From NCBI GenBank assembly GCA_004138175.2, contig RYFE02000005.1, positions 1-64,000 on the forward strand: 64,000 bases of DNA, in the 5' to 3' direction. Origin of the DNA: Chloroflexales bacterium ZM16-3. GTDB lineage: Bacteria; Chloroflexota; Chloroflexia; Chloroflexales; Chloroflexaceae. This document shows, one piece after another, positions 1-64,000 of this stretch. The translations under genes were made by a program, and so were the position numbers. Position 1 is the first letter of the stretch. Each line of letters opens with the position of its first letter. The notes below the pieces were generated by a model, which saw only the letters and a program-made list of their open reading frames with translations, did no database searches and had not been told where the DNA came from.

Positions 1-75
1 CTCCCGACTCCCGACTCCCGACTCCCGACTCCCGACTCCCAACTCCCGACTCCCGACTCCCGACCCCTGACTCCT
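1..75. repeat. Heptamer tandem repeat (ctcccga)n
   Basis: About ten units of a 7-bp repeat, ctcccga (gggagtc on the other strand), fill the left edge and end in degenerate copies. The tract lies inside the partial trmD reading frame on the minus strand and is open in that frame. The same unit recurs near 9126, 42600, 54091 and 56134. Neither strand of a pure (gggagtc)n tract contains a stop codon in any frame. Confidence 0.9.
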
Positions 76-304
76 CCGCCAGCACAGCCCGAATACACGC
101 CCCGAGCGGCGCAGCCTTCATCACCATGCCAGCCCCGCCGCCGTAGGGCGCGTCGTCGGCCGTGTGGTGGCGGTCGGTCGCCCAGTCGCGGATATTATGC
201 AGGCCAACCTGAAGATGGCCGGCCTGCTGGGCCCGCTTGAGGATGCTCTCGCCGAGCGGCCCGGCGAACATGCCGGGGAAGAGGGTGAGGATGTCGAAGC
301 GCAT
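1..304 (-). CDS. trmD: tRNA (guanine-N1)-methyltransferase TrmD, N-terminal part, runs off the window
   Basis: TrmD methylates G37 of tRNAs using S-adenosylmethionine and is a knotted SPOUT enzyme. The minus strand from the ATG at 304 begins [13 protein letters not shown] and continues through [25 protein letters not shown] and [14 protein letters not shown], the strongly conserved TrmD N-terminus. After about residue 77 the frame enters the gggagtc heptamer tract and reads as repeated G-V-G-S-R-E-S up to the window edge. No stop is met, so the repeat is either an in-frame insertion in a loop or the start of a disruption; the rest lies outside the window. The start is supported by family alignment; no clear Shine-Dalgarno is seen because an (actcaac) repeat lies immediately upstream. 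Confidence 0.88.
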
Positions 305-308
305 GTTG

Positions 309-370
309 CAATGTTGAATGCTGAGAGTTGAGTGTTGAGTGTTGATCTCAACACTCAACACTCAACACTC
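309..370. repeat. Inverted heptamer repeat (gttgagt)n / (actcaac)n
   Basis: An (agtgttg) tract at 331-345 faces its reverse complement at 348-362 with a 2-nt loop, giving a near-perfect hairpin. It lies between the stop of the alpha/beta hydrolase and the start of trmD. The hydrolase stop codon (362-364) is itself made of repeat sequence. The same family recurs at 61661-61699. Confidence 0.85.
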
Positions 371-1270
371 GCCCGATAGGTGCTGGCTAAAGAAGGCGTT
401 CACCCTGGCGCAGTAGCCGGCGCGGTCGGCGAAGTAGGCCCCGCAGTGCTCAACGCCATCGACCACAGCGAGCTGCTTGGGCTGGCCAGCTGCGGCGAAG
501 AGCCGGTGGGCCTGCTCGACGGGCACAGTGGTGTCGCCCGCGCCGTGGGCGATCAGGATGGGGCGCGGGGAGATCGCGCCGATGGCATCGATCGGGCGGG
601 CGCGGGTGAAGCGGTAGCCGTGGCGGCGGGCCAGCACCTCATCGGCGGCGCGCACCAGGGGCGCGGGCGGGATGCCCAGGGTGCGGCGCACCCCGTAGGC
701 CACCACATCGGACACGGCGGTGAAGGAGCTGTCGGCCACCAGCGCGGCGATAGCTGGCTCGCGGGCCGCCGCCATAATCGCCACAGCCGCGCCCATCGAG
801 AAGCCGACCACGCCCACCCGCGCGCCCGCCACCCGCTCGCGGGCGTAGGCCACCGCAGCCAGCAGGTCGTCCACCTCGCGGCTCACCAGCGAGTGCGGCC
901 AGGGGTCCGAGTCACCACGGCCACGGTAGTCAAAGAGCAGCACGTTGAAGCCTGCTCGCCAGGCGCTCGTCCCAATGCCGAGCAGGTCGTCCTTACTGCC
1001 GCTGTGGCCGTGGGAGCCGATCACCACCCCGCACGAGTCGGGGCGCGGCAGCCACCAGCCCGTCAGGGCCAGGCCATCGGCGCTGCGCAGGCTGATCGTC
1101 TCATAGGGCACGCCAAGCTCCCAGGGCGTAAAGATGTAGCTGTCGCTATAGTGGCGCGGCCGGTGCGGGCTGACGCGGGTGGTGACGTACCAGGCCGCCC
1201 CGAAGACGCCGCCAGCCAGGCCGAGGGCGGCGCTAGACAGCAGGGGGATCATGCTCGCTTGTCGGGTCAT
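362..1270 (-). CDS. Alpha/beta hydrolase, membrane-anchored
   Basis: A 302-residue alpha/beta-hydrolase fold enzyme, probably an esterase or peptidase of the dienelactone-hydrolase/BEM46-like group; the substrate is unknown. The nucleophile elbow G-F-S-M-G lies near residue 158, an HGAGDTTVP segment carries the likely catalytic Asp, and VEHCG carries the likely His. An oxyanion-type SHGHSG motif is near residue 88. A hydrophobic segment at roughly residues 8-28 looks like a signal anchor. I chose the ATG at 1270, preceded by GAGG, over a GTG at 1276. The last two residues and the stop fall inside the gttgagt repeat, so the C-terminus may have been altered by it. Confidence 0.85.
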   Translation of the reverse strand: MTRQASMIPLLSSAALGLAGGVFGAAWYVTTRVSPHRPRHYSDSYIFTPWELGVPYETISLRSADGLALTGWWLPRPDSCGVVIGSHGHSGSKDDLLGIGTSAWRAGFNVLLFDYRGRGDSDPWPHSLVSREVDDLLAAVAYARERVAGARVGVVGFSMGAAVAIMAAAREPAIAALVADSSFTAVSDVVAYGVRRTLGIPPAPLVRAADEVLARRHGYRFTRARPIDAIGAISPRPILIAHGAGDTTVPVEQAHRLFAAAGQPKQLAVVDGVEHCGAYFADRAGYCARVNAFFSQHLSGEC

Positions 1271-1286
1271 AGACACCTCAAACTAA

Positions 1287-1511
1287 GAGGGGCTGGGACG
1301 GGCCGCGCCCTCCCAATCCCCTCTCGTATTGTACATCAGGTTTGGGCGGCGGCCCTACTACTGCTGCTGCAACGTCGCTGGCGGCTGAAGCCGCGTCACA
1401 GGGGCCTGCGGCCAGCCGCCCGCCTGCGCGGGCGGTTCCGGCGTCGGCGCAGGCCGACGCCCTGCGCAACGCGCCCCGTCGGCGCGACTTCAGTCGCCAG
1501 CCGGGGGGGGC
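1287..1511. repeat. GC-rich palindromic block flanked by near-direct repeats
   Basis: This gap between the hydrolase start and the transglutaminase stop contains nested hairpins: imperfect arms at 1287-1323, ccgcccgc/gcgggcgg near 1418-1435, ggcgtcgg/ccgacgcc near 1439-1460, and the pair ggcggctgaagccgc / gcgacttcagtcgc. The sequence at 1351-1370 matches 1508-1527 at 18 of 20 positions. The second copy is the end of the transglutaminase gene, so the block looks inserted with duplication of that end. No convincing gene was seen. Confidence 0.6.
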
Positions 1512-2465
1512 CTACTGCTGCTGCTGCTGCTGCTGCTGCTGGGCCTCAAGCTCAATCTCCGCAGGGGTGGGCGCGGCGACAGCGGGCAGCACCCCCTCGT
1601 CGGAGATAGGCGCCTCGGTGGGCATCACCTTCACCCCGACATCCAGGGTGCTCTCGGCGCGCCCACGGAAGACGCCCTTTGTGGGCGGGACATCGGCGTA
1701 GTCGCGGCCGACCGCAACGCGGATATGGCGTTCGCGGGCGATCAGGTTATTCGTCGGGTCGAAGCCGACCCAGCCGAGGCCAGGGAGGAGCGCCTCGACC
1801 CAGGCGTGAGTCGCATCCTGCTCCGAGCGATCATGATCCTCGACGCGGTGGTAGAGGTAGCCGCTGACATAGCGGCAGGGGATGCCGAGCGGCCGCACCA
1901 GGGCGATCATAATATGCGCGAAGTCCTGGCAGACCCCCTTGCGCTTGGCGAGGGCCTCGTCGATCAGCGAGTCGACGGTGGTTGTCTGCGGGGCATAGGC
2001 GAAGGTGCGGTACATGCGCCCGGTGATCTCGTGCAGCAGCGAGAGCGGGTCGCCACGGCGGCGCACGTCGAGCTGATCTTTCAGGGCGTCAAGCAGCGGC
2101 GAGGGGTGAGCGAAATGGCTGGGGGCCAGAAAATCCCAGACATCCTGCTCAGCCACCAGATCGTCGAGCAGATACCACGCCTCAGGGCTCAGGCTGCGCG
2201 GCAGGCGGGGCGGAGCGGTGAAGACCACAATCGCCTCAGCGGTAATGGTGAGCTGGCGGTGCTGGGCGGGGACATCGAAGTGATGCACCGTGTTGCCGTA
2301 GCAGTCCTGGTAGCTGCTGACCGTGGAGTTAGGGCTAGTGCCAAGATGAAACTTCAGGCAGCGCTGGAAGCCCTCGCTGAGCGGGCGCATCCGGGCCTCG
2401 GCGAAGCTCTCGCTCACCGGGGCGCTGTAGCGGAAGCGGGTTTTGTGGAGGATGGAGTAATACAT
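1512..2465 (-). CDS. Transglutaminase-like cysteine protease with poly-Gln tail
   Basis: A 317-residue protein with the bacterial transglutaminase N-terminal beta domain (from YSILHKTRFRYSAPV) followed by a transglutaminase-like core. The catalytic triad is visible: Cys179 in KGVCQDF, His220 in THAWVE and Asp236 in GFDPTN. Proteins of this family next to alpha-E and circularly permuted ATP-grasp genes are thought to act in a peptide or amide-ligation system. The alpha-E gene ends 55 bp upstream, so the three are probably co-transcribed. The C-terminus is nine glutamines from a (ctg)9 microsatellite at 1515-1541, directly before the stop; this is not part of the fold and its length may vary. 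No clear Shine-Dalgarno precedes the ATG. Confidence 0.9.
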   Translation of the reverse strand: MYYSILHKTRFRYSAPVSESFAEARMRPLSEGFQRCLKFHLGTSPNSTVSSYQDCYGNTVHHFDVPAQHRQLTITAEAIVVFTAPPRLPRSLSPEAWYLLDDLVAEQDVWDFLAPSHFAHPSPLLDALKDQLDVRRRGDPLSLLHEITGRMYRTFAYAPQTTTVDSLIDEALAKRKGVCQDFAHIMIALVRPLGIPCRYVSGYLYHRVEDHDRSEQDATHAWVEALLPGLGWVGFDPTNNLIARERHIRVAVGRDYADVPPTKGVFRGRAESTLDVGVKVMPTEAPISDEGVLPAVAAPTPAEIELEAQQQQQQQQQ

Positions 2466-2480
2466 GTGAAGGAGAGAGGT

Positions 2481-2505
2481 TTGGGGAGGGCTGCGCCCTC
2501 CCCAA
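2481..2505. other. GC-rich hairpin between alpha-E and transglutaminase genes
   Basis: Arms ttggggagggc and gccctccccaa with a 3-nt loop occupy most of the 55-bp gap. There is no T-tract, so it may be an RNA-processing or attenuation hairpin rather than a terminator. Confidence 0.55.
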
Positions 2506-2519
2506 GACCCTCCTGACTC

Positions 2520-3482
2520 TCACGAAGTGAGCGCGGTGTCCACCGAGTAGGAAACGTATGCCTGGTAGATCGCGCCGTGGATGGCGGCGCACTGGCGCTG
2601 GATGTTCTCCAGGTAGGTGTGCATATTCTCGGCGATAATCTCATCGACCTGGCCATAGTCGAGCGAGGCGCGCAGGCGACCGGCGAGGCGCTCGGCGCGG
2701 CCAGCGCTGCGCGTGCCTGTGGCCTGGGAGATCGCCTGCATCGAGCGCTGGATGCGGTCGGCGGCGAAGCGCACCGAGCGCGGGCCGTCAGCGTTCAGCA
2801 GCAGGAACTCGGCCACAGACTCGGGCTTGATGTCGGCAGTATACACCTTGCAGTACGCCTCAAACGCAGTGCAGCACTTCAGCAGACCGACCCAGTCGAT
2901 ATAGTCGAGGGCCAGGGGCGCATCGGCGGGCGCCTCCAGGAAGGGCCGGAAGTGCTGGTCGACCAGGGCGGCGGTGCCGCCGGCGCGCTCCAGGTGGCGG
3001 CCCACCTGGATGAACTGCCAGCCCTCGCCGTGGGTCATCGTCGCGTCGGTGATGCCCTGGAAGAGGTGCGCGCCCTCCTTCACCTCCTGGTAGAACTCCA
3101 GCGGGTCGCCGTGCCAGATCGCATCGATGCTGCTACCCTTCACCTTGAGGTAGAGCCGGTTGAGCTGCTCCCACATCTCCGAGCTGATCTGCTCGCGCAC
3201 CTGGCGGGCGTTCTCGCGGGCGGACGCGATGCAGGAGGCGATCGAGGCGTCGTTAGACATCTCGAAGGTCAGCATGCGGGCGATGGCGTAGGCGTCGCCC
3301 GAGCCGCTGGGCGGCGGGTAGGCGTGCAGCGAGGCCAGCAGGCGCTCCCAGCGAATCCCGGTCGACTGGGGCGTCTGGTCGAGCATAAGATCGAGCCCTA
3401 CGGCGATCAGGCGCGCTGTGTGCTCGGCCCGCTCCAGGTAGCGGCTCATCCAGTATAGGCTGTCGGCGACACGAGAGAGCAT
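2520..3482 (-). CDS. Alpha-E domain protein (COG2307 type)
   Basis: A 320-residue, almost wholly helical protein beginning MLSRVADSLYWMSRYLERAE, the hallmark N-terminus of alpha-E proteins. It has no known catalytic motif; in genomes it pairs with circularly permuted ATP-grasp proteins and transglutaminases, exactly as here. I chose the ATG at 3482, with AGGGTGGA just upstream, over the GTG at 3491, because the family starts at this Met. It follows the ATP-grasp gene after a perfect 48-bp palindrome and precedes the transglutaminase gene. Confidence 0.88.
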   Translation of the reverse strand: MLSRVADSLYWMSRYLERAEHTARLIAVGLDLMLDQTPQSTGIRWERLLASLHAYPPPSGSGDAYAIARMLTFEMSNDASIASCIASARENARQVREQISSEMWEQLNRLYLKVKGSSIDAIWHGDPLEFYQEVKEGAHLFQGITDATMTHGEGWQFIQVGRHLERAGGTAALVDQHFRPFLEAPADAPLALDYIDWVGLLKCCTAFEAYCKVYTADIKPESVAEFLLLNADGPRSVRFAADRIQRSMQAISQATGTRSAGRAERLAGRLRASLDYGQVDEIIAENMHTYLENIQRQCAAIHGAIYQAYVSYSVDTALTS

Positions 3483-3494
3483 GTATTCCACCCT

Positions 3495-3542
3495 GTAGGG
3501 GCAGGTAGGGACGCAGCGCGCTGCGTCCCTACCTGCCCCTAC
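3495..3542. repeat. Perfect 48-bp palindrome over an operon junction
   Basis: Two 24-bp arms (gtaggggcaggtagggacgc and onward) are exact reverse complements with no loop. The palindrome contains the stop codon of the ATP-grasp gene (3539-3541) and ends 4 bp before the GTG at 3491. Its inner part (gtagggacgcagcg and complement) recurs at 49330-49357. It may be a REP-like element or an attenuator. Confidence 0.85.
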
Positions 3543-5008
3543 TCAAATAAAACCCACGTATCCTTGCTGCCCCCGCCCTGCGAGGAGTTGACCACCAGCG
3601 AGCCACGGCGCAGGGCCACGCGGGTGAGGCCGCCGGGCACGATCGTCACCTGCTCGCCGTTGAGGACGTAGGGCCGCAGGTCGATATGGCGCGGCTCGAC
3701 CTGCTCGTCGATAAAGCAGGGCGCCCGCGAGAGGCTGAGCGTCGGCTGGGCGATGTAGTTGCGCGGGTTGTCCAAGATCAGCGAGCGGAAGGTCTCGCGC
3801 TGCTCGCGGGTGCTGTGCGGGCCGATCAGCATGCCGTAGCCGCCCGACTCACCGACGGCCTTGACCACCAGCTCGTCCAGGTGCTCCAGCACATAGGCCC
3901 GGTCGTCTGCCTTGTCGCACAGGTAGGTCTCGACATTCTGGAGCACCGGCTCCTCGCCCAGGTAGTAGCGGATGATCGCCGGGACGTAGGCGTAGACGGC
4001 CTTATCGTCGGCGACGCCGGTGCCGACGGCGTTGGCCAGGGCCACGTTGCCGGAGCGGTAGGCGTTGAGCAGGCCGGGCACGCCCAGGATCGAGTCGGGC
4101 CGGAAGGCCAGCGGGTCGATAAAGTCGTCGTCCACCCGCCGGTAGATCACGTCCACCCGCCGCAGCCCGGCCGTCGTCCGCATATAGACGATGTTATCGT
4201 GGCAGAGCAGGTCGCGCCCCTCGACCAGCTCAATGCCCATCTGGCGGGCCAGGAAGGTGTGCTCGAAGTAGGCCGAGTTGAAGACGCCCGGCGTGAGCAG
4301 CACGATCGTCGGCTCGGGGCGGTGGGGCGGGGCCAGGCCGCGCAGCGTGGTGAGCAGCGTCTTGCCGTAGTGGTCGATCGGGCGCACGCCGATGTTGGCG
4401 AAGAGCCGGGGGAAGGCCCGTTTCATCACCGCGCGGTTGGTGAGCATATAGCTCACCCCGCTCGGCACGCGCAGGTTATCCTCTAGCACGGCGAAGCTGC
4501 CGTCCGGCACGCGCACCAGGTCGGTGCCAACAACAGTGATATAGGTGTCGCGCGGGACGCTGACGTTGCGCATCTCGCGGCGGTAGTGCTGGCATGTGAG
4601 GACCAGATCGCGCGGGATGACGCCGTCCTTAAAAATCTTCCCCTCGTGGTAGATGTCGTGCAGGAAGTGGTTCAGCGCGGTGATGCGCTGGGCCAGCCCG
4701 CGCTCGACAGGCGCCCACTCGCCAGCGGTGATGATCCGTGGCAGCAGGTCGTAGGGGAAGATCCGCTCCGTGCTCGAGTCCTCGCCATAGACGGTGAAGG
4801 TGATGCCCTGGTTGAGGAAGGCGGCGTCGGCGTAGCGCTGGCGCTGCATCAACTGGGCAAGGTTCAGCTCATTCAGCCGCTCGTAGAGGGCGCGATAGTG
4901 CTCGCGCACATGGCCAAGCGGGGTGAACATCTCGTCATATGCCGTGTCGAGCTGGTAGCTGGTGAAGGGCGGTCGCCCAATATCGGTTGCGCTGCGCTCA
5001 TGAGGCAT
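3539..5008 (-). CDS. Circularly permuted ATP-grasp protein (COG2308 type)
   Basis: A 489-residue member of the circularly permuted ATP-grasp family, predicted to form an amide/peptide bond with ATP; its substrate is not known. Diagnostic segments include [17 protein letters not shown], the central [13 protein letters not shown]-like region ([14 protein letters not shown]), [15 protein letters not shown] and the C-terminal [21 protein letters not shown]. It is the first gene of the three-gene cluster with alpha-E and transglutaminase. A good promoter lies about 100 bp upstream. Length matches the family. Confidence 0.92.
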
Positions 5009-5109
5009 CGTGCGTCAAGTCCTAATCTACGAAGAGAGATCATTCGCAGAGAGGCGGCAGGGCATCGTTGCCGTTGCGTCTTCACTTGGGGTTCTCTGGG
5101 TTAAAGAAC

Positions 5110-5138
5110 ATGATACCGGCTTGCGGGAATTTCGTCAA
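5110..5138 (-). promoter_or_regulatory. Predicted sigma70-type promoter for the ATP-grasp cluster
   Basis: On the minus strand TTGACG (5138-5133), a 17-bp spacer and TATCAT (5115-5110) precede the ATP-grasp ATG by about 100 bp. The match and spacing are close to consensus; activity is inferred. The rest of the 151-bp gap shows nothing else clear. Confidence 0.55.
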
Positions 5139-5159
5139 ATAACGATCACCGCCCGTAGG

Positions 5160-6425
5160 TCAGCTGTCGCCCTGCGCCGCAACCCACGCCATCGACATCT
5201 CGACCAGGCGGTCGAGGGCGCGCACCGACATCTCGATATGCTCCTCCAGGCTGTCCTCGATCCGGTTGTGCGAGATTCCGCGCAGGCTCTGGACAAAGAT
5301 CATCACCGTGGGCAGACCGGCGCGGGCCATCTCGGATGCGTCGTGGAGCGGGCCGCTCGGCATGCGGTGGCAGACCCCGCAGGTCTCCACAATCGCCGCC
5401 TCGGCCATGTCGATCAGCTCGGGGTGGAAGCGCACCGGGTCGATCCGGTAGATCCGCTCCCAGGACACATCGAGCCGCTCCTGGTGGGCGAACTGCCAGC
5501 TAGCCCGCTGGGCCATGGTTAGCAGACTCGCCAGCTTCTCGCCGTCCAGATGGCGCTGGTCGATCATCTGCTCGGCCGTCTCCACCACCGAGGTGGCGAT
5601 GCCGGGCCAACAGATCACCCCGCCCGACGTGCAGACAGCCCCGTCGCCCACCTCACAGGCGATGTCGCGCATGGCGAGGGCCAGCCGGGCCGCGCCGGCC
5701 AGGGCGTCCCGGCGCACATCCATAGGCGTGGAGCCCGAGTGGGCCGCCTGGCCGCGCCAGGTGACCCGGTGGCGCTCGACGCCGCAGGTGCCCAGCACCG
5801 CGCCGAGCGGCAGGCCCATGCGCTCCAGCACCGGCCCCTGCTCAATATGCAGCTCCAGGTAGGCGGCGGCGTTGCGCAGCTGGCGGCTGGCATTCTGCAT
5901 CGTGCCAAGCTCAACGCCGTAGGCGGCCAGCGCCTCGGGCAGCGCGACTCCGTCGCGGTCGCGCAGCCCCGCCAGCTCGGCGGGCTTCAGGGTGCCCGAT
6001 GCGGCGCTGGAGCCGAGCAGGCTGCGGCCAAAGCGGCCCTCCTCATCGGCCCAGTCCACCAGACGCACGGTGACAGGCGGGGTGCCCTGGGCGGCGACGC
6101 GGCGCAGCACCTCAAGCCCGGCGAGCAGATCCAGGCTGCCGTCCAGCCAGCCGCCGTCCGGCACCGAGTCGATATGCCCGCCGATCAGCAGCTCGCGCTC
6201 GGACGCGCCGCGCAGCGTGGCCCACTGGTTGCCAGCCTCGTCCGTCTCCACCTCCACCGGCAGCTCGGCCAGCCGCTCGCGCATCCATGCCCGCGCCCGC
6301 GACCATGTCTCGGTCCATGCCACGCGCTGGGCGCCGTCGGTGTCTCCGGTCAGCTCGCGCAGCTCCCGCAGATCGGCCAGGGTGCGCGCGGGGCAGAGGG
6401 GGTGATCACCTGTCTCCATCGACAT
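5160..6425 (-). CDS. M20-family Zn-dependent amidohydrolase (N-carbamoyl-amino-acid hydrolase / allantoate amidohydrolase)
   Basis: A 421-residue metal-dependent hydrolase that cleaves N-carbamoyl amino acids, allantoate or ureido compounds. Metal ligands are visible in order: GGHIDSVPDGGWLDGSLD (His, Asp), DWADEEGRFGRSLLGSSA (Glu-Glu), ELHIEQGPVLE (His) and SLRGISHNRIEDS (C-terminal His). The dimerization/lid region with RHRVTWRGQAAHSGSTPMD lies between them. This order is typical of AllC/HyuC proteins; the sequence does not decide between substrates. Start is 6425 or the second Met at 6419, which has better spacing from GGGAGG. It is divergent from the ferredoxin operon. Confidence 0.88.
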   Translation of the reverse strand: MSMETGDHPLCPARTLADLRELRELTGDTDGAQRVAWTETWSRARAWMRERLAELPVEVETDEAGNQWATLRGASERELLIGGHIDSVPDGGWLDGSLDLLAGLEVLRRVAAQGTPPVTVRLVDWADEEGRFGRSLLGSSAASGTLKPAELAGLRDRDGVALPEALAAYGVELGTMQNASRQLRNAAAYLELHIEQGPVLERMGLPLGAVLGTCGVERHRVTWRGQAAHSGSTPMDVRRDALAGAARLALAMRDIACEVGDGAVCTSGGVICWPGIATSVVETAEQMIDQRHLDGEKLASLLTMAQRASWQFAHQERLDVSWERIYRIDPVRFHPELIDMAEAAIVETCGVCHRMPSGPLHDASEMARAGLPTVMIFVQSLRGISHNRIEDSLEEHIEMSVRALDRLVEMSMAWVAAQGDS

Positions 6426-6455
6426 TACCTCCCACTAACGTGAACATCGGCGGGT

Positions 6456-6479
6456 AGGGGCGCGTCGCGACGCGCCCCT
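6456..6479. repeat. Palindrome aggggcgcgtcg/cgacgcgcccct
   Basis: A perfect 24-bp palindrome in the 231-bp divergent gap between the amidohydrolase and the ferredoxin. A looser copy is at 39884-39905. It belongs with the GTAGGG...CCCTAC palindromes elsewhere in the window. The remaining gap is more AT-rich and includes a possible -10, TATACT, at 6632-6637. Confidence 0.7.
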
Positions 6480-6656
6480 CCTAATTGTACGCGAGCAGCG
6501 GGCGGCTAAAAGGGCGATGTAATTGCTGTTTCATCTCGTGAAGTTGTTGAACAGCTACCGGACAGGCGACATTTCTAACTAAATTCTAAGCCTCATAGAC
6601 TAGGATCGTCTTGGTGCGAACTTCATTTGCCTATACTATGTGGAGCAATATATTTT

Positions 6657-6947
6657 ATGGCACTGACTCGTCGCTCGATTCACTTCGACCTCACCCGTGC
6701 AGATGTGCTGGCTAGCGGGCATGTGCAGCCCGATCCATCGCTCTGCGTGCAGTGTGGCATCTGCTCATATAACTGTCCGCTCGGCCTGGATGTGCGGGAC
6801 TACGCCTGGCGCGGCGCGCCGATCTTCGACGGCCAATGCCTGACCTGCGGGCAATGTGTCGCCCGCTGCCCACGGGGCGTCTTGGCCTTCGCCCGCACTG
6901 GCATGGCGCAGCAGGTTGTGCCCCTACGGCCTAACCCAAAGGATTAA
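6657..6947 (+). CDS. 2[4Fe-4S] ferredoxin-like protein
   Basis: A 96-residue small iron-sulfur protein. Two 4Fe-4S motifs are seen: CVQCGICSYNCP and CLTCGQCVARCP, each CxxCxxCxxxCP, predicted to bind one cluster each. I chose the ATG at 6657 with GGAG at 6642-6645 over an upstream in-frame TTG at 6627. The next gene's ATG is 2 bp after its stop, so the pair is tightly coupled. It probably carries electrons to or from the FAD oxidoreductase that follows. The N-terminal 30 residues carry no signal peptide, so it should be cytoplasmic or membrane-peripheral. Confidence 0.87.
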   Translation: MALTRRSIHFDLTRADVLASGHVQPDPSLCVQCGICSYNCPLGLDVRDYAWRGAPIFDGQCLTCGQCVARCPRGVLAFARTGMAQQVVPLRPNPKD

Positions 6948-6948
6948 T

Positions 6949-8271
6949 ATGGCTGCAGACTATGTCATTGTTGGCTCGGGAGTGGCAGGTATCGCCGCCG
7001 CCGAGGCGCTACGTGCGCGCGCGCCGGGCGCGAGCATTACCATCGTCACCGAGGATGCTGACGGTTTTTACTCACGCCCCGGGCTGGCCTACTATCTCAG
7101 CGGGACTATCCCGGAGAAGCAGCTCTTCCTGCGTTCGCAGGCCGATTTGCGCAACCTTGGCCTGCGCTGGGTGCAGGCCCGCGCCACCCAGATCGATGTG
7201 GTTGGGCACCGCCTTGTCCTCGCCGATGGGCGCAACCTGACCTATGATAAACTGCTGATCGCTACGGGTGCCCGCGCTGCCGCGCCCGACTGCCCCGGTG
7301 GCGACCTCGACGGGGTGTTCACCCTGGACACGCTGGGCGATGCCAAGCGGCTGGTGCGCAAGGCCAACAACAGTGATCAGGCCGTGGTGGTGGGCGGCGG
7401 CATCACCGCCCTGGAGCTTGCCGAGGGGCTACACGCCCGTGGCGTCAACGTCCACTACCTGCTACGCGGCGCGCGCTACTGGTCCAATGTCCTCGACGCT
7501 GAGGAGTCGCATCTGGTAGAAGATCACCTGCGCAGCGACGGCGTGGAGCTGCACTACCACGCGCGGGTGCGCCAGGCGCTGGGCAAGAAGGGCAAGCTGA
7601 TCGCTGTGGAGACCGACTCCGGCGAGCAGATCTCCTGCCAGATCCTGGCCGTCGCCATCGGCACGCGGCCACACCTCGACCTGGCCCGCGCCGCCGGGAT
7701 CAAGGTAGATCGCGGCATCCTGACCGACGCCTACCTGCGCACGAGCGCACCCGACATCCTGGCCGCAGGAGATGTCGCCCAGGTCTACGATGAGCGCAGC
7801 GGCATTGCCAGCCTCGACACGCTCTGGCCGACGGCGCGCGCCCACGGAGAGGCCGCAGCAGCCACCATGAGCGGCGCGCCTGCGCCATATCAGCGCACGG
7901 CAGCGATGAACGTCACCCTCATCGCCAACATCCCGACGACGATTATCGGTGCCCTCGGCAGCGGCAGCGATGAGGATCTGGTGGCGATCGCCCGTGGCGA
8001 CAGCGAGAGCTGGCGCGGGGCAAAGCCAGCCTGGGTCATTGTTGAGCAGCACGAGGTGAACCGGGTGCGGCTGATGCTCGGCGAGCGCACGATCTCTGGG
8101 GCGCTGGTGATGGGAGACCAGACGCTCTCGCGGCCGCTCCATCGGCTGATCGCCGCCGAGGCCGACATCAGCCCCATCCGTGACGCGCTGCTGGCCGACC
8201 AACACGCAATGCCGCAGCTCATAGCCGCATTCGCAGATGAGTGGGAGCGCAGCCATGCCCATAACGCATAA
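6949..8271 (+). CDS. FAD-dependent pyridine-nucleotide oxidoreductase
   Basis: A 440-residue two-dinucleotide-binding-domain flavoprotein of the pyridine nucleotide-disulfide oxidoreductase superfamily, similar in plan to rubredoxin/ferredoxin reductases. The FAD site GSGVAGIAAAEALRA is near residue 8, the NAD(P) site VVGGGITALELAEGL near residue 146, and the second FAD motif TSAPDILAAGDVAQ near residue 265. No redox-active CxxxxC disulfide is seen. The ATG at 6949 is preceded by AAAGG. It overlaps the start of the downstream membrane protein, so all four genes likely form one electron-transfer operon. Confidence 0.88.
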   Translation: MAADYVIVGSGVAGIAAAEALRARAPGASITIVTEDADGFYSRPGLAYYLSGTIPEKQLFLRSQADLRNLGLRWVQARATQIDVVGHRLVLADGRNLTYDKLLIATGARAAAPDCPGGDLDGVFTLDTLGDAKRLVRKANNSDQAVVVGGGITALELAEGLHARGVNVHYLLRGARYWSNVLDAEESHLVEDHLRSDGVELHYHARVRQALGKKGKLIAVETDSGEQISCQILAVAIGTRPHLDLARAAGIKVDRGILTDAYLRTSAPDILAAGDVAQVYDERSGIASLDTLWPTARAHGEAAAATMSGAPAPYQRTAAMNVTLIANIPTTIIGALGSGSDEDLVAIARGDSESWRGAKPAWVIVEQHEVNRVRLMLGERTISGALVMGDQTLSRPLHRLIAAEADISPIRDALLADQHAMPQLIAAFADEWERSHAHNA

Positions 8272-9115
8272 TCTGCCAGCGACGCAGGTCGCCCAGCCGC
8301 GACGACATACCACCTACGAGATCGAGATCTCTCTCGTGGCAGTCGGCGCTATCACCGGGCTATACCTGTGGGCCTCTCGCGATGGCACCCCCGTCTCCAG
8401 CGGGCTCTTCGGCCACAGCCTGGGCGTGATCGGCTTCCTGCTGATGCTCTCGACCGAGACGCTCTACTCGCTGCGCAAGCGCGCGCGCGGACGGACCTAC
8501 GGGCGGATGAGTACCTGGCTCCAGTGGCACATCGTCACCGGGATCGTCGGCTCGTATATGGTGCTGCTGCACACCGCCTGGCAGTTCAACGGCCTGGCCG
8601 GCGTAGTGACGCTGCTGACGGTGGTGGTGGTGGGCAGTGGCATTGTTGGCCGCTACCTGTACACGGCCATCCCGCGCACGGTGGAGGGGGCCGAGCTGAC
8701 TCTGGGCGACCTTGAGGAGCAGCTGGCGGCGGGGGCCGCCCGCCTAGAGATCCTCGCCCGCCCGCGCGCTGCGCCGGGCGAGCAGGCAGCCCGGCTGCGG
8801 CTCCCGCCCCTGACCGCCGCGCCCGGCGGCGCGATCGCCAGCGTGATCGTGCGCCCGCTGATCAGCTGGCGTGACCGGGCTGCCCTGCACCGCGCCCTTG
8901 ACGATCTGGGCAGCCAGGACCAGGCCACCAGCGATGAGCTGCGTCGGCTGATCGGCGAGCGCCACCGCCTGCTGCGCCAGATCGAGCGACTGGCCATAGC
9001 CCGCCGCCTGCTCGCCCTCTGGCACACCGTCCACATCCCGCTCGGCGTCGCCCTGTTCATCCTCTCCTTCGTGCATATTGGTGCCGCGATCTATTACGCG
9101 ATGCTCTTGCATTAA
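8255..9115 (+). CDS. Membrane cytochrome b-like protein
   Basis: A 286-residue membrane protein with about five hydrophobic segments: ISLVAVGAITGLYLW, FGHSLGVIGFLLML, WHIVTGIVGSYMVLL, GVVTLLTVVVVGSGIVG, and a C-terminal VALFILSFVHIGAAIYYAM. Conserved-looking histidines lie in or beside helices (HSLG, WHIV, LLHTAW, WHTVHIPLG, FVHIG), the pattern of bis-His haem b ligation. A cytoplasmic helical insert of about 110 residues separates helices 4 and 5. I prefer ATG 8255 (GGGAG at 8243-8247) over 8237; either overlaps the oxidoreductase stop. By context it would link the flavoprotein to the multihaem cytochrome across the membrane; family identity is inferred. Confidence 0.72.
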   Translation: MPITHNLPATQVAQPRRHTTYEIEISLVAVGAITGLYLWASRDGTPVSSGLFGHSLGVIGFLLMLSTETLYSLRKRARGRTYGRMSTWLQWHIVTGIVGSYMVLLHTAWQFNGLAGVVTLLTVVVVGSGIVGRYLYTAIPRTVEGAELTLGDLEEQLAAGAARLEILARPRAAPGEQAARLRLPPLTAAPGGAIASVIVRPLISWRDRAALHRALDDLGSQDQATSDELRRLIGERHRLLRQIERLAIARRLLALWHTVHIPLGVALFILSFVHIGAAIYYAMLLH

Positions 9116-9125
9116 GACAAGGTTT

Positions 9126-9160
9126 CGGGAGTCAAGATTCGGGAGTCAGGGGTCGGTGCC
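9126..9160. repeat. Degenerate cgggagt heptamer copies
   Basis: Two cgggagtca-type units and a ggggtcgg remnant sit in the 113-bp gap before the multihaem cytochrome, related to the gggagtc family at the window start. Confidence 0.6.
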
Positions 9161-9228
9161 GCCGCATCAGTAAGCCATGCACGACACCTGACGGTAAAGC
9201 TCTCTGAAGCCTTGTCTAAGGAACGACT

Positions 9229-10464
9229 ATGAGCCGCCTCGGCTGCCTCACACCATTCGGCATCGGCGCCGGCATTATCGCCGTGCTCGCCGTGATCGTC
9301 GCCGCCCTCCTTGGCGGCGGGTCGATGTTCAGCCCCGGCCCCCTAAACTCCCAGACGCGCGTGGGCGTCACGCTGGGTGGGGTCGCCTCACACGCCGCCA
9401 TCGGTGGCAACTGCGCCGCGTGCCACACCGCCCCCTGGGATTCGCAGGGCATGGCCGGGGCCTGCCTCACCTGCCACACCGACATCCAGGCCCAGCTCGC
9501 CAGCCCGAGCACGCTCCACGGCGCGCTGCCCGACGGCGCTTCCTGCCTGGGATGCCACACCGAGCATAAGGGGGAGGCCGCCAACCTCACAAACACCGAT
9601 CTGACCAACAGCTTCCCCCACGAGCAGCTCGGCTTCTCGCTCGCGGCCCACAAGCGCATGTCCGACGGGAGCGACTTCACCTGCGCCGACTGTCACACCG
9701 CGCTAGATCAGACCCCGCGCCCCATAAATGCCTACTCCTTCGACCAGGCGACCTGCGTGAGCTGCCATGTGGGCTACCAGCTCGGCTTTATCCGCCAGCA
9801 CCAGGCCGACTTTGGCGACAACTGTCTGAGCTGTCACGACGGGGCCGACCGCTACAGTGGGTTTGACCACGCCGCACTAAGCTTCCCGCTGGAGGGCAAG
9901 CACATCGAAGTGAGCTGCCAGCTCTGCCACGCTCGCGCCCGCGCCCCGGCCGACTTTAAGATCGCCGACAGCACCTGCCTAGCCTGCCACAAGGACAGCG
10001 ACATCCACCAGGGAGCCTATGGCACCGACTGCGCCAGCTGCCACACGCCCGCCGGATGGGATCAGGTCACCTTTGACCATGCCAAGACGGCATTCCCGCT
10101 GACTGGGGCGCACATCGAGGCGACCTGCGCCAGTTGCCACAGCGCCCACGTCTACAAGGGCACGCCCACCAGCTGCGTGTCGTGCCATGCCGAGCCGCAG
10201 GAGCACCTCGGCCAGTTTGGCACCGACTGCGCCACCTGCCACGTGACCAGCGCCTGGGAGAATGTGATCTTCACCCACACCTTCCCGCTCAACCACGGCG
10301 GTCGCGGGCAGATCGCCTGCGCCACATGCCATACCAACCCGCCGCCGCAGCAGTACAGCACCTACACCTGCTACGAGTGTCACTCTCAGTCGAGCGTGGC
10401 ATCGGAGCACCGCAAGATCGCCGACTACACCGACTGTATGCGCTGCCACGCCGACGGACGGTAG
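9229..10464 (+). CDS. Membrane-anchored 15-haem c-type cytochrome
   Basis: A 411-residue protein with one N-terminal membrane anchor (about residues 11-30, GIGAGIIAVLAVIVAALLGG) and an exported domain with fifteen CxxCH motifs: CAACH, CLTCH, CLGCH, CADCH, CVSCH, CLSCH, CQLCH, CLACH, CASCH, CASCH, CVSCH, CATCH, CATCH, CYECH and CMRCH. Many are in a repeating FDHA..FPL.G.H...C..CH pattern with extra histidines that can serve as distal ligands. It should be a periplasmic-side or surface electron conduit. AAGGA precedes the ATG. It ends the four-gene redox operon and is followed by a good terminator. Confidence 0.93.
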   Translation: MSRLGCLTPFGIGAGIIAVLAVIVAALLGGGSMFSPGPLNSQTRVGVTLGGVASHAAIGGNCAACHTAPWDSQGMAGACLTCHTDIQAQLASPSTLHGALPDGASCLGCHTEHKGEAANLTNTDLTNSFPHEQLGFSLAAHKRMSDGSDFTCADCHTALDQTPRPINAYSFDQATCVSCHVGYQLGFIRQHQADFGDNCLSCHDGADRYSGFDHAALSFPLEGKHIEVSCQLCHARARAPADFKIADSTCLACHKDSDIHQGAYGTDCASCHTPAGWDQVTFDHAKTAFPLTGAHIEATCASCHSAHVYKGTPTSCVSCHAEPQEHLGQFGTDCATCHVTSAWENVIFTHTFPLNHGGRGQIACATCHTNPPPQQYSTYTCYECHSQSSVASEHRKIADYTDCMRCHADGR

Positions 10465-10492
10465 TGATTAATATCTGGCGCAGGGGTATAAG

Positions 10493-10520
10493 GAAGCCTC
10501 GTCGGAAACGACGAGGCTTC
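10493..10520 (+). terminator. Rho-independent-like terminator after the cytochrome operon
   Basis: Twelve-bp arms gaagcctcgtcg / cgacgaggcttc close a GAAA tetraloop, followed by ttgctgctgg. The T-tract is short. Confidence 0.75.
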
Positions 10521-10537
10521 TTGCTGCTGGTGGCAGT

Positions 10538-10662
10538 CTATAGTGGCTCAAGTTGTCAAGACGTGGATTGGTAGTGGTAATAGTTTATGGCTATAGTGGC
10601 AACTGCCTATAGTGATAAGATAAACGTTGTTTCTGCATAGGCTGTTTGCTTATGCAAGCAAA
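10538..10662. promoter_or_regulatory. Repeated CTATAGTG motifs and a palindrome upstream of the HTH gene
   Basis: CTATAGTG occurs three times, at 10538, 10591 and 10607, and a palindrome tttgctt-atgc-aagcaaa lies at 10645-10662. These sit 90-215 bp before the HTH gene, in a locally AT-richer stretch, and could be operators. No clear promoter pair was identified. Confidence 0.35.
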
Positions 10663-10751
10663 GCTAGTAGCTGGTGTGAAAGAACTACGGGTAATGCTAG
10701 TCCGAATAGCGTAAGCGACATTTTTCTGATACCCACCCATGGAGCGTAGCT

Positions 10752-10991
10752 ATGAGCGTACACCCTGCTCAGCCACCTATCCTTACCGTTGCAGAGGTAG
10801 CGCAGTACCTCCGCGTGAGTGAGACCACTATCTGGCGCTGGTGTAGTAGCGGCAAGCTCCCCGCATTTCGTATCGGCAGAAGCTGGCGGGTGCGGCAAAG
10901 CGATCTAGAGGTGCTGATCAAAGGGCAGCCTTGGGCAGATCCCACGACGGGTTCGGCCCCAGAGGAAACGCACCCTGATTTGCTGCGTTAA
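10752..10991 (+). CDS. Excisionase-family (MerR-like) helix-turn-helix protein
   Basis: A 79-residue DNA-binding protein with the helix-turn-helix domain of the excisionase family: TVAEVAQYLRVSETTIWRW, then GKLPAFRIGRSWRVRQSDLE. The W-R-V-R and K-L-P-A-F-R-I-G positions are typical. Such proteins are found both on mobile elements and as chromosomal regulators; no integrase is beside it here. It is followed by the secreted glycosidase gene in the same orientation after 93 bp and could regulate it. Confidence 0.85.
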   Translation: MSVHPAQPPILTVAEVAQYLRVSETTIWRWCSSGKLPAFRIGRSWRVRQSDLEVLIKGQPWADPTTGSAPEETHPDLLR

Positions 10992-11084
10992 CCGTCTGTG
11001 ACTGGTGCAGCGTCGGATAGCGCCCGAACATGTAGGTTCAGATTGACCTAAGATATGAGTGTCTGAAACTTGGAGGCCATCACT

Positions 11085-13490
11085 ATGCATCGTCTGCTCC
11101 GCGCGACTATCGGGTTGGCACTACTCATCACTTTGGCACTATCGCATCAGAGTGTCCGATCTGCCCCTAGCTATGCACCTGGTGAATCGGCGTTTGGCGT
11201 CAATAGCCATATTGCCTCGCGCTATGGGGTCTATGAGACTCTAAGCGCACCGCTAGAGGTCGTCAGCCAGAGTTCAACGGGGTGGGTGCGCGAGGACTTT
11301 CAGATCTCTCGGGTGGAGCCGCAGCGGGGCCAGTTCGACTGGAATTGGTCTGACCAAGTGATCTCGGACTATGCTCGGCGCGGGATCAATGTGCTTGGTA
11401 TCCTCAATGGCCCTACGCCGGCATGGGCTGCAGCTGGGGGCAATGGCGGCGATTTTTTTCCGCCTGACCCCCAGGCATTCGCTGAGTTTGCCAGCGCGGT
11501 CGTCACGCGCTATAAGGATCGCATTCACTACTGGCAGGTCTGGAATGAGCCTGATAATGGGATCTACTGGCGGCCTCAGCCTAACCCTGCCGCGTACGCT
11601 ACGCTTCTGAAGACGGTTTCCAGTGCGATCAAGGCGGCCGACCCGAGCGCACAGGTGCTATCTGCCGGGGTTGTCTCACCTGAGCCTGCCACGAGCTTTC
11701 TCCAGACCATGGCCGATAATGGCGCATGGAACTCCTTCGATATTATCGCAATCCACCCGTATACAGATCCGCGCAGCCCCGAGGATGGCCAGATCGGATC
11801 TGCCGGTGTTGGCCAGGTTAAGGCGCTGGCCGCCCGGCTGGGCCAGAAGCCGATCTGGGCCACTGAGTATGGCTGGTCTACTGGAACCGCCGACCGTGGC
11901 GGCGCCAATCAGGTGAGCGAGGATACTCAGGCTAACTACCTGGTGCGCGGCGCGGCTATGCTGCGGGCGGCAGGTGTTGATCGGGTCTTCTGGTATAACC
12001 TGAAAGACAACCATCCTGGCGATGGCCTGGGCCTGCTACGCTACGGCACCGGCAACACCGACTATGGACAGCCAAAGCCCTCCTTCCTGGCCTTCAGAAC
12101 ACTCAATCAGCAGCTTGTCGGGACAACCCCTGGCGGGATGCTTGAACTGGGTCAGCGGTCGACGATTACTGACTTTGAGAGCTTTGGGTCTTGGAGGCGT
12201 GGGAACGAGCCAAATGGCACCTTTACTCAGAGCAGCGCACAGGTGCATAGCGGCAGGTTCTCCGGCCAGCTCAGCTACAACTTCCCGAGCGCAGGGAACG
12301 ACTATGTGGTCTTCTCGCCCGCCGCGCAGCCGACCATTAGCGGTAGCCCCTCGCAGCTTGGCATCTGGGTCTACGGCGATGGTAGCGGCCACGCGCTGAA
12401 GGTCTGGCTGCGCGACAATGAGGGCGAGACGCTCCAGTTCCGCCTGGGCTTTGTTGGGGCTGCCGGCTGGCAGTTCTTGTCGACGCCTATCAACGGCGCG
12501 GTGGAGCCTTATAATCGGGTCAGCGGAGGAGGGAACCTACGCCTTGACCTGCCAGCCCGCCTGGTGTCGATCGTGCTAGACGACGAGCCTGATAGCAAGA
12601 CTGGCTCTGGCACGATCTATCTCGATGATCTGAGCGCAGTGACCGGCCCCGAGGCATATGGCGCGCGCTTTGTGCAGGGCGGGAGCGTTGTCGATGTGAT
12701 CTGGGCCCCGCAGGTTACTGAGATCAACCTGCCGACCAGCTCGGCGCAGGGGACGCGTGTCGAGATCTGGGGTGAGACGAAAACGGAGGTTGCCAACAAC
12801 GGATACTTCACCTTCGGCGTTGGCCCGAACCCGATCTTCCTGCGCCATGTGCCGGGTCAGGGACAGACTTCGACACCTCCTACTACTCCAACCACCCCGA
12901 CCGCACCCCCGACTAACTCGCGCTGTTTCCCCGAGACCGGCTTCTGCATCGCCGGGGCTATTCGCGACTACTGGGAGCAGAATGGTGGCCTGCCGGTCTT
13001 TGGCTATCCAATCGCCGCGCAGGGTGAGGAGATGATCGAGGGCCGCCCATTCCAGGTTCAGTGGTTTGAGCGTAACCGGCTAGAGATCCACCCCGAGAAC
13101 CAGCCACCTTATAATGTACTCCTGGGACGTCTGGGCGCGGATCGCCTGAGCCAGCAGGGGCAAGACTGGACGCTCTTCCCCAAGGGGACGCAGCAAGCCG
13201 GCTGCCGCTTCTTCCCGGAGACTGGGCATTCCGTCTGTGGCGAGATCTTGGCCGCCTGGCGGGCGAACGGGCTTGAGCTGGATGGCCGATCCGGCAAGAC
13301 CGAGGGCGAAAACCTGGCCCTGTTTGGGCTACCGCTGAGCGAGCCTCAGGTCGAGACCCTGAGCGATGGCCGACAATACACGGTGCAGTGGTTCGAGCGG
13401 GCACGATTCGAGTTGCACCCGGAGAATGCACCGCCCTATAATGTTCTACTCGGCCTGCTTGGGCGCGAGACGCGTGACGGGATGAAGTAG
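11085..13490 (+). CDS. Secreted glycoside hydrolase (TIM barrel) with two C-terminal repeats
   Basis: An 801-residue exported protein. A signal peptide covers about residues 1-29. The catalytic domain resembles GH39/GH5-like clan A enzymes: W-N-E-P-D holds the likely acid/base Glu and ATEYGWS the likely nucleophile Glu. A beta-rich carbohydrate-binding-like region (about 360-530) follows, with FSGQLSYNF and GTIYLDDLSA. After a Pro/Thr linker come two copies of an approximately 80-residue unit: CFPETG..., a GLPVFGYPI-type segment present in the first copy, VQWFER.R.E.HPEN and PYNVLLG.LG. I start at the ATG 11085 with GGAGG at 11072-11076. The target glycan cannot be named. Confidence 0.85.
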   Translation: MHRLLRATIGLALLITLALSHQSVRSAPSYAPGESAFGVNSHIASRYGVYETLSAPLEVVSQSSTGWVREDFQISRVEPQRGQFDWNWSDQVISDYARRGINVLGILNGPTPAWAAAGGNGGDFFPPDPQAFAEFASAVVTRYKDRIHYWQVWNEPDNGIYWRPQPNPAAYATLLKTVSSAIKAADPSAQVLSAGVVSPEPATSFLQTMADNGAWNSFDIIAIHPYTDPRSPEDGQIGSAGVGQVKALAARLGQKPIWATEYGWSTGTADRGGANQVSEDTQANYLVRGAAMLRAAGVDRVFWYNLKDNHPGDGLGLLRYGTGNTDYGQPKPSFLAFRTLNQQLVGTTPGGMLELGQRSTITDFESFGSWRRGNEPNGTFTQSSAQVHSGRFSGQLSYNFPSAGNDYVVFSPAAQPTISGSPSQLGIWVYGDGSGHALKVWLRDNEGETLQFRLGFVGAAGWQFLSTPINGAVEPYNRVSGGGNLRLDLPARLVSIVLDDEPDSKTGSGTIYLDDLSAVTGPEAYGARFVQGGSVVDVIWAPQVTEINLPTSSAQGTRVEIWGETKTEVANNGYFTFGVGPNPIFLRHVPGQGQTSTPPTTPTTPTAPPTNSRCFPETGFCIAGAIRDYWEQNGGLPVFGYPIAAQGEEMIEGRPFQVQWFERNRLEIHPENQPPYNVLLGRLGADRLSQQGQDWTLFPKGTQQAGCRFFPETGHSVCGEILAAWRANGLELDGRSGKTEGENLALFGLPLSEPQVETLSDGRQYTVQWFERARFELHPENAPPYNVLLGLLGRETRDGMK

Positions 13491-13498
13491 GCTTGTAT

Positions 13499-13527
13499 GC
13501 CAGGGCCGCCCAAGCGGCGGCCCTGGC
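13499..13527 (+). terminator. Stem-loop after the glycoside hydrolase gene
   Basis: Twelve-bp arms gccagggccgcc / ggcggccctggc with a 5-nt loop, 9 bp after the stop. There is no T-tract, so termination is uncertain. The rest of the 179-bp gap shows nothing clear. Confidence 0.5.
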
Positions 13528-13669
13528 CGCGCCCGCTCTATTAGGGCAGAGCTGTGGCGGGTATGTGCTCCAGGCTCCGGTGCCCGCGCTTGTCTGAGAT
13601 CGCTTCGCTATGGAAAATGCTCTACGTACCACAGCGATGTCGTCTGGGCTGAAGGGGACTTTTAAACGT

Positions 13670-16372
13670 ATGACAACGCAGATCCTAGAGCCGGGGACGG
13701 TCGTCTATGATCGCTACCGCGTGGTGCGACTCATGGGGCAGGGGGGCATGGGTGCGGTCTACGAAGTGGTTGACCAGCGGCTCGGCAATACTCTGGCCCT
13801 CAAGCAGATGACGGTCACTGGCGATCAGATGAAGCACGCCTTTGAGCGTGAGGCCCAACTGCTCGCCGAGTTGCGTCATTCGGCGCTGCCCAAGGTGATC
13901 GATCACTTCAGTATTGCGGAGGGAACCTTTCTGGCGATGGAGTTTATCTCTGGCGATGATCTCGCCACGATGCTCGATGAGCGCCAGAATGAGCCCTTCC
14001 CTGTCGATATCGTGCTTGCCTGGGCAGAACAACTTCTCGACGTACTACACTACCTGCACTCTCGGGCCAAGCCGATCATCCACCGCGATATTAAGCCCCA
14101 GAATCTCAAGCTGACGCCCGAGGGTGCGATTATTTTGCTCGACTTTGGTCTGGCAAAAGGCACATTGCTCCAGCAATCGCAGACCCAAGGGATGCAGAGT
14201 ATTTTTGGCTACACCCCGCAGTATGCGCCACCAGAGCAGATCCAGGGGTCGGGCACCGATCCGCGCAGCGATCTTTACTCATTGGCGGCGACTCTCTACT
14301 GCTTGTTGACGGGTATTCCCCCAGAGGGTGCCCTCGTCCGGCTCGCGAGTACCGCTAGCAGCCAGCGCGACCCGTTGCGCTCGGCCCACGCGGTCAACCC
14401 GCGGGTGCCGGTTGCGTTTAGTGATCTGCTTCAGCAGGCGCTGTCGCTGAGCGCAGCGAGCCGCCCTGCCAGCGCATATGAGATGCGGGCCACCCTTCAG
14501 AACAGCGATCTCCGCACCTCTCGCTTGACCGCTACTACGCGCCCGCAGTGGATCTTGCCCGTAAGTATTGGCGGTGGGGTCGTGCTGCTGGTGGCGGTGG
14601 TAGCGGCGATTGTTTTGGGGATGGGGGCGGGCGCGCCTGCCGCCGCCCCCACGGCGAGTAGCGCTGCCATTGCCCCAGAGTCCACGGTGACAGCGCTGGT
14701 TCGCGCAAGTGACGTGGTGCCGCCCGATGGTGCGTCTGCCACCGCCACCGCAGAGGCGGATGTGGCTCTCGCCAGTGCCACCTCCCAGGCAAAGGCAGCT
14801 ACCGCTAGTGCCGTCGCCGCCGCTCAGGTAGCAGATGACCTCGCGACGGCCAGCGCCGTTGCCCTGGACAAGACCGCCGTGGCAGTGGATATGGAATCCA
14901 CGATGGTCGCGCAGATCACTGCTATCGCTGGTGATAGCGCCCGCCCGGCCAAGCACAGATCAGACGAACTGGGCACCGCGAGCACTAGCTATGACCCCGC
15001 TTTTGAGCCTAAGCTGCTAGAGAGTGGCTATACCAACAATATCGTCACGGTGCAGGGGCACCGAGTCCTTCAGCCCAGTCAGTCCGAGCCGATCCTTCAC
15101 ACCTGGGTGCGTGACTTAGACTACGCCATGAATGGCTACAGCTACGCGCTAGGCAATATGACGCTCTTGCGCGACAACACCCAGCTCTTTCTTGACCATG
15201 TGGAGGATAACGGGATTGTCCCCGATGTGTTTACCGCACGCGGCTATGATTCCAACGGGGCGTGGGACAGCATGCCGAACCTGATCCACGCGACCTATGC
15301 CTATGTTGCGAAGACGGGCGACCGCGCCTTCTACCAGAAGAACCAGCAGAAGTTGCACTGGGTAGGCGATTGGATCGCTAGCCTCGACAGTGATGGCGAT
15401 GGCCTGCCGGATCGTGACGAGTACCCGAACGGCTACTATAATTCGATCACCAATAGTGTCCGCCACACCTATGCCCTTGCGATGTTCTATAGCGCATTTC
15501 GTGAGCTGGCGGAGCTGGATCGCGCGATCAATAGTGACGGCGCGCTCTGGGATCAGCGCGCTGAGAGCCTGCGTAGTGGATTTAACCGCCCCTTTAATAG
15601 TGGTGGCTACTGGGTTGCTGGCCAGGCTTGGCCGGTTGCCTGGCGTGATCCCGGCCAGGAGCCGGTGTCGACGCTGGAGACCTTTGGGGTCTTCGAGGCG
15701 CTGCGCGCTGGCCTGATCGCACCCGGCGATGACCACTACCCAGAGCTGATGCGTGCGCTGCACGAGCGATTGCCCGACCTGATGAAGGGGCAGACCCCGC
15801 TGCGGCTGGCCTTGGATGGCTATGCCAAGGAACTGCTGGTGCCAGCTGCCCGCGAGCAGTGGAAGCTCGATGCGAGCGCCCCGTGGATCGTCGGCCCTGC
15901 CGCGCTCGCCTACACTGCGGCGGGCTACCCAACCGATGCGCAGAGGCTGATAGAAGCCTACAAGCAGGCTGCGGGGCCAGATGCGCCGAAGGTGGTGCAG
16001 CTCGCTGCGGTGAATAGCACCGGGAGTGAGGGGCAGAGCGGAGCTTGGGGTAGCGCCGCCTGGTTCATGGCGATCTATGGCGGACATTATGGCCTAACCA
16101 TGACTCCATCCGCGTTGATTGTGCAGCCTCGCCCCTTTATTTCTATCCCTGCGGATACGGTGCAGAACCTGAGCTACCAGGGGGCGCTCGTGCAGCTATC
16201 GCTAAATTCTGCCGCGAAAATCTATCAGATCAGCGTTGATCGGCCTACCGCTGTTATTCTCCGCCCGATGGGCGACGCGACCCTCCTCCAGGTCGATGAT
16301 GGCCCGGAGCAGTCCGCCGCAACGATGGTGCTTCAGCCAGGTCAATCGTATCTGGTGCGAAGCCTTCCGTGA
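13670..16372 (+). CDS. Ser/Thr protein kinase fused to an extracellular six-hairpin glycosidase-like domain
   Basis: A 900-residue fusion. Residues about 10-265 are a canonical bacterial Ser/Thr kinase: glycine loop MGQGGMGAVYE, LALKQM lysine, IIHRDIKPQN catalytic loop, LLDFGLAKG, YAPPEQ. One membrane helix (about 294-320) follows, then an Ala/Thr-rich stalk, then from about residue 437 an (alpha/alpha)6-type domain with SSYDPAFEPKLLESGY-like opening, TWVRDLDYAMNGYSYALG, DSDGDGLPDRDEYPNGYYNS and GGHYGLTMTPSALIVQP. The outer domain closely parallels the separate lipoprotein encoded at 17766. It may sense or cleave glycans and signal inward. I start at ATG 13670 with AAGGGGA upstream; earlier in-frame starts at 13610 and 13637 add only unstructured residues. 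Family of the glycosidase-like domain is inferred. Confidence 0.82.
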   Translation: MTTQILEPGTVVYDRYRVVRLMGQGGMGAVYEVVDQRLGNTLALKQMTVTGDQMKHAFEREAQLLAELRHSALPKVIDHFSIAEGTFLAMEFISGDDLATMLDERQNEPFPVDIVLAWAEQLLDVLHYLHSRAKPIIHRDIKPQNLKLTPEGAIILLDFGLAKGTLLQQSQTQGMQSIFGYTPQYAPPEQIQGSGTDPRSDLYSLAATLYCLLTGIPPEGALVRLASTASSQRDPLRSAHAVNPRVPVAFSDLLQQALSLSAASRPASAYEMRATLQNSDLRTSRLTATTRPQWILPVSIGGGVVLLVAVVAAIVLGMGAGAPAAAPTASSAAIAPESTVTALVRASDVVPPDGASATATAEADVALASATSQAKAATASAVAAAQVADDLATASAVALDKTAVAVDMESTMVAQITAIAGDSARPAKHRSDELGTASTSYDPAFEPKLLESGYTNNIVTVQGHRVLQPSQSEPILHTWVRDLDYAMNGYSYALGNMTLLRDNTQLFLDHVEDNGIVPDVFTARGYDSNGAWDSMPNLIHATYAYVAKTGDRAFYQKNQQKLHWVGDWIASLDSDGDGLPDRDEYPNGYYNSITNSVRHTYALAMFYSAFRELAELDRAINSDGALWDQRAESLRSGFNRPFNSGGYWVAGQAWPVAWRDPGQEPVSTLETFGVFEALRAGLIAPGDDHYPELMRALHERLPDLMKGQTPLRLALDGYAKELLVPAAREQWKLDASAPWIVGPAALAYTAAGYPTDAQRLIEAYKQAAGPDAPKVVQLAAVNSTGSEGQSGAWGSAAWFMAIYGGHYGLTMTPSALIVQPRPFISIPADTVQNLSYQGALVQLSLNSAAKIYQISVDRPTAVILRPMGDATLLQVDDGPEQSAATMVLQPGQSYLVRSLP

Positions 16373-17769
16373 CAACCCATCCTGTGCCAGATCTTCGCCG
16401 TTCTGCCATCCCCATCGCCCTGACGATTATGCTGGGCCTGGCCCTCGATGTGACCGGCTCGCTGCATGTCTATGGGTTGAGCGCGCTGATGGGCCAGAAG
16501 CTCGCAACGGGTACCAGCCTGCTGCTGTTTGGCATTGCGTTGAGTTGGGTGGCGGTTGCCTCACGAGTGGATCTTGCTCTGCCTCGTGTGACAGGTATGG
16601 GGGGGCTGGGATTTCAGCGCCTCTTGACCTGGCTGCTGCTGCTGGCATGGCTTGCCACGGTGCGCAGCTGGCTGCTCATGGTATCGCCGCATGCATCAGT
16701 GCTGGGGCTATGTATCGCAGGCTGCGGTCTGCTGGCGCTGGCGCTGGCCATACGCTGGCCTCCCCATCCTCTCTGGCTCGTGGGAGGAGCGGCCCTGCTT
16801 GGAAGCATTGTGCGGGTTATGAGCTTTGCCTCTGTGCCGATAGACCCCGCGCATGGCGATATGCTTCCTTTGGTGCAGGGAGCCATCGGACATCTCCTGG
16901 CTGGCCAAAGCCCCTATGCGATGTACGCGATGCCATGGGAGGTGCCGCTTACCTATCTCCCGCTGACATGGCTGGCCTACCTGCCACCCTACCTCCTTGG
17001 GGCAGATCTGCGTATCACGAACCTGGTTGCTGAGCTGAGTGTGGGGCTTGCGTTGGCATGGCTGGCCCATACCACAGGTCAAGTGACAGGTCTGTCCGTG
17101 ACTGGGCTCCTGATCTGGGCATGGCTCTTCTTACAACCGTCAGCCCTGAGCTGGTCGCTGGCAACAACCGCACCTGTTCAGTGGGCGCTGCTGATCGCCC
17201 TGCTGGTGCTCCTCAGCACCGATCATGTCAGGATGTCTGCGATCATGCTTGGGCTCTGCGTGGCGGCAACCCCGCTGGTCAGCGTTATCATCCCTTTTGC
17301 GTTGCTGCGCTGGATGCGGCTGGGTGGCTGGCGGCTGGTGCTACGCTGCGTAGGCATTGCTGCGCTGCTTGGCGTGTCCCTCATTGCCCCATTTCTGATC
17401 TGGGCACCGCAGCTGTTTATCTTCGGGGTCTGGCGCTGGTTCAACGACAATGATCTGTACCCGCGTCTGCGCTGGGACATGGATCAAACCTGGGCACGCA
17501 TGATCGGATTCAGCGGGATGTTCTGGCGGCATAAGCTGGTGGGCCTCTTAAAGCCGATCCAGGCAGTGCTGCTGCTTAGCACTGCCGCCCTCTATCACCG
17601 GGGCGGCAGCACCACGATGGGTATGGCACCCTATGTTACGGCAGCGTTCCTGTTCTTTACCCTGTTCAATCCCGTTCTTTGGCCCTATCTGTATAATCCG
17701 GCCCTTCTGGCAGCCCTGGTTTCAATAACACCTCTCTGGCGGGCACAGACACAAAGGAGCATTGCATGA
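16369..17769 (+). CDS. Polytopic membrane protein, GT-C glycosyltransferase-like
   Basis: A 466-residue integral membrane protein with about 10-12 hydrophobic helices. The region PAHGDMLPLVQGAIGHLLAGQSPYAMY followed by VPLTYLPLTWLAYLP resembles the first long loop of GT-C (GT39/GT87-type) polyprenol-sugar-dependent glycosyltransferases, where an Asp is catalytic. The GTG start overlaps the stop of the kinase-glycosidase gene (GTGA), and its own stop overlaps the next ATG (ATGA), so the three proteins are translationally coupled. A role in building or modifying a surface glycan handled by its neighbours is an inference. Confidence 0.65.
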   Translation: MTTHPVPDLRRSAIPIALTIMLGLALDVTGSLHVYGLSALMGQKLATGTSLLLFGIALSWVAVASRVDLALPRVTGMGGLGFQRLLTWLLLLAWLATVRSWLLMVSPHASVLGLCIAGCGLLALALAIRWPPHPLWLVGGAALLGSIVRVMSFASVPIDPAHGDMLPLVQGAIGHLLAGQSPYAMYAMPWEVPLTYLPLTWLAYLPPYLLGADLRITNLVAELSVGLALAWLAHTTGQVTGLSVTGLLIWAWLFLQPSALSWSLATTAPVQWALLIALLVLLSTDHVRMSAIMLGLCVAATPLVSVIIPFALLRWMRLGGWRLVLRCVGIAALLGVSLIAPFLIWAPQLFIFGVWRWFNDNDLYPRLRWDMDQTWARMIGFSGMFWRHKLVGLLKPIQAVLLLSTAALYHRGGSTTMGMAPYVTAAFLFFTLFNPVLWPYLYNPALLAALVSITPLWRAQTQRSIA

Positions 17770-19484
17770 GACCAACCTTGTGGGCAGCACTGCTGATCTC
17801 TATAAGCCTGATCATTGCGTTGGTCGGCTGCGAGCTAGAGTCCATGGATCGCATGCTTTCTGCCACACCGATTGCTATTGCACCCTCCCAAGCAGTGACT
17901 GAGTCGCTGACTGAACCTGTCTTACCCGCCACGCCTGTTGCTGAAACGTCAACACCGGCTCTTAGTCAGCAGCCAACCGCGAGCCCTACGATCATACTGC
18001 CCTCGCCAACCTTCGCCCTTCTCCCCGTCCGCCCACGAGACTTTCAGAATGCCTCGTCGAGCTACGACCCCGACACCGAGGCGCTGCTGCTGGAAAATGG
18101 CTACCAGGCAAATATCATTAATGTTGAGCCTGGCCGACGCGGACTGCGCGCCAGCCAGCGCAGCTACGCCAACAGCATCTGGACGCGCGATCTCGACTAC
18201 GCAATTAGTGGCTACAGCTATGCGCTGGGGGATATGCGCGTGATGCGGGAGAATATTGAGCTTTTTCTCGCCCGCGTTGCTCCAGACGGGATCGCGCCCG
18301 AGACGATCTATATTCAGGGTAGTCGGCTCGATTATGAGAACCGGCAGGCATGGGATAGCCTACCGAATCTGATCCACGCGATCTATGTCTACAGCGCCAA
18401 GACAGGTGATCGTGACTTTTACCAGGCCCAGCGCGCCACCGTTCTTCTGATTGGGCAGCGTATGGTTGCGATGGATAGTGATGGTGATGGGTTGCCCGAT
18501 GACCAGAACTTCCCCTATGGCTACTATGACTCGCTCTCGAATAGCGTCATGCACACCTATGCGATTGCTAAGTTCTATGCGGCCTACAATGAACTGGCTG
18601 AGCTAGAGCAGATCGCTGGTGGTGACAGTCTCCCCTGGGAGCTGCGTGCGGCGCAGCTGCGCGCAGGGTTCCATCGCGACGTTAGTGAGGGTGGCTACTG
18701 GCTCCCCGGTCAGCTCTGGCCGATTGCCTGGCTACAGAGCGATGGTAGCCCGGTCAATATTTTGGAAACCTACGGGATCTTCTCTGCCTTGAGGAATGGC
18801 CTGATCGGGCCTGTCGATGGAGAGCGCTATCATAGCCTGCTCACCGTGCTCCATGACCGGCTGCCTGAGCTGATTGACACGCCGACACCGATGCGCCTGG
18901 CGCTCGGTGGCTACGAGAAAAGTATGCGTCGGCCTGTCGACCCGCCCGTCCCGATCTGGATGCTTGATGCCAGCGCCCCGTGGGTTGTCGGGCTGGCCGC
19001 ACCAGCCTACGCCGCCGCCGGGTATCGCAATGATGCGCTTACCCTCATGCAGGCGTACACGGCGATGGCCCAGACCACGACCCCCCCCGTGCTGGAATTT
19101 GCCGCAGGCCCAGATGCGCGCTACGGTGCCGGGAATAGCGGCGATGGCGGGCGCACATGGGACAGCGCCGCATGGTTTAGTGCGGTCTATGGTGGGCACT
19201 ATGGCCTGACTATGACCCCAGCGGCGCTGGTTGTTCAGCCCTATCCGTTTTTTGACCTCGCCGCCGACGGCGTTCAAAACCTAAGCTATCAGGGTGCCTA
19301 TGTCCAGATGACCCTTGATGTTGGCAGCATGACCTACCGCATCCTGGCTGATGAGGCAATTCATGTACGGCTGCGCCCCATGGGCGCAGCGGTTCAACTG
19401 CGCCTCAATGGGGGTGATCTTGTGAGCGAGGTATCGCTGGTGCTCCAGCCAGGGCAGGAATATGTGGTCGAGAGCATCTTGTAG
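17766..19484 (+). CDS. Lipoprotein with six-hairpin glycosidase-like domain (paralogue of the kinase ectodomain)
   Basis: A 572-residue predicted lipoprotein: hydrophobic signal then LVGC lipobox with Cys at about residue 21, a Pro/Thr-rich stalk to about residue 95, then the same domain as the upstream kinase ectodomain. Matching landmarks are SSYDPDTEALLLENGY, WTRDLDYAISGYSYALG, DSDGDGLPDDQNFPYGYYDS, LDASAPWVVGLAA, GGHYGLTMTPAALVVQPYP and a C-terminal VLQPGQEYVVESIL. Similarity runs the full length of the domain, so it is a local duplication that either gained or lost the kinase part. The gene ends 3 bp from the convergent lipoprotein gene at 19488. Confidence 0.8.
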   Translation: MRPTLWAALLISISLIIALVGCELESMDRMLSATPIAIAPSQAVTESLTEPVLPATPVAETSTPALSQQPTASPTIILPSPTFALLPVRPRDFQNASSSYDPDTEALLLENGYQANIINVEPGRRGLRASQRSYANSIWTRDLDYAISGYSYALGDMRVMRENIELFLARVAPDGIAPETIYIQGSRLDYENRQAWDSLPNLIHAIYVYSAKTGDRDFYQAQRATVLLIGQRMVAMDSDGDGLPDDQNFPYGYYDSLSNSVMHTYAIAKFYAAYNELAELEQIAGGDSLPWELRAAQLRAGFHRDVSEGGYWLPGQLWPIAWLQSDGSPVNILETYGIFSALRNGLIGPVDGERYHSLLTVLHDRLPELIDTPTPMRLALGGYEKSMRRPVDPPVPIWMLDASAPWVVGLAAPAYAAAGYRNDALTLMQAYTAMAQTTTPPVLEFAAGPDARYGAGNSGDGGRTWDSAAWFSAVYGGHYGLTMTPAALVVQPYPFFDLAADGVQNLSYQGAYVQMTLDVGSMTYRILADEAIHVRLRPMGAAVQLRLNGGDLVSEVSLVLQPGQEYVVESIL

Positions 19485-19487
19485 TGC

Positions 19488-20582
19488 TTACCGCCAGGAT
19501 GCCAGCATGATTGCGCTGCCCTTCGACGGGACGCCTCCCCCGCCAGGGACAACCTGACCATTAGGATAGCGGACAGAGACCGTCACCTCTTGCCCGTCAC
19601 CGATGCCACACGCCCGTGCGTTGCCGCCACCGTCGAAGTTCCCGCCTACGCGCAACCCATCGACCGTAAACGTCCAACCGCTGGTGCTGATCCCGGATAT
19701 TCTGATTGAGATGCAGCTCGGGGTGTCGTTGTAGTTCAGCACGCTAAAGCGTAATTTCTTCGCGGTTGCCGCCGTGGATGTGGTTATGGCATTGATTCGC
19801 GTGGTAATGCGCGAGACGCAGGCGGTGGCTGTGTCAGACTCCTCGATTTCTTTGGCCTGCTTGCAGTAGCCGAGCGCCTTCTCTAGCGGATCTTTGGCGT
19901 TCGCATCCTGCTTCTTCGTCGCCTCGTAGGCCGCCGCCGCCGTTAGCAGTGCATCCCTTTCGAGCGGATTCAGCCCAGGGAAGTCGGGCTGATCGTTACG
20001 AAATGCCGCAAGCTGCGTCACGAGTGTGTCCGCATTACTCTGGCGCGTGGCCAGGTCTCCGTCCGCTTCCGCCAGCTGCTTGAGCGCGGTTAGTTGATCA
20101 TATTGCGCGATGAATGTGGCCGCCGCCTGGCTCTGTGCCAGCGCTGCGGCGTAGGTTGGGACATCGGGACTCGTCAGCGCCAAGCCATTGTTGAGCCGGT
20201 CAATTGCCAGCGAGAACGACGCGGCGAGCTGATCTGAGGGGCCGGTTGCCGCAGTGATGCTCTGTTGCCCCCATGCGAGGTAGGCATCTGCAAGTAAGCT
20301 GCTGGCCTCTGGGTTGTCGAGATTGCCTGCGTAGACCTTGCTAAACAGCGTGATCGCGTACTCAAATCGACCCTCGCTCAGCGCCTGCTTGCCAAGCACA
20401 ACGTCGGGGTTCTCAGTGACGGGCACGCTTGTTGGTGCCGGGGTGCCAGTGGGGGCCGCAGTCGGGTTGATGGTTGGGATAACCAGCGGCGTCACTGTTT
20501 CTGTTGTCGCGGTTGATAGGCCACCACATGCGGTGAGCAGGCTTGTGAGCAGGGTGATTAGCAAGATGATTCGGTTGCGCAT
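19488..20582 (-). CDS. Lipoprotein, last gene of the type VII-like run
   Basis: A 364-residue predicted lipoprotein: MRNRIILLITLLTSLLTACGG gives a signal peptide with lipobox Cys near residue 19, followed by a Thr/Pro-rich linker. Residues about 60-250 are helical and Ala-rich, with TPR-like features (LGKQALSEGRFEYAITLFSKVY). The C-terminal 90 residues look beta-rich (SVLNYNDTPSCISIRISGIS). No known family was recognised. I prefer the ATG at 20582; an upstream ATG at 20597 would overlap the PP2C stop. Position suggests co-transcription with the phosphatase gene. Confidence 0.7.
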   Translation of the reverse strand: MRNRIILLITLLTSLLTACGGLSTATTETVTPLVIPTINPTAAPTGTPAPTSVPVTENPDVVLGKQALSEGRFEYAITLFSKVYAGNLDNPEASSLLADAYLAWGQQSITAATGPSDQLAASFSLAIDRLNNGLALTSPDVPTYAAALAQSQAAATFIAQYDQLTALKQLAEADGDLATRQSNADTLVTQLAAFRNDQPDFPGLNPLERDALLTAAAAYEATKKQDANAKDPLEKALGYCKQAKEIEESDTATACVSRITTRINAITTSTAATAKKLRFSVLNYNDTPSCISIRISGISTSGWTFTVDGLRVGGNFDGGGNARACGIGDGQEVTVSVRYPNGQVVPGGGGVPSKGSAIMLASWR

Positions 20583-20589
20583 CGTATCC

Positions 20590-21939
20590 TCAGTCATCTG
20601 GTTGTTTATGGAGTAGTGCCGGGATCGGTGGTGCCAGGATCGGTGGTGCCAGGATCGGTGGTGCCAGGATCAGTGGTGCCAGGATCGGGCCAGGATCGGT
20701 GATGCCAGGATCGGTGGTGCCAGGATCGGTGGTGCCAGGATCGGTGGTGCCAGGATCGGTGATGCCAGGATCGGTGATGCCAGGATCGGTGGTGCCAGGA
20801 TTTGGTGTAGAGCTTACCGTAGTCGTGGGTGTTGTATTGACAACCTCCCTAGTCTGGGTGCGAGTCGGGCGCTTGGGCGGCACTGGGGTTAGGGTTGAGG
20901 TTGCGGTTGGCGTGGATGTCGGTGTGGATGTCGGTGTGGGTGTTATCGAGGGCGCAATTGTGCTGGTCTGCTCAAGCAGCAGGGCAGGTGTACTGGTAGC
21001 TGGCAGGAGCGTTGAAGTCTTCGGCAGCGGTGTCACCGTCGCATCAAATGCTGGCACTACTTCTTGCGCTAAGGCTGCGCGATAGCGCGCATACACTGCG
21101 CCGCTGCCAATGGCGATGGCAAGGATCGCCAGTAGCGTGGCGATCAGCAATCCCGGTCGGCGGCCTTTTGGTGACGATACAGCATAGCCAATGATGGCCG
21201 CGCTCACATTGTCTTTAGAGCCGGCTGCTATCGCGGCCCGTGCGATGTCTTCGGTTGCCCGCGTTGGCTCCGCGCCACGGGCCAGCTGCGCAAGCTGATC
21301 ATCGCTCAGATGTTTGCAGACACCGTCGGTACAAAGGAGAAGCCGCTCGCCGGGCTGGAGCAGCACATCAATAAAGAGATCGGGGACACTCTCTAGCGCC
21401 AGAGCATCGCCCAGAGCGTAGGTGAGGCGCAGCGCCTGCTTATGCTGATATGCCTCAACTTCATTAGTTCCGCTGCTAATCAGCTGCTCGGCATAGGTGT
21501 GATCACGGGTAATCTGTCTTGCCGGACCTTCGGCTGGAATTCGATAAGCCCGGCTATCCCCGATGCTTGCAATCGTGCCCTCTGCGCGGCCATCGTGCAG
21601 GCGAAGCACCAGCGCCACCAGGGTTGTCCCGCTGACTTTGTAGTCGGGGTTGCCCTGGCGCAGGCTGTTGATCTCACGCGCTACCTGTGCTATCCCATGC
21701 TCAAGCGTGAGCGAATCGCGAGACGGTGCCTCGCTCAGGTACGTGTGCAGGATCGTAACAGCCTGCTCGCTGAAGAGCTTCCCATCGATCCCGCCGCCCA
21801 TCCCATCGGCAACGATCGCAAACAGCCCGTCGTTCGTAAACTCAAGGCCAATCGAGTCCTCATTTCTTTGGCGACCGCCTTGATCTGTGTAGGTGGCACC
21901 AATCAGCGTGCCGGTATCTCGGGAGGAAGTTGTCGTCAT
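20590..21939 (-). CDS. PP2C-family Ser/Thr phosphatase, membrane-anchored, with repetitive tail
   Basis: A 449-residue protein. Residues about 8-240 form a PP2C (PPM) domain with intact metal-binding motifs: QRNEDS, VADGMGGG, LLLCTDGVCKHLSD and GSKDNVSAAII. A membrane helix follows (about 260-280), then a Thr/Pro-rich stalk. The tail consists of seven T/I-TDPG units, then LAPPI units, because an 11-bp unit within a 15-bp tandem repeat changes the frame. The extracytoplasmic tail is therefore low-complexity. It should dephosphorylate targets of the neighbouring kinase; this follows from synteny and family. Its start lies 20 bp after the kinase stop. Confidence 0.92.
   Translation of the reverse strand: MTTTSSRDTGTLIGATYTDQGGRQRNEDSIGLEFTNDGLFAIVADGMGGGIDGKLFSEQAVTILHTYLSEAPSRDSLTLEHGIAQVAREINSLRQGNPDYKVSGTTLVALVLRLHDGRAEGTIASIGDSRAYRIPAEGPARQITRDHTYAEQLISSGTNEVEAYQHKQALRLTYALGDALALESVPDLFIDVLLQPGERLLLCTDGVCKHLSDDQLAQLARGAEPTRATEDIARAAIAAGSKDNVSAAIIGYAVSSPKGRRPGLLIATLLAILAIAIGSGAVYARYRAALAQEVVPAFDATVTPLPKTSTLLPATSTPALLLEQTSTIAPSITPTPTSTPTSTPTATSTLTPVPPKRPTRTQTREVVNTTPTTTVSSTPNPGTTDPGITDPGITDPGTTDPGTTDPGTTDPGITDPGPILAPLILAPPILAPPILAPPIPALLHKQPDD
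20617..20802. repeat. 15-bp minisatellite within the PP2C gene
   Basis: About thirteen units of ccaggatcggtggtg with minor substitutions (tgatg, cagtg). One unit near 20683-20693 is only 11 bp (ccaggatcggg), which switches the frame read in the PP2C gene. Confidence 0.92.
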
Positions 21940-21959
21940 TCAGAATCTCGTGTGGCAAA

Positions 21960-23225
21960 CTACGGTTTCGGCGCGGCCACGGCCGGCGTCGACGTAGGTG
22001 GCGATGTGGTCACAGCGGTTGGGGCCACCGTTAAGCTCGGGAGCGGAGTGACGGTGACACGCACGGGCGTAGGCGTGTTGGTGGGCTGCGGGGCGGGTGT
22101 CCCCCATCCAAACCCCATCGCTCCGACCAAGACGACACATAGCACCACCAAGGTTGCTGCCGCAGTCCCGATCTGACGCATAATGTTGGGCGGACGGGGG
22201 CCGCGCAGCTTGGCGGGCAGATTCCGCTCAGGTACCTCGTCGAGTCGCGCGATCACCTCGGCTGCTGTCGGACGATTCGCTGGGACGGGGTCAATCATCG
22301 CCATCACAAGCGCGCACAGTGGTTCAGATAGATGTGGGGCTTTCTCTTGAAGCTGGGATAGAGGAACAGAGCGCGTCCGATTGAACTCATCGGTGACACG
22401 CCCGGTCGGCACTGCGGCGCGTCCGGCCAGTAGCTCATAGAACATAACCCCCAGGCTGTAGATATCGGGTGGGGTGTCGATCCCTTTAGGGGTTGGGCCT
22501 CCGTGTCGCTCGGGGGGGCGATAGCGCGGCTGCCCCAGCTGCTCACGATTTCGCGTGTACCGAGTTGAGTCAGCAGCTGCGAAATCGACGACCACGCATT
22601 CGGGCATTGTCGGGATCGGCCAGCCCAGCGGTCGACGGAGCAGCACATTGGTTGGCGCAATATCGTGATGGACGATCTCCGCAACCGTATGGAGGTGATG
22701 GAGCGCTTCTGCCACCTGCCGCGCGATCAGCACAGCGACGCCGGTTGGGAGTGCCTCATCGCCATACCGCCGCATCAGATCGCGAACCGAGCCGCCTGCC
22801 TCATAGTTCAGAATGAGGCAGGGGTAATTCTCCTGTAGCCCGCCCTCATCGTCTTTAAATGTATCGAAGCACAGCCCCGGGCGGCGACCGCGCTGCGGTG
22901 ATATGTCGGGCGGGATCTTAAAGAGCTGAATGACTCGCGGGTGAAGAATACCTGGGTTGCTCAGGAAGGTGTGCTCATCACGCAGGTTGTCGATGCTCGC
23001 CGGGTGCGGGATTTTGATCACACACAGGTGATATGCGGCGACCCGCTCTGGAGTCAGGCGCTGCTTGAGCAGACGGGGCATCTGCTCGGCTGGAGGTTGC
23101 CCCTCGCGCCACAGGCGCCCAATATAGACACGGCCCTGACCACCCTCGAAGATCGGCATCAGGATCTCATACTCACGAATGCGGTGTCCCGGCGGCAGCT
23201 TTGGGATGAGGAGTGGTTTGCTCAT
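21960..23225 (-). CDS. Atypical Ser/Thr protein kinase, C-terminal membrane anchor
   Basis: A 421-residue kinase-fold protein: glycine loop FEGGQGRVYIGRL, CVIKIP lysine, catalytic loop VHHDIAPTNVL, metal site VVVDFAAAD, and RPPERHGG in the activation region. Compared with canonical kinases HRD is HHD, the catalytic-loop lysine is Ala (D-I-A-P-T-N), and DFG is DFA. The catalytic Asp and Asn remain, so activity is possible but not certain. A single helix at about residues 350-370 (TLVVLCVVLVGAMGFGWG) and a Thr/Pro-rich tail follow. The ATG overlaps the stop of the upstream VWA-FHA gene. Confidence 0.87.
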   Translation of the reverse strand: MSKPLLIPKLPPGHRIREYEILMPIFEGGQGRVYIGRLWREGQPPAEQMPRLLKQRLTPERVAAYHLCVIKIPHPASIDNLRDEHTFLSNPGILHPRVIQLFKIPPDISPQRGRRPGLCFDTFKDDEGGLQENYPCLILNYEAGGSVRDLMRRYGDEALPTGVAVLIARQVAEALHHLHTVAEIVHHDIAPTNVLLRRPLGWPIPTMPECVVVDFAAADSTRYTRNREQLGQPRYRPPERHGGPTPKGIDTPPDIYSLGVMFYELLAGRAAVPTGRVTDEFNRTRSVPLSQLQEKAPHLSEPLCALVMAMIDPVPANRPTAAEVIARLDEVPERNLPAKLRGPRPPNIMRQIGTAAATLVVLCVVLVGAMGFGWGTPAPQPTNTPTPVRVTVTPLPSLTVAPTAVTTSPPTSTPAVAAPKP

Positions 23226-25171
23226 GATGTGATCTCACAGAATACGCGCAGCTTAACCTCTGAGCTTAGCCAGAATACGTCACCCGACGCGAGCTGTTTG
23301 CGGTCGCCAGGGGCCATTGCCGCCTTCTCTGGGCCAAAAAAGGTGCCTTGGCTCGAATCACCTGCGATCAGGGTTGGCCCGCTGTTCAACAGTTCGATCC
23401 GTGCGTGATCGCGTGAGACTTGCTGATGTCGTAGTGGAATATCGGGCGTGCGCACGGTTGTCACGCGGCCAAGGTCGTAGTTGCGCTGGCTCTGCTTGAG
23501 CTCGATCCGCTGGGCCGTGTCGCCTGCCACCACCTCTACATACCAGCGCGTATGGCGCTCCAGAACTACGGTTCGCCGATCATGAGGGTCAAAGAGGGCT
23601 GTCCGTTCATCATCGGGTACCGCCAGGCGTCCGGTTACATCATCAGGGCTGTATGGTGCAGTTGCCTCATCGTCATTACTCGTGACGCGGGCCGTCATGT
23701 CATCATCGATCACAGGCGCAGGTGCCGCAGTCGGTCTTGGCTGCTGGCGGCGTCGCAACTGCCAGACGGCACCGGCTGCCCCGACCACAAGCACCACCCC
23801 TCCACCGATCATCAGCGGGAGAAACAGTCCGCTGAGACCCTGCGAGCTGGTTACGGCGGCAATCTCTATCTGCTGCGGCTGGCTACGGCTAACTTGATCC
23901 TGGGCATCCTTAACGGCGGCGATAAGCTCGTAGCTGCCCGATGGGAATCGCTGCTGAAATCCTGGGTCATTCGTGTCCAGCACATAGCGGAAGTCTGGCC
24001 CCTCGGTCACTGGGTCGGCGATGGGGAGCCCGTTGAGCAGATACTCGACCTGGGTGATCGGTGCCTGCTGGAAATCGACGCGGGTTGCCATCTGGACCGT
24101 GCCCTGGAACTCAGGGCTAGAGGTGATCAGGCTCACTACGGGCGGCAGCGCTGGGATATCGAGCGAGGCGGTCCCGTTGATAATTCCGACACTCACGGTG
24201 AGATTGGCTGGCCCCGACGCGATTCCCGTTGCGGAGAACCGCAGCGTTGTCATGTTGCTGCGGCGTAGCACGCTCGCGTACTGGTCGAATATCTGACGCT
24301 TGAGATCGGGGGAAGGCAGCTGTCCATCAACAACCACCGGTGTAACAGTGCCAACATCGGCCAGCGATTGAAGCCCCGTCAGCGCGGTCGGGTCACTCGC
24401 AAAGCCGTAGATCAGCAGATGGACGGGATGCCCTTTGGATTCTGCGGCGGCGAGCGCGTTGTGGATGGCGCTCGTATCGAACTCTTTATTGGGATCACCG
24501 GCGGCGAAGACAACAAGTGTGCGCGGCTGCTCCGGCGCAGCCTGATCCAGCCGCGACAGCGCCTGGATGATCGCTTCGTCAAGCGGGTATGGCCCAGCGC
24601 TGGATTCCTCAGTTGGCAACTGCGGATCAAACCGCACTTGAGGATTTGATCGGGTCAGCGTGTTCGCGATCGCTCCGAGGTCATTCGTCAACTCATGGGC
24701 GACCGTCACCGTCTCGGTGAGGATCATCAGCCCCGCGCGTTGATCAGCACTCTGGAGCTGACTCACAAGGTCGCTCACCATCGGCTGCATCAGCTGGAAA
24801 CGTGTTGCGTAGACGGCTCCGCGCTCGCCCATGCGGCTGCTCAGATCTGTCACCAGCATAACGGCACCAGGCACTTGGGTTTGCCGACGCTCAACACCGG
24901 GAACGGTCTTCCCCTCAAAGCTGACTACAAGGTCGGGCTGCGCCTGGGACGGAGACGGTGGAGCCTGTAGGGCGGCGAACTCAATGGTCGTCTCGATGGT
25001 GGGGAACTGTGAGAAATCAGTTCGTACAATGCGCAGTTGAGCGGTTCCCTGGGCCATGGCGCTAACCTGGGGAGATAGCAGTGTGCCGATGAGGATGGCA
25101 ACAAACAGCAGCAGCGCCCGATGGCTAGTGCGATGACGATGGACGTGTTTTGTTAGGGGAAGTTGTGACAT
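23222..25171 (-). CDS. VWA-TM-FHA protein (second copy)
   Basis: A 649-residue exported protein. An N-terminal hydrophobic segment (about 20-40) precedes a von Willebrand A-like domain with MLVTDLSSRMGERG where a MIDAS would be; the D-L-S-S-R variant keeps DxSxR-like oxygen ligands only partly. A membrane helix lies at about 445-468 (FLPLMIGGGVVLVVGAAGA), followed by an acidic, Thr-rich linker and a C-terminal FHA domain with VSRDHARIE and QGTFFG. The FHA part would be cytoplasmic and bind phosphothreonine. I start at ATG 25171, 8 bp after the previous stop with AGGA between; an upstream in-frame extension to 25309 overlaps that gene and looks non-coding. Confidence 0.85.
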   Translation of the reverse strand: MSQLPLTKHVHRHRTSHRALLLFVAILIGTLLSPQVSAMAQGTAQLRIVRTDFSQFPTIETTIEFAALQAPPSPSQAQPDLVVSFEGKTVPGVERRQTQVPGAVMLVTDLSSRMGERGAVYATRFQLMQPMVSDLVSQLQSADQRAGLMILTETVTVAHELTNDLGAIANTLTRSNPQVRFDPQLPTEESSAGPYPLDEAIIQALSRLDQAAPEQPRTLVVFAAGDPNKEFDTSAIHNALAAAESKGHPVHLLIYGFASDPTALTGLQSLADVGTVTPVVVDGQLPSPDLKRQIFDQYASVLRRSNMTTLRFSATGIASGPANLTVSVGIINGTASLDIPALPPVVSLITSSPEFQGTVQMATRVDFQQAPITQVEYLLNGLPIADPVTEGPDFRYVLDTNDPGFQQRFPSGSYELIAAVKDAQDQVSRSQPQQIEIAAVTSSQGLSGLFLPLMIGGGVVLVVGAAGAVWQLRRRQQPRPTAAPAPVIDDDMTARVTSNDDEATAPYSPDDVTGRLAVPDDERTALFDPHDRRTVVLERHTRWYVEVVAGDTAQRIELKQSQRNYDLGRVTTVRTPDIPLRHQQVSRDHARIELLNSGPTLIAGDSSQGTFFGPEKAAMAPGDRKQLASGDVFWLSSEVKLRVFCEITS

Positions 25172-25178
25172 TGGAGTC

Positions 25179-27428
25179 CTATGTCGTCTGTGGGATAATC
25201 TCGATCTCCGTATTCGGCCCGAGGCGAATCCTTGTCGGCCCATCCAGCACCTGTGGGGTTTGTGGTTCGATCTTGCGCTGGTTGATAAAAGTTCCGTGTC
25301 CACTGCCAAGATCGGTCAGGTTGAGCACGCCGTTGTGGAGGTTTAGCTCAATGTGTTTCCGCGACACCTGCTTGTCCCCGATGATCAGCAGATCCCCCGC
25401 GCGACCGATCGTACTTGGGAAGGAGGTCACCAGCTGTTCTGGTGGCAGATTGCCAGCCAGCGTGCGCAGCACCCGCACGCGGGCGCGGCTGACCTGAGCG
25501 GATGTCCGATTCCTTCCGCCTACGGAGGCGTCCTCTGAATCAAACCGCACCGTCAAGCCCTCCTTATCTACGACAGTTGTTGCCTTCTGTGGCGCAGAGG
25601 GGGCTGCGGGTGGAATCGGGGAGGCTGACGTATCGCGGATTGGGCGAGGTGCTGGGAGCGTGGTGGGCTTCGCCTTCTGCTGTTTGTAGTACACATAGGC
25701 GCTCCCTCCAGTAATGATCACGGCCAGAAGGATGAGCGCAATCATTGGCCACCGGTTGGGCCCCGCTGGTGGATTATAGGGGAATTGTCTTTCCGCTTTA
25801 GATGATGTCGCGCCAAGATCGAGGGTGAGCCGTAGCGTGTAATCACCAGCCGCACTATCTAGCAGTGCTTGCGGTAGATCTCGCACAATCTGTCGGTCTT
25901 CAGGCAGGGTAATCGGATCAAACTTCGCGATCTGGTTACCATTATGATCAATGATCTCACCACTAACCAATGGCTTGCTCTGTCCAATCCCCGTGATCTT
26001 CAGGCTCGTCAGCAGTTTGCCGGTATCGTATTTTGGTGTGACTTCAATGATCTCGAAGTTCACATTCGGCTTGTGGGTGATACATCTCTCGACGAGTAAT
26101 TCCGCCGTCTGGCCACTTATCGTCTCAGTTGGCTGCTTGATAGCAGACCCATCTGGCCCCCTCGCCCTGATGTTAAAGCAATATTCCTCACCAGGCGTAA
26201 ACTTATCTGCTGGGATAGAGATGGTCATTGGCAGGAGCGTGTCGAAGGTCTGGGTAATCGGGATCGAGATCGGATCAAGCAGGAGGCCACCGGTGCTCTT
26301 TTCGAGAACACTCACCTCGATCTTGGCGATTGTCTGGGGATTACTGATCTCTATCGGCAGCTGCCAGTGATCATCACTGTCACTATACCGAGGCTCGCGC
26401 ACAACAATGTTCGGCGCCGGGGCATAGTCGCGGCTAGAGCTGAAGGTGAAGGTTCCGGAGAGCATCTGCGCGAGTTTGTCGCTCGAAACCATAACCGTGC
26501 CACGGTTTTCGCCTTTAGCAGCGCTCACCCGTGCGCGAACCACCCACTGCGCATTGATACCGGCCATAATCGTCTTGAACTGCGCATCGATCTGGTTGAC
26601 ATCGCCGAAGGCAGGGAAGCCCATCGTGTTATTGGCCAGCGCTTTCAGGCTCTCCTGATCGACATTTGCGCAGTCAGCCGAATTACAGAGCCCAATGGTG
26701 TGAATAGGCGTGTGGTATTTCAGCGCCTCAGCCTCGACTGCCGCTTGGTCGAATGTGCTACAAGATTGGTTGTCATTGCCCGTCTCGTCACGCCCATCAG
26801 TAAACAGAATCATTGCCCGCCGATCATGCTTCTGGACAACCTGAACCTCCCGATTACCAAGCGCTTGGTAAGCGGCGTTGTAGAGGCATGTCATACCGCC
26901 TGGCTGTGCCTTAATGCCGCCGATCACCTGCTTGACCGTCTCGCGATTATCCTGATTGGCAATCAGTGGGGTGAATTGCTGCCCGAGGTCAACCTTGTTA
27001 AAGGCAAAGACACTGAATGCGGCCCCAGCCGGGGCGTCGTCAACCGACTTTTGGGCCGCCGCCAACACCCGCTCCATCGAGTCGATCATGCTCCCGCTGG
27101 TGTCGATCAGCAGAATCAGCGAGATAGGCGTTTTGGGGGTCTCGACCTTGGCCTGCTGCGGTGCGGTGCTTAGCCCGGTCTGCATCTGGATCTGCGCCGT
27201 TTCATTGATCGACGCAGTATCAGGCGGCACAAAGTGGCCCTGCCGGTCGCGCAGCGTGAAGTAGATATCCACATCCACGCCGTCGGCCTGCTCGGTGGCG
27301 ACCGTATTGATCGTCACGAGCGTCCAGTCGTTGCTCTGGGCGTTGATCTGGGGGGCGGAGGGGAGCAGCAGGCCAACGGCAATCAGGATCAGCATCCAGT
27401 AGGGGCGCATGGCTCTTCTCATGATCAT
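25179..27428 (-). CDS. VWA-TM-FHA protein (first copy)
   Basis: A 749-residue protein with signal peptide (about residues 8-30), a VWA domain with an intact MIDAS (LLIDTSGSMIDS near residue 105; FTDGRDETG further on), a beta-rich region, a membrane helix near residue 560 (MIALILLAVIITGGSAYVYY) and a C-terminal FHA domain (TIGRAGDLLIIGD, VSRKHIELN, GSGHGTFIN). The topology puts the adhesive VWA domain outside and the phosphopeptide-binding FHA inside. Start could be 27428, 27422 or 27410; none has a strong Shine-Dalgarno. Same plan as its downstream neighbour, so a duplicated pair. Confidence 0.88.
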   Translation of the reverse strand: MIMRRAMRPYWMLILIAVGLLLPSAPQINAQSNDWTLVTINTVATEQADGVDVDIYFTLRDRQGHFVPPDTASINETAQIQMQTGLSTAPQQAKVETPKTPISLILLIDTSGSMIDSMERVLAAAQKSVDDAPAGAAFSVFAFNKVDLGQQFTPLIANQDNRETVKQVIGGIKAQPGGMTCLYNAAYQALGNREVQVVQKHDRRAMILFTDGRDETGNDNQSCSTFDQAAVEAEALKYHTPIHTIGLCNSADCANVDQESLKALANNTMGFPAFGDVNQIDAQFKTIMAGINAQWVVRARVSAAKGENRGTVMVSSDKLAQMLSGTFTFSSSRDYAPAPNIVVREPRYSDSDDHWQLPIEISNPQTIAKIEVSVLEKSTGGLLLDPISIPITQTFDTLLPMTISIPADKFTPGEEYCFNIRARGPDGSAIKQPTETISGQTAELLVERCITHKPNVNFEIIEVTPKYDTGKLLTSLKITGIGQSKPLVSGEIIDHNGNQIAKFDPITLPEDRQIVRDLPQALLDSAAGDYTLRLTLDLGATSSKAERQFPYNPPAGPNRWPMIALILLAVIITGGSAYVYYKQQKAKPTTLPAPRPIRDTSASPIPPAAPSAPQKATTVVDKEGLTVRFDSEDASVGGRNRTSAQVSRARVRVLRTLAGNLPPEQLVTSFPSTIGRAGDLLIIGDKQVSRKHIELNLHNGVLNLTDLGSGHGTFINQRKIEPQTPQVLDGPTRIRLGPNTEIEIIPQTT

Positions 27429-27526
27429 CCAGGATGTACGGTGAAAGTAGCGGGCAACTGAGATTGCTTGAACGTGCGGTTGATGTCAATCAGTCATTCC
27501 ATACGGCCACCGTGTACCTCCATCCC

Positions 27527-28156
27527 TCATCCGTTGCGCTGAAGCACATGGAGCTGTATCTGGCTAAACTCCAGCACAATCATATCATTTGGCTGAATCT
27601 GGTGGCGACGGTTGCCGGTCAGCGGGATCTCACCGCCTGCGGTTCGCAGCACAACCGGGTTGTCAGCCAGGCACTCGAATACATATTTCCCGCCCTGGTA
27701 CGTGATCCGGGCGTGTCGCCGCGACACACGCTCGCTGTGCGGTAGTCCATTTAGGTTCACGGCTAGCAGCGCCTCGTCGGGCAGGTTCGAGTCCGAGCGG
27801 CCGATCAGGGCGGGGGACCAGTGAAGGGGAAAGACCTTCCCGCTCTTCGGCTCGCGCAGGTACAGCGGCGCGGGAAGCGCGGTGGCCTGTGGCGGGATCT
27901 GCGGGATACGCTCGGCGAGCACAACCCGTGTCTCGCTCCCTAGCTGCGACCCAATAGGCGTATCGTCAATCAGCGGTGTGCCATTGCCGCGCAATAGATG
28001 GTAGCCGCTTGGGTTAAGGCTCAGGTAAGGCAGGTCATCGCCAAACTCGGCGAGGATGGCGGCGATCAGCTCAACTGGCTTGAGCTTCGGCTGCACTTCC
28101 GCCGCCTCATCACCCTTGTCGAAGATATTGATTGTGAGCCTCTGATAGGCGCTCAT
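27527..28156 (-). CDS. Ubiquitin-like (YukD/EsaB-like) plus FHA protein
   Basis: A 209-residue soluble protein. Residues about 1-85 (LTINIFDKGDEAAEVQPKLK onward to SETRVVLAER) look like a beta-grasp, ubiquitin-like domain of the YukD/EsaB kind: strand, strand, helix, L-x-L-N-P-S-G-Y, then a T-P-I-G-x-x-L turn. Residues about 95-209 are an FHA domain with LIGRSDSNLP, VSRRHARITYQ and a C-terminal L-E-F-S strand. The start overlaps the ATPase stop (ATGA). EsaB in Firmicutes T7SS is a small ubiquitin-like protein and EssC carries FHA domains; here both functions seem fused in one protein. The beta-grasp call is inference by pattern. Confidence 0.75.
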   Translation of the reverse strand: MSAYQRLTINIFDKGDEAAEVQPKLKPVELIAAILAEFGDDLPYLSLNPSGYHLLRGNGTPLIDDTPIGSQLGSETRVVLAERIPQIPPQATALPAPLYLREPKSGKVFPLHWSPALIGRSDSNLPDEALLAVNLNGLPHSERVSRRHARITYQGGKYVFECLADNPVVLRTAGGEIPLTGNRRHQIQPNDMIVLEFSQIQLHVLQRNG

Positions 28157-31100
28157 AGTGTGCTCCCGTCCGTCTCACGGACACAGTCATTGAGAGTACG
28201 GAGAAGGTCTTCTTCATGAAAGCTGGCGATCACACTCTCTGGAAGGCTCGGGTTCAGCTGGCGCAAAATATTCGGTATAAGGGCTATCAGTGCCACTCTG
28301 CTGTTCCACTCGGCCTCGTCTACGCTGCCGATCTGCTCGGCCAGGACGACGTTTGTGGTCACGCCGGACTGATGCAGCTTGGCTTGGGCGGCACGCAACA
28401 CCTCTTGAATTTGGATCACCTTCGGATCTGGGGATGTGCTCGGTAGCTTCACCTCTCGCGGCGGGTGCCTCCCCGCGATCTGGGCCACCCAGGTATCCAT
28501 CGTGTCGGCGATCTGCTGATCCTCGTCCGCGAGCGGGTCGATCAGGTACGGTGTAGCGACCTGCACGAGGTTGGTCTGGCCGGATTTCACGATATAGCCA
28601 CGGCCCAGGGGCAGCTCGCGCCCTTCCAGCCCGGCGGGGATTCGCATGACCTTCAGCGGCCCCAGGGCCGCCGCTGTGCGTAGCCCAAGGCCATAGCCAG
28701 AGGACTGAATGCGCCGTCGCAGATCGCTGACGGAGCTCTCAGCACTGGCGGCAATCACGATATGCAGTCCGTCGCGGCCATAGCGACGCGCCAGGCGAGC
28801 CAGTCGCTTGGCGCGCTGCGAGTTGGTCTCAAGCTCTTCGCTGAACTCATCAAAGTTGTCGATGAGAATAAAGATCTGGTGCGTGCTGGTGGCCAGATTA
28901 GGACACTCGGCATCCAGCCAGTCAATCAGCGCAGCAAACTCATCAGGCTCACTGATGGACTGCACAATATGCGGCAGCTTGCGCATGCTCAGCGCGCCGC
29001 CATAGTCAAAGAATCGGCTCTGGAGATCGATCAGCACCATGCTGATCGCATCTGGCGTATAGTGATCCGCCAAGTTCAGCGCCCAGCTGCGCAGCGTCGT
29101 TGTTTTGCCACTCAGGGGCGGCCCGATGATCGTGAAGTGTGGGCCTGAGCGGCGCAGGTTGATTTTCGCTGGCAGAAGATCTCCGCCGATCCCCAGCGCA
29201 ATCACCGCCGGATCAGCCGCGTCAGGGGCAGCCAATGTCGCGAGGGCAATCTCGCGCTCAAGTGTCTCGATCGGGTGGGCTCGGGTCCCGGCGTCTGGAA
29301 GATCGGCGAAGACAGCGGCCATCCGATCACCGATCACACGCAATTCTGCGGGTTCCGGTCGGATCTGGCGCCCATCAGGCGTGTAAATACCGATGGGCTG
29401 CGCAGCTTGGAGCAGAAGCGGTCGCCCAGCCACGCGGATATACCCGCGGCCGGGGGTGTCATCCAGCTCGACGGCCCCACGCCCAACAATATCCATATAG
29501 CGTTCCGCATTGGTCTGGCGGAAAGTGATCCGCTCGGCGAACAGGCCGTAGAGCCGGCTCATCATACTGCCGGGTGTGTTACCCGTAACGATCAGGCTGA
29601 TGCCAACGCCGAGCGCCCTTCGCGTCAGCGGTATCAGGCTGATCTCGATCAGTGACTCGTAGCTCTCTTGGAGGCTGGCGATATTGTCGATCATTACGAT
29701 GATCGCGGGCAAGGGCTGGGGCTCGCGCTGGTTGTACTCCATAAATGACGCGGCATCAGCCTTGGAGATCTGCTGCTGCCGCGCGTCCGCCTCGCGGCTC
29801 AGGTAGTCGATGAGTCGCCGCAGCCGCTCATCAAACAGCTCTTCGTCGGACGACAGCACCGCGCCCACATGGGGAAATTCCTCCACGCTGCGGAAGCTGT
29901 GGCCCGACATATCGATCACAAAGAGGTGCAGCTCGTCGGGCCGATGTGTTGCGGTTAGCCCGGCGATAATGGTGCGCAGCAGATTGGTCTTTCCGCTACC
30001 GCCATCGCCAAAGATGGCCATGTGTGATCGCCCAAGATCAAGGACAAGCGGGTCCTGGCGCGCGTTCTCTGGGTCGTCTATCAGGCCAACCGTCGCGCGC
30101 AGGGCCGTATCATGCCAGTCTACGCCTGGCCAGAGATCGGCAGTCGCGCCAGTCAGCCAGGCCGAAAGCTCGGGGCGGAGCGTTCGCGTCCCGCGCACCT
30201 CCTGCTTGTCCCAGTCGGGAAGCATCGTCTCAAGGCTAAATACGGTCGGGAGCATGCTCGGCCAGGGGCGTCGCACCGGCGTATCGCCATTGACAGACAT
30301 GGCGACATCAACCGCGTAGCTAAAGAGCTTGGGTGCCTCTGGCTCGGCCACCTGCTGCGCGCGGCCCGGCCAGCGCACCGCCACGTTGTCGGGCAGCGGC
30401 ACACGATCACCGCAGTAGGCCACCTGCACCAGCTCGATCCGCTCGCCACTGCCCTGAAGGAATCCCCGGCCGGGGAGCCCGCTCGGCAGACGGGCGGCAT
30501 CAGGGCGGCGCAGCAGCTCTCGGCTCGTGTCCGCATCCTCAACCCTGAGGCAGAGCCGCAGCTTGATGTTTGCCCGCATCTGGTCGGAGACCCCCTTGGG
30601 GCGCTGCGAAGCAAGGAGCAGATGAACCCCTTGCGCACGACCAACCCGCGTGATGCTCTCAAGCTGGAGCCGGTAGTCGGGGTTGCTGTCGATCATCTCG
30701 GCGTACTCATCAATGATGATCACCAGATGGGGGTATGGCTGGGCATGGTGGAATCCGCGCTTGCGGTAGTCCACAATATCCTTGGTGCCCGTGTCCGCAT
30801 TGAGCTGCTGGCGGCGGCGGATCTCGGCGCTAATTGCGCTGAACATGCGGTGAACCGCGCTGGTGTTCAGGTTGGTCACGATCTCGACACAGTGCGGCAG
30901 AGTCTCGAAGGGCTTAAAGGCACCGCCGCCCTTGTAGTCAACCAGCACAAAGTTCAGGATGGTTGGCGGGTAGACCAGAGCAAGTCCGATGATAAAGGTC
31001 ATCAGCAATTCGGACTTACCCGAGCCGGTGCCGCCGGCGACCATGCCATGCACCCCGTCTTTTTGGGCTTCCAGCGTCAGTTCACGCGGCAGGTTGCCGG

Positions 31101-34100
31101 AGGCAATGCCGAGTGGCACGCTGAGCCATTCGGGGCTGTTCGCCTGCACCTGCCAACTCTGGATGACTGCAGTATGCAGCTGTCCGGCGAAGGTTGTTGT
31201 ATCGGGTGAGATGGCAAAGCGCGTGGCCAGCACCTCACGGTAGAACACCGCTTTGGGCAATGCGCTGAGCCGCATCGGCATGGTGAATCGGAGACCCTGT
31301 TCGCCAATCACCGTGCGCATTCGTGCGCCGATTATGTCGATCTTGGTCTTCTCATCCTGGTCAGATCCGGGTGCCGGGGGCAGTAGCGCCACCTGGAAGG
31401 CCAACGCCTGCCGATCAATCGCCGTCGTTCCACGTCCCGGCAGATCATCGATCAGCTCCACCCGGCTCCCAACGATAGCCGCATAGTCATCGGCGTCAGA
31501 TAGGCGAAGGGCCATGCGCTCGGAGAAGAGCCCATAGAGCTTGCTGGAGATCGTGTTCAGACGATTGGCGGTGATGACGATATGCAGGCCGTAGGTCTTG
31601 CCCTGACGCGCCAGCGTGATGAACTGGTTGAGCGGGTTATCTTCGTCGTCATTCCCTTGGCGCTGGCTGAAGGAGTCGATAAACTCGGCGAGCGTGTCCA
31701 CTACCAGCACAATGGCAGGCAGCGGCTCGTGCGGGAAGCGGGCGTTATACTCATTCAGGTTCTGCGCGCCGATACCGCCGAAGCGCATTTTCCGCTCGTT
31801 GAGCGTCGCCGTCAGCTCACGCCAGAGCAGCTGCACCTGCTCCTCGTAGCCGCCTTCGTCTGGCACAATCACGGTGCCCACATGCGGCAGTGCGGTCAGC
31901 ATCTGGAGGCTGCGCCCGCCAAGATCGAGCAGATGGATGTGCAGCGCCTCGGGCGGATGGGTGGCCGCGAGGCTGAGGACCAGCGTGCGAATGAAGCTCG
32001 TCTTGCCCGTGCCCGAGGCACCGAACAGCACGGCGTGGCCGCGATTCAGGTTTACGGTGAGCGGCAACTGCTGCGCGCCCTGTGGATTATCTACCAGGCC
32101 GACCACCGGCTGGAGCGTGTTGGCACCCCAGATGAGCGTATCCCAGCGCCCACCGTTATACATCCAGGTGGCCAATTCCGGCACCAACACCACCCCGTCA
32201 TCCTTCCGGCGGGCCAGCATCGTCTGCGCTGCGCTCGGCAGGTCGGTGGCGCTGAACGGGTCGAAGGTCAGCGTTGGCGGCAGCGCTGGCGGCCACGGCG
32301 CGGCGGGCCGCTCGGCACCGTTCGCCCGCAGGAGGTTCTCCGTGGTGCGCACCACCACCTCGAAGAAGCGTGGCGGCTCACCGCGCTCGGTCAGCGGCTG
32401 GTTTGGCACCTTCTCGCCGGTGTACGCCACCTGAATCAGCTCGATCTGCTCATTGCCCACCTGGAGGTAGCCGCGCCCAGGCATGCCGCTCGGCAGGAAG
32501 GCTGCGTCGGGGCGACGCAGCATCTCGCGGCTGGTGTCAACACCCTCCACCCGCAGACAGATCCGCAGCTTGATATTCGCGCGCATCTGGTCGGTCACGC
32601 CAACGGGGCGCTGGGCGGCGAGCAAGAGGTTGACACCTAGCGAGCGCCCGATCCGCGTGATCCGATCCAGCTCGTCGCGGAAGTCTGGGCTGTCGCTGAT
32701 CATCTCGGCGTACTCGTCGATAATGATAAACAGGTGCGGGATCGGCCCGCTGTTGGGGCCATTGTTCAGATGGAGCCCTTTGGTGCGGTACTCCACCACA
32801 TCCTTCACCTGATGAAACCCGAGCACCCTGGCGCGACGATCCATCTCTGCGCCGATGGCGGTGAACATGCGGCGCACGGCGGTCTTATTCAGGTTCGTGA
32901 CCAAATCGACCACGTGCGGCAACGTGTGGAATGGCTCAAAGGCACCGCCGCCCTTGTAGTCAACCAGCACAAAGTTGAGCACGGTGGGGTCATAGCGCAT
33001 CGCCAAGCTGACGATCAGCGACATCAGCAGCTCGGACTTCCCGGAGCCGGTGCCGCCCGCGATCATCCCGTGAACGCCGTCCTTCGCCGCCTCCAGGGCC
33101 AGCGTGCGAATCTTATTGCCGGAGGTCACGCCGATCGCTGCGCTGAGCCAATCGGCGCGCTCAGGCTTTATGCTCGCCTCCCAGCCGTCGATGATCAGCC
33201 GGGCCAGCTTACTGCGGATCTCCGCATCGTCGCGTTCGTTCGTGCGGGCGAGGAGCGTGCGCAGGAGCATTGTCTTCGGCAGTGCCTCAATCTCGATCGG
33301 CAGCTGCGCTTTGCGTGTGGCGGGCCATGCCTGCACGGCGGCACGCAGCCGTGAGGTGAACAGCTCGATCACGGCGGCATCGGTGGTAGCAACCTGGATG
33401 CTCAGCGGGATCTGGTCGATCAGGCTATAGCCGCGACCGGGCAGATCGGCCACTTCGGCAACGTGTGAACCGAGCACATCGCGATAGTGGGAGGAGTCTG
33501 TTAAACGCAGGGCAAAGCGCTCGGTGAGGAATCCCGCAAGCTGGTTCGGAACCTGCATCGGTTGGCCGGCGGTGATCACCAGATGGACGCCGTACGGTCG
33601 GCACTGGCGAGCCAACGCAATCAGTCGATCAAGCCCACTCTCGGCGTTCTCTACCTGCCCGCCGAACGTCTCGACAAACTCAGTCAGGTTATCCAGCGCC
33701 AGCACAATTGCTGGCAGCGCCTTATCCGCATACCTGGCATTGTAGGAAAGCAGCGTATCTTCACGGGCATCGCCAAGCACTACCTTGCGCTGCTCGACGA
33801 TATCGCTAATCTCGCGGAGCAGCTGCTCGACGCGCTCACGATAACTGGCCTCAGCCTCATTTGGCGTAATGACGGCACCAACATGGGGGAGCTGGGACAA
33901 GGGCATCAGCGAGCGACCTCCGAGGTCGAGCACATACATGTGTAGCTGATCCGGCGGGTGCGAGGCGGCCAGGCTCGTCACAAGCGTGCGGATAAAGGTC
34001 GTCTTCCCCGAGCCTGGTGCCCCGTAGATCACGGTGTGTCCACGAGCAAGATCGACGGACAAGGGGTACTGACGCGCCGCAGCAGGCGCATCCACGAGAC

Positions 34101-36768
34101 CGACAACAGGCCGAAGCGCATAGTCCTCCCAAAGCAACGGCTGATCCCACCCGCTACCATCGGTCAGCCAGTGTACCATCGGCGGGCTGAGGCTGAGGGA
34201 GGCATCAGGCGCATGCCCGAGGGTGAGCAGCTCTTGGCGGTCGAGGTAGATCGCGGAGGTGATAGGGGCAATGCCTGGCCCACGAGACTCCGTCAGCGGG
34301 TCGGTGAGCGCCAGCTTTGTCGGCAGCGGGCCGGGCCAGGGGGCGCGCTGCGGAACGACGCCGCGCGAATCGGCCAGAGCGCGCAGCGCCTCGATCACCT
34401 CAAGAAACACCGGGCGGGAGGGCAGTTCGGCGGGGGCAATGTTAGACGTAGCATGGCGTCCCCACAGCACCGGCGGCAGGTTCCGCTGACCAGCTGGCAC
34501 ATACAGCTCGCCGGCGTAGGCCACCTGAATCAGCTCGATCTCCTCATTGCCCACCTGAAGGTAGCCGCGCCCTGGGATATTGTTCGGCAGGTACGCGGCC
34601 TCGGTGCGGCGGAGCATCTCGCGGCTCTCACCCTGGCTCTCGACTCGCAGACAGATGCGGTATTTGATATTTGAGCGCATCTGGTCAGTCACACCGCTCG
34701 GGCGCTGGGCGGCCAGCAAGAGATGGACGCCGAGGGAGCGTCCGATCCGGGTAATCTGCTCAAGCTGGCTCTTCGCATCCGCCCGGTCGGCGATCATCTC
34801 GGCAAACTCATCAATGACAATGAAGAGGAACGGGTATGGTATCTGGGTGATGTGGAGGTTGCGTTTACGATACTCGACGATCGTATTCACTTTGGCGCTG
34901 GCATTGAGGCGCTGGCGGCGGTCAAGTTCGGCGCGGATGGAGGTAAACATCCGCGTGACCGCATCGCCGTTCAGGTTGGTCACAATATCGACGCAGTGCG
35001 GCAGGTTGCGAAACGACTCGAAAGCACCACCGCCCTTAAAGTCCACCAGCACAAAATTCAGCGCGGTTGGGCTGTAGCTGGCGGCCATTCCGGCGATCAG
35101 TGCGATCAGCAGCTCGGATTTACCCGAGCCGGTGCTACCGGCAACCAGCCCATGGACACCGTCGCGGTTTGCCGAGAAGTTCAGGGCACGATCTTTATTC
35201 CCAGCCATCCGCCCGATCTTCGCCCGCAGCCATGAGGCGTTGCCCGCCTGCTCGCTCTTACTCCAAGCAGCTTGCGCATCTTTGACAAAGCCCTCGATTG
35301 TCGCATCGCTGCTAGATGTACCGTCATTGCTCCGCATCAGCTCCAGAAACGAGACGCTCTTCGCCAGGCCACTGCCCTCGGTCTGCTGGAGCTTGAGTCC
35401 CGCCATAGCTGTGGCCAACTCGGTCATCTGATTCCCATCGCGGATCGTGTCGGCGTTTCCGAGCAGACGCAGCGAATTTAGCCCAACCTCGGCATAGCGA
35501 AGGACTGTCTGGTCACCAGCCCGCTCAACCTCAATAAGCGCAGTACAGCCGCCGGGTGCCTTGCTTCGCCGAGGGACAAGGAACAGAACCGCTGCGCCAA
35601 GGATCGCCCCCTCCGCAATCAGAATCCCCAGACCGGCATCAGTCAGCGCGATGCTATGGAGTGGGTGTTTCGGATCGTTAGCGGCGGCAAGCAGATCGAT
35701 CACAACCAGCAGTTGTGGCAGAGTCGGGTTCTCACCTGCCTGCTGCTCTGGGTCCTGAAGCCGAATCTTCCGCTGGGCCAGCACTCGTCGTAGACCTTCC
35801 GACCAGCGATCTAACGCGGTCCCTTGCTCCGGGTCAGACGACAGCTCATCTTTCGGATCATCAAGGAATACGATAGCGGTACTATCCTCGCCATTGCTCG
35901 CATGGGGAAGTTGTCGAACCCATGCCCAGTCTGCACGGTGGTCTGCCACGAGGAGGATTCGCATGTCAGAGGGCGCATGGAAGGCGGCGACGTGAGCGAT
36001 CATCGCGCGGGCCAGATCAGTAGCGGGGCCGGGATCTCCCGCAATTGCGAGCGCATGAGAAAAATGAGGTGGGGGCGGGCCCTTCACCTCTTCATCGTCC
36101 TCGGGCTTCGGCGGCGCGGGGCGGAGCATCACCGTCACCGGCATCGCGCTGACAAATTGCGAGTCTGCCGCAAGCTTAAGTGCATCACGTCGCAGCTGGC
36201 TGTTGCCATCAGATTCGGTAAGCGTGTAGACAACGGTTGATGGTAGCGTCGCAACCCCAAGGCGCACCATGCCAAAGTCGGGGTCGCCGACCCGCCGCTC
36301 CCAGAGGCGCACCACATCTGCTGCGGTGCCTGACGGCTTGCGCGCCACGGCCTGTGCGTGCCGCACCAGCGCAGCGGTGCCATCAGGGTCAGGGTAGTTG
36401 TACTGGGCAAAGCGGCGCTGAGCTTCCTGGGCCGCGCGCATATCGCGGTAGAGATCGAGCAGCTGACTGGCGTAGGCATCCCGCTCAGCAGCACGCTCAA
36501 CCTCTTCGCCACGGTAGGTGTAGATCGCAAATGCCGTTGACGCGATCACCGAGAGCGCCATTGGGATGAGCAATAAGGGGCTACGCCCGCTGCCACCAAG
36601 CGACGAGACCAGGATATACCCGATGATCGTCGTCAGCGGGAGCGCCACCTGCACCAGTCGACTCGTTGTGACCGCACGCTGATCTGGTGGCTTGGGGATC
36701 TCAATGCTACCGAACGGGAGGTCGGGCTGTATGCGTGGCGGGCGATCAGAGGCTATCTGGTTACTCAT
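28153..36768 (-). CDS. Giant FtsK/SpoIIIE-type ATPase, EssC/EccC-like, seven P-loop domains
   Basis: A 2,871-residue motor protein, about twice the usual EssC/EccC length. Two membrane helices lie at about 40-58 and 64-84. Walker A motifs are near residues 543 (GSTGSGKSE), 914 (GAPGSGKTT), 1236 (GGTGSGKSE), 1581 (GASGTGKTS), 1909 (GGTGSGKSE), 2252 (GDGGSGKTN) and 2547 (GPPLSGKTT). Domains 1, 3 and 5 are full FtsK-like copies with VDFKGGGAFE or VDYKGGGAF, a VIDEFAEM/IIDEYAEM Walker B, and AAQRP or ASQRP. Domains 2, 4, 6 and 7 lack the catalytic Glu (ALDNLTEF, VVDTLAEF, MIDNIASL, LIDNFDEF). Thus three active/degenerate pairs plus one terminal degenerate domain. It should drive export of the WXG100 proteins upstream. 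The start overlaps the pseudokinase stop (ATGA). Confidence 0.93.
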   Translation of the reverse strand: MSNQIASDRPPRIQPDLPFGSIEIPKPPDQRAVTTSRLVQVALPLTTIIGYILVSSLGGSGRSPLLLIPMALSVIASTAFAIYTYRGEEVERAAERDAYASQLLDLYRDMRAAQEAQRRFAQYNYPDPDGTAALVRHAQAVARKPSGTAADVVRLWERRVGDPDFGMVRLGVATLPSTVVYTLTESDGNSQLRRDALKLAADSQFVSAMPVTVMLRPAPPKPEDDEEVKGPPPPHFSHALAIAGDPGPATDLARAMIAHVAAFHAPSDMRILLVADHRADWAWVRQLPHASNGEDSTAIVFLDDPKDELSSDPEQGTALDRWSEGLRRVLAQRKIRLQDPEQQAGENPTLPQLLVVIDLLAAANDPKHPLHSIALTDAGLGILIAEGAILGAAVLFLVPRRSKAPGGCTALIEVERAGDQTVLRYAEVGLNSLRLLGNADTIRDGNQMTELATAMAGLKLQQTEGSGLAKSVSFLELMRSNDGTSSSDATIEGFVKDAQAAWSKSEQAGNASWLRAKIGRMAGNKDRALNFSANRDGVHGLVAGSTGSGKSELLIALIAGMAASYSPTALNFVLVDFKGGGAFESFRNLPHCVDIVTNLNGDAVTRMFTSIRAELDRRQRLNASAKVNTIVEYRKRNLHITQIPYPFLFIVIDEFAEMIADRADAKSQLEQITRIGRSLGVHLLLAAQRPSGVTDQMRSNIKYRICLRVESQGESREMLRRTEAAYLPNNIPGRGYLQVGNEEIELIQVAYAGELYVPAGQRNLPPVLWGRHATSNIAPAELPSRPVFLEVIEALRALADSRGVVPQRAPWPGPLPTKLALTDPLTESRGPGIAPITSAIYLDRQELLTLGHAPDASLSLSPPMVHWLTDGSGWDQPLLWEDYALRPVVGLVDAPAAARQYPLSVDLARGHTVIYGAPGSGKTTFIRTLVTSLAASHPPDQLHMYVLDLGGRSLMPLSQLPHVGAVITPNEAEASYRERVEQLLREISDIVEQRKVVLGDAREDTLLSYNARYADKALPAIVLALDNLTEFVETFGGQVENAESGLDRLIALARQCRPYGVHLVITAGQPMQVPNQLAGFLTERFALRLTDSSHYRDVLGSHVAEVADLPGRGYSLIDQIPLSIQVATTDAAVIELFTSRLRAAVQAWPATRKAQLPIEIEALPKTMLLRTLLARTNERDDAEIRSKLARLIIDGWEASIKPERADWLSAAIGVTSGNKIRTLALEAAKDGVHGMIAGGTGSGKSELLMSLIVSLAMRYDPTVLNFVLVDYKGGGAFEPFHTLPHVVDLVTNLNKTAVRRMFTAIGAEMDRRARVLGFHQVKDVVEYRTKGLHLNNGPNSGPIPHLFIIIDEYAEMISDSPDFRDELDRITRIGRSLGVNLLLAAQRPVGVTDQMRANIKLRICLRVEGVDTSREMLRRPDAAFLPSGMPGRGYLQVGNEQIELIQVAYTGEKVPNQPLTERGEPPRFFEVVVRTTENLLRANGAERPAAPWPPALPPTLTFDPFSATDLPSAAQTMLARRKDDGVVLVPELATWMYNGGRWDTLIWGANTLQPVVGLVDNPQGAQQLPLTVNLNRGHAVLFGASGTGKTSFIRTLVLSLAATHPPEALHIHLLDLGGRSLQMLTALPHVGTVIVPDEGGYEEQVQLLWRELTATLNERKMRFGGIGAQNLNEYNARFPHEPLPAIVLVVDTLAEFIDSFSQRQGNDDEDNPLNQFITLARQGKTYGLHIVITANRLNTISSKLYGLFSERMALRLSDADDYAAIVGSRVELIDDLPGRGTTAIDRQALAFQVALLPPAPGSDQDEKTKIDIIGARMRTVIGEQGLRFTMPMRLSALPKAVFYREVLATRFAISPDTTTFAGQLHTAVIQSWQVQANSPEWLSVPLGIASGNLPRELTLEAQKDGVHGMVAGGTGSGKSELLMTFIIGLALVYPPTILNFVLVDYKGGGAFKPFETLPHCVEIVTNLNTSAVHRMFSAISAEIRRRQQLNADTGTKDIVDYRKRGFHHAQPYPHLVIIIDEYAEMIDSNPDYRLQLESITRVGRAQGVHLLLASQRPKGVSDQMRANIKLRLCLRVEDADTSRELLRRPDAARLPSGLPGRGFLQGSGERIELVQVAYCGDRVPLPDNVAVRWPGRAQQVAEPEAPKLFSYAVDVAMSVNGDTPVRRPWPSMLPTVFSLETMLPDWDKQEVRGTRTLRPELSAWLTGATADLWPGVDWHDTALRATVGLIDDPENARQDPLVLDLGRSHMAIFGDGGSGKTNLLRTIIAGLTATHRPDELHLFVIDMSGHSFRSVEEFPHVGAVLSSDEELFDERLRRLIDYLSREADARQQQISKADAASFMEYNQREPQPLPAIIVMIDNIASLQESYESLIEISLIPLTRRALGVGISLIVTGNTPGSMMSRLYGLFAERITFRQTNAERYMDIVGRGAVELDDTPGRGYIRVAGRPLLLQAAQPIGIYTPDGRQIRPEPAELRVIGDRMAAVFADLPDAGTRAHPIETLEREIALATLAAPDAADPAVIALGIGGDLLPAKINLRRSGPHFTIIGPPLSGKTTTLRSWALNLADHYTPDAISMVLIDLQSRFFDYGGALSMRKLPHIVQSISEPDEFAALIDWLDAECPNLATSTHQIFILIDNFDEFSEELETNSQRAKRLARLARRYGRDGLHIVIAASAESSVSDLRRRIQSSGYGLGLRTAAALGPLKVMRIPAGLEGRELPLGRGYIVKSGQTNLVQVATPYLIDPLADEDQQIADTMDTWVAQIAGRHPPREVKLPSTSPDPKVIQIQEVLRAAQAKLHQSGVTTNVVLAEQIGSVDEAEWNSRVALIALIPNILRQLNPSLPESVIASFHEEDLLRTLNDCVRETDGSTL

Positions 36769-37901
36769 ACGAAGATTTCACGAACTGACAAGAGTAAGGC
36801 TATCAGGAAGGCAACGAGCAGTACAATTGCCGCAATGCGAAAGATTCGTGCTGGTGGGGGCCAACGGCTCGGGCGGACGACCGGGGTCATGCCAATCTCA
36901 GTTCCCTTGATCTCATCGACGATAGCCCGTGCGTCGATCGGGCGAGCCGACGGGTTGCGGGCGAGCATCTGGAGCGCGAGATTGGCAATCGGCTGGACAT
37001 CCGCGCGCATGAGCGGAGTGACCTGGCCAGCGATGATTCGCTGATAGATCGGCTCTGCGGAGATCTGGTTGCGGGAAAAGGGGGGCGTGCTAGCCAACAG
37101 CTCGTACAACACGAGGCCAAGTCCGTAGACATCCGTCTGTGTACCCGCGCCGACCCCGCCACCTACACGCGTGGGGCTTGCGAGTTCCGGCGCAGTACCA
37201 CCTGGGCGAACCGCGTCCCGGTACCAGTGTTCAACATAGGTGCGGTTATCGGTTGTTTGGCGCAAGGTCGTCGCCAACCCGAGATCCACCAGCGTCACGC
37301 GGGGAACACCCTGATCACCCGCAAAGTGGACAAGCACACTCTCTGGCCCAAGAGCGAGGTGAAGATGCTGTGCGCCATGCACAAGCGCAATCGCAGAAGC
37401 CAGCTCAATAGTGATCCAGCCGATGTGATCGATCCATAGCTGCGGGTGCTTCTTCAGCACATCCTGGAGCGGCTCGCCTGGGATATGAGCAAAGAGGGTA
37501 TAGGTCACGAGCTGGTCGCTAAGCATTGCCCGACCTACAAGGCGCGCCTGTGCATTGGCTCGTGTGTAGGGCGATACGAGCGTGGGGAGGACAGGGCGTT
37601 GGTTTGCGGTGGACTGAAGCTTCTGGAGCAACTCAGCCTCACGAATCAGCCGATGCTCGTTATCTTGGCCGGGGTGGGCCACTTTAAGAAACACCCGCTG
37701 CTGAAGGTGAATGGCCTCATAGATCACGGCGGAGCGCAGCACCACGAGCGGGCGAACGACCTCAACATCGCCGAGGCGGTCTCCATATGCGAGCACCATC
37801 GGTGCACGTTCAGCCTGACAGAACGGCTCCTGACAGAAGAGTGCACAGGATGGAGCAGTGCGATCACAGAGCAAACAGACCCGATCCACAAGATTCTCCA
37901 T
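36765..37901 (-). CDS. Membrane-anchored pseudokinase, EssB/YukC-like in plan
   Basis: A 378-residue kinase-fold protein. The N-terminus has a cysteine cluster (Cys 9, 12, 19, 23, 28) that may bind zinc. The kinase fold keeps the VFLKVAHP lysine and LVDLGLAT (DFG as DLG), but the catalytic loop is HLHLALGPESVL: the HRD aspartate and the following lysine are gone, so phosphotransfer is unlikely. A C-terminal helix at about 352-370 (IFRIAAIVLLVAFLIALLL) anchors it with almost nothing outside. Firmicute EssB/YukC is also a pseudokinase with one membrane helix, and sits beside EssC; position and plan agree here, though sequence homology to EssB cannot be shown by eye. Overlaps the ATPase start. 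Confidence 0.85.
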   Translation of the reverse strand: MENLVDRVCLLCDRTAPSCALFCQEPFCQAERAPMVLAYGDRLGDVEVVRPLVVLRSAVIYEAIHLQQRVFLKVAHPGQDNEHRLIREAELLQKLQSTANQRPVLPTLVSPYTRANAQARLVGRAMLSDQLVTYTLFAHIPGEPLQDVLKKHPQLWIDHIGWITIELASAIALVHGAQHLHLALGPESVLVHFAGDQGVPRVTLVDLGLATTLRQTTDNRTYVEHWYRDAVRPGGTAPELASPTRVGGGVGAGTQTDVYGLGLVLYELLASTPPFSRNQISAEPIYQRIIAGQVTPLMRADVQPIANLALQMLARNPSARPIDARAIVDEIKGTEIGMTPVVRPSRWPPPARIFRIAAIVLLVAFLIALLLSVREIFV

Positions 37902-37958
37902 CTCGCTGCGGAACCAGCTGCGTGGTTTTGTACGCCCGATGCAGAAAGACTCAATCTA

Positions 37959-38018
37959 CACCCACCATATGTTTCGGTTACGGCCGCACGCGCGTTAGCC
38001 TTAAACATATGGTGGGTG
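37959..38018 (-). promoter_or_regulatory. Long stem-loop between WXG100 genes and the pseudokinase gene
   Basis: Perfect 16-bp arms (cacccaccatatgttt at 37959-37974 and its complement at 38003-38018) enclose a 28-nt loop, in the 148-bp gap of an otherwise tightly packed run. There is no T-tract on the minus strand. It may act as an attenuator or stabilise the WXG100 mRNA 3' end. Confidence 0.65.
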
Positions 38019-38049
38019 AAGACAATTCTAGGAAGTACGCAGCAACCGT

Positions 38050-38349
38050 TTAATGAAAACGCGCCGCACCGAGCTCATCGCCGCGCTCAAACGCATCGAC
38101 TGAAGCGGTGAGATCCTGGCTGATCTCGCCACACTTCTCTGCCACATTCTCGATATATGGCTTGACCGTATCGATGAAGTAGGCCACGGCGGCCCCACCG
38201 ACTGCACCAATGAATGCCGTTGCCTTGAGCACGTTGCTCAGCGCAGTGAGCACTTTGACGACCTGCGTCAAGGTCTCACTGATCTGAGAGAACTTTTTTG
38301 AGAAATCCCTGACCACAGGGACATCCATGTAGACGCCATCCACAGCCAT
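38050..38349 (-). CDS. WXG100-size protein with central hydrophobic helix
   Basis: A 99-residue helical protein in the WXG100 array: MAVDGVYMDVPVVRDFSKKF, heptad-like helix SQISETLTQVVKVLTALSNV, then FIGAVGGAAVAYFIDTVKPY, and a charged C-terminal helix. The W-x-G turn is absent; a hydrophobic IGAVGGAAVAYF segment sits where the turn would be. It is therefore a divergent Esx-like protein or a membrane-active relative. GAGGAG precedes the ATG. The last gene of the array before the stem-loop. Confidence 0.65.
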   Translation of the reverse strand: MAVDGVYMDVPVVRDFSKKFSQISETLTQVVKVLTALSNVLKATAFIGAVGGAAVAYFIDTVKPYIENVAEKCGEISQDLTASVDAFERGDELGAARFH

Positions 38350-38409
38350 AAACGCTCCTCTCTTCGATTGACGATACTGGGTAAGATCCGGTGCGTTGGT
38401 GGACTATGC

Positions 38410-38748
38410 CTAGTAGAAGCTAAAGGCGTCGAACAGCCGGGACTTCACCAAGCGCTCAACTTCTTCATCGGCTCGCTCAATCACGTCGCGGGCATACTCT
38501 AGGTTCGTGCAGGTCGTAGAGATATGATTCTGGATGGTGGTGACATTCGGAATCAAAAGGGAAGAGACTTCCTCGACAAACGCGTCAGCGCCTTTGCCTT
38601 GCCAAGCCCCGCCGACAACCTGCTGAATCATCGCCTTCAGCGGGTTCATGGCTGCCTGCTCAACCGTATTCAGCTGATCCGTCAGGCCTTTTAGCACGCT
38701 ATCCAACACTGCCCGCGCCAAGCGGAGCAGAATTTCCGTTACGGACAT
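38410..38748 (-). CDS. WXG100 (ESAT-6-like) protein
   Basis: A 112-residue helical hairpin protein with the hallmark turn GGAWQGKGADAFVEEV (W-Q-G) at about residues 47-62. WXG100 proteins are exported as dimers by type VII systems and serve as substrates and co-export partners. A C-terminal region with DVIERADEEVERLVKSRLF carries a possible YxxxD/E-like export signal variant only loosely. AGAGGAG lies before the ATG. Flanked by two further family-size genes on the same strand. Confidence 0.85.
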   Translation of the reverse strand: MSVTEILLRLARAVLDSVLKGLTDQLNTVEQAAMNPLKAMIQQVVGGAWQGKGADAFVEEVSSLLIPNVTTIQNHISTTCTNLEYARDVIERADEEVERLVKSRLFDAFSFY

Positions 38749-38779
38749 AGTGGCACTCCTCTGCTACTACGCATACCTG

Positions 38780-39082
38780 CTAACTGCCGAACTGGCTACG
38801 AGAGGTGTCATCGGCCTCACGCATGTACTCCACCGCAGCCTTGACATCCTCTTCCAGCTCCTGAAACTTCTCGATCAGCTTGCTCAGCGACGGAGTAAGC
38901 TTGCTGCGGATTGCATCCACAAAAGCAGTGCCACCGCGTCCGAGCAGCGCACCCTCTTCCATCATATTAGCGATGCTCTGCATCTCCTGCACCACATCCT
39001 GTAGATCCTCGCCGCCCTGATGGAATGTCCTGGACATCTGCTCGGCCAGGCCATAGTCTAGTTTGATCTCGTCATGTGCCAT
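38780..39082 (-). CDS. WXG100-like protein, LxG variant
   Basis: A 100-residue protein with WXG100 layout: two amphipathic helices around EGALLGRGGTAFVDAI, where the Trp of WxG is Leu (L-L-G). The C-terminal YMREADDTSRSQFGS resembles the Y-x-x-x-D type VII export signal (Y86-M-R-E-A-D). GGAG precedes the ATG. By size, sequence plan and position it belongs with the proteins encoded on either side. Confidence 0.8.
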   Translation of the reverse strand: MAHDEIKLDYGLAEQMSRTFHQGGEDLQDVVQEMQSIANMMEEGALLGRGGTAFVDAIRSKLTPSLSKLIEKFQELEEDVKAAVEYMREADDTSRSQFGS

Positions 39083-39124
39083 CGTTATCGCTCCAGGTAG
39101 CCCCGGCGAGCGCCGGAATGCAGC

Positions 39125-39424
39125 TTAATTGCGGAACCGAGAGCTCGCCTCTTCTTCGGCGTGCTTCATCTTCTGTACGATCTCGCGCACCGTTCGGCTC
39201 GCCTCTTCGAGTACCTCGTGCAGCCGATGGGCGGCCGGGAGCACTTCACTATTCATCTCTGCGAAGAAGCTATCGGCACCACGACCGAGCCACCCGCCAT
39301 CTTCGAGTGGGCCCATACTGCGCTGAACCTGCTGGAGTGTGTGTCTGGCAGCATGCGATTGATTGGCGAACCGGCTTGCAATTTGCTCGAGCTGATCATA
39401 ATCAGCCCGAATTTCTTCAGCCAC
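39125..39424 (-). CDS. WXG100 (ESAT-6-like) protein, first gene of the run
   Basis: A 99-residue protein with the canonical turn GGWLGRGADSFFAEM (W-L-G) at about residues 43-57 between two helices, and a charged C-terminus HAEEEASSRFRN. The start is a GTG at 39424 with AGGAGG at 39435-39430, 5 nt upstream; an ATG 2 bp upstream is out of frame. It is closest to its neighbour at 38780 in the C-terminal region (E-E-A/DD-T-S-S/R-R-F). The likely first gene of the 20-kb run. Confidence 0.85.
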   Translation of the reverse strand: MAEEIRADYDQLEQIASRFANQSHAARHTLQQVQRSMGPLEDGGWLGRGADSFFAEMNSEVLPAAHRLHEVLEEASRTVREIVQKMKHAEEEASSRFRN

Positions 39425-40085
39425 ATGAACCTCCTATGGATGCTATGGCACTATGAGGAACAGGAAAAAAGTAGTGGAATATCAATATTTGCAAATGAGG
39501 TGAGCTTTCAGATCAACACCTGATGCCTTCCGCAGGCCAATATCCCCAAAGATTCACAGATGGTATTGTTTCAAGCTCTAGGAACGCCGAACCTAGCGAA
39601 AGTTACAAAATAAACACAATCGCAATACCACAAAATTCACCCTGTTACGTTGAGCGGAGCGACCGGAATTCTCCGCTTCGCTCAGCATGACCGGATACCT
39701 CACAGCGTTACTTCTGCGGTATTGCCCGTAATCCTCTTCTTTGTGTAAATATGAACAAATATGACATACATATTACTAATATAATATACTAATCATAGAG
39801 CTGTCAATAGATGGGGGTGAAGATTTTGAAAGCTCGATCAGACCCATGGAAGCATAGTACATAACCCGTGAGAATAGGCGGGCAGGGCGCATCGCGACGC
39901 GCCTTACGATCCGGTTTTCATCGCGGCGGCGTGTGCCCCCGCGCATGAACGTCTTTTGCGATATCGTCAAGAAACTAATCCTCATCTGACGGAGTTTTCC
40001 CATGATGACTAATACCCATATAGCATACATACTATTCTGACATACCGCTCGCCGCGTATCAGCAGGTCTCGTTCAGGTAAACAAG
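39425..40085. other. Intergenic region upstream of the type VII-like run
   Basis: No convincing gene. It is markedly AT-rich near 39480-39620 and 39730-39800, where a promoter for the minus-strand run is expected, but I could not pick a -35/-10 pair with proper spacing (a TTGAAA at 39574-39569 lacks a partner at 17 bp). It contains an inverted-repeat element (39622-39725) and a palindrome agggcgcatcg/cgacgcgcctt near 39884-39905. Confidence 0.6.
39622..39725. repeat. MITE-like inverted-repeat element, copy 1
   Basis: Ends gcaatacc... and ...ggtattgc are complementary. Inside, acgttgagcggagcgaccgg pairs imperfectly with ccgcttcgctcagcatgacc. The left 45 bp closely match the element at 46964-47089. 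It has no coding capacity. Confidence 0.7.
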
Positions 40086-40109
40086 ACGCGCCGCCCTCAG
40101 GCGGCGCGT
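40086..40109 (-). terminator. Rho-independent-like terminator, minus strand
   Basis: Arms acgcgccgcc / ggcggcgcgt with a 4-nt loop; on the minus strand the stem is followed by cttgttt. It lies 27 bp past the stop of the small minus-strand reading frame at 40136, which suggests that frame was once the end of a gene. Confidence 0.65.
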
Positions 40110-40135
40110 GCTGCGTTTGTGAGACTGGGAGGCGA

Positions 40136-40261
40136 CTATGCCTCGACCGCGACCAGCTCCGCCTCGACTCGCTTGCGGTGCCGCGGGCGGCCGCCCTGCG
40201 GCTCCTCAGCACCCGCATCGTCGATCCTGACCGCGCCGGATGGCGAGCCCCATAACAGCAA
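40136..40261 (-). pseudogene. Possible C-terminal gene remnant
   Basis: A 41-codon minus-strand frame ending G-A-E-E-P-Q-G-G-R-P-R-H-R-K-R-V-E-A-E-L then V-A-V-E-A and a TAG at 40138. Composition (Arg/Lys cluster with G-R-P, then acidic Ala/Val) looks like a genuine basic C-terminal tail, and a good terminator follows. The frame has only a TTG start and no room upstream before the plus-strand MBL gene, so it may be a truncated gene. Function not recognised. Confidence 0.3.
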
Positions 40262-40408
40262 GGATTGTGCGATAATACCCTACGCAAAGGGTTTCGCAGC
40301 ACACGTTTACATAGGCACCCCTCAGAAGGGGACGTCGGGCTATCCCCTCTTCGACCTACCCCTTCACCCACCGACCTCTGCCCCATGTCCATGAAAGGAT
40401 GCTCGCCG

Positions 40409-42595
40409 ATGAGTGGCTCCCCTGCCCTAATCAGCCTGTCGAGTCGGGTGCGTGCGCTGCCGAATAATATCTACCTTGTGGAGACGCAGTCCGGCGAGGT
40501 GCTGGTGAACAGCCCGCCCGAGACGCTAAAGTACCTGCTGTCTGCCGGTGTCACGCCTCCGGTGAACGTGCTGCTGCCCCCGGATGCGCCCGCCGAACAG
40601 GAGCTCGGGTCGAGCGGCTTTGTGCGCCGTGGGATCAGCTATGCGAGCGTCGAGTTTATTATTTACTCCAACTTTTTCGTGAAGAATCGCCGCGCCCGCC
40701 TGATCACCGTCACCGAGGATCAGGCCCGCCGCCTGCGGCTGATCCTGGCCGAGACGATCAGCGGGCCGGCGGACGACTCGGCCTACGGACCGTACGGCTG
40801 GGTGCGCCGCGAGTGCGCCGCCGTGAGCTACTACCCGCCCCTCGGCCGCGCGCCGCGCGTCAGTGATATGGCCGATATTGTGAGCCTGGAGGCCGGCGGC
40901 GGCGACCTGGGGGCGACCCAGATCGCCCTGGAGGATGGCGATTTTGTGTTCTATGAGTGCGGGGAGGTGGCGGCGCGGGTGGGCACACAGATTACCCAGG
41001 TGGCGATGCCGCTGACGGTGGCCCCGCCCCGCCCGCTCCACCGCCAGGAGCTGACCCTCCAGTTTATCGGCGGCAGCGACGGCTTCGACCCGGCTGGGAT
41101 CACGACCTGCTTTCTGGCCTACCTGGGCACGAGCGTGCAGACTCAGGCTACGCTCTTTGACGCGGCGGCCTATGTGCTGGTGCGCCTGGGGAACCTGGGC
41201 ATGGCCTCGCACCATGTCTCCGAGGTGGTGATCTCGCACCTGCACGAAGATCATGTGGCCGGGCTGCCAGAGATCATCCTGATGGGCAGCCACCGGGTGC
41301 GCCTGCTCACCTCGGACATTGTGTACGCCAGCCTGCTGCGCATACTGGGGGCGATGCTGGCCCTGCCCGAGGATGAGGCCGCCGCGCTCTTCGACTACTA
41401 CCCGCTTAACCCCGGCACGCCGGTGGAGCTGGAGGGCCGACGATTCGAGGCGATCTACGCGATCCACTCCATCCCGACGATCGCCGTGCGGGTGAATGGG
41501 GTCTGCTACTCGGGCGATATGCGCTACGACGAAGACTGGTTCGGCGAGCTGGAGGCGCGCGGCATTCTGTCGGGGCAGCGGCGCGAGGAGCTGATGCGCT
41601 TCGCAGAGGGGGCCAGCGTGCTGGTGCAGGATGTCGGCGGTGGCCCCATCCACAGCACGCTCACGCCGCGGCTGCTCCAGGCGCTCACCGCAAAGAGCCA
41701 GCACCTGGTGCTGGCGCACACCAGCAAGCACCTGCTGCCCGCCGAGAGCGATGATCTGGCCGGGCGGATCGAGTTCGCCGACAGCGGCCATGTGGTAGCC
41801 CTGGGCGATCTGCTGCCCGACGATGCCCGGATCGAGATCGCCGAGACGATCGCGGCCTGCCCGCTCTTCGCCCGCCTGTCGGTGGCGAAGCGGCTCAGCC
41901 TGGCCATCCAGGTCGAGGTGATAGATTGTCAGGACGGCGAGACTATCATCCGCGAGGGCGATGCCTCGGACGGCCAGGCATACATCGTCCACTCCGGCCT
42001 GGTCGAGATCTGGATCGGCGGGGCGCAGGTGCGGGTGCTCGGGCGCGGCAACAGCATCGGCGAGCGCGGGGCCATCCTGGGCGACACGCGCAGCAGCACG
42101 ATGACCGCACGCGGCCACGTGCAGCTGGTGCGCTTCCCGCCAGAGATGTTCCAGCCGGTGGCCGCGTATCTCGGCCTGGCCGATGCCTTCGCCCGTGCCG
42201 ATTGGCTGGGGAAGGTGCCGGTGCTGCGTGACCTGCCCTGGGCCGGCCTGCTTGATCTGGCGCTAGACTTCTTGCCGCGCCAGGTGGACGCCGACGAGCC
42301 GCTGTTTAGCTACGGCGAACCGGGCTACGAGGGCTACCTGCTGGTCGCTGGCGCGATCAGGTTCAGCGACGCGAGCGGCGGCCTGATTGATATCTTGAGC
42401 GAGCCGGGTCAGTTCTTCGGCGGGCGCTCGGCGCTCTATGGCACGCCGCGCAGCGCCTCGGCTCGCGCAAGCGTCGCCTCGGAGATCTGGGAGCTTTCGG
42501 CTCCGGCCCTCCAGCGGCTCAACCTGCTCTACCCGAACATCCTGCTGCATATGCGGGCGGTCGAGGCCGGGCTCCAGCGCAGCCGGCATCGGTAG
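40409..42595 (+). CDS. Metallo-beta-lactamase-fold protein with two cyclic-nucleotide-binding domains
   Basis: A 728-residue protein. A metallo-beta-lactamase fold (about 230-450) carries VISHLHEDHVAGLPE (HxHxDH), YSGDMRYDEDW and LVLAHTSKH. Two cNMP-binding-like beta-rolls follow: about 480-590 (DGETIIREGDASDGQAYIVHSGLVEIW, then GNSIGERGAILGDTRSS) and about 600-715 (DEPLFSYGEPGYEGYLLVAGAIRF, GQFFGGRSALYGTPRS). The first has the G-E-R-G-A-I-L-G...R-S phosphate-cassette pattern; the second, G-G-R-S-A-L-Y-G...R-S, is weaker. The N-terminal 220 residues are unassigned. ATG 40409 with AAAGGA is chosen over several upstream in-frame starts. It may be a cAMP/c-di-AMP-regulated hydrolase. Confidence 0.82.
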   Translation: MSGSPALISLSSRVRALPNNIYLVETQSGEVLVNSPPETLKYLLSAGVTPPVNVLLPPDAPAEQELGSSGFVRRGISYASVEFIIYSNFFVKNRRARLITVTEDQARRLRLILAETISGPADDSAYGPYGWVRRECAAVSYYPPLGRAPRVSDMADIVSLEAGGGDLGATQIALEDGDFVFYECGEVAARVGTQITQVAMPLTVAPPRPLHRQELTLQFIGGSDGFDPAGITTCFLAYLGTSVQTQATLFDAAAYVLVRLGNLGMASHHVSEVVISHLHEDHVAGLPEIILMGSHRVRLLTSDIVYASLLRILGAMLALPEDEAAALFDYYPLNPGTPVELEGRRFEAIYAIHSIPTIAVRVNGVCYSGDMRYDEDWFGELEARGILSGQRREELMRFAEGASVLVQDVGGGPIHSTLTPRLLQALTAKSQHLVLAHTSKHLLPAESDDLAGRIEFADSGHVVALGDLLPDDARIEIAETIAACPLFARLSVAKRLSLAIQVEVIDCQDGETIIREGDASDGQAYIVHSGLVEIWIGGAQVRVLGRGNSIGERGAILGDTRSSTMTARGHVQLVRFPPEMFQPVAAYLGLADAFARADWLGKVPVLRDLPWAGLLDLALDFLPRQVDADEPLFSYGEPGYEGYLLVAGAIRFSDASGGLIDILSEPGQFFGGRSALYGTPRSASARASVASEIWELSAPALQRLNLLYPNILLHMRAVEAGLQRSRHR

Positions 42596-42599
42596 ATCT

Positions 42600-42700
42600 T
42601 TAGGAGTCGGGAGTTGGGAGTCGGGAGTCGGGGGACAGGGGACAGGAGTCGAGGGCCGGATCACCGACTCCCGACTCCTGTCCCCTGAATCCTGACTTCT
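42600..42700. repeat. Inverted heptamer repeat (gggagtc / gactccc) with ggacagg units
   Basis: Tandem gggagtc and ggacagg units face gactccc and tcctgtcccc units, forming a long imperfect hairpin in the gap between two convergent genes. Confidence 0.85.
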
Positions 42701-42701
42701 G

Positions 42702-43196
42702 TCAAGGCGCATCCTCGGCCCAGAGCATCCCCACCCGCTCGGACGAGAGGACGATCACCCCATTGTCGAAGGGCGCGGCGCTGATCGAGCGCCAGCCCAG
42801 CACCTCTCCCCCCGCGATATCGTAGATGGCGAACGGCCCGCTGCACGCGCCATTAGTGAAGTAGCGCGCCCCCTGCGCGAAGAGCGCCAGGAATCGCCCG
42901 GCTAGCTCCTCGGCCGCAGCCTGCTCGACGATATCGTTTGGGTAGGCTAGCTCGCTCGCGATCAGGTGGGTCAGGATCTTGGTCGCGATGCGCCTTGGCA
43001 CCTCCACCCAGTTCCCTCCCAGCCCGGTGTATCCCGCATCTATGGCAAGCGCGTCCAGCGCATCGGCGGGCTCGCCGGTCGTCTCGCCCAGGCGGCGCAC
43101 GCTTACGAGCAGCGGGTAGCTCTCGGCGCGGGCTGCGTCGAGGTCGTCCATCAACGTCTCGATGGCGCGGTCGGGGTCGGTCTGTAGGATAGGCAT
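42702..43196 (-). CDS. Conserved-looking hypothetical protein
   Basis: A 164-residue soluble protein, not recognised. It begins MPILQTDPDRAIETLMDDL and contains SYPLLVSVRRLGET, GGNWVEVPRRIATKILTHL, a long helix, and a C-terminal beta region (FAIYDIAGGEVLGWRSISAA, VIVLSSERVGMLWAED). The ATG at 43196 has AGGAG directly upstream; longer in-frame versions translate intergenic heptamer repeat and are rejected. No membrane or signal segment is seen. Convergent with the MBL gene and divergent from the antiporter. Confidence 0.72.
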   Translation of the reverse strand: MPILQTDPDRAIETLMDDLDAARAESYPLLVSVRRLGETTGEPADALDALAIDAGYTGLGGNWVEVPRRIATKILTHLIASELAYPNDIVEQAAAEELAGRFLALFAQGARYFTNGACSGPFAIYDIAGGEVLGWRSISAAPFDNGVIVLSSERVGMLWAEDAP

Positions 43197-43207
43197 AGGG
43201 CTCCTTG

Positions 43208-43310
43208 GAATGTTGAATGTTGAATGTTGAATAGCAGCAGGTGTATCCTTTTTCGTGTATAATGATATCTCTGCAATCTGCAATCTACAATCTACAATCT
43301 GCAATTATAC
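43208..43310. repeat. Two heptamer tracts: gttgaat and caatctg/caatcta
   Basis: (gttgaat)3 at about 43210-43233 and (caatctg/caatcta)n at about 43273-43307, in the 129-bp divergent gap between the hypothetical gene and the antiporter gene. Confidence 0.8.
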
Positions 43311-43325
43311 CAGGGGAGCGCGGCG

Positions 43326-44777
43326 ATGATTTCAACAGAGCTAATCCTACTGGGGGTGGCGGCGCTCATGGCGGCCAGCGTGCTGGCCAGCAAAGCATCG
43401 AGCCAGACGGGAATCCCGGCCCTGCTGCTGTTTCTGCTGATCGGAATGCTGGCGGGAGCCGAGGGGCCGGGGCGGATCTACCTGGACAGCCCCAGCCTGG
43501 TGCAGTCGGTCGGGGTGGTGGCGCTGGTGCTGATCCTGTTCTCGGGCGGGCTGGACACGAGCTGGCAGGCGGTGCGGCCGATCCTGTGGCACGGCATGAC
43601 CCTGGCGAACCTCGGGGTGGTGATCAGCGCGGCGGTGATGGGGGCGGTGGTCTGGCTGACCCTGGGCTACTCGCCGCTGGAAGGTCTGCTGCTGGGGGCG
43701 ATCGTCTCATCCACCGACGCGGCGGCGGTATTTACGGTGCTGCGGGCAAATGGGGTGAACCTGAAGGGCAACCTGGAGCCGCTGATCGAGTTCGAGTCGG
43801 GATCGAACGACCCGATGGCGGTCTTTCTGACGGTGGGGCTGACCGGGCTGGTGGTGGGGACACATGGGTCGCTGATCGGGCTGGGGGTAGGCTTTGTCTG
43901 GCAGATGGCCCTGGGCACCGTGGCGGGCTACGGGATGGGCCGCGTCATTACCTGGGTGGTGAACCGCATGCGGCTGAGCCAGGAGGGGCTCTACCCGGTG
44001 CTGACGCTGGCCCTGGTGCTGCTCACCTACAGCCTGACGGCGGTGCTGGGCGGCAACGGCTTTCTGGCGGTCTACCTGGCGGGGATCGTGATGAACGGGC
44101 AGAACTTTGTCCACAAGCGCAGCCTGATGCGCTTCCACGACGGGGTGGCCTGGCTCATGCAGATCGCCATGTTCATCACCCTGGGGCTCCAGGTGCTGCC
44201 CTCGGAGCTGCTGCCGGTGATCGGCACGGGGCTGCTGATGTCGGCGGCGCTGATCTTTGTGGCCCGGCCGGTGAGCGTCTTCCTCTCGCTGGCCTTGATG
44301 CGCATCAGCGTGCGCGAGAAGCTGGTGGTCTCGTGGGTGGGGCTGCGGGGCGCGGTGCCGATCGTGCTGGCCACCTTCCCGCTGCTGGCGGGCGCGCCCC
44401 ACGCCGACGCGATCTTCAATATTGTGTTCTTCATTGTGATCAGCTCGGTGCTGCTCCAGGGCACGACGATCCCGCTGGTGGCGCGCTGGCTGGGGGCGCA
44501 GGCGAGCGGCCAGCACACGTTCCACTACCCCCACGAGTTTACGCCGAATGTCTCGGCGAGCTGTCGGCTGATCGAGCTGACGGTGGGGGCAGGGTCGTCT
44601 GCGCCGGGGCGGACGATCATGGAGCTGGGGCTGCCGCCCGGCACCCTAGTGGTCTCGATCCGTCGCCGGGGCGAGTCGCTCGTGCCGGGAGGCGGCACGC
44701 TGCTCAATGTAGACGACCGGGTGCTGGTGCTGGCCGAGGCGGAGCTGATGGAGACGGTGCGCGCGGCGCTGCTGTGA
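43326..44777 (+). CDS. CPA1-family cation/proton antiporter with C-terminal TrkA-C domain
   Basis: A 483-residue membrane protein, most like NhaP2/CvrA-type K+/H+ or Na+/H+ antiporters. About 12-13 helices span residues 1-390; the helix-5/6 region carries the STDAAAVFTVL and EFESGSNDPMAVFL motifs (ion-binding Asp, Ser-Asn-Asp). A WVGLRGAVPIVLATFPLL segment is the conserved later helix with Arg. The cytoplasmic part (about 400-480) is TrkA-C-like: LIELTVGAGSSAPGRTIMEL, VVSIRRRGE, LNVDDRVLVLAE. It would export K+ or Na+ in exchange for protons under ligand control. Confidence 0.9.
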   Translation: MISTELILLGVAALMAASVLASKASSQTGIPALLLFLLIGMLAGAEGPGRIYLDSPSLVQSVGVVALVLILFSGGLDTSWQAVRPILWHGMTLANLGVVISAAVMGAVVWLTLGYSPLEGLLLGAIVSSTDAAAVFTVLRANGVNLKGNLEPLIEFESGSNDPMAVFLTVGLTGLVVGTHGSLIGLGVGFVWQMALGTVAGYGMGRVITWVVNRMRLSQEGLYPVLTLALVLLTYSLTAVLGGNGFLAVYLAGIVMNGQNFVHKRSLMRFHDGVAWLMQIAMFITLGLQVLPSELLPVIGTGLLMSAALIFVARPVSVFLSLALMRISVREKLVVSWVGLRGAVPIVLATFPLLAGAPHADAIFNIVFFIVISSVLLQGTTIPLVARWLGAQASGQHTFHYPHEFTPNVSASCRLIELTVGAGSSAPGRTIMELGLPPGTLVVSIRRRGESLVPGGGTLLNVDDRVLVLAEAELMETVRAALL

Positions 44778-44878
44778 CCAAGGGTGAGAAAAATCACACA
44801 TAGGCCACGGGGCTGAGAATAATCGCGGTGTTATAATAATCATAGCACGTAGATAGGCTTAAATAGGAGAGAATCGTT

Positions 44879-46900
44879 ATGAGCGAGACGACGGAGACGC
44901 CTGCCGCCCGGGCCGAGCTCGATCAGCTCTGTGCAAATGCGATCCGCGCCCTGGCAATAGATGGCGTTCAGAAGGCGAACAGCGGCCACCCCGGCCTGCC
45001 GCTGGGCATGGCCGACACCGCATACGTCCTCTGGTCGAAGTTTCTGAGCCACAACCCGGCCGACCCGCAGTGGCCGAACCGCGACCGCTTCGTCCTCTCG
45101 GCGGGCCACGGCTCGATGCTGCTCTATGCGCTGCTGCATCTGACCGGCTATGATCTCTCGATCGACGATCTGAAGCAGTTCCGCCAGGTTGGCAGCAAGA
45201 CGCCCGGACACCCGGAGTATCACGACACGCCCGGCGTGGAGATGACGACGGGGCCGCTTGGGCAGGGCGTGGCCACGGCGGTTGGCATGGCCCTCGCCGA
45301 GCGCTGGCTGGCGACTACGCTCAACCGGACGGGGATGAACGTGGTGGATCACCACACCTACGTGCTGTGCGGCGACGGCGACCTGATGGAGGGGATCTCG
45401 CACGAGGCGGCCAGCCTGGCCGGCCACCTCAAGCTCGGCAAGCTGATCTGCCTCTACGACAGCAATAATATCTCGCTGGTTGGCCCGACGAGCCTCTCCT
45501 TCTCGGAGAATATAGCCGAGCGCTTTGACTCCTACGGCTGGCAGGTGCTGACGGTAGACGGCCACAATATGGTCGAGGTTGCCCAGGCGCTGGCCGAGGC
45601 CAAGGACGAGGCCGGGCGTCCGTCGATGATCATCTGCCAGACCCACATCGGCTACGGCAGCCCGAAGCAGGACAGCCACACCGCGCACGGCGAGCCGCTC
45701 GGCGCGGCCAATGTGGCGAAGACGAAGGAGTTCTTTGGCTGGCCGACCGAGCCCGACTTCTACGTGCCCGGCGAGGTGTACGAGCACATGCAGGTTGCGC
45801 TTGAGGTGGGCGGGGCGCGGCAGCGCGAGTGGGAGGCCACTCTGGCGCGCTATAAGGAATCCTACCCCGACATGGGCGCCCTGTGGGACCGTATGATGGC
45901 GAAGGCGCTGCCAGACGACTGGCCGGCGACGCTGCCGGTCTTCCCGGCTGACCCGAAGGCTAAGGGGACGCGCGTGGCCTCGGGCGATGTGCTGAACGCG
46001 ATCGCCGCATCCATCCCCGAGCTGCTGGGCGGCTCGGCCGACCTGCACAGCTCAGATCAGACCTACCTGAAGAGCTACGCATCGATCGCGCCCGACGACT
46101 TCAGCGGGCGCAACGTCCACTATGGCGTGCGCGAGCACGCCATGGGCGCGGCGCTCAACGGCATGGCCCTGCACGGCGGGGTCATCCCCTACGGCGGCAC
46201 CTTCTTCGTCTTCAGCGACTACCTGCGCCCGGCGATCCGCCTGGCCGCGCTGATGAAGATCCAGGTGGTGTATGTCTTCACCCACGACAGCATCGGCGTG
46301 GGCGAGGACGGGCCGACCCACCAGCCGGTGGAGCACCTGGCGGCGCTGCGCTCTATCCCCAACCTGACGGTGTTCCGCGCCGGGGACGCGAACGAGGCGG
46401 CTATGGGCTGGCGGGTGGCCCTGGAGCGGCGCGACGGGCCGACGGCGCTGATCTTCACGCGGCAGAATGTGCCGACCATGGACCGCACGGTGGTGGCCCC
46501 GGCCGAGGACGCGCTGCGCGGCGGCTATGTGCTGCGCGCCGTCGAGAGCCCGCAGGTGGCCCTGATCGGCACCGGCTCGGAGCTGGGCCTGGCCCTGGAG
46601 GCGGCCGACCTGCTGGCCGCGCGCGGCGTGGCCGCCCAGGTGGTGAGCCTGCCCAGCTGGGAGATCTTCGAGGCCCAGGATCAGGCATACCGCGATAGCG
46701 TACTGCCGCCCAGCCTGACCGCGCGCGTGGCGGTGGAGGCCGGCATCTCGATGGGCTGGGATCGCTACGTCGGCCCGAGCGGCGCGATGGTGGGCATCAA
46801 CCACTTCGGCGCATCTGGCCCGGCCCCCGAGCTGTTCAAGAAGTTCGGCTTCACCGCCGAGCATGTGGCCGAGGTGGCGATGCGGGTGATCGGCGGCTAA
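44879..46900 (+). CDS. tkt: Transketolase
   Basis: A 673-residue thiamine-diphosphate enzyme that moves two-carbon units between sugar phosphates in the pentose phosphate and Calvin-type pathways. Signatures: [13 protein letters not shown] near residue 33, the ThDP/Mg motif [13 protein letters not shown] (about 164), [20 protein letters not shown], and in the pyrimidine domain the catalytic-Glu region [22 protein letters not shown], plus [19 protein letters not shown]. Length is standard. AGGAGA lies upstream of the ATG and a TATAAT-like -10 at 44832-44837. Followed by a strong terminator. Confidence 0.97.
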
Positions 46901-46920
46901 ACGAGGGTAGAGCGGACGTG

Positions 46921-46960
46921 AAGAGGGTTGTGGGAGGGCTTACCCTCCCACAACCCTCTT
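46921..46960 (+). terminator. Terminator after transketolase
   Basis: Eighteen-bp perfect arms (aagagggttgtgggaggg and complement) with a 4-nt loop, starting 20 bp after the stop. Confidence 0.75.
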
Positions 46961-46963
46961 ATT

Positions 46964-47089
46964 GCAATACCGCAAAACTCGCCCTGTCACGCTGAGCGAA
47001 GCGAAGCGTCCCGGCGGGCGTTAGGGACACCGGGACGCTTCGCTTCGCTCAGCGTGACATGTATGACAGAGTGACGTTTGCGCTACTGC
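46964..47089. repeat. MITE-like inverted-repeat element, copy 2
   Basis: Starts gcaataccgcaaaactcgcc and ends with an imperfect complement. Core arms tcacgctgagcgaagcgaag and cttcgcttcgctcagcgtga pair perfectly; ccgg stems extend inward. Left part matches 39622-39725. Non-coding; the remainder of the gap (to 47235) is AT-rich and holds the promoter below. Confidence 0.75.
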
Positions 47090-47173
47090 CTCTTATTATT
47101 CTTTGTGAAATCGGTGCATTATTAATGATTCACTACAATGACATATTAGTGAGTCTATTACTGAATAAGTACG

Positions 47174-47202
47174 TAGACATCCTAGGACCTTGCCCCTATA
47201 AT
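47174..47202 (+). promoter_or_regulatory. Strong predicted sigma70-type promoter
   Basis: TAGACA (47174-47179), 17-bp spacer, TATAAT (47197-47202), 34 bp before the ATG of the small gene at 47236. Confidence 0.72.
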
Positions 47203-47235
47203 AGGGCTGTCGGTATTAGCTGAGGAGGTGTTTTT

Positions 47236-47562
47236 ATGGCAGACACACAGAATTCCGGTAACACGGCACCCAAGGGCGAGGATCTGGCCGAGGCGGTTGT
47301 CGCAATGAGCAATAGCATGGCCCGCGTGGGCGTCATGGTCGCAACGCTACCGCTTGCTGTTCTCCCACCCAAAGCTCGCGAAGATGCGACGGCGGTGGCG
47401 AATGACCTTTTCAACTCGGTAGGCAGCCTTCATCTGAGCATCGCCAAGACGGCCATTCGCGGCCTTAGCGCTGTGACGAGCGAGCTGACCAAGGCTGCCC
47501 AGCCGATGCTCGGCGCTGCAAACAAGGCGTTGAACGAGGTCTCCGCATCGGCGAAGCGGTAA
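47236..47562 (+). CDS. Small helical protein, phasin-like composition
   Basis: A 108-residue protein, not recognised with certainty. After an unstructured start (MADTQNSGNTAPKGED) it is a run of Ala-rich amphipathic helices with a hydrophobic centre (VGVMVATLPLAVLPP) and a C-terminal AAQPMLGAANKALNEVSASAK. This resembles phasins or other surface-binding helical proteins, but no specific motif proves it. GAGGAGG precedes the ATG, and a near-consensus promoter drives it, so it may be highly expressed. Followed by a perfect hairpin. Confidence 0.65.
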   Translation: MADTQNSGNTAPKGEDLAEAVVAMSNSMARVGVMVATLPLAVLPPKAREDATAVANDLFNSVGSLHLSIAKTAIRGLSAVTSELTKAAQPMLGAANKALNEVSASAKR

Positions 47563-47621
47563 CGCGAACGCCAGCGAGGGCGCGGTGATCCCGCGCCATC
47601 AACGCACACCTGATGGATACT

Positions 47622-47655
47622 AGCGGCGCGAGGACAGTCCTGTCCTCGCGCCGCT
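47622..47655 (+). terminator. Stem-loop after the small helical protein gene
   Basis: Sixteen-bp perfect arms (agcggcgcgaggacag and complement) with a 2-nt loop, 60 bp past the stop; no T-tract. Confidence 0.6.
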
Positions 47656-47737
47656 GCCGTTAGCGGCCGCGCAGAAATGGTGTATATTCTCGCGATGGGC
47701 GCTGAATGTGCGCCCGTCACAAGAATAGGAGGCTTCT

Positions 47738-48466
47738 GTGCTAACGATCCTGATCGGCGGGCTGGTGGTGCTGGGGGCGGCGCTGCTAGGTGGGATTACC
47801 GGGTTTGGCTTCGCCCTCGTCTGCACGCCGCTGCTGCTGAGCCTGGGGGTGCCCCTGGCGGTGGTGGTGATCTCGAACCTGAGCCTGGCGACGGCCACAC
47901 GGCTCTCGGTGGCCTACCGGCTGCGCGCGCATATCGACCCGCGCAGGGTGGCATGGCTGGTGGCGGCCAGTGTGCCCGGCATCCTGCTGGGCACCTGGGT
48001 GATCGCCTGGGCTGACCCGCATATGATCAAGGTGGCGGCCGGCGTCATGGTGATCATAGCCGTCCTGCTCATCCTGCGCAGCATGTCCCACCCGGCACCG
48101 GCGCGCATCCCCGGCTCCACCGGGCTGGCCGGCTTCCTGGCCGGCTTTCTCGGCGCGACAACCTCGCTCAACGGTATCCCGCCGGTGCTGCTGCTCGCCC
48201 GCGACCGCGTCTCGCCGAAGGGATTCCAGGCCAACCTGGCGCTCTTCTTCATCTCTAGCAACCTGATCACCCTGGCGGTGCTGGCGACGCGCGGCGCGCC
48301 CTTCGCCGAGGCGCTGCTGCCCCGTGGCCTGATCTGGCTGCCTGTGGCCCTGGCCGGAAATCTGATCGGGGTGCGCCTCGGCACGAGCCTGCCCGACCTG
48401 CTCTTCCGCCGGATCGCGCTGGCGGTGGCCTTCGTGGCCGGGGTGCTGGCGATCATCACGGCATAA
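47738..48466 (+). CDS. TauE/SafE-family permease (sulfite exporter type)
   Basis: A 242-residue membrane protein with about eight hydrophobic helices. It shows the two-fold TauE/SafE arrangement: GGITGFGFALVCTPLLLSLG in the first half and GFLAGFLGATTSLNGIPPVLLL in the second. Family members carry sulfite, sulfoacetate or other organic anions; the substrate is not predictable. The start is a GTG with AGGAGG at a good distance. Monocistronic by context. Confidence 0.88.
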   Translation: MLTILIGGLVVLGAALLGGITGFGFALVCTPLLLSLGVPLAVVVISNLSLATATRLSVAYRLRAHIDPRRVAWLVAASVPGILLGTWVIAWADPHMIKVAAGVMVIIAVLLILRSMSHPAPARIPGSTGLAGFLAGFLGATTSLNGIPPVLLLARDRVSPKGFQANLALFFISSNLITLAVLATRGAPFAEALLPRGLIWLPVALAGNLIGVRLGTSLPDLLFRRIALAVAFVAGVLAIITA

Positions 48467-48467
48467 G

Positions 48468-48490
48468 ACAGGGGACAGGGGACAGGCCGA
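48468..48490. repeat. ggacagg heptamer units
   Basis: Three gacaggg units directly follow the permease stop. The same unit occurs within the repeat at 42600-42700. The rest of the 192-bp gap shows nothing clear. Confidence 0.7.
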
Positions 48491-48658
48491 GCGCATCCGC
48501 AAATGATCAGAAATACTCTGGCTATGTAGCACCCTGCATCGCTTGCTGATGCGCTCCAAATGCACCCTACACCCTGTAGCCTCGTCTTATGGTATGATGC
48601 GCACGGGTGGCGTCACAGGCACCATCGCAGAGGCGCGTGAGGAGTGAGGAGCATTTTG

Positions 48659-49333
48659 ATGACCAGCACCATCTACCTGATCCGCCACGGCGAGACGGAC
48701 TGGAACCTGGCGGGGCGCTGGCAGGGCCACGCCGATGTGCCGCTGAATGACCTGGGCCTGCGCCAGGCGCGCCTGCTCGCCCAGCGGCTTCTGTCTGAGC
48801 AGATCCAGTTTGATGCGATCTATAGCAGCGACCTCACCCGCGCCTACCAGACGGCATGGGAGCTTGGTGCGGCCGTGCGCGTTCCGGTGCAGCTCTACCC
48901 GCCCCTCCGCGAGATTGACATCGGCGCCTGGAGCGGCCTGCACTATGATCAGATCCGCGAGCAGTTTCCAATTGAGGCGAAGCTGCTTGAGCAGGGCCAG
49001 GACATCCCCCGTGGCGGCGGCGAGACGCTGTCGGCCCTGCGCAAGCGTGTGGTTGAGGCCGTCGAGGGGATCGTCGCCCACCGCGATGGCGAGACGATCG
49101 CCCTCGTCACTCACGGCGGCTGCATCCGCATGCTTCTGGCCCACGTCGAGAGCTACCACGGCGACGGATTTAAGCGCTTCCCCCATATCGGCAATACCTC
49201 GATCAGCATCCTGCGCTGTAGCAGCGGCGGCTGGGACACCCTCAGCATCAATGATATGCGCCACCTGGAGGAGACTCACGAGGCCGAGCTGGCCTCATCG
49301 CCCCCCGATGACGCCGAGCAGCCGGCGCTGTAG
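48659..49333 (+). CDS. Histidine phosphatase family protein (phosphoglycerate mutase-like)
   Basis: A 224-residue enzyme of the histidine phosphatase superfamily. The catalytic RHGETDWN lies near residue 10, followed by RWQGHADVPLNDLGLRQA, YSSDLTRAYQTA, the acid LREIDIGAWSGL, and LVTHGGCIRM with the second histidine. This pattern fits cobalamin (CobC-type), fructose-bisphosphatase or phosphoglycerate-type phosphatases; the substrate is undecided. ATG 48659 with AGGAG at 48647-48651. Its stop lies inside a 38-bp palindrome. Confidence 0.9.
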   Translation: MTSTIYLIRHGETDWNLAGRWQGHADVPLNDLGLRQARLLAQRLLSEQIQFDAIYSSDLTRAYQTAWELGAAVRVPVQLYPPLREIDIGAWSGLHYDQIREQFPIEAKLLEQGQDIPRGGGETLSALRKRVVEAVEGIVAHRDGETIALVTHGGCIRMLLAHVESYHGDGFKRFPHIGNTSISILRCSSGGWDTLSINDMRHLEETHEAELASSPPDDAEQPAL

Positions 49334-49362
49334 GGACGCAGCGCGCTGCGTCCCTACAGCGC
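49325..49362. repeat. Perfect 38-bp palindrome over a stop codon
   Basis: Arms gcgctgtagggacgcagcg and its complement, no loop. It includes the phosphatase stop (49331-49333) and lies 14 bp before the next GTG start. The core gtagggacgcagcg matches the palindrome at 3495-3542. Confidence 0.85.
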
Positions 49363-49376
49363 GGTGATGGTGCTTT

Positions 49377-50153
49377 GTGGACGACCGCTACCTCGTCGAG
49401 ACGCCTGAGATCGTCGATCTGGCCTACGACGTGGCCGGTCTGGGCTCGCGCTGCCTGGCGGCGGCGGTCGATACCCTGCTGATCATGCTTTTCCTCACTG
49501 GCCTGGGGGCCGCGCTCTTCCTCACCGTCGGGCAGCTTGTGGGCGAATCTGGCGGGAGCCTGGTGCTGGCGGCATGGTCGCTGCTCTCCTTCGCCGCGCT
49601 CTGGGGCTACTACCTGGCCTTCGAGCTTGTCTGGGCTGGGCAGACCCCAGGAAAGCGCCTCCTCGGCCTGCGGGCGGTGCGCGAGGGCGGCAGGCCGATC
49701 ACCGCGAGCGCCTCTGCCGTGCGCAACCTGGTGCGGATCGTCGACTTCCTGCCCTTCGGCTATGGCCTCGGCGCGCTGGTGATGTTCGCCGACCCGCGCT
49801 CTCGCCGCCTCGGCGATCTGGCCGCCGGCACGCTGGTGGTGCGCGTGGGCGTCGCGGTGTCGCTCGACCAGCTGGCTGAGCAGTCCGCGCCGGTGATCAT
49901 CCCGCCGCGCGCCCCCGACGCCCCGCCCACGCCCCTGCTGCCCGACCTCCAGCGCATCGCCGCCGACGACTACGATCTGGCCCAGGACTTCCTACGCCGC
50001 CGGGCGCGGCTCAGCCCCGAGCAGCGCGCGCGCCTCGCCGCGCAGCTCGCCGCCGCCCTGCGCGCCCGCCTCGGCATGCCCGACAGCGGCGAGCCCGAGC
50101 CGTTTATTGAGCACTTTGTGCGCGAGTACCGGGTGTATCGGGCGATGACGTAG
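49377..50153 (+). CDS. RDD-family membrane protein
   Basis: A 258-residue protein whose first 165 residues are an RDD domain: LGSRCLAAAVDTLLIMLFLTG (first helix with R, D), LVLAAWSLLSFAALWGYYLAFEL, GQTPGKRLLGLRAVREGGRPI, and FADPRSRRLGDLAAGTLVVR. Function of RDD proteins is generally unknown; some act as Na+/H+ antiporters or accessory membrane subunits. The C-terminal 80 residues are charged and helical and unassigned. It starts with GTG. The last residues A-M-T-stop are within an inverted repeat shared with the convergent gene. Confidence 0.85.
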   Translation: MDDRYLVETPEIVDLAYDVAGLGSRCLAAAVDTLLIMLFLTGLGAALFLTVGQLVGESGGSLVLAAWSLLSFAALWGYYLAFELVWAGQTPGKRLLGLRAVREGGRPITASASAVRNLVRIVDFLPFGYGLGALVMFADPRSRRLGDLAAGTLVVRVGVAVSLDQLAEQSAPVIIPPRAPDAPPTPLLPDLQRIAADDYDLAQDFLRRRARLSPEQRARLAAQLAAALRARLGMPDSGEPEPFIEHFVREYRVYRAMT

Positions 50154-50189
50154 GGGCACCCCCTTGTGGGTGCCCCTACGTCATCGCCC
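50140..50189. terminator. Bidirectional stem-loop shared by two convergent gene ends
   Basis: Perfect 22-bp arms (gggcgatgacgtaggggcac onward) with a 6-nt loop. The left arm encodes the last codons and stop of the RDD gene; the right arm encodes those of the FAD enzyme gene; both proteins end A-M-T. Confidence 0.8.
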
Positions 50190-51498
50190 TTGCCGCCGCC
50201 GCCTCGCCGCTGAGGATGGCGCCCTCGACGAATGGCCCGCCAAGGTAGTCGCCGGCGAAGGCCAGCCCTGGCGGCCCGTGATCGCCGTCGGCGAGCAGCT
50301 GGAGCCGGTGAAAGTGGCCCACATCGAACTCGGGCAGTGCCTCGGGGCAGCGGTAGAGCCGCTGGAAGACCGCGTGGGGCGTCGGGTCGTAGCGTGGGGC
50401 CAGGCGGCGCAGCTCGGCGAGCATTAGCCCGATCAGTGACTCGTCGTCGCACTGGCGCAGCCCGTCCATCGCCGGGCCAGAGAGGTGCAGTGCCAGGGTG
50501 TCGCGCCCACGCGGCACGGCCGAGGCGCTCTTCACCGCCTGGATGGTGGCCGAGGCAAGGAATGCCGACTCACGGCGGGGGAAGAGCAGCCCATAGAAGT
50601 CGCGCGGGAGCCGCTCGCGCGTGCCGGTGGCCAGCAGCGCGGTGGACGAGTAGCGCACCTCGCGAAACAGGGCCAGCCGCTCATCGCCGAGCCAGGGCAG
50701 TATGCGGGGCACGGCGCTGGCCGTAGTGGCACAGACAACCATATCGGCGCTAAGATCCTGAGCGCCGCCCTCAAGGCGCACCAGGTAGCCCCCGCCGGGC
50801 CGACGCTCTACGGCGCAGACCCGCGCCCCCAGACGCACGTCCATGCCTGCGGCCATAGCGAGGGGCAGCTGGCCGAGCCCCTGGCGCAGGGTGAAGAGCT
50901 GGAGCCCCGCCGGGTGGCTCAGGCCCGCGCGCAGCACCAGCATCAGCAGCGCCCGCGAGGTGCGCTCCGGCGTCCAGTAGAAGATCCCCGAGAGCGGCGG
51001 CTGGAGCACATACTCCAGCAGGTCATCAGAGAGATGGGCGCGGGCGTAGTCGCTCACCGAGGAGTCGTCGATCAGGTGCGCCTTCTGGAAGGCCGCCAGG
51101 TCGAGCAGGGGGCCGTGGCGCACCAGCGAGGCCAGCAGGTAGGAGAGTGCCAGCTTGTGGCGAGGGGCGACCAGGGAGGTGAAGGCTAGGCGGATGTTCG
51201 GCCAGAGCGAGTGGAAGCGCCCATCGCGCAGGATGGCCGAGCTGCTCGGGATGCGCCGCAGGTCGTCGCGCAGGCCAAGCTCATCGATCAGGGCCAGGGT
51301 GCGCGTGTAGAAGCTGGCCAGAAACTCGGCCCCCAGCTCGATCTGGCAGCCCTGCTCGACAAGCGTGCGCACGCGCCCGCCGACCGTCGGGTCGGCCTCT
51401 AGCACTATGACCTGCGCCCCGCTGGCGCGAAGCTGGCGGGCGGCGGCCAGGCCGGCAACTCCCGCGCCGATAACGATAGCTGTTGGGGGCTGGGTCAA
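50176..51498 (-). CDS. FAD-dependent amine oxidase / protoporphyrinogen-oxidase-like protein
   Basis: A 440-residue flavoprotein. The Rossmann motif IVIGAGVAGLAAARQL and EADPTVGGRVRT at the N-terminus, ELGAEFLASFYTRT, and the C-terminal FAD motif LAFAGDYLGGPFVEGAILSGE define the flavin amine oxidase/NAD(P)-binding protoporphyrinogen-oxidase-like superfamily. Substrate unknown. The UbiA-like prenyltransferase lies just upstream on the same strand, so a role in quinone, carotenoid or other isoprenoid metabolism is plausible. Confidence 0.85.
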   Translation of the reverse strand: MTQPPTAIVIGAGVAGLAAARQLRASGAQVIVLEADPTVGGRVRTLVEQGCQIELGAEFLASFYTRTLALIDELGLRDDLRRIPSSSAILRDGRFHSLWPNIRLAFTSLVAPRHKLALSYLLASLVRHGPLLDLAAFQKAHLIDDSSVSDYARAHLSDDLLEYVLQPPLSGIFYWTPERTSRALLMLVLRAGLSHPAGLQLFTLRQGLGQLPLAMAAGMDVRLGARVCAVERRPGGGYLVRLEGGAQDLSADMVVCATTASAVPRILPWLGDERLALFREVRYSSTALLATGTRERLPRDFYGLLFPRRESAFLASATIQAVKSASAVPRGRDTLALHLSGPAMDGLRQCDDESLIGLMLAELRRLAPRYDPTPHAVFQRLYRCPEALPEFDVGHFHRLQLLADGDHGPPGLAFAGDYLGGPFVEGAILSGEAAAARAMT

Positions 51499-51528
51499 CT
51501 CATACCAACTTTTACCAGAGGGGAGGGT

Positions 51529-51551
51529 CGGAGGGGCCTATGGCCCCTCCG
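51529..51551. other. Stem-loop between UbiA-like and FAD enzyme genes
   Basis: Ten-bp arms cggaggggcc / ggcccctccg around tat, in the 91-bp gap between the UbiA-like stop and the FAD enzyme start; no T-tract. Confidence 0.55.
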
Positions 51552-51589
51552 AAACACATCTTCTCGCAACGCAGCCGACGGCGGCGGGG

Positions 51590-52450
51590 TCAACTCATCA
51601 GCAAGATCGGCAGGAGGTTGCTGATCCACATGTAGCGCATAATCTTCAGGGCCAGCGTGATCGTCGCATCGTCGGTGCTGCGGGCCAGCATGACGATCAC
51701 CGCGACGGTGGGCAGCACAGCGCATGGCAGCAGGGCCAGCAGGTAGGATGCCCCTATCAGGCCGGATATCCAGGGCAGCAGGGCCACACCGATGAAGAGC
51801 AGCCCGGCGGCCTGGAAGATCCGCACCGCGCCCCGCACGCCGAAGGCGGTGGCCACCGTGCGCAATCCCGCCCGCCCGTCGCCCCGCCAGTCGGCCGTGG
51901 TCTTCAAGATCTCGTGGCTGAAGTCGAACAGCCACATCAGCCCGGCCACGATCCCGACGAGGGCGGAGATCCCGCCGCCAGCCAGGCCGCCGTAGAGCGG
52001 GATGGAGGCGATCAGGAGAGCCATGCACGCGTTGCCCCAGAGCACCGTGCCCTTCAGCGCGAATGAGTAGATCGTGGCCAGCAGTGTGGTGCAGAGGGCG
52101 AATAGGGCGAGGGCCGGCCCGAGCGATGCCGCCAGCAGCAGGGCCGCCCCCGCTAGGGCGAGGGCCAGCCACAGGGCCGCCTCGCGGGCGATCTTGCCCG
52201 CCGGAATGGGCCGGTGCGGCTTGCTGTAGCCGTCCACCTGGATATCGACATAGTCGTTGATCACGAAGCCATAGGCCACCACCAGCCCCACCACCGCCGC
52301 CGCGCCCCAGCTTCTGAGCGCCAGGGCCGCTGTCGCGCCGCCGGATAGGTAGGTGCCCACCAGTGTGTAGACCGCCGCATACATGCTGTTGGTATAACGA
52401 GTGATCTGGGCCAGGCTTGCAACCCGGTATCGCATAGTGCTGACGACCAC
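51590..52450 (-). CDS. UbiA-family prenyltransferase
   Basis: A 286-residue polytopic membrane enzyme of the UbiA superfamily, which joins a prenyl diphosphate to an aromatic or other acceptor. The first Asp-rich motif is INDYVDIQVDGYSKPHRPIPAG (NDxxD); the second is DFSHEILKTTADWRGD. About eight or nine helices. The acceptor may be a quinone precursor, chlorophyllide or a glycerophosphate; not decided by sequence alone. The GTG at 52450 has GGGAGG at good spacing; an ATG at 52435 is the alternative. The FAD enzyme gene follows. Confidence 0.88.
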   Translation of the reverse strand: MVVSTMRYRVASLAQITRYTNSMYAAVYTLVGTYLSGGATAALALRSWGAAAVVGLVVAYGFVINDYVDIQVDGYSKPHRPIPAGKIAREAALWLALALAGAALLLAASLGPALALFALCTTLLATIYSFALKGTVLWGNACMALLIASIPLYGGLAGGGISALVGIVAGLMWLFDFSHEILKTTADWRGDGRAGLRTVATAFGVRGAVRIFQAAGLLFIGVALLPWISGLIGASYLLALLPCAVLPTVAVIVMLARSTDDATITLALKIMRYMWISNLLPILLMS

Positions 52451-53014
52451 ACAGCCTCCCTCTGCTCCGCGCCGCCGACCTGGCGGTACGCCACATCATA
52501 ACAAGTTTGGGCAGATCCGTACATGGCCGCAGCCAGAGGTTCGGCCTTCAGACCGATGGCCCGACCGCCCTGGGCGTGGTACCCTTTGAAACACGAGTTC
52601 GCTTTCTATCAGAGGTAGGATGACATGACAGACCGGAAGGACCTCGCCCGCGCCGCACCAGGCGGCCGTGCGCCCTCCCGGCCGATGCTCCCCTGAGCCT
52701 CGCCCGACACCGCTCTCAAGCTGTGGGTGCACGCCGATGCCCCGCAGCTTTTTTTATTGCAGATTGTAGATTGTTCAGGGCTCAGACAAGGTTTCAGGAT
52801 GGGCAATTTTACTTTACCGTCTTGTACTGGCCCTCACCCCCCAGCCCCCTCTCCCGCTGCGGCGGGCGAGGGGGAGTATTCCGCACTAGGAAGGGATTTG
52901 CCCCCCTCTCTCCTTGAGGGAGAGGGGCTGGGGGTGAGGGGTGTCCGGCGGCAAACTGTCAAGCTGCTAAGAATCTTGTTTCACCTGCAATCTGCAATCT
53001 AGGAGGTCCCCCAG
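52451..53014. other. Intergenic region rich in inverted repeats
   Basis: No gene is supported. It holds heptamer units ttgcagattgtagattg at about 52756-52774 and ctgcaatctgcaatctagg at about 52986-53003, which are complementary to each other and frame the region. Between them is a long inverted repeat (52831-52940) with arms ccctcaccccccagccccct and complement, itself containing two inner hairpins. The last heptamer runs into the Shine-Dalgarno (AGGAGGTC) of the ABC exporter gene. Confidence 0.7.
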
Positions 53015-54916
53015 GTGGCACAGCGTAGCGAGTTCACCGCCCCGAACGCCTACACCTACGACCAGCGCAGCGTACCGCGCTGGGTCTTCTCGCACATCCG
53101 GCGCTACTGGTACTTCGCATTGAGCTTCTACTTCTTCTTTCTGATCGCCTGGAGCTGCTACGCCGGCACCCAGGTGCTGATCGGCCGCGCCGTCGATGAG
53201 ATCATCAGCCCGAGTGGGCCGAGCGGGCTGATGGTCATCACCCTGATCATCCTGTCTGTCATGGTGGGCGACGGCCTATCGGGGCTGCTCGGCAGCCTCT
53301 CGGCCGAGAATGTGGCCGCCCGCTTCGAGGCCGACGCCCGCCAGGAGTTCTACGAGAACCTGCTCAGCAAGAGCAAGGGCTTCCACGACCGCCAGCGCGC
53401 CGGCGACATTATGGCCCGCGCCACCGATGACACCAGCCAGCTCTCGCATATGATCGCCCCGGGCATAACCCTGGTGTCGGAGACGGTGATGGGCATCGTC
53501 ATCCCGCTCATCTACATCGCCTTTATCCGGCTTGAGCTGCTGCTGGTGCCGCTGTGCTTCGTGGCCGCCTACATCGTCACCGCGAAGACATATGTGCGCA
53601 GGCTCAACCCGGTTGTCCACGACCAGCGCGAGCAGTTTGGCGCGATGAACGCCGGCCTGGAGGAGACGATCTCGGGGATCGAGGTGGTGAAGGCCAGCGC
53701 CCGCGAGGGCTTCGAGCGCGAGAAGTTCCGCCGCAACGCCCGGCTCTTCCGCGACTTCTTCGTGCGCCAGGGCTACATCGAGGCCCGCTACCTGCCGCTC
53801 CTGCTCTACGGCATCGCCCTCGGCCTGAGCTTCCTGCACGCCATGTGGCTCTACCGCCAGGGCAGCATCCAGATCGGCCAGGTGATCGCCGTGGTGGGCC
53901 TGGTGAACGTGCTGCGCTTCCCGACCTTCATCTCGATCTTCGCCTTCTCGCTGATCCAGTCCGGCATCGCCAGCGCCAACCGCATCCTGAAGATCGTCCG
54001 CGCCGAGACCGACCTCGACGAGAACAGCGGCGGGCACGCGGCCCAGATGCGCGGGGAGATCGTGTTTGAGCATGTTGGGTTCTCGTACCAGGAGTCGGGA
54101 GTCGGGAGCCGGGAGTCGGGAGCCAATGTCTCCGCCTCCCAGCCCGGCCCGCTGCCCGGCCCGACTCCCGACTCCCAACCCCCGACTCCTGTACTCGCCG
54201 ACATCTCCTTCCGCATCGCGGCCGGGCAGACGGTGGCGATCGTCGGGCAGACGGGCAGCGGGAAGAGCGCGCTGACCCAGCTGGTGAACCGCACCTATGA
54301 TGTGGGCGACGGGCGGGTGCTGATCGATGGCGTGGACGTGCGCACGTGGAGCCTGGACTCGCTGCGCTCGCAGATCGGCAAGATCGAGCAGGATATCTTC
54401 CTGTTCTCGCGCAGCATCGCCGACAACATCGCCTTCGGCGCGCCGGACGCCAGCCGCGAGCAGGTGATCGTCGCCGCGCAGGCGGCCCAGGCCCACGACT
54501 TCATCAGCACCTTCCCCGACGGCTACGACACCGTGGTGGGAGAGCGCGGCATGACCCTCTCCGGCGGCCAGCGCCAGCGCATCGCCCTGGCCCGCGCCTT
54601 CCTGAGCGACCCGCGCATCCTCATTCTGGACGACAGCACCAGCGCGATCGATAGCGCCACCGAGGACCAGATCCAGCAGGCCATCCGCAAGGCCCAGGAG
54701 GGCCGCACCGTCCTGCTGATCACCCACCGCATCTCGCAGATCCGCTGGGCCGACCTCATCCTCGTCCTGGAGGGCGGGCGCATCACCGCCGCCGGCACCC
54801 ACGAGGAGCTGTTGGTCAGCTCGCCCCACTACCGGCGGATCTTCGCCCGCTACGACGCCGATCTGCCGCCGCTTGAGCCGGCCGCCGCCGAGGATGCGGC
54901 GCTGCGCGCCGCATAA
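53015..54916 (+). CDS. ABC exporter half-transporter, subunit with degenerate Walker B
   Basis: A 633-residue half-transporter: six-helix type I export domain (about 20-330) then nucleotide-binding domain. Walker A GQTGSGKS is near residue 412, signature LSGGQRQRIALARAF, Walker B ILILDDSTSAID and H-loop LLITHR. The catalytic Glu after Walker B is Asp, while the signature is canonical; its neighbour shows the opposite pattern. GTG start with AGGAGG. An inverted heptamer repeat is inserted in frame at 54091-54191, adding about 33 residues ([10 protein letters not shown]...) between the A-loop FSYQ and VLADISF. Confidence 0.93.
   Translation: MAQRSEFTAPNAYTYDQRSVPRWVFSHIRRYWYFALSFYFFFLIAWSCYAGTQVLIGRAVDEIISPSGPSGLMVITLIILSVMVGDGLSGLLGSLSAENVAARFEADARQEFYENLLSKSKGFHDRQRAGDIMARATDDTSQLSHMIAPGITLVSETVMGIVIPLIYIAFIRLELLLVPLCFVAAYIVTAKTYVRRLNPVVHDQREQFGAMNAGLEETISGIEVVKASAREGFEREKFRRNARLFRDFFVRQGYIEARYLPLLLYGIALGLSFLHAMWLYRQGSIQIGQVIAVVGLVNVLRFPTFISIFAFSLIQSGIASANRILKIVRAETDLDENSGGHAAQMRGEIVFEHVGFSYQESGVGSRESGANVSASQPGPLPGPTPDSQPPTPVLADISFRIAAGQTVAIVGQTGSGKSALTQLVNRTYDVGDGRVLIDGVDVRTWSLDSLRSQIGKIEQDIFLFSRSIADNIAFGAPDASREQVIVAAQAAQAHDFISTFPDGYDTVVGERGMTLSGGQRQRIALARAFLSDPRILILDDSTSAIDSATEDQIQQAIRKAQEGRTVLLITHRISQIRWADLILVLEGGRITAAGTHEELLVSSPHYRRIFARYDADLPPLEPAAAEDAALRAA
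54091..54191. repeat. In-frame heptamer inverted repeat inside ABC exporter gene 1
   Basis: Units ggagtcg/gggagcc run one way at 54091-54123 and cccgact/ctcccaa units the other way at about 54160-54191, with a Pro-rich middle. The reading frame is maintained. Confidence 0.88.
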
Positions 54917-54920
54917 TTCG

Positions 54921-55018
54921 CTGGGGCTATGCCCCAGACCCACTTATTGTTGGACTTGGGCGGCGAAGCCGCCCAAGTCCAACAATAAAATATGCGGGGG
55001 CGGCGCAGCCGCCCCCGC
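54921..55018. repeat. Three consecutive hairpins between the ABC exporter genes
   Basis: ctggggc-tat-gccccag at 54921-54937; 21-bp arms (ttattgttggacttgggcgg and onward) at 54944-54988 with a 3-nt loop; gcgggggcggc-gca-gccgcccccgc at 54994-55018. They fill the 129-bp gap and could tune relative expression of the two subunits. Confidence 0.8.
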
Positions 55019-55045
55019 ACCCCCGCCGGGGGAAGGGAGAGACGA

Positions 55046-56977
55046 ATGGGCTTTTTGTTTGACGGCCTCGACGCCGAGGAGTACGACCGCAGCTATAGCG
55101 ACGGCGACCTGGTGCGGCGCATCCTGGGCTACTTCCGACCGCAGGCCCGCAAGATGGGCCTCGCCGCCGCGATGATCGCCTGCGCCGCCCTGCTCGACGC
55201 CGGCATCCCGATCTTCATCGCGCGCAGCATCGACACCCTGCGCGCCGATACCACCATCAGCCGGATCGCCCTGACCGCCCTGGCCCTGGCCGCCCTCGGC
55301 GCGACCTCCTGGGTCTTCAACATGGTGCGGCAGACCCTGGCGGCCCAGGCGGTGGGCGACGTGGTGCTGAAGATGCGCGAGGATGCCTGCGACTCGGTGC
55401 TGCGCCGCGATATGTCCTTCTATGATCAGTACGCCTCCGGCAAGATCGTCAGCCGGGTCACCTCGGACACGGCGGCCTTTAGCCAGGTGATGAACCTCTC
55501 GATGGAGCTGATCAGCCGGCTGCTGCTGGTCTTCGCCCTGGTCGGCTACCTGGCCACGGTCAGCCTCAAGCTGACCGGCATCCTGCTGGCGCTGGCCCCG
55601 CTGATCGTCGGCGCGGCCCTGGCCTTCCGGGCGATCGCCCGGCGCACGATCACCGCCTCGCGGCGCATGAACGCCGAGGTGAGCGGCCACATCCAGGAGA
55701 CGGTCAGCGGCATCGGGGTGGCGAAGACCTTCCGCCAGGAGCCGGCGATCTACGCCGAGTTCGTCCGGGTGAACGGCCAGTCGCTGCGGGTGAACCGGCG
55801 CACGCGCTATGTGTTCAGCAGCATCTTCCCGATCCTGAACATCCTGGCCGGCATCGGCACGGCCGCGCTGGTCTATGTCGGCGGCATGGACGTGCGCGAC
55901 GGCGCGATCACGGCGGGCACATGGTTCCTGTTCATCCAGGGCCTGCAGAGCATCTGGTTCCCGCTCACCAGCATCGCCTCGTTCTGGAGCCAGTTCCAGA
56001 TCGGCCTGGCCGCAGGCGAGCGCGTCTTCGGCCTGATCGACGCCGAGCCGCGCGTGATCCAGACCGATGATGTGAAGCTGCCCGCGCTGCGCGGCGAGAT
56101 CCGCTTTGAGAACATGGACTTCAGCTACAAGGCCGGGAGTCGGGATTTAGGAGTCGGGAGTCGGGGTGATGGGCTAAGCCAAGGGAGCGAGAATCCTTCT
56201 ACGTTTGAAGGTACTCTACTCCAACCTCTGACTCCCGACTCCCGACTCCTGACTCCCGAGTGGGTGCTCAAGGACTTCAGCCTGCACATCCGCGCCGGGG
56301 AGACGCTGGCCCTGGTGGGCCACACCGGCTCGGGCAAGAGCAGCATCGCCAAGCTGGTGGCCCGCTTCTACGAGTTCCAGGGCGGCCGGATCAGCATCGA
56401 CGGCGTGGATATCCGCCGGCTGAACCTGGAAAGCTACCGCTCGCGCCTGGGCATGGTCACCCAGACGCCCTTCCTCTTCGACGGCAGCGTGCGCGAGAAC
56501 ATCCGCTACGGGCGGCCCGACGCGGGCGACGCCGAGGTGCTGGCGGCGGCCCGCCACGTCGGCGGGGACGAGTGGATCGCCGCGCTGCCGCGCGGCCTGG
56601 ACACCCAGGTTGGTGAGCGCGGCTCCGGCCTCTCGATGGGCCAGCGCCAGCTGGTGGCCCTGGCCCGCGTGCTGCTCCAGGACCCGGCGATCATCATCCT
56701 GGACGAGGCCACGGCCAGCGTTGACCCGCTGACCGAGGTGCTCATCCAGGAGGGGCTGGACACGGTGCTGGCGGGGCGCACGGCGATTGTGATCGCCCAC
56801 CGCCTGAGCACGGTGCGCCACGCCAACCGGATCATCGTCCTGCGCAAGGGCGCGATCATCGAGGAGGGCAGCCACGGCGGGCTGCTGGCGGCCGACGGGC
56901 ACTACGCCGAGCTCTACAACACCTACTTCCGCCACCAGAGCCTTGAGTATATCGAGCAGGCCCGCAAGGCGGCGTGA
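55046..56977 (+). CDS. ABC exporter half-transporter, catalytic subunit
   Basis: A 643-residue half-transporter with six membrane helices and a nucleotide-binding domain: Walker A GHTGSGKSS near residue 425, Q-loop MVTQTPFLF, signature LSMGQRQLVALARVL, Walker B IIILDEATASVD and VIAHRLSTV. The catalytic Glu is intact, but the signature GG is MG. Paired with the upstream subunit this gives one consensus and one degenerate ATP site, as in heterodimeric exporters of the BmrCD/TM287-288 type. Substrate unknown. ATG 55046 with GGAAGGGAG. A heptamer repeat element at 56134-56260 adds about 42 residues in frame after FSYKA, at the same fold position as in the partner. Confidence 0.93.
   Translation: MGFLFDGLDAEEYDRSYSDGDLVRRILGYFRPQARKMGLAAAMIACAALLDAGIPIFIARSIDTLRADTTISRIALTALALAALGATSWVFNMVRQTLAAQAVGDVVLKMREDACDSVLRRDMSFYDQYASGKIVSRVTSDTAAFSQVMNLSMELISRLLLVFALVGYLATVSLKLTGILLALAPLIVGAALAFRAIARRTITASRRMNAEVSGHIQETVSGIGVAKTFRQEPAIYAEFVRVNGQSLRVNRRTRYVFSSIFPILNILAGIGTAALVYVGGMDVRDGAITAGTWFLFIQGLQSIWFPLTSIASFWSQFQIGLAAGERVFGLIDAEPRVIQTDDVKLPALRGEIRFENMDFSYKAGSRDLGVGSRGDGLSQGSENPSTFEGTLLQPLTPDSRLLTPEWVLKDFSLHIRAGETLALVGHTGSGKSSIAKLVARFYEFQGGRISIDGVDIRRLNLESYRSRLGMVTQTPFLFDGSVRENIRYGRPDAGDAEVLAAARHVGGDEWIAALPRGLDTQVGERGSGLSMGQRQLVALARVLLQDPAIIILDEATASVDPLTEVLIQEGLDTVLAGRTAIVIAHRLSTVRHANRIIVLRKGAIIEEGSHGGLLAADGHYAELYNTYFRHQSLEYIEQARKAA
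56134..56260. repeat. In-frame heptamer inverted repeat inside ABC exporter gene 2
   Basis: gggagtcgggatttaggagt-type units at the left face gactcccgactcccgactcc-type units at the right with about 60 bp of unrelated sequence between. The reading frame is maintained. Confidence 0.88.
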
Positions 56978-57018
56978 TGGCCTTTATCGCCTGACAACGG
57001 CGGCGGTGTTGGTATTGA

Positions 57019-57990
57019 TCATACCGACACCGCCCGCAGAAACGCCTCGCTAGAGATGTTCCGCCCGCAGAGCAGGGCCACGACCTTGCGGCCGGCCACG
57101 CCATCTACAAGGCCGTGGAGCAGGGCGGCCACTCCCACGGCGGCGCTGCCCTCCACCACAAGGTGGTGCTCATCCAGCAGCCAGCGCATGGCCGCCGCGA
57201 TCTGGGCCTCGCTCACCGCCAGCATCGTGTCCACCACCCGCCGCACAATCGGGAAGGTGATGCTGTTCGGCTCCATGTTGCCCGCCAGCCCGTCGGCGAG
57301 GGTCGGCAGGTCAGGCACCGTCACAATCTGGCCAGCCTGGAGCGAGGCCAGCATGGCGGCCGAGCGCTCGGCCTGGACGCCGATCACCCGCGTGTGCGGG
57401 CCCATGGCCTTGGCCCAGATGCCCACCCCGCTGATCAGGCCGCCGCCGCCAACGCCCACCAGCAGGAGGGGCGGGTCATTGTGCCCGCCCGTGGCATCGG
57501 GCAGTTGCTCGAAGATCTCGGCCCCCAGGGTACCCTGGCCGACAATCACGGCGGGGTGGTTGTAGGGCGAGATAAAGCGCAGCCCCTCGGAGCGGGCTAT
57601 GCGCAGCGCCTCGGCCTCGGCCTCGTCGTAGCCCTGGCCGTGCATGATCAGGCGCACCGGGTAGCGCTGTAGGGCCGCCACCTTGGCTGGCGAGGCGCTG
57701 CGCGGAACCACCAGCGTGACCTTCAGCCCATAGAGGGCCGCCGCGTGGGCCATGCCCAGCGCGTGGTTCCCCGCCGAGCAGGCCACCGCCGGGCTGCGAT
57801 CCTGCGAGGCCAGCAGGGCGTTGGTCGCCCCGCGCAGCTTGAAGCTGCCCGTGACCTGGGCGCACTCTAGCTTGAGGTAGACCTCGGCGCCCGTCAGGGC
57901 CGAGAGCGGCCTGCTGTGCTCCAGCGGGGTGACGGCGGCCACAGCGGCGATACGCCGCCGGGCGGCCACGATGTCGGCGGGCGAGGGCAT
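57019..57990 (-). CDS. Threonine/serine dehydratase (PLP-dependent)
   Basis: A 323-residue fold-type II PLP enzyme that deaminates threonine or serine to a 2-oxo acid, or racemises serine. The PLP lysine is in VTGSFKLRGATNALLA; the asparagine loop is CSAGNHALGMA and the phosphate-binding loop VGVGGGGLISG. There is no ACT regulatory domain, so it resembles catabolic (TdcB-like) or serine racemase-type enzymes. The start ATG shares one base with the aldo-keto reductase stop (TGATG); longer in-frame versions lie over that gene. The two are co-transcribed. Confidence 0.9.
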   Translation of the reverse strand: MPSPADIVAARRRIAAVAAVTPLEHSRPLSALTGAEVYLKLECAQVTGSFKLRGATNALLASQDRSPAVACSAGNHALGMAHAAALYGLKVTLVVPRSASPAKVAALQRYPVRLIMHGQGYDEAEAEALRIARSEGLRFISPYNHPAVIVGQGTLGAEIFEQLPDATGGHNDPPLLLVGVGGGGLISGVGIWAKAMGPHTRVIGVQAERSAAMLASLQAGQIVTVPDLPTLADGLAGNMEPNSITFPIVRRVVDTMLAVSEAQIAAAMRWLLDEHHLVVEGSAAVGVAALLHGLVDGVAGRKVVALLCGRNISSEAFLRAVSV

Positions 57991-58967
57991 CACGCGTGCC
58001 CGCGCACCGTGTGCGGGGTATAGGGCTCCTCCAGGGCCGCGATCTCCTCGGCGGACAGCGAGACCTCCAGGGCGGCGACGGCATCCTCCAGCTGATACAT
58101 CTTGCTGGCCCCGATGATCGGCGCGCTGACCGTCGGCTTGTGCAGCAGCCATGCCAGGGCCACCTGGGCGCTGCTCACCCCGCGCCGGGCGGCGATCTCG
58201 CCCAGCCGCTCCACCACCGCATAGTCGCCCTCGTTATACATCGCGTGCGAGATCGTGTCGGTGCGCCCGCGCACCGTCGCCGGCGCGGTGCCCTTCGGCC
58301 GGTTGCCGGTCAGGAAGCCACGGGCCAGCGGGCTCCACGGGATCATGCCCACCCCCTGATCCGCGCAGAGCGGGATCATCTCACGCTCCTCCTCGCGGTA
58401 GACCAAGTTGTAGTGGTTCTGCATGGTCACGAACTTCGTCCACCCGTGGCGCTCGGCCACGTGCTGGGCCTTGGCGAGCTGCCAGGCCCACATGCTGGAT
58501 GCGCCGATGTAGCGAGCCTTCCCCGCCCGCACCACATCATGCAGCGCCTCCATCGTCTCCTCAATCGGCGTCTCGCTGTCCCAGCGGTGGATCTGGTACA
58601 GATCCACATAGTCGATGCCCAGCCGCTTGAGCGAGCGGTCGATCGAGGCCAGGATATGCTTGCGCGAGAGCCCGCGATCATTCGGCTTGTCGCTCATCGG
58701 CTGGTAGACCTTGGTGGCGATCACGAGGTCATCGCGCTGGGCGAAGTCGCGCAGCGCCTTGCCCGTCACCTCCTCGCTCACGCCGAGCGAGTACATGTCG
58801 GCGGTATCAAAGAAATTGATACCTAGCTCAATCGCCCGGCGGAAGAAGGGCCGACTGGCCTCCTCATCAAGCACCCACTCGCGCCATGTCGGCGTGCCGT
58901 AGGTCATGCAGCCCAGACAGATCCGCGAGACCCTCATGCCCGTGCTGCCCAGTCGGATGTATTCCAT
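57990..58967 (-). CDS. Aldo-keto reductase
   Basis: A 325-residue NADPH-dependent oxidoreductase with the AKR (beta/alpha)8 fold. It begins MEYIRLGSTGMRVSRICLGCM; the catalytic Asp/Tyr segment is NFFDTADMYSLGVSEE, Lys is in LVIATKVYQPMS, and His in DLYQIHRWDSETPIEE. IPWSPLARGFLTG and the C-terminal ASKMYQLEDAVAAL cofactor region fit the group of YajO/AKR11-like proteins. The ATG at 58967 has GGAGG upstream. The physiological substrate is unknown. Confidence 0.92.
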   Translation of the reverse strand: MEYIRLGSTGMRVSRICLGCMTYGTPTWREWVLDEEASRPFFRRAIELGINFFDTADMYSLGVSEEVTGKALRDFAQRDDLVIATKVYQPMSDKPNDRGLSRKHILASIDRSLKRLGIDYVDLYQIHRWDSETPIEETMEALHDVVRAGKARYIGASSMWAWQLAKAQHVAERHGWTKFVTMQNHYNLVYREEEREMIPLCADQGVGMIPWSPLARGFLTGNRPKGTAPATVRGRTDTISHAMYNEGDYAVVERLGEIAARRGVSSAQVALAWLLHKPTVSAPIIGASKMYQLEDAVAALEVSLSAEEIAALEEPYTPHTVRGHA

Positions 58968-59142
58968 AGCGTTGCCCTCCATTGCAGTGAGATGATTCAG
59001 GCCCGCCCCAGGAGGCGTTCGTAGCAACTATATCTCTACGTCGGAGACGGTCGGCTAATTATTTGGTATAGACGAGCGAAGCGCCCTTTGTGGCATGATA
59101 TGGGTATCACATCCAGAATCAGATCACAGAAAACGGTTCGCC

Positions 59143-59458
59143 ATGGCCATTGTAGCATCAATCCCGTATGCCGACATCCCTGCCTTCCCGGATGTCCCGC
59201 CGCTGGTGCTGGCGCTGCTGGGCGACCACCTCCCCCCCGTGCTGGACTGGTTCACGGCCCGCGTCTACGGCCCGATGTTCGCCCGCTGCGCCGACCATCC
59301 GCTGGTGGCGCTGAAGCAGGAGAAGCCCGGTTACGCCCACCCGCAGCACCGCCTATCTGCTGGCCCAACTCAGCCTGCACATCATCGACGTGTGGCAGGA
59401 GGCGGCACCCGCATCACCAAGTGGGCGTCGCTCAGATACACAAAGCGCCACGTCGTAA
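59143..59458 (+). pseudogene. Frameshifted gene fragment, unknown
   Basis: From ATG 59143 the frame reads MAIVASIPYADIPAFPDVPP, VLALLGDHLPPVLDWFTARV, FARCADHPLVALKQ and then loses protein-like composition near 59330. In the +1 frame from about 59345 it regains it (STAYLLAQLSLHIIDVWQEA) and stops at 59456-59458. So there appears to be a frameshift or deletion joining two parts. The family is not recognised with confidence; a transposase N-terminus is one possibility. Confidence 0.4.
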
Positions 59459-59473
59459 CGACGTGGCGCTTTG
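59441..59473 (-). terminator. Perfect stem-loop downstream of tRNA-Lys
   Basis: Sixteen-bp arms caaagcgccacgtcgt and complement around a single base, 10 bp beyond the tRNA 3' end on the minus strand. No T-tract. Confidence 0.6.
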
Positions 59474-59482
59474 TGAGAGAAT

Positions 59483-59557
<75 letters not shown>

Positions 59558-59675
59558 GCTCACGGAGAGTGAGTATACTCGAAACGATCCGCACTGTCAA
59601 CTTGTGCCGACCGGGAGAATTTTGTACAATGTGCTCTAAGCAGATCGCGCCCTGATACCCAGATCCCCCCATCGC

Positions 59676-59750
59676 GCAATTGCAGATTGCAGATTGCAGA
59701 TAGGACGCAGCGCGCGCTGATCTGCAATCTGCAACCTGTAATCGCACAAG
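59676..59750. repeat. Inverted heptamer repeat (gcagatt)n / (aatctgc)n
   Basis: gcagatt x2 plus gcagata at about 59682-59702 faces gatctgcaatctgcaacctg at about 59718-59737 around a gacgcagcgcgcgc loop. Same family as at 43273 and 52756/52986. It lies just before the VanW gene start. Confidence 0.85.
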
Positions 59751-59752
59751 CT

Positions 59753-61660
59753 ATGCCAATAGATGACTACTACCAGGAGTACGGGCCGATCCGTCGGCGT
59801 CGCTCCAATCAGCCTGATGCGCCCGATGACGACGAGTTGCCGCCTGAGCCGCCGCGCCCCCGCCGCCCCCGCCGCCGGCCTACCCGCCGCCGTCACGCAT
59901 GGTGGGTCTGGCTCGTAGCGATCCTTGGGCTGCTCGTCGCTGCGCCGTTTAGCCTGCCCTACACCATCCAGCTCTTCTACGGCGACGCCGCCCTCCCCGG
60001 CGTGAGCGTCCAGGGCCGGCCGATGTCTGGCCTCAGCGGCGATGATATTACCGCCGACCTGCGCAGCCACTATGCTGGCTTCCTCGACCGCCCGCTCACC
60101 CTGGTCTACGCCGACCGCACATGGCAGCCCTCCCTAGCAGACCTCGGCCTCTCGTTTGACACGGCTGATCTGGCCCGGCAGGCGATCGCTGCCGGTCGCC
60201 AGGGCGGCCCGCTCACCCGTCTGCGCGCGCTCTGGCAGATCTACCGGGGCGACTTCGATATCACTCCCAGGCTGGTGGCCGACCAGCGCGTGCTCCAGAG
60301 CTACCTGCTTCAGATCGCCCCGGACGTTGAGCAGCCGCCCCAGGACGCTGCCCTTAGCATCGCCGCCGCGAAGGTTGTCGGCACGCCTAGCACGCCCGGC
60401 GTGCAGCTGCTGGTCGATGCCACCGCTAATGATGTGCTCCTGGCTGCCCAGGCGCTCAGCCCCCAGGATATCGCCATCCGCACCCGCTCCCTGCTGCCGA
60501 TTGTGGGCGATACCGCCCTGGTGCGCGCCCAGGCGCGCGCCGCCGATCTGCTCCAGAGCCCGATTGAGCTGACCCACAACGACCGCAGCTGGGTCTGGCC
60601 GCCTGAGAAGCTCGCCGAGCTGCTGCGCGTCGAGCCCGATGGCGATGGGCTCGCAGTGCGGGTGGACGAGAGTCTGCTCACCCAGTCGGTGGAGGGGCTG
60701 GCCCAGGTGGTGGACACCGGCACCGCCGAGCCGCGCCTGCGCTTCGGCGGCGGCCAGGTGAAGATTATCCAGGAGGGTAAGCCGGGCTGGCGTCTGAGGC
60801 AGGACGAGGCCGCCGCCCAGATCGCCGACCTGCTCCAGAGCAGCTCGCCCACCACCCGCACCCTGGCCCTGCCCGTCGAGCAGCTCACCCCGAAGATCAC
60901 GGAGGCCACCCTGCCGAGCCTCGGGATAAAGGAGCTGGTCGGCGAGGGGCTGAGCAGCTTCTCTGGCTCGGCCCAGTACCGCATCACGAATATTAAGGCT
61001 GGCGCCGCGCGCATGGACGGCGTGCTGATCGCGCCCGGCGAGGAGTTCTCCTTCAACCGCCAGCTCGGCGATGTGGACGAGGCCAACGGCTTTGTCGAGG
61101 GCTATGCGATCATCGGCAACCGCACCCAGCTTGAGTGGGGCGGCGGCGTCTGCCAGGACTCGACGACGGTCTTCCGCGCGGCTTTCTGGGCCGGCCTGCC
61201 GATCACTGAGCGTCACGCCCACGCATTCTATATTAGCTGGTATGATAGATTCGGACTCGGGCCGCAGGGCAACGGCCAGGGTATGGACGCCTCGATCTAC
61301 ACGGGCGTAAATGACCTGAAGTTCGTTAATGACACTGGCAACTGGCTGCTGATGCAGGCCGATGTGGATGAGGTCGGCCAGGTGCTGGCCATCCGGCTCT
61401 ATGGCACGAGGCCAAACCGGGTTGTGCGCCTGGAGGGGCCGACCATCACAAATGAGGTGCGCGCGCCTAGCGACCCGGTCTATATCAATGACCCCAGCCT
61501 GCCCACCGGCACAATCCACCAGAGCGACTCGGCCCGTGGCGGGCGCGATATCACCGTAGATCGGGTGATCACGCAGGGCGGAGATGAGGTGAGCCGCGAC
61601 GCCTTCTTCACGCGGTTTCGGGCCTGGCCAAATATTTTTGTGCGCGGAACGGGGAATTAG
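59753..61660 (+). CDS. VanW-family protein with peptidoglycan-binding-like domains
   Basis: A 635-residue membrane-anchored protein. A disordered Pro/Arg-rich N-terminus is followed by one helix (about 45-65, WWVWLVAILGLLVAAPFSLPY), then two YkuD-associated PG-binding-type regions (GVSVQGRPMSGLSGDDITADL; TWQPSLADLGLSFD), and a VanW domain (about 420-570): YRITNIKAGAARMDGVLIAP, GEEFSFNRQLGDV, GGGVCQDSTTVFRAAFWAGL, ITERHAHAFYISWYD, GMDASIYTGVNDLKFVND. VanW proteins occur in glycopeptide-resistance clusters and cell-envelope loci; the molecular role is not settled. ATG 59753 is chosen; an earlier TTG would translate repeat sequence. Confidence 0.9.
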   Translation: MPIDDYYQEYGPIRRRRSNQPDAPDDDELPPEPPRPRRPRRRPTRRRHAWWVWLVAILGLLVAAPFSLPYTIQLFYGDAALPGVSVQGRPMSGLSGDDITADLRSHYAGFLDRPLTLVYADRTWQPSLADLGLSFDTADLARQAIAAGRQGGPLTRLRALWQIYRGDFDITPRLVADQRVLQSYLLQIAPDVEQPPQDAALSIAAAKVVGTPSTPGVQLLVDATANDVLLAAQALSPQDIAIRTRSLLPIVGDTALVRAQARAADLLQSPIELTHNDRSWVWPPEKLAELLRVEPDGDGLAVRVDESLLTQSVEGLAQVVDTGTAEPRLRFGGGQVKIIQEGKPGWRLRQDEAAAQIADLLQSSSPTTRTLALPVEQLTPKITEATLPSLGIKELVGEGLSSFSGSAQYRITNIKAGAARMDGVLIAPGEEFSFNRQLGDVDEANGFVEGYAIIGNRTQLEWGGGVCQDSTTVFRAAFWAGLPITERHAHAFYISWYDRFGLGPQGNGQGMDASIYTGVNDLKFVNDTGNWLLMQADVDEVGQVLAIRLYGTRPNRVVRLEGPTITNEVRAPSDPVYINDPSLPTGTIHQSDSARGGRDITVDRVITQGGDEVSRDAFFTRFRAWPNIFVRGTGN

Positions 61661-61699
61661 TGTTGAGTGTTGCAACTCAACACTCAACACTCAACACTC
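61661..61699. repeat. Inverted heptamer repeat (gttgagt) / (actcaac)n
   Basis: tgttgagtgttg faces caactcaacactcaacactc; it fills the gap between the VanW stop and the next ATG, whose first A is the last base of a repeat unit. Same family as at 309-370. Confidence 0.85.
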
Positions 61700-64000
61700 A
61701 TGATCACATGTCCCTCCTGCGGCCACAATAACCCGCCAGGCTCGCGCTTCTGCAATGCCTGCGGGGCGCGGGTGGCCCCGGCAGATGATCTGAAGAATGC
61801 GGTGATCGCGGCCACGCCCGGCGCTCAGGCACCGGCGGTTGGCCCGACGATGCCGCTCCCGACGAGCGCTTCAGATCCCGAGGCCGATCTGCTCCAGGGC
61901 GCGCTGATCGGTCGCGGCGGGCGCTATGTGGTCGAGCGGGCGATCGGCAGGGGCGGCTTCGGCCAGGCATATCTGGTGCGCGACCAGCAGCTCGGGCGGT
62001 TCTGCGTGGCGAAGCGCCAGATGCCGAACCCGGCGTGGAGCGCGCGCATCCGCGAGCAGGCGTATAACAACTTCCGCCGCGAGGCCCAGCTGCTTAGCAC
62101 GCTCAACACGCCTGGACACCCGAATATCCCCGAGATCTTCGAGTACCTGCCCGAGCTGCACTGCCTGGTGATGAAGTATGTCGAGGGCCGTGACCTGGGC
62201 TGGGTGCTGGCCGGGCGCGGCGGGAAGCTGCCCCTCGACGAGGGGCTGGCGATCATCCGCGAGGTCTGCTCTGCGCTGGCCTATATGCACAGCCGTAGCC
62301 CCGAGCCGGTGCTCCACCGCGACATTAAGCCCTCGAACATCCTGATCGACAGCGAGGGCCGGGTCTGGGTGATCGACTTCGGGCTCTCGAAGGCCACGCC
62401 GGTGCAGGCAATCGCCGTCGATACCCAGCACACCCAGATGGCTGGCACCTTTGGCTTCACCCCGCCCGAGCAGTGGCGCGGCGAGGCGGTGCCACAGTCC
62501 GATATCTACGCCCTCTGCGCGACCTTGCACATGGCGATCACTGGCTACCAACCGACGATGGTTCGCTCGGATATGGAGGAGTTTATGGCTGGCAGGATGC
62601 TGCCATTCCCTCCCGCCCGCAGCATCGAGCCGGGTGTCCCACCGCTGGTGGAGGCGATTATCACCAAGGGCATGGCCTTCGACCCGGCCAGCCGACCCAC
62701 CTCCGCGCAGCTTCTGGCCGCCCTCGATACGATCCTGAACCCGAATGCCCGCGCCGACCTGCAGGCGCCCGATGGGGCAACTCTGGCCGATGAGGCCGCC
62801 CTGGCCCAGTGGGCCGAGGAGCACTGGAACCAGGCCGCGCCCTGGCTCTACAACAGCCTAGCCGACCAGGTGACGCGGCTGTGGGGGAAGAACCGCCTGG
62901 CTGGCGACATCCGCGAGATCGTCACCCGCAATGCCGCTGACCAGCACGCTGGCCTCGATGATCTGCTGGCCCTGCTCGACCCTGAGGGCTACGGGGCTGT
63001 CGGCCCGCGCCTCACCGCCGACCGCCGGCTGATCGACTTCGGCCAGCTCGGCCCTGAGGATAGCCGTGAGGAGATCCTGCAGCTGAGCAACGGCGGACGA
63101 CGCTACGTGCGCGTGGAGATCCAGGTGCCGCGCTGGGTGGTGCCGAGCGCGCTGAACGCCTCGCTACCGCCTGGCCAGAGCCGACGGCTGCGGCTCTCCG
63201 CCGACATGCGCCGCGCCACCGAGTCTGGCCGCCTGCGCGACGTGGTGCTGATGCGCGACCGCTCGGGGGCCGGGTTCCGCGTTGAGCTTGAGGCCAAGCT
63301 CTCGCGCTGGGGCGCTGTGATGCAGATGATCGGCGGGGCGCGCCGGGCGAACTGGGCGGCCGGCGATGTGCGCCAGCAGCGCCAGATCGGTGCCCACCGT
63401 GGTGGGGTCTGGGCGCTGGACGTTAGCCCCGACGGACGACAGATCGCCTCGGGCGGCTGGGACCAGCGCGTGCGGCTCTGGCGAACCGCCGACGGTGCCG
63501 CCGAGGGTGCCCTCGATGACCACGGCGGCAATGTGCTATCGGTGGCCTACAGCCACGACGGGCGCTTTCTGGCGGCGGCAGGTAACGCCGAGCAGATTAA
63601 GCTCTGGGCCGTGCGCGCCCGCCGCATGGTGCAGGCGATCAGCGGACACCACAGCTATCTGGAGAGCGTCTTCTTCAGCTCCGACGGCCAGCTGATCATC
63701 TCGCACAGCGGCGACGGGCGGATCTCCCTCTGGCGTCTGCGCGATGGCTCGCTCGTCCAGGAGATCCAGCCGAAGGTTGGCGGTCAGACAATCGCCATGC
63801 ACCCCGATGGGCGCAGCGTTGCGATAGGCTGCTCCGACCACGCGGTGCGGCTGTGGGGTATTCACGAGAATACGGTGCTGGGGACGCTCGCCGGCCACAG
63901 CGGCGGGGTGAACTGCGTGGCCTATGGGCGCAGCGGCGGCCTGCTGGCCTCTGGCGACGGCACCGGGGTTGTGCGGCTATGGGATCTTGATACGGGCACC
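61700..64000 (+). CDS. Zinc-ribbon / Ser-Thr kinase / WD40 protein, runs off the window
   Basis: 767 codons are present and the frame is open to the edge. A zinc ribbon CPSCGHNNPPGSRFCNACG starts at residue 4. A canonical Ser/Thr kinase follows (about 75-345): RAIGRGGFGQAYLVRD, VAKRQM, VLHRDIKPSNIL, VIDFGLSKA, FGFTPPEQW. A linker of about 200 residues with an IgFLN-like beta stretch (LIDFGQLGPEDSREEILQLS) leads to WD40 repeats from about residue 565: HRGGVWALDVSPDGRQIASG, HGGNVLSVAYSHDGRFLAA, and further units to the edge, several ending RLW or KLW. WD40 kinases of this type are common in Chloroflexota and cyanobacteria. The start Met directly abuts the repeat and has no Shine-Dalgarno. Confidence 0.92.
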   Translation, partial: MITCPSCGHNNPPGSRFCNACGARVAPADDLKNAVIAATPGAQAPAVGPTMPLPTSASDPEADLLQGALIGRGGRYVVERAIGRGGFGQAYLVRDQQLGRFCVAKRQMPNPAWSARIREQAYNNFRREAQLLSTLNTPGHPNIPEIFEYLPELHCLVMKYVEGRDLGWVLAGRGGKLPLDEGLAIIREVCSALAYMHSRSPEPVLHRDIKPSNILIDSEGRVWVIDFGLSKATPVQAIAVDTQHTQMAGTFGFTPPEQWRGEAVPQSDIYALCATLHMAITGYQPTMVRSDMEEFMAGRMLPFPPARSIEPGVPPLVEAIITKGMAFDPASRPTSAQLLAALDTILNPNARADLQAPDGATLADEAALAQWAEEHWNQAAPWLYNSLADQVTRLWGKNRLAGDIREIVTRNAADQHAGLDDLLALLDPEGYGAVGPRLTADRRLIDFGQLGPEDSREEILQLSNGGRRYVRVEIQVPRWVVPSALNASLPPGQSRRLRLSADMRRATESGRLRDVVLMRDRSGAGFRVELEAKLSRWGAVMQMIGGARRANWAAGDVRQQRQIGAHRGGVWALDVSPDGRQIASGGWDQRVRLWRTADGAAEGALDDHGGNVLSVAYSHDGRFLAAAGNAEQIKLWAVRARRMVQAISGHHSYLESVFFSSDGQLIISHSGDGRISLWRLRDGSLVQEIQPKVGGQTIAMHPDGRSVAIGCSDHAVRLWGIHENTVLGTLAGHSGGVNCVAYGRSGGLLASGDGTGVVRLWDLDTGT

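Follow-up and report, generated by a model that had tools for sequence, protein, structure and literature searches.

A 64,000-nucleotide stretch of DNA from Chloroflexales bacterium ZM16-3, referred to here as the window, encodes a Ser/Thr kinase with a glycosidase-like outer domain, and the main new point is that putative catalytic residues distinguish this kinase copy of the domain from a standalone copy carried by a lipoprotein. The arrangement looks as though the dead copy had come to sense the sugar chain trimmed by the live one. The locus is considered probably to encode a receptor kinase with a pseudo-glycosidase ectodomain, paired with an active sibling in a module for building and trimming glycan. 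As part of this explanation, the kinase ectodomain would be a duplicated (alpha/alpha)6 glycoside hydrolase, in which the fold and several acidic residues have been kept, while the putative catalytic acid has changed from Asp to Asn and further active-face residues have been lost.

The genes concerned all lie on the forward strand. The kinase gene (13670..16372, 900 aa) is followed by a gene for a predicted GT-C fold glycosyltransferase, putatively related to GT87 (16369..17769, 466 aa), with a 4-bp overlap between stop and start at 16369-16372, and this in turn by the lipoprotein gene (17766..19484, 572 aa), with a second 4-bp overlap at 17766-17769. The lipoprotein carries the lipobox LVGC, with Cys22 at 17829-17831, after a short hydrophobic signal read by eye. 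For the kinase, the ATG at 13670 matches the start of the relative L020 (...MTTLLLEPG) better than the longer open reading frame from 13610. The initial annotation had described a canonical kinase with a glycosidase-like ectodomain, the recurrence of that domain as a separate lipoprotein two genes later and a GT-C-like membrane protein between them with 4-bp overlaps at both joins, and this description holds: coordinates, frames, kinase motifs and predicted fold agree, the two ectodomains are 52% identical, and the overlaps are present, with the GT-C fold assigned by model. Two observations go beyond it, namely an upstream gene for a PslG-like glycosidase and the confinement of the putative catalytic residue loss to the kinase copy.

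The surroundings were also surveyed. Scans of 10400-20700 gave nothing usable, with 7 promoter-like sites compared with 4.0 ± 2.0 in shuffled sequences and 4 terminator-like sites compared with 5.6 ± 2.4, and a plasmid search returned no match. For the downstream PP2C, kinase and VWA-FHA genes (19488-27428), only general kinase matches were found in the fetched neighbourhoods of relatives, and no link is drawn between these genes and the module.

The cytoplasmic kinase domain (13670..14548, aa 1-293) matches Pfam Pkinase PF00069 with an E value of 1.1e-38, the best stretch being aa 16-267, and its Hanks-type motifs are complete, comprising K45, the HRD motif (D140) and the DFG motif (D158). 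A single hydrophobic stretch, identified by eye, separates the kinase from the outer domain and is predicted to form a transmembrane segment (14549..14623, aa 294-318); next come a linker of about 120 aa rich in Ala and Thr, which extends to 14989, and the pseudo-glycosidase ectodomain of the K1 class (14990..16369, starting at aa 441). The suggestion that this ectodomain stands in place of PASTA repeats is applicable to the window kinase, in which no PASTA match was obtained from Pfam at E values up to 1 and the NCBIfam PASTA-kinase model NF033483 stayed below its cut-off of 450 bits, at 183.5, with the match restricted to the kinase part. It is not a general rule, as the relative L023 has PASTA in the linker before its glycosidase domain.

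According to structure prediction, the ectodomain has the (alpha/alpha)6 glycosidase fold (pLDDT 85.9, pTM 0.91). In VIA comparisons, the predicted model matched the GH100 invertase InvB (Z 31.9, rmsd 3.5 over 354 residues), Rha-2 (Z 30.9 over 403 residues) and TxGH116 (Z 28.3), and these matches exclude a non-carbohydrate fold. In the lipoprotein, the putatively active copy (18063..19481, model m44eccc3781cd) consists of this domain and a C-terminal beta domain. None of the models for named glycoside hydrolase families reaches its cut-off with the window proteins, and in some cases there is no match: GH116 (PF04685) gave 16.8-17.2 bits against a cut-off of 26.3, and GH78 (PF17389) gave 18.3 bits against 24.5 for the kinase protein and no match for the lipoprotein. 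Profile alignment with hhalign to four GH100-like Chloroflexota proteins covered 330-354 columns (92%, E 5.5e-7), hhalign against E. coli YgjK (GH63) yielded no usable alignment, and a PDB profile search with alignment A2 found no match at E below 0.05.

Within the 6.27-Mb genome, the two ectodomains are each other's only companions at E <= 0.001. The ectodomain family turned up in 15 of 158 genomes of the class; a profile scan of genome contigs, combined with two short patterns, recovered 16 loci, and a single-sequence scan of the contigs gave no match. Fusions of kinase and ectodomain occur in the genomes of relatives, which disposes of the idea that the fusion is missing from all of them, and the gene order of the window is repeated in G026 and G006. 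Kinase-class copies occur in nine genomes. In eight of these a standalone copy was seen as well, and the remaining one, G067 (85% complete), shows just a weak second match (E 8.7e-4). The kinase domains linked to the pseudo-glycosidase clade are of three kinds. Chance or artefact as the origin of the arrangement is ruled out by the full-length ectodomains, the confident fold models and the recurrence of the cluster in relatives.

The residues that separate the two classes were identified in an alignment of 23 homologous ectodomains, in which the standalone counts take in the copies covering the site, and the nine kinase-class copies include L023, whose contig ends before the kinase domain, and L025, in which a gap of 26 nt and a change of frame separate the kinase from the ectodomain. 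At domain position 156, all 13 standalone copies have Asp, represented in the lipoprotein by Asp255 (18528..18530), the putative catalytic acid, and all nine kinase-class copies have Asn (7/7 among uninterrupted fusions), represented in the window kinase by Asn591 (15440..15442). At position 345, located in the loop that leads into the last helix of the barrel, Glu is found in 13/13 standalone copies, including Glu444 of the lipoprotein (19095..19097), a candidate second catalytic residue, and is replaced in the kinase class by Gln in five copies, among them Gln777 of the window kinase (15998..16000), and by Arg in four. Residues E92, R94, M300 and F346 also separate the classes fully, with M300 changed to Lys in kinase-class copies. 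Among 133 columns invariant in standalone copies, nine are missing from all kinase-class copies, and all nine lie in active-face loops (9/60 compared with 0/73 elsewhere), loops that were drawn from model helices after the class-specific columns had been seen. D43, D45, D98, E235 and D302 are retained in 9/9 kinase-class copies.

The assignment of position 156 derives from phmmer, by which D255 of the lipoprotein aligns with the acid/base residue D593 of TxGH116 and falls in register with its acid/base loop, in a weak match with an E value of about 0.001. The top PDB match of the kinase ectodomain, likewise weak (E 0.016), is the TxGH116 variant 8i5r, which also has Asn at the acid position. 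The TxGH116 alignments stop short of the region of the nucleophile Glu E441, and in full-length hhalign alignments with the GH100-like proteins, both D156 and E345 are out of register with the conserved Asp and Glu of those proteins, E345 by three residues. Since sequence alignments gave no register for the second catalytic residue, E345 (Glu444) is proposed as the general base from its position in a loop of the kind that houses general bases. As for the presence of catalytic acids, the lipoprotein type thus putatively retains them, by alignment, and the kinase type does not.

These same changes can be read in another way, with the kinase ectodomain acting as a docking site for a protein partner (its lipoprotein sibling, the GT-C protein or some other protein of the envelope) and the resulting complex either being phosphorylated by the kinase or regulating it. 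The loss of E92 and R94, the change of M300 to Lys and that of E345 to Gln or Arg alter the chemistry of the putative pocket besides catalysis, and the copies are encoded together, with overlapping ends and an order repeated in the two relatives named above. The five acidic residues invariant in both classes, however, are not obviously needed by a pure docking surface, and this explanation is considered unlikely.

The remaining genes of the module may serve glycan synthesis and trimming. The product of the middle gene is predicted to have a GT-C membrane fold: its model (pLDDT 82.2) matched GPI mannosyltransferase I (GPI-MT1), ALG6, ArnT and PimE with VIA Z scores of 24.5, 20.9, 17.8 and 15.4, respectively, the matches running from about model residue 78 or 130 onward. 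The loop that follows the first GT-C module helix holds Asp164 (16858..16860), which is invariant in 12/12 aligned proteins and is a candidate catalytic Asp. The Pfam GT87 model (PF09594) matches five of the 12 aligned GT-C proteins, with a best E value of 1.7e-8, and does not match the window protein itself. The PslG-like, GH39-type glycosidase is encoded at 11085..13490 on the forward strand, 179 bp upstream of the kinase start, and was identified by phmmer against PslG (5bx9; E 1e-28 over aa 55-339). Its NEP and TEYGW motifs align with NEP and TEWGW of PslG, and these are taken to be the acid and nucleophile motifs. LGFP-like repeats at its C-terminus match Pfam weakly (19.3 bits, the cut-off being 22). 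Homologues of the glycosidase were encountered in eight of the 15 genomes holding the ectodomain family, counting the window and the neighbourhoods retrieved.

The presence of two glycosidases in the cluster, together with the existence of sensors with glycoside hydrolase-type domains of the RsgI kind, as described in PMC12203970, would also suit a catabolic module, in which foreign polysaccharide is sensed and used as food and the glycan of the cell's own envelope is not the target. Against this improbable reading stand the GT-C transferase inside the cluster, the absence of any Pfam match to sugar-transporter families among the nine proteins scanned at 11085-27428, and the nearness of the upstream enzyme to PslG, which belongs to an exopolysaccharide synthesis cluster.

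Some glycoside hydrolase families use unusual acids. The kinase ectodomain might accordingly still be an enzyme, either because another residue takes over from the missing Asp or because it catalyses some other reaction, for instance transfer. PMC10167657 reports that acid/base mutants of TxGH116 carry out transglycosylation and gain activity with azide and formate, and that with an activated aryl glucoside the loss in the D593N variant is no more than 140-fold. The same source gives a kcat of D593N for cellobiose of 0.00146 compared with 36.1 per s, a loss of about four orders of magnitude (more than 10^4-fold), at a Km of 0.284 mM compared with 0.203 mM for the wild type, and describes D593N crystals that contain substrate. 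Given this loss on cellobiose and the absence of the standalone residues at both positions 156 and 345 from 9/9 kinase-class copies, continued enzymatic activity is regarded as very unlikely.

The kinase-linked ectodomains gave dN/dS values of 0.094 (the window kinase ectodomain compared with L020), 0.080 and 0.143, and the standalone ectodomains gave 0.091 and 0.103; because the purifying selection on the two resembles each other, the dead copies linked to kinases do not appear to be decaying. In the unrooted tree, kinase and standalone copies fall on either side of one moderately supported split (83/98; recovered in 86% of 200 bootstrap trees), and the residue changes may consequently represent one event rather than repeated losses. 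A functionless, decaying fusion relic, which the missing putative catalytic residues and the frame difference in L025 might suggest, is hardly credible in view of these dN/dS values (0.08-0.14 compared with 0.09-0.10), of 120 columns invariant across the nine kinase-class copies, and of the retention of kinase-linked ectodomains by genomes belonging to both family f1 and family f4, on kinase domains that differ.

A receptor role for the enzyme-like domain is specifically supported by the finding that, among the 23 copies, those of the kinase class and no others have lost the putative catalytic residues, and have done so under purifying selection; glycan binding and signalling themselves are inferred. 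The D593N variant of TxGH116 described above, which keeps its Km for cellobiose and holds substrate in its crystals, also counts in favour of this reading. In the favoured receptor reading, the GT-C protein would transfer a sugar from a polyprenyl-linked donor to a glycan that is exported or displayed at the cell surface, and this glycan would be trimmed by the exo-acting lipoprotein and the endo-acting PslG-like protein. The kinase ectodomain would bind the same end of the glycan and leave it uncut, and occupancy would be relayed across the membrane to the cytoplasmic kinase, so that the sensor would gauge the amount of untrimmed glycan and envelope or exopolysaccharide synthesis would be adjusted. 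Sugar binding, enzyme activity, substrate, signal direction and targets are all presumptive in this scheme. A more specific version, put forward tentatively as a possibility that may well prove wrong, is a closed feedback pair, in which the lipoprotein strips the terminal sugar put on by the GT-C protein, the dead twin measures uncut ends and the kinase reports the balance of building and trimming, the dead twin being a portable input module joined to three kinds of kinase.

Among the matches listed in the open-access literature, no title or abstract opening described a bacterial Ser/Thr kinase with a glycosidase-like ectodomain, which is a weak negative. The nearest known parallels are tobacco CHRK1, discussed below, and the RsgI anti-sigma factors of Clostridium thermocellum. 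The latter resemble the window kinase as bacterial membrane sensors whose outer part is a carbohydrate-binding or glycoside hydrolase domain, for example GH10 (PMC12203970), but they act on a sigma factor by proteolysis rather than through a kinase and control cellulosome genes. PASTA kinases (PknB/Stk1) share the kinase domain, the membrane span, which in the window kinase is predicted, and an outer domain that putatively reads the wall; the window kinase differs in lacking a PASTA match, and the relative L023 combines PASTA with a pseudo-glycosidase. Ligands of bacterial receptor Ser/Thr kinases are known for few outer domains besides PASTA, and Chloroflexota envelope glycans, to which the module points, have been little studied. 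The ligand of this kinase is open to direct search, as the ectodomain should bind whatever the sibling lipoprotein cuts. GH116, GH100, GH78 and related (alpha/alpha)6 hydrolases have the fold in common with the ectodomain, and GH116 also the loop of the acid residue, although their family models fit poorly, as described above. The Pseudomonas Psl cluster similarly encodes a PslG-like glycosidase together with a glycan-building gene, and is not known to include a receptor kinase.

No active sibling is known to be encoded beside CHRK1, the chitinase-related receptor-like kinase of tobacco. CHRK1 is a plant protein of the chitinase type, whereas the window protein is bacterial, has the (alpha/alpha)6 fold and has its partner genes adjoining. 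The likeness lies in a receptor kinase joined to an outer relative of glycoside hydrolases that is catalytically dead, putatively so in the window kinase; according to the review PMC10573068, the outer domain of CHRK1 has no chitinase activity because it lacks a Glu. Because a natural Asp-to-Asn change at the putative catalytic position has been kept under selection, the window kinase offers a promising bacterial case of an enzyme turned receptor, parallel to plant CHRK1.

Four genes run head to tail on the forward strand in an operon-like order, encoding a PslG-like protein (11085-13490; E 1e-28), a Ser/Thr kinase with a glycosidase-like ectodomain (13670-16372; ectodomain 14990-16369), a GT-C protein (16369-17769) and a lipoprotein bearing a second glycosidase-like domain (17766-19484; domain 18063-19481), with 4-bp overlaps at the last two joins; the next gene (19488-20597) lies on the opposite strand. 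The kinase has a complete set of the three catalytic motifs (Pfam Pkinase 1.1e-38), and its kinase region has 36 matches within its own genome. Among its nine best paralogues there (L086-L094), the C-terminal parts of the six that were read are apparently unrelated to the glycosidase domain, comprising, by eye, beta-propeller-like repeats, NTPase-like modules and others, and the C-terminal parts of this kinase lineage seem to be readily exchanged. Its predicted fold places the protein of the third gene among the GT-C transferases, with model matches to GPI mannosyltransferase I (Z 24.5), ALG6 (20.9), ArnT (17.8) and PimE (15.4); the GT87 model matches 5 of 12 aligned GT-C proteins, the window protein itself being without a match.

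On the reverse strand, a signalling run (19488-27428) that points towards the module encodes a TPR-like lipoprotein, a PP2C phosphatase, a second Ser/Thr kinase and two VWA-FHA proteins. It is reminiscent of VWA/PP2C/kinase triads, and in the stretches examined around the relatives' loci its only homologues are kinases. A tandem repeat with a fifteen-base unit in 12.7 copies (20616-20801) lies towards the 3' end of the PP2C gene and codes for a Pro-rich repetitive tail. Upstream, 8237-10464 encodes a membrane protein and, after it, a 411-aa protein rich in CxxCH motifs, judged by eye to be a putative multihaem cytochrome c.

The predicted model of the lipoprotein domain (mean pLDDT 85.9, pTM 0.91, from 17 sequences) matches the (alpha/alpha)6 glycosidase type, aligning with GH100 InvB (Z 31.9, rmsd 3.5 over 354 residues), GH78 Rha-2 (Z 30.9 over 403 residues, C-terminal beta domain included), TxGH116 (Z 28.3) and GH63 (Z 27.7); the best Foldseek E is 2.9e-13. 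At E up to 0.1, the GH116 catalytic model is matched by 16 of 23 family members (best 6e-6) and the GH78 model by 9 of 23 (best 9.2e-7), the window proteins remaining below the curated cut-offs.

An alignment of 23 ectodomains comprises 14 standalone copies without a kinase (two of them, L032 and L033, partial) and nine kinase-class copies. Seven of the latter are continuous in frame with a kinase or a kinase-like domain (the window copy and loci L020, L022, L026, L028, L073 and L074). At L025 (10920-13921), a kinase ORF adjoins the ectodomain ORF in a different frame, 26 nt apart, reflecting either a genuine frameshift or an error in the MAG. At L023 (12087-12845, reverse strand), where the contig stops short of the kinase domain and leaves the linker and ectodomain visible, a PASTA domain (3.1e-12) in the linker precedes the pseudo-glycosidase, so that both wall-reading domains are present in one protein. 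Wherever the N-terminus of a standalone copy was inspected, it bore, by eye, a lipobox, a signal-like stretch or a hydrophobic anchor. The standalone copies at L021, L024 and L029-L032 continue into an additional C-terminal domain (about 250 aa), which by eye resembles the end repeats of the window PslG-like protein.

The two classes are separated at key residues, numbered here along the lipoprotein domain. Position 156 (Asp255 of the lipoprotein, N591 of the window kinase) is Asp in 13/13 standalone copies covering the site and Asn in 9/9 kinase-class copies, including 7/7 when only uninterrupted kinase fusions are counted. Position 345 (Glu444; Q777 in the kinase) is Glu in 13/13 standalone copies and changed to Gln (5) or Arg (4) in all nine of the kinase class. 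E92, R94, M300 and F346 also separate the classes, and D361 and D367, present in 13/13 standalone copies, each persist in 1/9 kinase-class copies. Of 133 columns invariant in standalone copies, nine are missing from every kinase-class copy, two of these (V292, R364) being gaps in most. All nine lie in active-site-face loops (9/60 versus 0/73 elsewhere, Fisher 5e-4), an enrichment that is a description and no test, because the loops were defined from model helices after the class-specific columns had been seen and related sequences are not independent. The acidic residues D43, D45, D98, E235 and D302 are kept in 9/9 kinase-class copies.

In (alpha/alpha)6 inverting enzymes, the acid and base sit in the loops joining barrel helices 5 to 6 and 11 to 12; with helices counted on the predicted model, D156 occupies the first of these loops and E345 the second. 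A phmmer alignment of the lipoprotein domain with TxGH116 is gapless across the D156 loop, placing Asp on Asp (E about 0.001). An hhalign comparison with four GH100-like proteins yields a long alignment (92%, E 5.5e-7) in which E345 sits three residues away from their Glu and D156 does not line up with their Asp. Accordingly, D156 is considered a putative acid from the GH116 alignment and loop position, and E345 a candidate base from loop position alone. The top PDB match of the kinase ectodomain is 8i5r, of TxGH116 sequence (E 0.016), with Asn on Asn at the acid/base place; from its sequence and the entry count (4), not its title, we infer that it is the D593N variant. The account in PMC10167657 gives D593 as the TxGH116 acid/base and describes four D593N structures. 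For the variant on cellobiose it reports a Km of 0.284 mM versus 0.203 and a kcat of 0.00146 versus 36.1 per s; on an activated aryl glucoside the drop was just 140-fold, and cellobiose and laminaribiose were bound in the variant's crystals (PMC10167657).

In a tree of 21 full-length domains, read as unrooted, the kinase-class and standalone copies form the two sides of one moderately supported branch (83/98; 86% of 200 bootstrap trees). The kinase-class side divides, with strong support for both parts, into K1 (the window copy, L020, L022, L023 and L025) and K2 plus K3. The kinases of K1 and K3 are canonical, at 31% identity (hhalign). In K2 (L026:6095-8941, L028:8512-11373), the same pseudo-glycosidase is fused to a divergent kinase-like domain that has no Pfam match and carries HCDLSGANL in place of the HRD loop; hhalign gives 90.5% (E 1.4e-6) against K1 plus K3, 35% against K1 alone and 70% against K3 alone. 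The history was either one fusion event with later replacement of the kinase portion or repeated fusion of the pseudo-enzyme. The kinase-linked ectodomain is maintained by selection despite loss of the putative catalytic residues; dN/dS values, rough because of a simple counting method and dS of 0.6-1.9, are 0.094, 0.080 and 0.143 for kinase-linked ectodomains, close to the 0.091 and 0.103 of standalone ones.

The family was found in 15/158 genomes of the class (profile search, E <= 0.001) and in 5/400 genomes sampled across the phylum (E <= 1e-10). Those five belong to the same order and are already counted in the 15; the five other genomes of the window's genus gave no match. Outside the phylum, coverage came from a scan of two short conserved patterns against 84,980 species genomes, which gave 16 loci, 14 titled Chloroflexi, Chloroflexota, Chloroflexales, Chloroflexaceae, Oscillochloris or Candidatus Viridilinea and two titled only 'bacterium'. 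Among the 15 genomes, in the window or neighbouring stretches, at least 12 have a GT-C homologue and at least 8 a PslG-like gene, lower bounds because several stretches stop at contig ends. The order kinase, GT-C, standalone copy recurs in the window genome and two relatives (G026, G006). In eight of the nine genomes with a kinase-class copy there is a standalone copy as well; in the exception, G067 (85% complete), the second match is only weak (E 8.7e-4).

These observations are consistent with a mechanism in which the presumably inactive kinase ectodomain would bind the same glycan that its putatively active sibling cuts, and in which glycan occupancy may control the kinase. The presence of GT-C and PslG-like genes suggests an endogenous glycan; PslG is described as co-transcribed with exopolysaccharide synthesis genes, its loss altering polysaccharide signalling (PMC9075953). 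Among the open-access literature matches listed, a weak search turned up no bacterial receptor kinase built in this way. Related kinds are already known, as described for the tobacco enzyme-turned-receptor kinase CHRK1 (PMC10573068) and for the clostridial RsgI sensors with a GH domain (PMC12203970).

Follow-up and report, generated by a model that had tools for sequence, protein, structure and literature searches.

The DNA analysed here (the window) is a stretch of 64,000 nucleotides from contig RYFE02000005.1 of Chloroflexales bacterium ZM16-3. On its minus strand, twelve ORFs between positions 19488 and 39424 join WXG100-size proteins and a giant FtsK/EssC-type ATPase to genes of protein phosphorylation, which raises the question of whether they encode one secretion system and, if so, of what type.

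Gene content and order of the locus

All twelve ORFs are present across the span, and the set was confirmed as a type VII secretion (T7SS) locus. The dedicated T7SS-type locus proposed in the first-pass annotation is supported by the joint presence of WXG100 proteins, EssC and a YukD-like ubiquitin-like (Ubl) protein, and the HMM searches it had called for matched WXG100, FtsK/EssC, FHA, VWA, PP2C and Pkinase models in the operon proteins. Transmembrane segments (TM) in the following list were predicted by a simple hydropathy scan.

39125..39424, minus: W1, WXG100/Esx paralogue 1, 99 aa, GTG start after AGGAGG (PF06013 4e-13; TIGR03930 over cut-off; best match to positional profile W1, 1.5e-41)
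38780..39082, minus: W2, Esx paralogue 2, 100 aa, turn without W (PF06013 4e-9; positional profile W2 4.9e-44)
38410..38748, minus: W3, Esx paralogue 3, 112 aa (PF06013 5.5e-5, under cut-off; positional profile W3 5.9e-44)
38050..38349, minus: W4, Esx paralogue 4, 99 aa, with an F/YxxxD-type C-terminal signal, here FERGD (PF06013 4.7e-6, at or just under cut-off; positional profile W4 2e-42)
36765..37901, minus: psK, zinc-ribbon pseudokinase with one C-terminal TM, 378 aa (Pkinase 4e-14)
28153..36768, minus: EssC/EccC-type ATPase, TM-(D1-D2)x3-D3, 2871 aa (TIGR03928 1430 bits; EccC 4nh0 4e-79; architecture and motifs)
27527..28156, minus: Ubl-FHA, YukD/ubiquitin fold (residues 1-85) fused to FHA (about 93-209) (AF2 model and fold search; PF08817 YukD in homologues)
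25179..27428, minus: VWA1, signal peptide-VWA (MIDAS intact)-TM-FHA, 749 aa (PF00092 5e-8; PF00498 1e-12; motif columns; TM scan)
23222..25171, minus: VWA2, signal peptide-VWA (degenerate MIDAS)-TM-FHA, 649 aa (PF00498 2e-6; PF13519 1e-5, just under cut-off; motif columns; TM scan)
21960..23225, minus: Ser/Thr kinase with C-terminal TM, 421 aa (Pkinase 9e-23; K71, D188, N193 and D214 present; TM scan)
20590..21939, minus: PP2C/PPM phosphatase with TM, 449 aa (PP2C_2 1.5e-12; metal-binding Asp residues conserved)
19488..20597, minus: lipoprotein with LTAC lipobox, 369 aa (weak TPR match, TPR_19 0.001, under cut-off)

The description of the genes as one minus-strand run with several ATGA overlaps was borne out: three junctions (psK/EssC, EssC/Ubl-FHA and VWA2/kinase) are -4 ATGA overlaps, the PP2C/lipoprotein junction is a -8 overlap, the widest spacing in the operon (148 nt) lies between W4 and psK, and every other gap is at most 98 nt. 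The order W-W-W-W-psK-EssC-Ubl-FHA was seen again in dozens of Chloroflexota loci, which rules out a chance arrangement and means that gene order is kept in relatives; loss of that order was one of the outcomes named in the first-pass annotation as refuting a dedicated secretion system. Among the 26 full loci with a giant EssC, the four Esx genes occur in 22, the pseudokinase in 23 and the Ubl-FHA gene in 25, and the core order is also preserved in single-motor systems with a 1500-aa EssC. Pseudokinase ORFs lie on the opposite strand between the Esx genes and EssC in 22 of 47 loci; their reading as antisense artefacts was dropped, and the ORFs are real.

The four WXG100-size proteins noted earlier all match PF06013, two of them at or under the cut-off, and four such paralogues in fixed order are among the new features found here. 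The C-terminal Esx export pattern HxxxD/ExxhxxxH (PMC3935865) is present in 36/38, 35/38, 27/38 and 36/38 orthologues of the four paralogues, respectively, while shuffling gives 6-10. The orthologues of W4 carry YxxxD/E in 27 of 38 cases, and in 35 of 38 if F is allowed.

The EssC motor

The ATPase is of EssC type, as first annotated, and the word giant understates its architecture, which is new: three tandem D1-D2 motor modules followed by D3. The label reduced was wrong for a system with a threefold enlarged motor and a fourfold enlarged Esx set. Draft MAGs can misassemble long near-repeat ORFs, and such a protein might be taken for an artefact of assembly or gene prediction; this reading is refuted for practical purposes because independent genomes carry the same architecture. 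Across different genomes, the finished one of Herpetosiphon aurantiacus (CP000875) among them, 27 distinct full-length sequences have the seven-domain order in common. Moreover, the module slots are not identical (identity of about 64-70% between D1 slots and 42-50% between D2 slots), and some form clades of their own.

The first phylogeny of the D1 and D2 domains was poorly resolved with the divergent sequences G034, L065 and C55. When these were left out, D1a (0.985), D2b (0.98) and D2c (1.0) formed clades, with D1b and D1c intermixed. Walker A and B motifs are retained in most D1 domains of the tripled EssC. No FHA match was obtained in EssC residues 1-520, and the matches listed for plasmids comprised ordinary EccC/EssC only, with no giant EssC among them.

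Phosphorylation-related proteins and cargo

The AF2 model of Ubl-FHA (pLDDT 96.6) showed a ubiquitin fold (matches with TMt 0.77-0.78) and an FHA domain (Z of about 13-14). PF08817 matched 16 of 35 homologues and gave no match on the window's own protein; together with the modelled fold, this upholds its earlier designation as an EsaB-like protein with FHA. The fusion of a YukD-type ubiquitin-fold protein to FHA, beside an EssC that is itself without FHA, is a new feature. Within the family, high-scoring Ubl-FHA matches fall in genomes carrying giant EssC, and the scan of the phylum with the Ubl-FHA profile, dominated by generic FHA matches (226/400), gave near full-length matches in only 11 of 400 genomes. 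The phospho-Thr residues of FHA are conserved in Ubl-FHA and mostly so in VWA1.

The pseudokinase had been regarded as EssB-like, which did not hold. EssB/YukC (PF10140) matched neither psK nor any other protein of the genome, and the Bacillus subtilis control was positive; psK is a cytoplasmic protein with a single C-terminal TM, few residues past it and no extracytoplasmic domain. All 48 position-defined members of its family keep the VAIK Lys, the DFG Asp and the four ribbon Cys, and none has the catalytic Asp; a zinc-ribbon pseudokinase always without the catalytic Asp is a further new feature.

The three FHA readers, kinase, pseudokinase and phosphatase listed in the first-pass annotation were recovered by domain matches (FHA in three proteins, VWA in two, PP2C in one and Pkinase in two). 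The catalytic residues of the kinase and the phosphatase are intact in the motif columns, and the term atypical suits the kinase only in that its usual motifs occur in variant form (HHD and DFA). For VWA2, ATG 25171 (649 aa) is the most likely start, rather than TTG 25309. The C-terminal tail of PP2C is encoded by a 15-bp repeat (20616-20801), and homologues of the lipoprotein adjoin kinase/PP2C genes in a few relatives.

In relatives, as in other parts of this genome, genes for WXG100-headed enzyme-like or toxin-like proteins adjoin genes for EspG-fold chaperones. The chaperone family had no Pfam match and no match in the PDB sequence search, and its identity came from the fold search: the AF2 model (pLDDT 93.1) matched the mycobacterial EspG3 4w4i with E 2.5e-11 and Z 19.5 over 251 residues, the next fold having Z 3.8. 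This genome has three EspG-fold genes, all on other contigs and none in the window operon, where the cargo/chaperone slot (27429-27526) is empty. In one relative, a WXG100-endonuclease (8e-26) and then a YezG-like immunity protein (1.8e-12) directly follow Ubl-FHA, and WXG100-hydrolase-like proteins are also present in relatives. The cargo is most likely antagonistic or digestive. The cargo candidates of this genome lie on contigs C83 and C86 and could belong to a second, divergent system on contig C55.

Relation to known systems and proposed mechanism

The locus had been proposed to be of a type not covered by T7SSa/T7SSb. It is indeed not classic, but T7SSs equipped with kinase, phosphatase and FHA were described in 2024 as T7SSc-j, from Bacillota and Actinomycetota only, and join EssC and WXG100 to kinase, PPM phosphatase, vWA, FHA and EspG parts (Garrett, Higginson and Palmer 2024, PMC11217815), though none comes from Chloroflexota or has the present architecture. 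The parts list is closest to that of T7SSc, and the system is a variant of a known secretion system, not a new kind.

Whether it is simply T7SSc in another phylum, with the seven TscA-G parts and lineage-specific elaborations, can be judged from its components. All seven categories are found in this genome (WXG100, Ubl, EssC, TM Ser/Thr kinase, vWA, PPM phosphatase and EspG-type chaperone; PMC11217815), EssC lacks an N-terminal FHA like TscC, and the FHA-less EssC, TM kinase and PPM phosphatase used as the T7SSc criterion are encoded together. However, T7SSc has a single WXG100 gene (TscA) and the present system four positionally orthologous Esx genes, a Ubl-FHA fusion, a zinc-ribbon pseudokinase as an added core gene and a (D1-D2)x3-D3 motor. 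TscE is cytoplasmic, without signal peptide or TM, whereas both VWA proteins here are exported and TM-anchored, with an N-terminal hydrophobic signal and a C-terminal FHA; TscG lies in the cluster, whereas the EspG genes here accompany cargo rather than the core. EssC also formed its own Chloroflexota clade apart from the T7SSa and T7SSb references, in a tree whose reference set held no T7SSc EssC. On balance, we consider it unlikely that the system is T7SSc itself. Slightly less likely still is a reading in which the T7SS core only happens to neighbour an independent envelope-signalling module made up of the kinase, phosphatase and VWA-FHA genes. These genes are inverted, rearranged or unseen in the captured flank of several relatives, and the captured flanks of the 26 giant loci show a kinase gene in only 9 cases and a PP2C gene likewise in 9, which suggests that the phospho-switch may not be universal; against this, 19 of these 26 loci have VWA-FHA genes close to EssC (a count limited by contig ends), the system on C55 also has VWA-FHA and kinase genes beside EssC, and a phospho-Thr-competent FHA domain is part of the core Ubl protein. 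It is very improbable that the locus encodes a DNA translocase or an anti-phage defence system (HerA/SspH/MADS-like): FtsK/HerA-type and kinase models of PADLOC matched (SspH, mad8, mad6 and PD-T4-6), but the similarity is only generic to FtsK ATPases and kinases, EssC/EccC models score far higher, and partners of WXG100, YukD and EspG-fold type are T7SS-specific; this reading was rejected.

With T7SSb the locus shares EssC, a YukD-type Ubl, a membrane-anchored pseudokinase, WXG100 proteins and, in one relative, a nuclease toxin with YezG-type immunity. It differs in having no EsaA, EssA or EssB/YukC, in a pseudokinase without outer domain and in the placement of FHA, which in T7SSb sits on EssC and here on the Ubl and VWA proteins; the FHA of YukB is without phospho-Thr residues (PMC9600267), whereas the FHA domains here keep them. 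Common to T7SSa/ESX are an EccC-type ATPase, Ubl, EspG-fold chaperones and a YxxxD/E-type signal on one Esx paralogue; unlike in T7SSa/ESX, kinase, PPM, FHA-VWA proteins and the tripled motor are present. The claimed absence of EsaA, EssA and the actinobacterial membrane parts stood for EsaA and EssA, which like EssB went unmatched across the whole genome (each with a positive Bacillus subtilis control), and for EccD, with a positive control on actinobacterial plasmids; EccB had no match in the genome, nor in any control genome. psK resembles TshM of T7SSh, considered here by description only, in being a kinase-like protein that has a single TM, at its C-terminus, and lacks an extracytoplasmic domain (PMC11217815), and differs in its zinc ribbon and invariant VAIK Lys and DFG Asp.

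From the computed domain content, gene order, motor triplication, EspG fold, residue conservation and effector architecture, we infer as the best reading of the locus a phospho-regulated Chloroflexota T7SS that exports antagonistic effectors (probability of about 0.75); its secretion, phospho-switching, partner contacts, effector role and toxin action would be as follows. EssC would capture the four Esx proteins, as well as the WXG100-headed effectors that pair with EspG-fold chaperones, and push them across the cytoplasmic membrane with three serial D1-D2 modules before the substrate-binding D3. The EccD Ubl docks on EccC, and by analogy the Ubl domain may dock on EssC. T7SSb EssC carries FHA domains, for which the FHA fused to Ubl may stand in, with the pseudokinase, or phospho-Thr produced by the operon kinase, as its docking site. 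In the two TM-FHA proteins, the exported VWA domains are probably sensors for the envelope or for a neighbour, and the kinase and PP2C would turn the assembly on and off. No dedicated membrane-channel protein (EsaA/EccD/EccB-like) that would account for the pore is visible, which counts against this reading. More tentatively, the EssC hexamer might be a stacked translocase in which three D1 rings, all catalytically competent, work one after another and a phospho-Thr-reading Ubl-FHA adaptor brings about assembly; it would then be a multi-stage phospho-gated motor unlike any characterised.

In the data examined, the system was found only in Chloroflexota, with carriers in Oscillochloris, Viridilinea, Herpetosiphon, Anaerolineae and others. 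A literature search, with most subscription papers and preprints outside its scope, found no report of such a T7SS in Chloroflexota or in Herpetosiphon. Bacillota and Actinomycetota are the phyla covered by the main survey of T7SS subtypes in print, to which the locus adds a distinct, widely distributed lineage. The tripled D1-D2 motor makes testable the role of several EssC/EccC ATPase domains and whether D1 alone drives transport. With Ubl-FHA and a catalytically dead pseudokinase that retains its nucleotide site, one can test cleanly whether contacts between kinase and FHA in T7SS require phosphorylation. As a culturable carrier whose system comes with EspG-paired cargo, Herpetosiphon makes secretome experiments feasible.

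Operon content and class of the system

Twelve minus-strand ORFs form a single tightly packed run from 39424 down to 19488 of the window.

Features of the run, all on the minus strand, in operon order
Operon start: four Esx-size proteins, W1 to W4 (99, 100, 112 and 99 aa)
After the Esx genes: kinase-like membrane protein, the pseudokinase
FtsK-type ATPase, the giant EssC (2871 aa)
Ubl-FHA protein, a ubiquitin fold fused to FHA (209 aa)
Two VWA-TM-FHA proteins, VWA1 and VWA2
Operon end: membrane Ser/Thr kinase, PP2C and lipoprotein

The first-pass annotation had described four WXG100-size proteins with an FtsK/EssC-type ATPase, and domain models bear this out: each of the four small proteins is matched as WXG100 by Pfam and NCBIfam models, two of them above the cut-off and two at or just below it, and the NCBIfam EssC model TIGR03928 scores 1430 bits on the ATPase. 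The FHA, VWA, kinase and PP2C proteins it listed were each matched by Pfam/NCBIfam profiles (FHA three times, VWA and kinase twice each, PP2C).

The locus is identified as a type VII secretion system, with a probability above 0.9. T7SSb identity was rejected because EsaA, EssA and EssB are absent, profile searches having found neither EsaA nor EssA, as claimed earlier, and because EssC itself gave no FHA match; T7SSa identity was rejected because EccD is absent. The parts list is shared with T7SSc, which by this measure is the closest relative in plan and not a proven family, since the Chloroflexota system departs from it in how many Esx genes it has and in the topology of its vWA proteins, and the EssC tree covered T7SSa and T7SSb references. 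We therefore file the system as a variant of T7SS. The initial reading of a type not covered by the classic T7SSa/T7SSb definitions holds; a link to phosphorylation had been described in outline for T7SSc-j. For Chloroflexota, four features appear to be unreported in the searched literature: the tripled motor, the four-slot Esx set, the fusion of Ubl to FHA and the pairing of cargo with EspG.

Against position-specific profiles, every Esx protein of the window scores 1e-41 to 1e-44 at its own slot and 1e-19 or weaker at the others; therefore, four orthologous slots are kept. W-x-G is retained in W1 and W3 and absent from W2 and W4; W4 has YxxxD/E in 27/38 orthologues. The HxxxD/ExxhxxxH pattern that WXG100 proteins bear at the C-terminus is present in W1 to W4 alike.

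The PP2C tail contains a 15-bp tandem repeat of 12.7 copies (20616-20801), in which a short unit shifts the frame from TDPG to LAPP repeats just ahead of the lipoprotein gene overlap; slipped-strand replication could make this repeat variable. Next to the operon, at 13610-16372 and 17766-19484, are two related proteins whose glycosidase-like region matches GH116 weakly; one of them is fused to a Ser/Thr kinase, and another relative has a kinase-fused homologue beside its giant-EssC locus (L045:2785-5778). A multihaem cytochrome gene of the c3/c7 type lies at 9229-10464.

The tripled EssC motor and its distribution

Domain profiles gave the architecture TM-(D1-D2)-(D1-D2)-(D1-D2)-D3 for the window protein and all full-length giants (27 distinct), and the independent model TIGR03928 shows the same D1/D2 alternation. 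Walker A is intact in every D1, and the Walker B 'DE' is present in D1a of 27/27, D1b of 23/27 and D1c of 24/27 giants; D2 and D3 mostly have 'DN'. The three D1s may act in series. As D1 identity is 64-70% between slots versus 74-78% within a slot, the triplication is older than the spread of the giants. In the D1 tree, this lineage stands apart from the references for T7SSa and T7SSb, and also from the second EssC of the window genome, on contig C55.

In the family-wide search, giant EssC turned up in 9/41 genomes, in one of them as fragments, and many others had EssCs of ordinary length. Ubl-FHA homologues occur in 9/41: eight with giant EssC and one weak FHA-only match (2.4e-5); in the ninth giant-EssC genome, G034, a divergent copy was found by profile. 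Shared gene order in other Chloroflexota had been proposed as a check, and the order from Esx through pseudokinase, EssC and Ubl-FHA to VWA-FHA does recur, with some inversions; the relatives have three to four Esx genes, pseudokinase, EssC, Ubl-FHA, two VWA-FHA, kinase, PP2C and lipoprotein.

Scanning the giant-EssC profile against 84,980 species genomes left 66 loci, Chloroflexota by title except one 'bacterium' and one 'Melainabacteria' MAG contig. The latter (L049, JAFKGK010000011.1), assigned to a Candidatus Melainabacteria bin, has a giant EssC locus that agrees in gene content and sizes with that of Chloroflexi 54-19 (L042); the contig is probably misbinned. Among the 26 distinct full giant loci, whose flanks are cut by contig ends, four Esx genes occur in 22/26, pseudokinase in 23/26, Ubl-FHA in 25/26, VWA-FHA in 19/26, kinase and PP2C in 9/26 each, EspG-fold genes in 15/26 and WXG100-headed long genes in 20/26. 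Single-motor EssCs of ~1500 aa, from Anaerolineae and other groups, are embedded in the same core.

Phosphorylation-related components

In the Ubl-FHA model (pLDDT 96.6), the N-terminal half is ubiquitin-like, matching a bacterial Ubl and the ISG15 C-terminal domain in the fold search (TMt 0.77-0.78), and the C-terminal half is an FHA (Z 13-14). Pfam YukD matches 16/35 homologues, and the C55 homologue at 7.5e-8. Residues G119, R120, S145, R146 and N166 are invariant or almost so; judged by sequence, the FHA looks phospho-competent. In T7SSb, EssC carries the FHA, whose binding to the pseudokinase YukC needs no phosphorylation (PMC9600267), whereas the Chloroflexota FHA sits on the Ubl.

The pseudokinase had been called EssB-like, a reading we drop, as it gave no YukC match. 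Its catalytic Asp is retained in 0/48 position-defined members (Gly, Cys, Ala or Asn instead); the VAIK Lys and DFG Asp/Gly never vary, nor do the four Cys of the N-terminal CxxC...CxxxxC ribbon, itself a criterion for selecting these members. The operon kinase (P0003) retains Lys, HRD Asp, Asn and DFG Asp; the labelling rule partly selected for the HRD columns but not for Lys and DFG Asp. PP2C keeps its metal residues, and the MIDAS is retained in VWA1 and degenerate in VWA2. A phospho-switch is slightly favoured.

Putative WXG100-headed cargo and its EspG-fold neighbours

Directly after Ubl-FHA, relatives encode proteins that share a W1-like WXG100 head but differ in their tails: in one, an endonuclease (PF13930, 8e-26) with a YezG-like immunity gene behind it (1.8e-12), in others hydrolase-like or glycine-zipper tails, and in several a tail that could be assigned to no family. 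Adjoining proteins of ~230-290 aa gave no informative Pfam match, and modelling assigned them the EspG fold (pLDDT 93; EspG3 E 2.5e-11, Z 19.5). This slot is empty in the window genome, where contig C83 has an EspG-fold gene together with one for a WXG100 protein that ends in a lipase-like tail, and C86 a WXG100 with a glycine zipper and an EspG-fold gene, preceded by an FHA ORF resembling the operon protein P0006. A third EspG-fold gene lies on C55, inside a second, different T7SS locus. Export of effectors is probable, and the odds that antagonism is the main role are a little better than even.

The divergent C55 locus (L036, C55:5844-16529) comprises a 1349-aa EssC, a YukD protein, VWA-FHA, kinase, the EspG-fold gene and, as a candidate substrate, a lipase-like protein of 570 aa. 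A glycine-rich WXG100-headed protein that recurs in a pair with an EspG-fold gene ends in a conserved hydrophobic ASPFLALLGKAIK-type tail; it looks structural, not toxin-like.

Loci of the glycine-rich WXG100-headed protein
L041:19488-20651; L053:19709-20923; L067:20001-21239; others

In the Viridilinea MAG (L063; G039:C902:21848-29888), the cargo slot is occupied by three large genes that may encode a CHAT-like protein, a MoxR-like AAA protein and a 1506-aa kinase-FHA protein, which from their sequences would resemble signalling or conflict modules.

Follow-up and report, generated by a model that had tools for sequence, protein, structure and literature searches.

The 64,000-nucleotide stretch of Chloroflexales bacterium ZM16-3 DNA analysed here (contig RYFE02000005.1; hereafter the window) contains an open reading frame in which a first-pass annotation, made from the letters alone, had seen a motor like EccC or EssC with seven P-loop domains. 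Motors of type VII secretion systems (T7SS) have been described with four NTPase domains, D0 to D3 (PMC11217815, PMC10765036). The locus raises the question of whether so long a chain is a genuine T7SS motor, how its extra domains arose and how they might work together.

Layout of the motor chain

The gene lies on the minus strand, starts with ATG and encodes 2,871 amino acids. Its parts are given below with window coordinates, residue numbers and the evidence for each assignment.

28153-36768, minus strand: seven-domain motor, very probably of a T7SS, with the layout TM2-D0-(D1-D2)x3-D3, 2,871 aa (Pfam, NCBIfam, alignment with T. curvata EccC, domain tree)
35389-36747, minus strand: RPPRIQP motif, two transmembrane (TM) helices, stalk and degenerate D0, residues 8-460 (VIA-align structure matches)
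34495-35253, minus strand: domain 1, D1-type, catalytic site intact, residues 506-758 (motifs, alignment, domain tree)
33364-34137, minus strand: domain 2, D2-type, Walker B DN, residues 878-1135 (motifs, domain tree)
32401-33171, minus strand: domain 3, D1-type, catalytic site intact, residues 1200-1456 (motifs, alignment, domain tree)
31369-32136, minus strand: domain 4, D2-type, Walker B DT, residues 1545-1800 (motifs, domain tree)
30391-31149, minus strand: domain 5, D1-type, catalytic site intact, residues 1874-2126 (motifs, alignment, domain tree)
29377-30123, minus strand: domain 6, D2-type, Walker B DN, residues 2216-2464 (motifs, domain tree)
28534-29238, minus strand: domain 7, D3-type, residues 2511-2745 (alignment with T. 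curvata EccC, domain tree)

The seven Walker A motifs that the first-pass annotation had counted start at residues 544, 916, 1238, 1583, 1912, 2254 and 2549, and seven stretches of the chain matched PF01580 (summed E 7e-168), which bears the count out. The motifs also agreed with its description of three domains with an intact DE Walker B, each followed by a domain lacking the catalytic Glu, and of a degenerate seventh domain at the end. Domains 1, 3 and 5 carry VD(F/Y)KGGGAF, and the Walker B of domain 7 is DN, without the catalytic Glu.

The chain opens with RPPRIQP, followed by helices at residues 34-57 and 64-124. VIA-align matched the TM-D0 part (residues 8-460) to 6umm_E of ESX-3 (Z 26.9, 313 residues aligned) and to 7b9s_2 of the ESX-5 hexameric pore (Z 26.1). 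Because these residues fold like the TM-DUF(D0) part of EccC from ESX-3 and ESX-5, D0 was taken as an eighth, degenerate P-loop-type domain, giving eight such domains in the chain, seven of them with Walker A.

The assignment to the EccC/EssC family came from profiles, alignment and tree. The motor scored far above the NCBIfam cut-offs for EssC (TIGR03928), TIGR03924 and EccCa/EccCb; these scores are inflated, because the sums run over the repeats of the motor. Residues 1881-2738 were collinear with residues 277-1143 of T. curvata EccC (D1-D2-D3). In the careful domain tree, which held 86 domains after the most divergent proteins (L018, C55 and L101) had been left out (the quick tree held 99), domains 1, 3 and 5 formed one D1-like clade (support 99/98), domains 2, 4 and 6 one D2-like clade (99/93), and domain 7 fell in a D3-like clade (100/99), which identifies the degenerate last domain as EccC D3. 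The matching domains from T. curvata EccC and from three-domain motors fell in the same clades, and no domain was placed with an unrelated FtsK clade. Since the domains group as EccC D1, D2 and D3, their order is TM-D0-(D1-D2)x3-D3, and we regard this architecture as almost certain. By its sequence the motor is a member of the EccC/EssC family, as first proposed, and very likely serves a type VII-like secretion system.

The pattern of active sites is shared by the homologues. Walker A and the DE Walker B were kept in domains 1, 3 and 5 of all 23 non-redundant seven-domain proteins, in which the VD(Y/F)KGG, RxCLRVE and LRR motifs of these domains were almost invariant. The catalytic Glu was absent from domains 2, 4, 6 and 7 in all variants listed, the motif there being mostly DN. 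Mean identity within a chain was 64-72% among domains 1, 3 and 5 and 43-52% among domains 2, 4 and 6; across proteins it was 57-59% for D2-type versus 74-77% for D1-type domains, so the D2 type evolves faster. The linker-2 motif PWP..LP follows domains 1, 3 and 5 in 22, 19 and 19 of the 23 proteins, respectively; as it stands after every D1, the repeated module is D1, linker 2 and D2. The linkers between D1- and D2-type domains measured 64-134 residues, and those from D2 to D1 had medians of 76-77 residues versus 52 from D2 to D3, about 25 longer. A Walker A of the form GASGWGKTT, with Trp before GK, was common in domains 2 and 4 of most homologues and is absent from the window copy.

Occurrence and origin of the repeats

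Repeat structure alone would speak for a recent local duplication or for an assembly artefact, the latter being one of the ways in which, according to the first-pass annotation, its reading could fail. The three DNA repeats in the motor gene, spaced 2.0-2.1 kb apart, are only 63-75% identical, the copies of each domain position group across classes in the tree, and the architecture occurs in independent genomes, including the complete genome of Herpetosiphon aurantiacus (CP000875). The searches yielded 37 complete proteins with seven domains, of which 23 are non-redundant, counting the window copy, and because of this number and the divergence of the repeats a chance or assembly duplicate can be set aside, its probability being negligible.

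The count of P-loops in relatives gave a layout that recurs across Chloroflexota. Relatives had open frames of 2,897-2,993 aa with 40-54% identity, and in public genomes the layout was seen in Herpetosiphon, Candidatus Oscillochloris fontis, Anaerolineae, Caldilineae and Chloroheliaceae. In a phylum-wide sample, 10 of 301 genomes had a motor frame of about 2,870-2,970 aa, and the other matches listed were at most 1,655 aa long. No complete five-domain motor was seen among the proteins collected. The genome of the window itself also encodes, on another contig, an ordinary EccC of 1,358 residues. Beyond Chloroflexota, genomes were searched by pattern and plasmids by tblastn, and independent expansions there are possible; the best 15 of the 721 plasmid records resemble ordinary-length EccC or FtsK-type proteins.

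Some further loci were noted in this survey. A strongly diverged seven-domain motor (40% identity) in the same operon is encoded in a genome (G004) of the window organism's genus (L018/L112). A MAG labelled Melainabacteria (L036) and a Chloroflexi MAG (L030) have T7SS loci of identical-looking layout and scores, probably through a binning error. In L062, a contig-bound frame, a low-scoring D3-like domain seemingly precedes D2- and D1-like ones, which may reflect misassembly.

The origin of the triplication was approached with two trees. In a careful tree of the TM-D0 part only, which by design excludes the repeats, the seven-domain motors formed one clade (100/100) inside paraphyletic three-domain motors; the topology therefore indicates a single origin from a three-domain ancestor, a motor of the same conserved operon. 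In the careful domain tree, domain 1 stood outside a group of domains 3 and 5 (100/99), and domain 6 outside a group of domains 2 and 4 (100/98). Because of these pairings we infer two steps from the sequences, in which the D1-D2 pair would have been doubled first and an internal D2-D1 unit afterwards. The tandem duplication of an active and an inactive domain suggested in the first reading is thus supported by the trees. The linkers, tested for the crossover of the second duplication, gave a divided result, with agreement in 18 of 21 proteins on the D1 side and in only 10 of 21 on the D2 side.

The surrounding operon and known type VII systems

The neighbouring genes, all on the minus strand, are listed in the direction of transcription.

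39125-39424, minus strand: WXG100 protein a, GTG start, 99 aa (PF06013, 4e-13)
38780-39082, minus strand: WXG100 protein b, 100 aa (PF06013, 4e-9)
38410-38748, minus strand: WXG100-like protein c, 112 aa (PF06013, 5.5e-5, clearly below the cut-off; position conserved)
38050-38349, minus strand: WXG100-like protein d, 99 aa (PF06013, 4.7e-6, just below the cut-off; position conserved)
36765-37901, minus strand: Kin1, membrane-anchored pseudokinase, 378 aa, TM near residue 348 (PF00069, 4e-14)
27527-28156, minus strand: fusion of a YukD-like part and FHA, 209 aa (PF00498, 5.6e-5; PF08817 in family members)
25179-27428, minus strand: VWA and FHA protein, 749 aa (profile matches; kept in most related loci)
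23222-25309, minus strand: second VWA and FHA protein, 695 aa, TTG start, the true start probably further in (profile matches)
21960-23225, minus strand: Kin2, Ser/Thr kinase, HxD motif, one TM (profile match, sequence)
20590-21939, minus strand: PP2C-type phosphatase (PF13672, 1.5e-12; NF033484, 1.5e-39)
19488-20597, minus strand: TPR-like, lipoprotein-like protein ending the minus-strand run (weak TPR match, sequence)

The motor gene shares 4 nt with Kin1 upstream and another 4 nt with the YukD-FHA gene downstream, overlaps of the kind seen where operon genes are translationally coupled. Of the four adjacent WXG100-type genes, a and b scored above the PF06013 cut-off. The conserved order starts with these four genes, continues with Kin1, the motor and the FHA protein, and ends with VWA-FHA proteins and with proteins whose N-terminus is a WXG100 domain and whose C-termini vary; it was kept in most seven-domain and most three-domain loci that were long enough, with Kin1 sometimes on the opposite strand. 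The N-terminus of the FHA protein is YukD-like, PF08817 matching 11 of 16 family members (best 4e-6) and not the window copy; a search of solved-structure sequences with a YukD-like profile found nothing. Kin1 was classed as a membrane pseudokinase because it ends in a TM helix region and because the Asp of the catalytic loop is missing, both from the window copy and from all homologue variants listed. Kin2 keeps the catalytic-loop Asp, is apparently an active kinase judging from its sequence, and is not conserved at the same place in related loci.

Proteins that begin with a WXG100 domain and differ in their C-termini are encoded at many related loci. Two proteins with such an N-terminal domain are encoded in the window's genome away from the motor (C86:9864 region, L116; C83:1063-2319, L117), one with a glycine-zipper-like C-terminus and the other with a lipase-like GHSQGG; both are candidate substrates of the motor's system.

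Several other features of the region were recorded. Between WXG100 gene d and Kin1 (37955-38022) lies a 20-nt inverted repeat, 95% complementary, with a 28-nt loop (-39 kcal/mol, z -5.6, no T-run after it), which is unique in the genome and may serve in attenuation or transcript processing to adjust the expression of WXG100 relative to the motor. GC content within 10000-40000 was 0.53-0.64 over the whole T7SS region versus about 0.66-0.70 in the flanks, an island-like pattern. The gene at 13610-16372 encodes an N-terminal Ser/Thr kinase, a TM helix and a C-terminal part weakly like six-hairpin glycosidases, which resembles the protein at 17766-19484; a 466-aa protein adjoining this gene is kept beside it in L033. 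A multihaem cytochrome c3/c7-like protein is encoded next to the T7SS region (9229-10464).

With the EccC/EssC family (T. curvata EccC 4nh0, ESX-3, ESX-5) the motor shares two TM helices, D0, an active D1, the position of linker 2, D2 and D3 without the catalytic Glu, and a collinear C-terminal half. It differs in having D1-linker-D2 three times, in its length (about 2,870-3,060 aa versus about 1,300-1,600) and in its three catalytic sites per chain. The three-domain motors of Chloroflexota (for example L066, L068, L077, L088 and L089) have the same gene order and about 36-42% identity in the best segment, but one D1-D2 pair.

The closest parts list is that of T7SSc of Bacillota (PMC11217815): WXG100, a YukD-like protein, a motor without FHA, a kinase-fold TM protein, vWA and a PPM phosphatase. 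WXG100, YukD-like, vWA, PPM phosphatase and kinase-fold genes of this set are present here. However, the T7SSc motor has four NTPase domains, its TscD keeps the kinase site that Kin1 lacks, the fusion of YukD to FHA is a feature of the present locus, and the phylum is a different one. T7SSb of Bacillota likewise has a TM-anchored pseudokinase, EssB/YukC, beside the motor, whereas Kin1 has just a short stretch after its C-terminal TM; PF10140 found no EssB/YukC in the window's genome and matched the B. subtilis control. The N-terminal FHA of T7SSb motors is absent from this chain, which opens with RPPRIQP and TM, and FHA is on a separate protein. The T7SSa component EccD (TIGR03920) gave no match here, nor in the control genomes.

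A 2024 survey of T7SSa-j, covering Actinomycetota and Bacillota, reported four NTPase domains in the motor of every new subtype (PMC11217815); compared with those four (D0-D3), the present motor has D0 plus seven. WXG100 proteins, T7SS-linked toxins and predicted ESX systems of Chloroflexota have already been mentioned (PMC3935865, PMC4010439, PMC3482391). In the open literature (most subscription papers being outside its scope) no motor exceeding four NTPase domains was found described, and no paper on a longer EccC or a Herpetosiphon T7SS. The EccC/EssC family itself is known; what appears to be new is the tripled D1-D2 of an EccC-type motor with three catalytic sites retained.

A possible mode of action

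The best explanation as a whole, to which we give a probability of about 0.55, is a pore-anchored motor with three restrained engine units in a longer stack. ESX-5 has six EccC around its pore (PMC11217815), and the EccC D1 active site requires the Arg finger of a neighbouring D1 (PMC6986878). The present chains would gather round a membrane pore like EccC, most likely as six, and their ATPase beads would line up in a string or stack longer than that of EccC, in which D1 hydrolyses ATP on three tiers (up to 18 sites) where EccC has one. According to Rosenberg's work of 2015, D1 of EccC is reportedly restrained by D2 via linker 2, and the WXG100 signal bound by D3. Each D1 here may similarly be kept inactive by its own D2 until a WXG100 or WXG100-fusion substrate docks at D3, and the substrate would then be driven out by several stages in series. 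The neighbouring pseudokinase, YukD-FHA, VWA-FHA, kinase and PP2C proteins probably assemble the machine and control it via phosphorylation.

An AlphaFold model of domains 3-4-5 (mean pLDDT 80.6, pTM 0.66) had the FtsK-type fold and overlaid EccC D1-D2-D3 over 792 residues (Z 30.2, 6.7 Å rmsd; Foldseek TM 0.64-0.71), an arrangement that may echo 4nh0 from the training data. The overlay suggests that the third bead, domain 5, would continue the string at the position of D3. A single TM-D0 per chain together with this model favours six chains and a longer stack, a part of the reading whose chances we put at about even.

A hexameric pore could also run with one D1 tier working at once, the additional D1-D2 pairs mainly extending the reach into the cytosol or adding surfaces for binding and regulation when substrates are larger or more than one. 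The many different WXG100-fusion proteins in related loci and the faster evolution of the D2 type fit such a role, but idle copies should decay, and the conservation of all three sites in every one of the 23 proteins makes this account rather unlikely.

Less probable still is the pseudo-hexameric assembly first suggested, in which two chains would contribute three D1 each to one six-membered ring and the chains at the pore would not number six. Three intact D1 per chain times two does give six, and the linkers between D1- and D2-type domains leave freedom for it. The high identity of D1 copies within a chain also fits equivalent positions in one ring and counts against a stack. Against the two-chain ring stand the single TM-D0 per chain, which matches the EccC part of hexameric pores, the predicted placement of domains 4-5, which follows the EccC D2-D3 string, and the modest excess of the D2-to-D1 over the D2-to-D3 linkers. 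The FtsK-type fold would also suit a motor of the wider FtsK/HerA group that translocates DNA or drives conjugation and has no part in protein export, but such a motor is highly improbable given domains that group with EccC D1, D2 and D3 in order, a TM-D0 of EccC type, and WXG100 and YukD-like genes in the operon.

How many ATPase tiers a T7SS motor requires, and what the pairing of D1 with D2 does, are open questions in the mycobacterial and staphylococcal systems. The natural triplication kept D1-linker-D2 as one unit and left TM-D0 and D3 single, and in this way evolution itself gives evidence for D1-linker-D2 as the power module and for D0 and D3 as the fixed ends. A further implication is a widespread but little-described T7SS of Chloroflexota, in which three- and seven-domain motors in the same operon offer a ready-made comparison.

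Follow-up and report, generated by a model that had tools for sequence, protein, structure and literature searches.

A ubiquitin-like and FHA domain fusion protein encoded beside the giant EssC motor gene of Chloroflexota type VII secretion loci

A type VII secretion gene run with a giant EssC

The window (the whole 64,000-nucleotide stretch of DNA analysed, from Chloroflexales bacterium ZM16-3) carries on its minus strand a run of type VII secretion system (T7SS) genes in the order four WXG100 genes, kinase 1, EssC, a ubiquitin-like–FHA fusion (UBL-FHA), vWA-FHA 2, vWA-FHA 1, kinase 2, a PP2C phosphatase and a lipoprotein-like gene, with several short overlaps. The features are as follows.

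38050..39424, minus strand: four tandem WXG100 genes (39125-39424, 38780-39082, 38410-38748 and 38050-38349); PF06013/TIGR03930, two over the curated cut-off and two below
36765..37901, minus strand: predicted membrane pseudokinase (kinase 1), overlapping EssC by 4 nt; Pkinase 4.3e-14, single C-terminal TM helix
28153..36768, minus strand: giant EssC/EccC-type T7SS ATPase, 2871 aa; TIGR03928 1429.6 bits, two N-terminal TM helices
27527..28156, minus strand: UBL-FHA adaptor gene, 209 aa; residues 1-85 ubiquitin-like beta-grasp, ~86-92 linker, 93-209 FHA
27902..28156, minus strand: segment for the ubiquitin-like (YukD/EsaB/EccD-like) domain, residues 1-85; AlphaFold2 (AF2) pLDDT ~94, YukD model in 6/16 orthologues
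27530..27880, minus strand: segment for the FHA domain, residues 93-209; conserved G119 R120, S145 R146 and N166
25179..27428, minus strand: vWA-TM-FHA protein 2; VWA 5.1e-8, FHA 1.4e-12, TM between
23222..25309, minus strand: vWA-TM-FHA protein 1; FHA 1.8e-6, VWA_2 1e-5 (just under cut-off), TM
21960..23225, minus strand: membrane Ser/Thr kinase 2; Pkinase 9.1e-23
20590..21939, minus strand: PP2C-type phosphatase with a TM segment; PF13672 1.5e-12
19488..20597, minus strand: lipoprotein-like protein, weak TPR, conserved beside several homologous loci

Seven Walker A motifs, in the order (D1-D2)x3-D3, are present in the window EssC; the D1 copies are 53-62% and the D2 copies 34-44% identical to one another. 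Complete EssC proteins at Chloroflexota UBL-FHA loci are ~2,900-2,990 aa long, and the giant form is about twice the usual EssC/EccC length. The initial annotation described this ATPase as lacking an FHA domain, and indeed there is none at its N-terminus, the first TM helix starting at residue 38 and leaving no room for one. In the complete Chloroflexota EssC N-termini (~25 loci) there is at most a short tail before the membrane helices, including at loci where the UBL stands alone. Because EssC lacks the FHA domain whether the UBL is fused or not, FHA-less EssC, which resembles actinobacterial EccC in this regard, is general in the phylum and is no trade-off for the fusion. The further suggestion that the fusion relocates an FHA domain from EssC is therefore not borne out, as nothing indicates that an FHA domain left EssC, and the parts are not gathered into one adaptor either, since the two vWA-TM-FHA proteins of the same run carry more FHA domains.

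In all ten aligned kinase 1 homologues the catalytic HRD Asp is absent; by its sequence kinase 1 is a conserved pseudokinase, EssB-like by topology alone (a cytosolic pseudokinase with a C-terminal TM helix) and a possible EssB counterpart. Kinase 2 retains the catalytic Lys, HHD and Asn in an alignment of seven homologues and looks active. Near the T7SS genes, on the plus strand at 13610-16372 and 17766-19484, are two related glucosidase/hairpin-like domains, one of which is joined to a Ser/Thr kinase that looks active and has a TM segment.

UBL-FHA is a predicted soluble protein with an FHA domain

The UBL-FHA start overlaps the EssC stop by 4 nt (ATGA), as annotated initially, and is preceded at 7 nt by GGGAG, a good ribosome-binding sequence lying inside the EssC 3' end. 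The overlap is not conserved: orthologues have gaps of -8 to +275 nt between the two genes, and the 4-nt overlap is present in the window and in three others. A TM helix was sought in the 209 aa and none was found, in agreement with the protein having been called soluble; it is most likely a cytosolic adaptor, and the initial reading of it as an adaptor was a sensible one. The AF2 model of the whole protein has a mean pLDDT of 93.9 and a pTM of 0.87.

The FHA half is matched by PF00498 at 23.9 bits (cut-off 20.7), and the same profile matches 16/16 aligned homologues with a best E of 1.7e-9. The AF2 model superimposes on solved FHA domains of MDC1 (Z 14.0, 2.1 A, 102 residues), EmbR (Z 13.5, 1.8 A, 95 residues) and Rv0020c (Z 13.3, 2.0 A, 95 residues). 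At the positions that contact phosphothreonine (pThr) in known FHA domains, G119-R120 and S145-R146 are kept in all 16 aligned sequences and N166 in 15 of them, N166 aligning in the profile alignment with the pThr-site Asn of the canonical T-N-G-T motif. The His of S-R-x-H is variable in orthologues (10 H, 6 Q).

The N-terminal half has a predicted ubiquitin fold

Residues 5-82 are modelled as beta-beta-alpha-beta-(beta)-beta with a pLDDT of ~94. When residues 1-92 are modelled alone (pLDDT 89.3) the order is beta5-11, beta15-21, alpha27-38, beta52-56, a short beta61, a helix at 69-72 and beta77-82, which in the model is the ubiquitin/YukD topology. Foldseek matches include ubiquitin, ISG15 and a bacterial Ubl (8tyx) with E ~1e-4, and VIA-align returns many beta-grasp proteins with Z of 10-11, EccD5 of ESX-5 among them (7b9f_X; Z 10.2, 2.7 A, 89 residues). 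As these Z values are tied, the fold match alone cannot pick YukD/EccD over other beta-grasp proteins. The beta-grasp–FHA fusion proposed in the initial annotation is thus confirmed by the AF2 model, the structure matches, that to EccD5 included, and the profiles; for residues 1-85 the fold predicted with confidence is a beta-grasp and not some other.

Assignment to the YukD/EsaB family draws on other observations. The PF08817 YukD profile (cut-off 27 bits) gives no match to the window protein itself, and it matches 6/16 orthologues below threshold (best E 6.9e-4); whole-genome YukD matches include the orthologues in genomes G038 (E 0.0016) and G070 (E 0.0098), and cousin proteins at loci L081, L084, L038 and L070 score over the cut-off. 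In profile-profile comparisons the window-type N-terminus matches stand-alone YukD weakly (probability 3.9, E 0.011) and a second type of fusion, C55-type, described below, more strongly (probability 77, E 2e-5); the C55-type itself matches stand-alone YukD with an E of 8.5e-9. Against PDB sequences the N-terminal profile gave only chance matches. It is on the sub-threshold matches in six of 16 orthologues, the two whole-genome matches, the chain through the C55-type and the position beside EssC that the YukD/EsaB assignment rests.

A ubiquitin fold could also point to covalent ubiquitin-like conjugation, and a YukD-E2 fusion does exist elsewhere in the phylum (L083, below). We regard such a pathway as highly improbable for this protein: the ubiquitin-like domain has no exposed C-terminal Gly-Gly and runs on into the linker and the FHA domain, and no E1, E2 or JAB genes were seen among the Pfam-scanned neighbours.

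The fusion accompanies EssC in many Chloroflexota

A whole-genome search over 400 sampled Chloroflexota genomes found full-length relatives in 10, the genome of the window among them. A scan of GTDB species genomes, in which a single-sequence query had no match and an alignment query succeeded, located 15 named loci at 34-42% identity, so the fusion does occur elsewhere, which the initial annotation had proposed to look for. The organisms are Herpetosiphon aurantiacus, H. geysericola, H. giganteus, H. llansteffanensis, Candidatus Viridilinea halotolerans and Candidatus Oscillochloris fontis, the remaining loci being from several Anaerolineae/Chloroflexi MAGs. In all 15 UBL-FHA lies directly downstream of EssC, and the fusion is therefore not a chance one. 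A kinase 1 homologue is usually found upstream of EssC where the contig extends far enough, and a WXG100-type gene often follows UBL-FHA. No UBL-FHA was found in the viral contigs scanned.

These neighbourhoods bear on whether the protein is simply a regulatory reader, with the FHA domain sensing phosphorylated vWA or kinase proteins and the UBL serving as a generic interaction module without a structural role in secretion, comparable to type VI FHA regulators. The kinase, the phosphatase and the two vWA-TM-FHA proteins nearby are compatible with this, as is a weak similarity to TIGR03354 (T6SS TagH/VI_FHA), at 26.2 bits far below the 120.25 cut-off. However, it is EssC that the gene accompanies, not the vWA or kinase genes, several of the named loci having EssC and UBL-FHA without vWA or kinase genes in reach, and a ubiquitin-like domain is a near-universal T7SS part according to the available part of a 2024 survey of T7SS subtypes (PMC11217815). 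We consider a purely regulatory reader improbable.

Related fusions extend beyond the window type. Contig 55 of the same genome (L038:7611-12380) has a second, compact T7SS locus with a 1,349-aa EssC, a kinase, a small WXG-like gene and a 216-aa protein combining a YukD domain (7.5e-8, over cut-off) with a degenerate FHA domain; such C55-type proteins are also present in several related genomes. In two genomes of another family the fusions at L081 (YukD 1.3e-12, FHA 2.4e-16) and L084 (YukD 4.2e-6, FHA 6.8e-17) exceed both Pfam cut-offs and adjoin EssC-like genes. The G-R motif is missing from the C55-type paralogues (L038 and others), and phospho-reading is therefore not a property of the whole fusion family.

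In a tree of EssC N-terminal halves, 20 loci with the fusion are separated by one branch from 15 loci in which the UBL is not fused to FHA, and the trait requires one change (0/500 shuffles). This tree was made by a quick method, is unrooted, has one long row (L113) and covers loci chosen non-randomly; the split fits a single origin of the fusion.

Other domain combinations were noted in the course of these searches. On contig 86 of the same genome, L039:9459-9824 encodes an FHA-only remnant of UBL-FHA followed by a WXG100-type gene; it seems to be a decayed or cut-out copy, as the UBL part is missing upstream and the pThr Arg is lost (IIGH). L083:5329-6246 (minus strand) of genome G005, close to a vWA protein, encodes a YukD domain (1.2e-10) fused to an E2 domain (2.6e-10), the latter with the motif HPN...C. 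A UBL-TM protein whose C-terminus resembles the locus lipoprotein is encoded in genome G198 (L073:5876-7099, plus strand), and one with UBL, TM and WD40-like repeats in genome G340 (L085:4153-5688, minus strand). Kinase-FHA fusions in other Chloroflexota (L013, L014) have FHA domains that match the query. Many FHA matches in one family of the phylum (f13: L020, L021, L026-L029) are FHA-TM proteins and were ruled out as fusions. A regex scan had listed stand-alone-UBL loci without kinases or FHA domains; that class is unreliable, as HMM searches place partial PP2C matches 2-7 kb from several of them.

Comparison with characterized T7SS components

UBL-FHA shares with EsaB/YukD of T7SSb and with TsxB of T7SSc-T7SSj a ubiquitin fold without a C-terminal GG, a place in the EssC locus and solubility; those proteins are small and stand alone, whereas here an FHA domain is fused at the C-terminus. 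The N-terminal domain of EccD (T7SSa, ESX) has the same fold as the UBL half and is likewise fused, but is followed by ~11 TM helices, in place of the soluble FHA domain of a 209-aa protein without any. Like UBL-FHA, the N-terminal FHA region of T7SSb EssC is tied to the same motor and a neighbouring pseudokinase; there it acts in cis on EssC, whereas here the FHA domain is in trans on the UBL protein and keeps the pThr-contact residues. TseJ/TsfJ of T7SSe/f (DUF6382-FHA) are also separate FHA components, from loci with a PPM phosphatase and, in T7SSe, a kinase, although their N-terminal domain is DUF6382 rather than ubiquitin-like.

As a whole the locus resembles T7SSc (TscA-TscG), which likewise has WXG100 proteins, a ubiquitin-like protein, an ATPase, a kinase, a PPM phosphatase and a vWA protein in one cluster. 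There are differences: the vWA protein TscE is predicted to be cytoplasmic without a TM helix, whereas each vWA protein of the window has a TM helix together with an FHA domain; the kinase active site is retained in TscD, whereas the EssC-adjacent kinase in the window is a predicted pseudokinase; and seven ATPase modules in EssC are unlike T7SSc. In its available part, the 2024 survey covers Bacillota and Actinomycetota only, has TsxB as a small protein with FHA components separate, and contains no mention of a UBL-FHA fusion (PMC11217815). YukD is mentioned in the beta-grasp surveys of 2006 and 2007, in which FHA does not occur, and no description of a UBL-FHA fusion was found in the open-access literature.

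A possible link between the motor and phosphorylation

We propose, with slightly better than even confidence, that UBL-FHA is an EsaB/YukD-type component of a Chloroflexota T7SS with a C-terminal FHA domain, which docks on EssC, binds a pThr partner and couples the motor to the state of kinase 2 and the phosphatase. By analogy with the EccD ubiquitin-like domain on EccC, the beta-grasp half would dock non-covalently on the membrane-proximal part of EssC. The FHA half would bind a cytosolic segment, phosphorylated on threonine, of a membrane protein from the same locus, the leading candidate being the EssB-like pseudokinase just upstream. Through this protein the assembly or the activity of the motor would be tied to the state that kinase 2 and the phosphatase impose. 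Precedents exist for both contacts, which the fused protein may unite as an EccD-UBL/EccC-type and an FHA/pseudokinase-type contact: in T7SSa the EccD UBL contacts the DUF of EccC (PMC6986878), and in T7SSb EssB and EssA are recruited by the FHA2 domain of EssC (PMC9436818), while the pseudokinase domain of YukC co-purifies with the FHA region of YukB (PMC9600267). Secretion requires EsaB (PMC5845737). Against docking, a two-hybrid assay saw no YukD-YukB binding (PMC9600267).

The T7SSb precedent also offers a phosphorylation-independent explanation, in which UBL-FHA is a scaffold whose FHA domain clamps the EssB-like pseudokinase constitutively while the UBL tethers it to EssC, without a signalling role. 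The T7SSb EssC FHA domains bind the pseudokinase with no need of phosphothreonine (PMC9600267, PMC9436818), so the conserved pocket here need not mean phospho-switching; moreover, the pseudokinase gene is adjacent and C55-type cousins have a degenerate FHA domain. On the other hand, the giant-EssC lineage shows little or no variation at the pThr-contact positions, whereas the T7SSb EssC FHA domains lost these residues (PMC11217815, available part), and kinase 2 and the PP2C phosphatase lie in the same gene run. Given the conserved pThr residues, the kinase and the phosphatase, we clearly favor a phospho-dependent over a constitutive contact; the FHA half probably binds its locus partner phospho-dependently, and a phosphorylation-independent scaffold seems to us unlikely, though a more serious contender than a purely regulatory reader.

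Returning to phospho-dependent coupling, a bolder form of it, which we put forward only tentatively, is that Chloroflexota have a T7SS specific to their lineage, with the EsaB subunit itself as the phospho-reader: its UBL would sit on the seven-module EssC and its FHA domain would read the kinase/phosphatase state of the locus and gate secretion. If so, EsaB would be the regulatory entry point, a role served free of phosphorylation by the EssC FHA in Bacillota.

The presence of UBL-FHA beside T7SS motors in many Chloroflexota hints at how the poorly understood UBL part is wired to kinase signalling. That the fusion is conserved suggests that the UBL and the FHA-bound partner act at one and the same site of the motor, and that threonine phosphorylation can control this site. 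The catalogue of T7SS subtypes is extended to Chloroflexota, outside the coverage of the 2024 survey in its available part, and UBL-FHA, being compact and soluble, makes both contacts testable, also in culturable Herpetosiphon.
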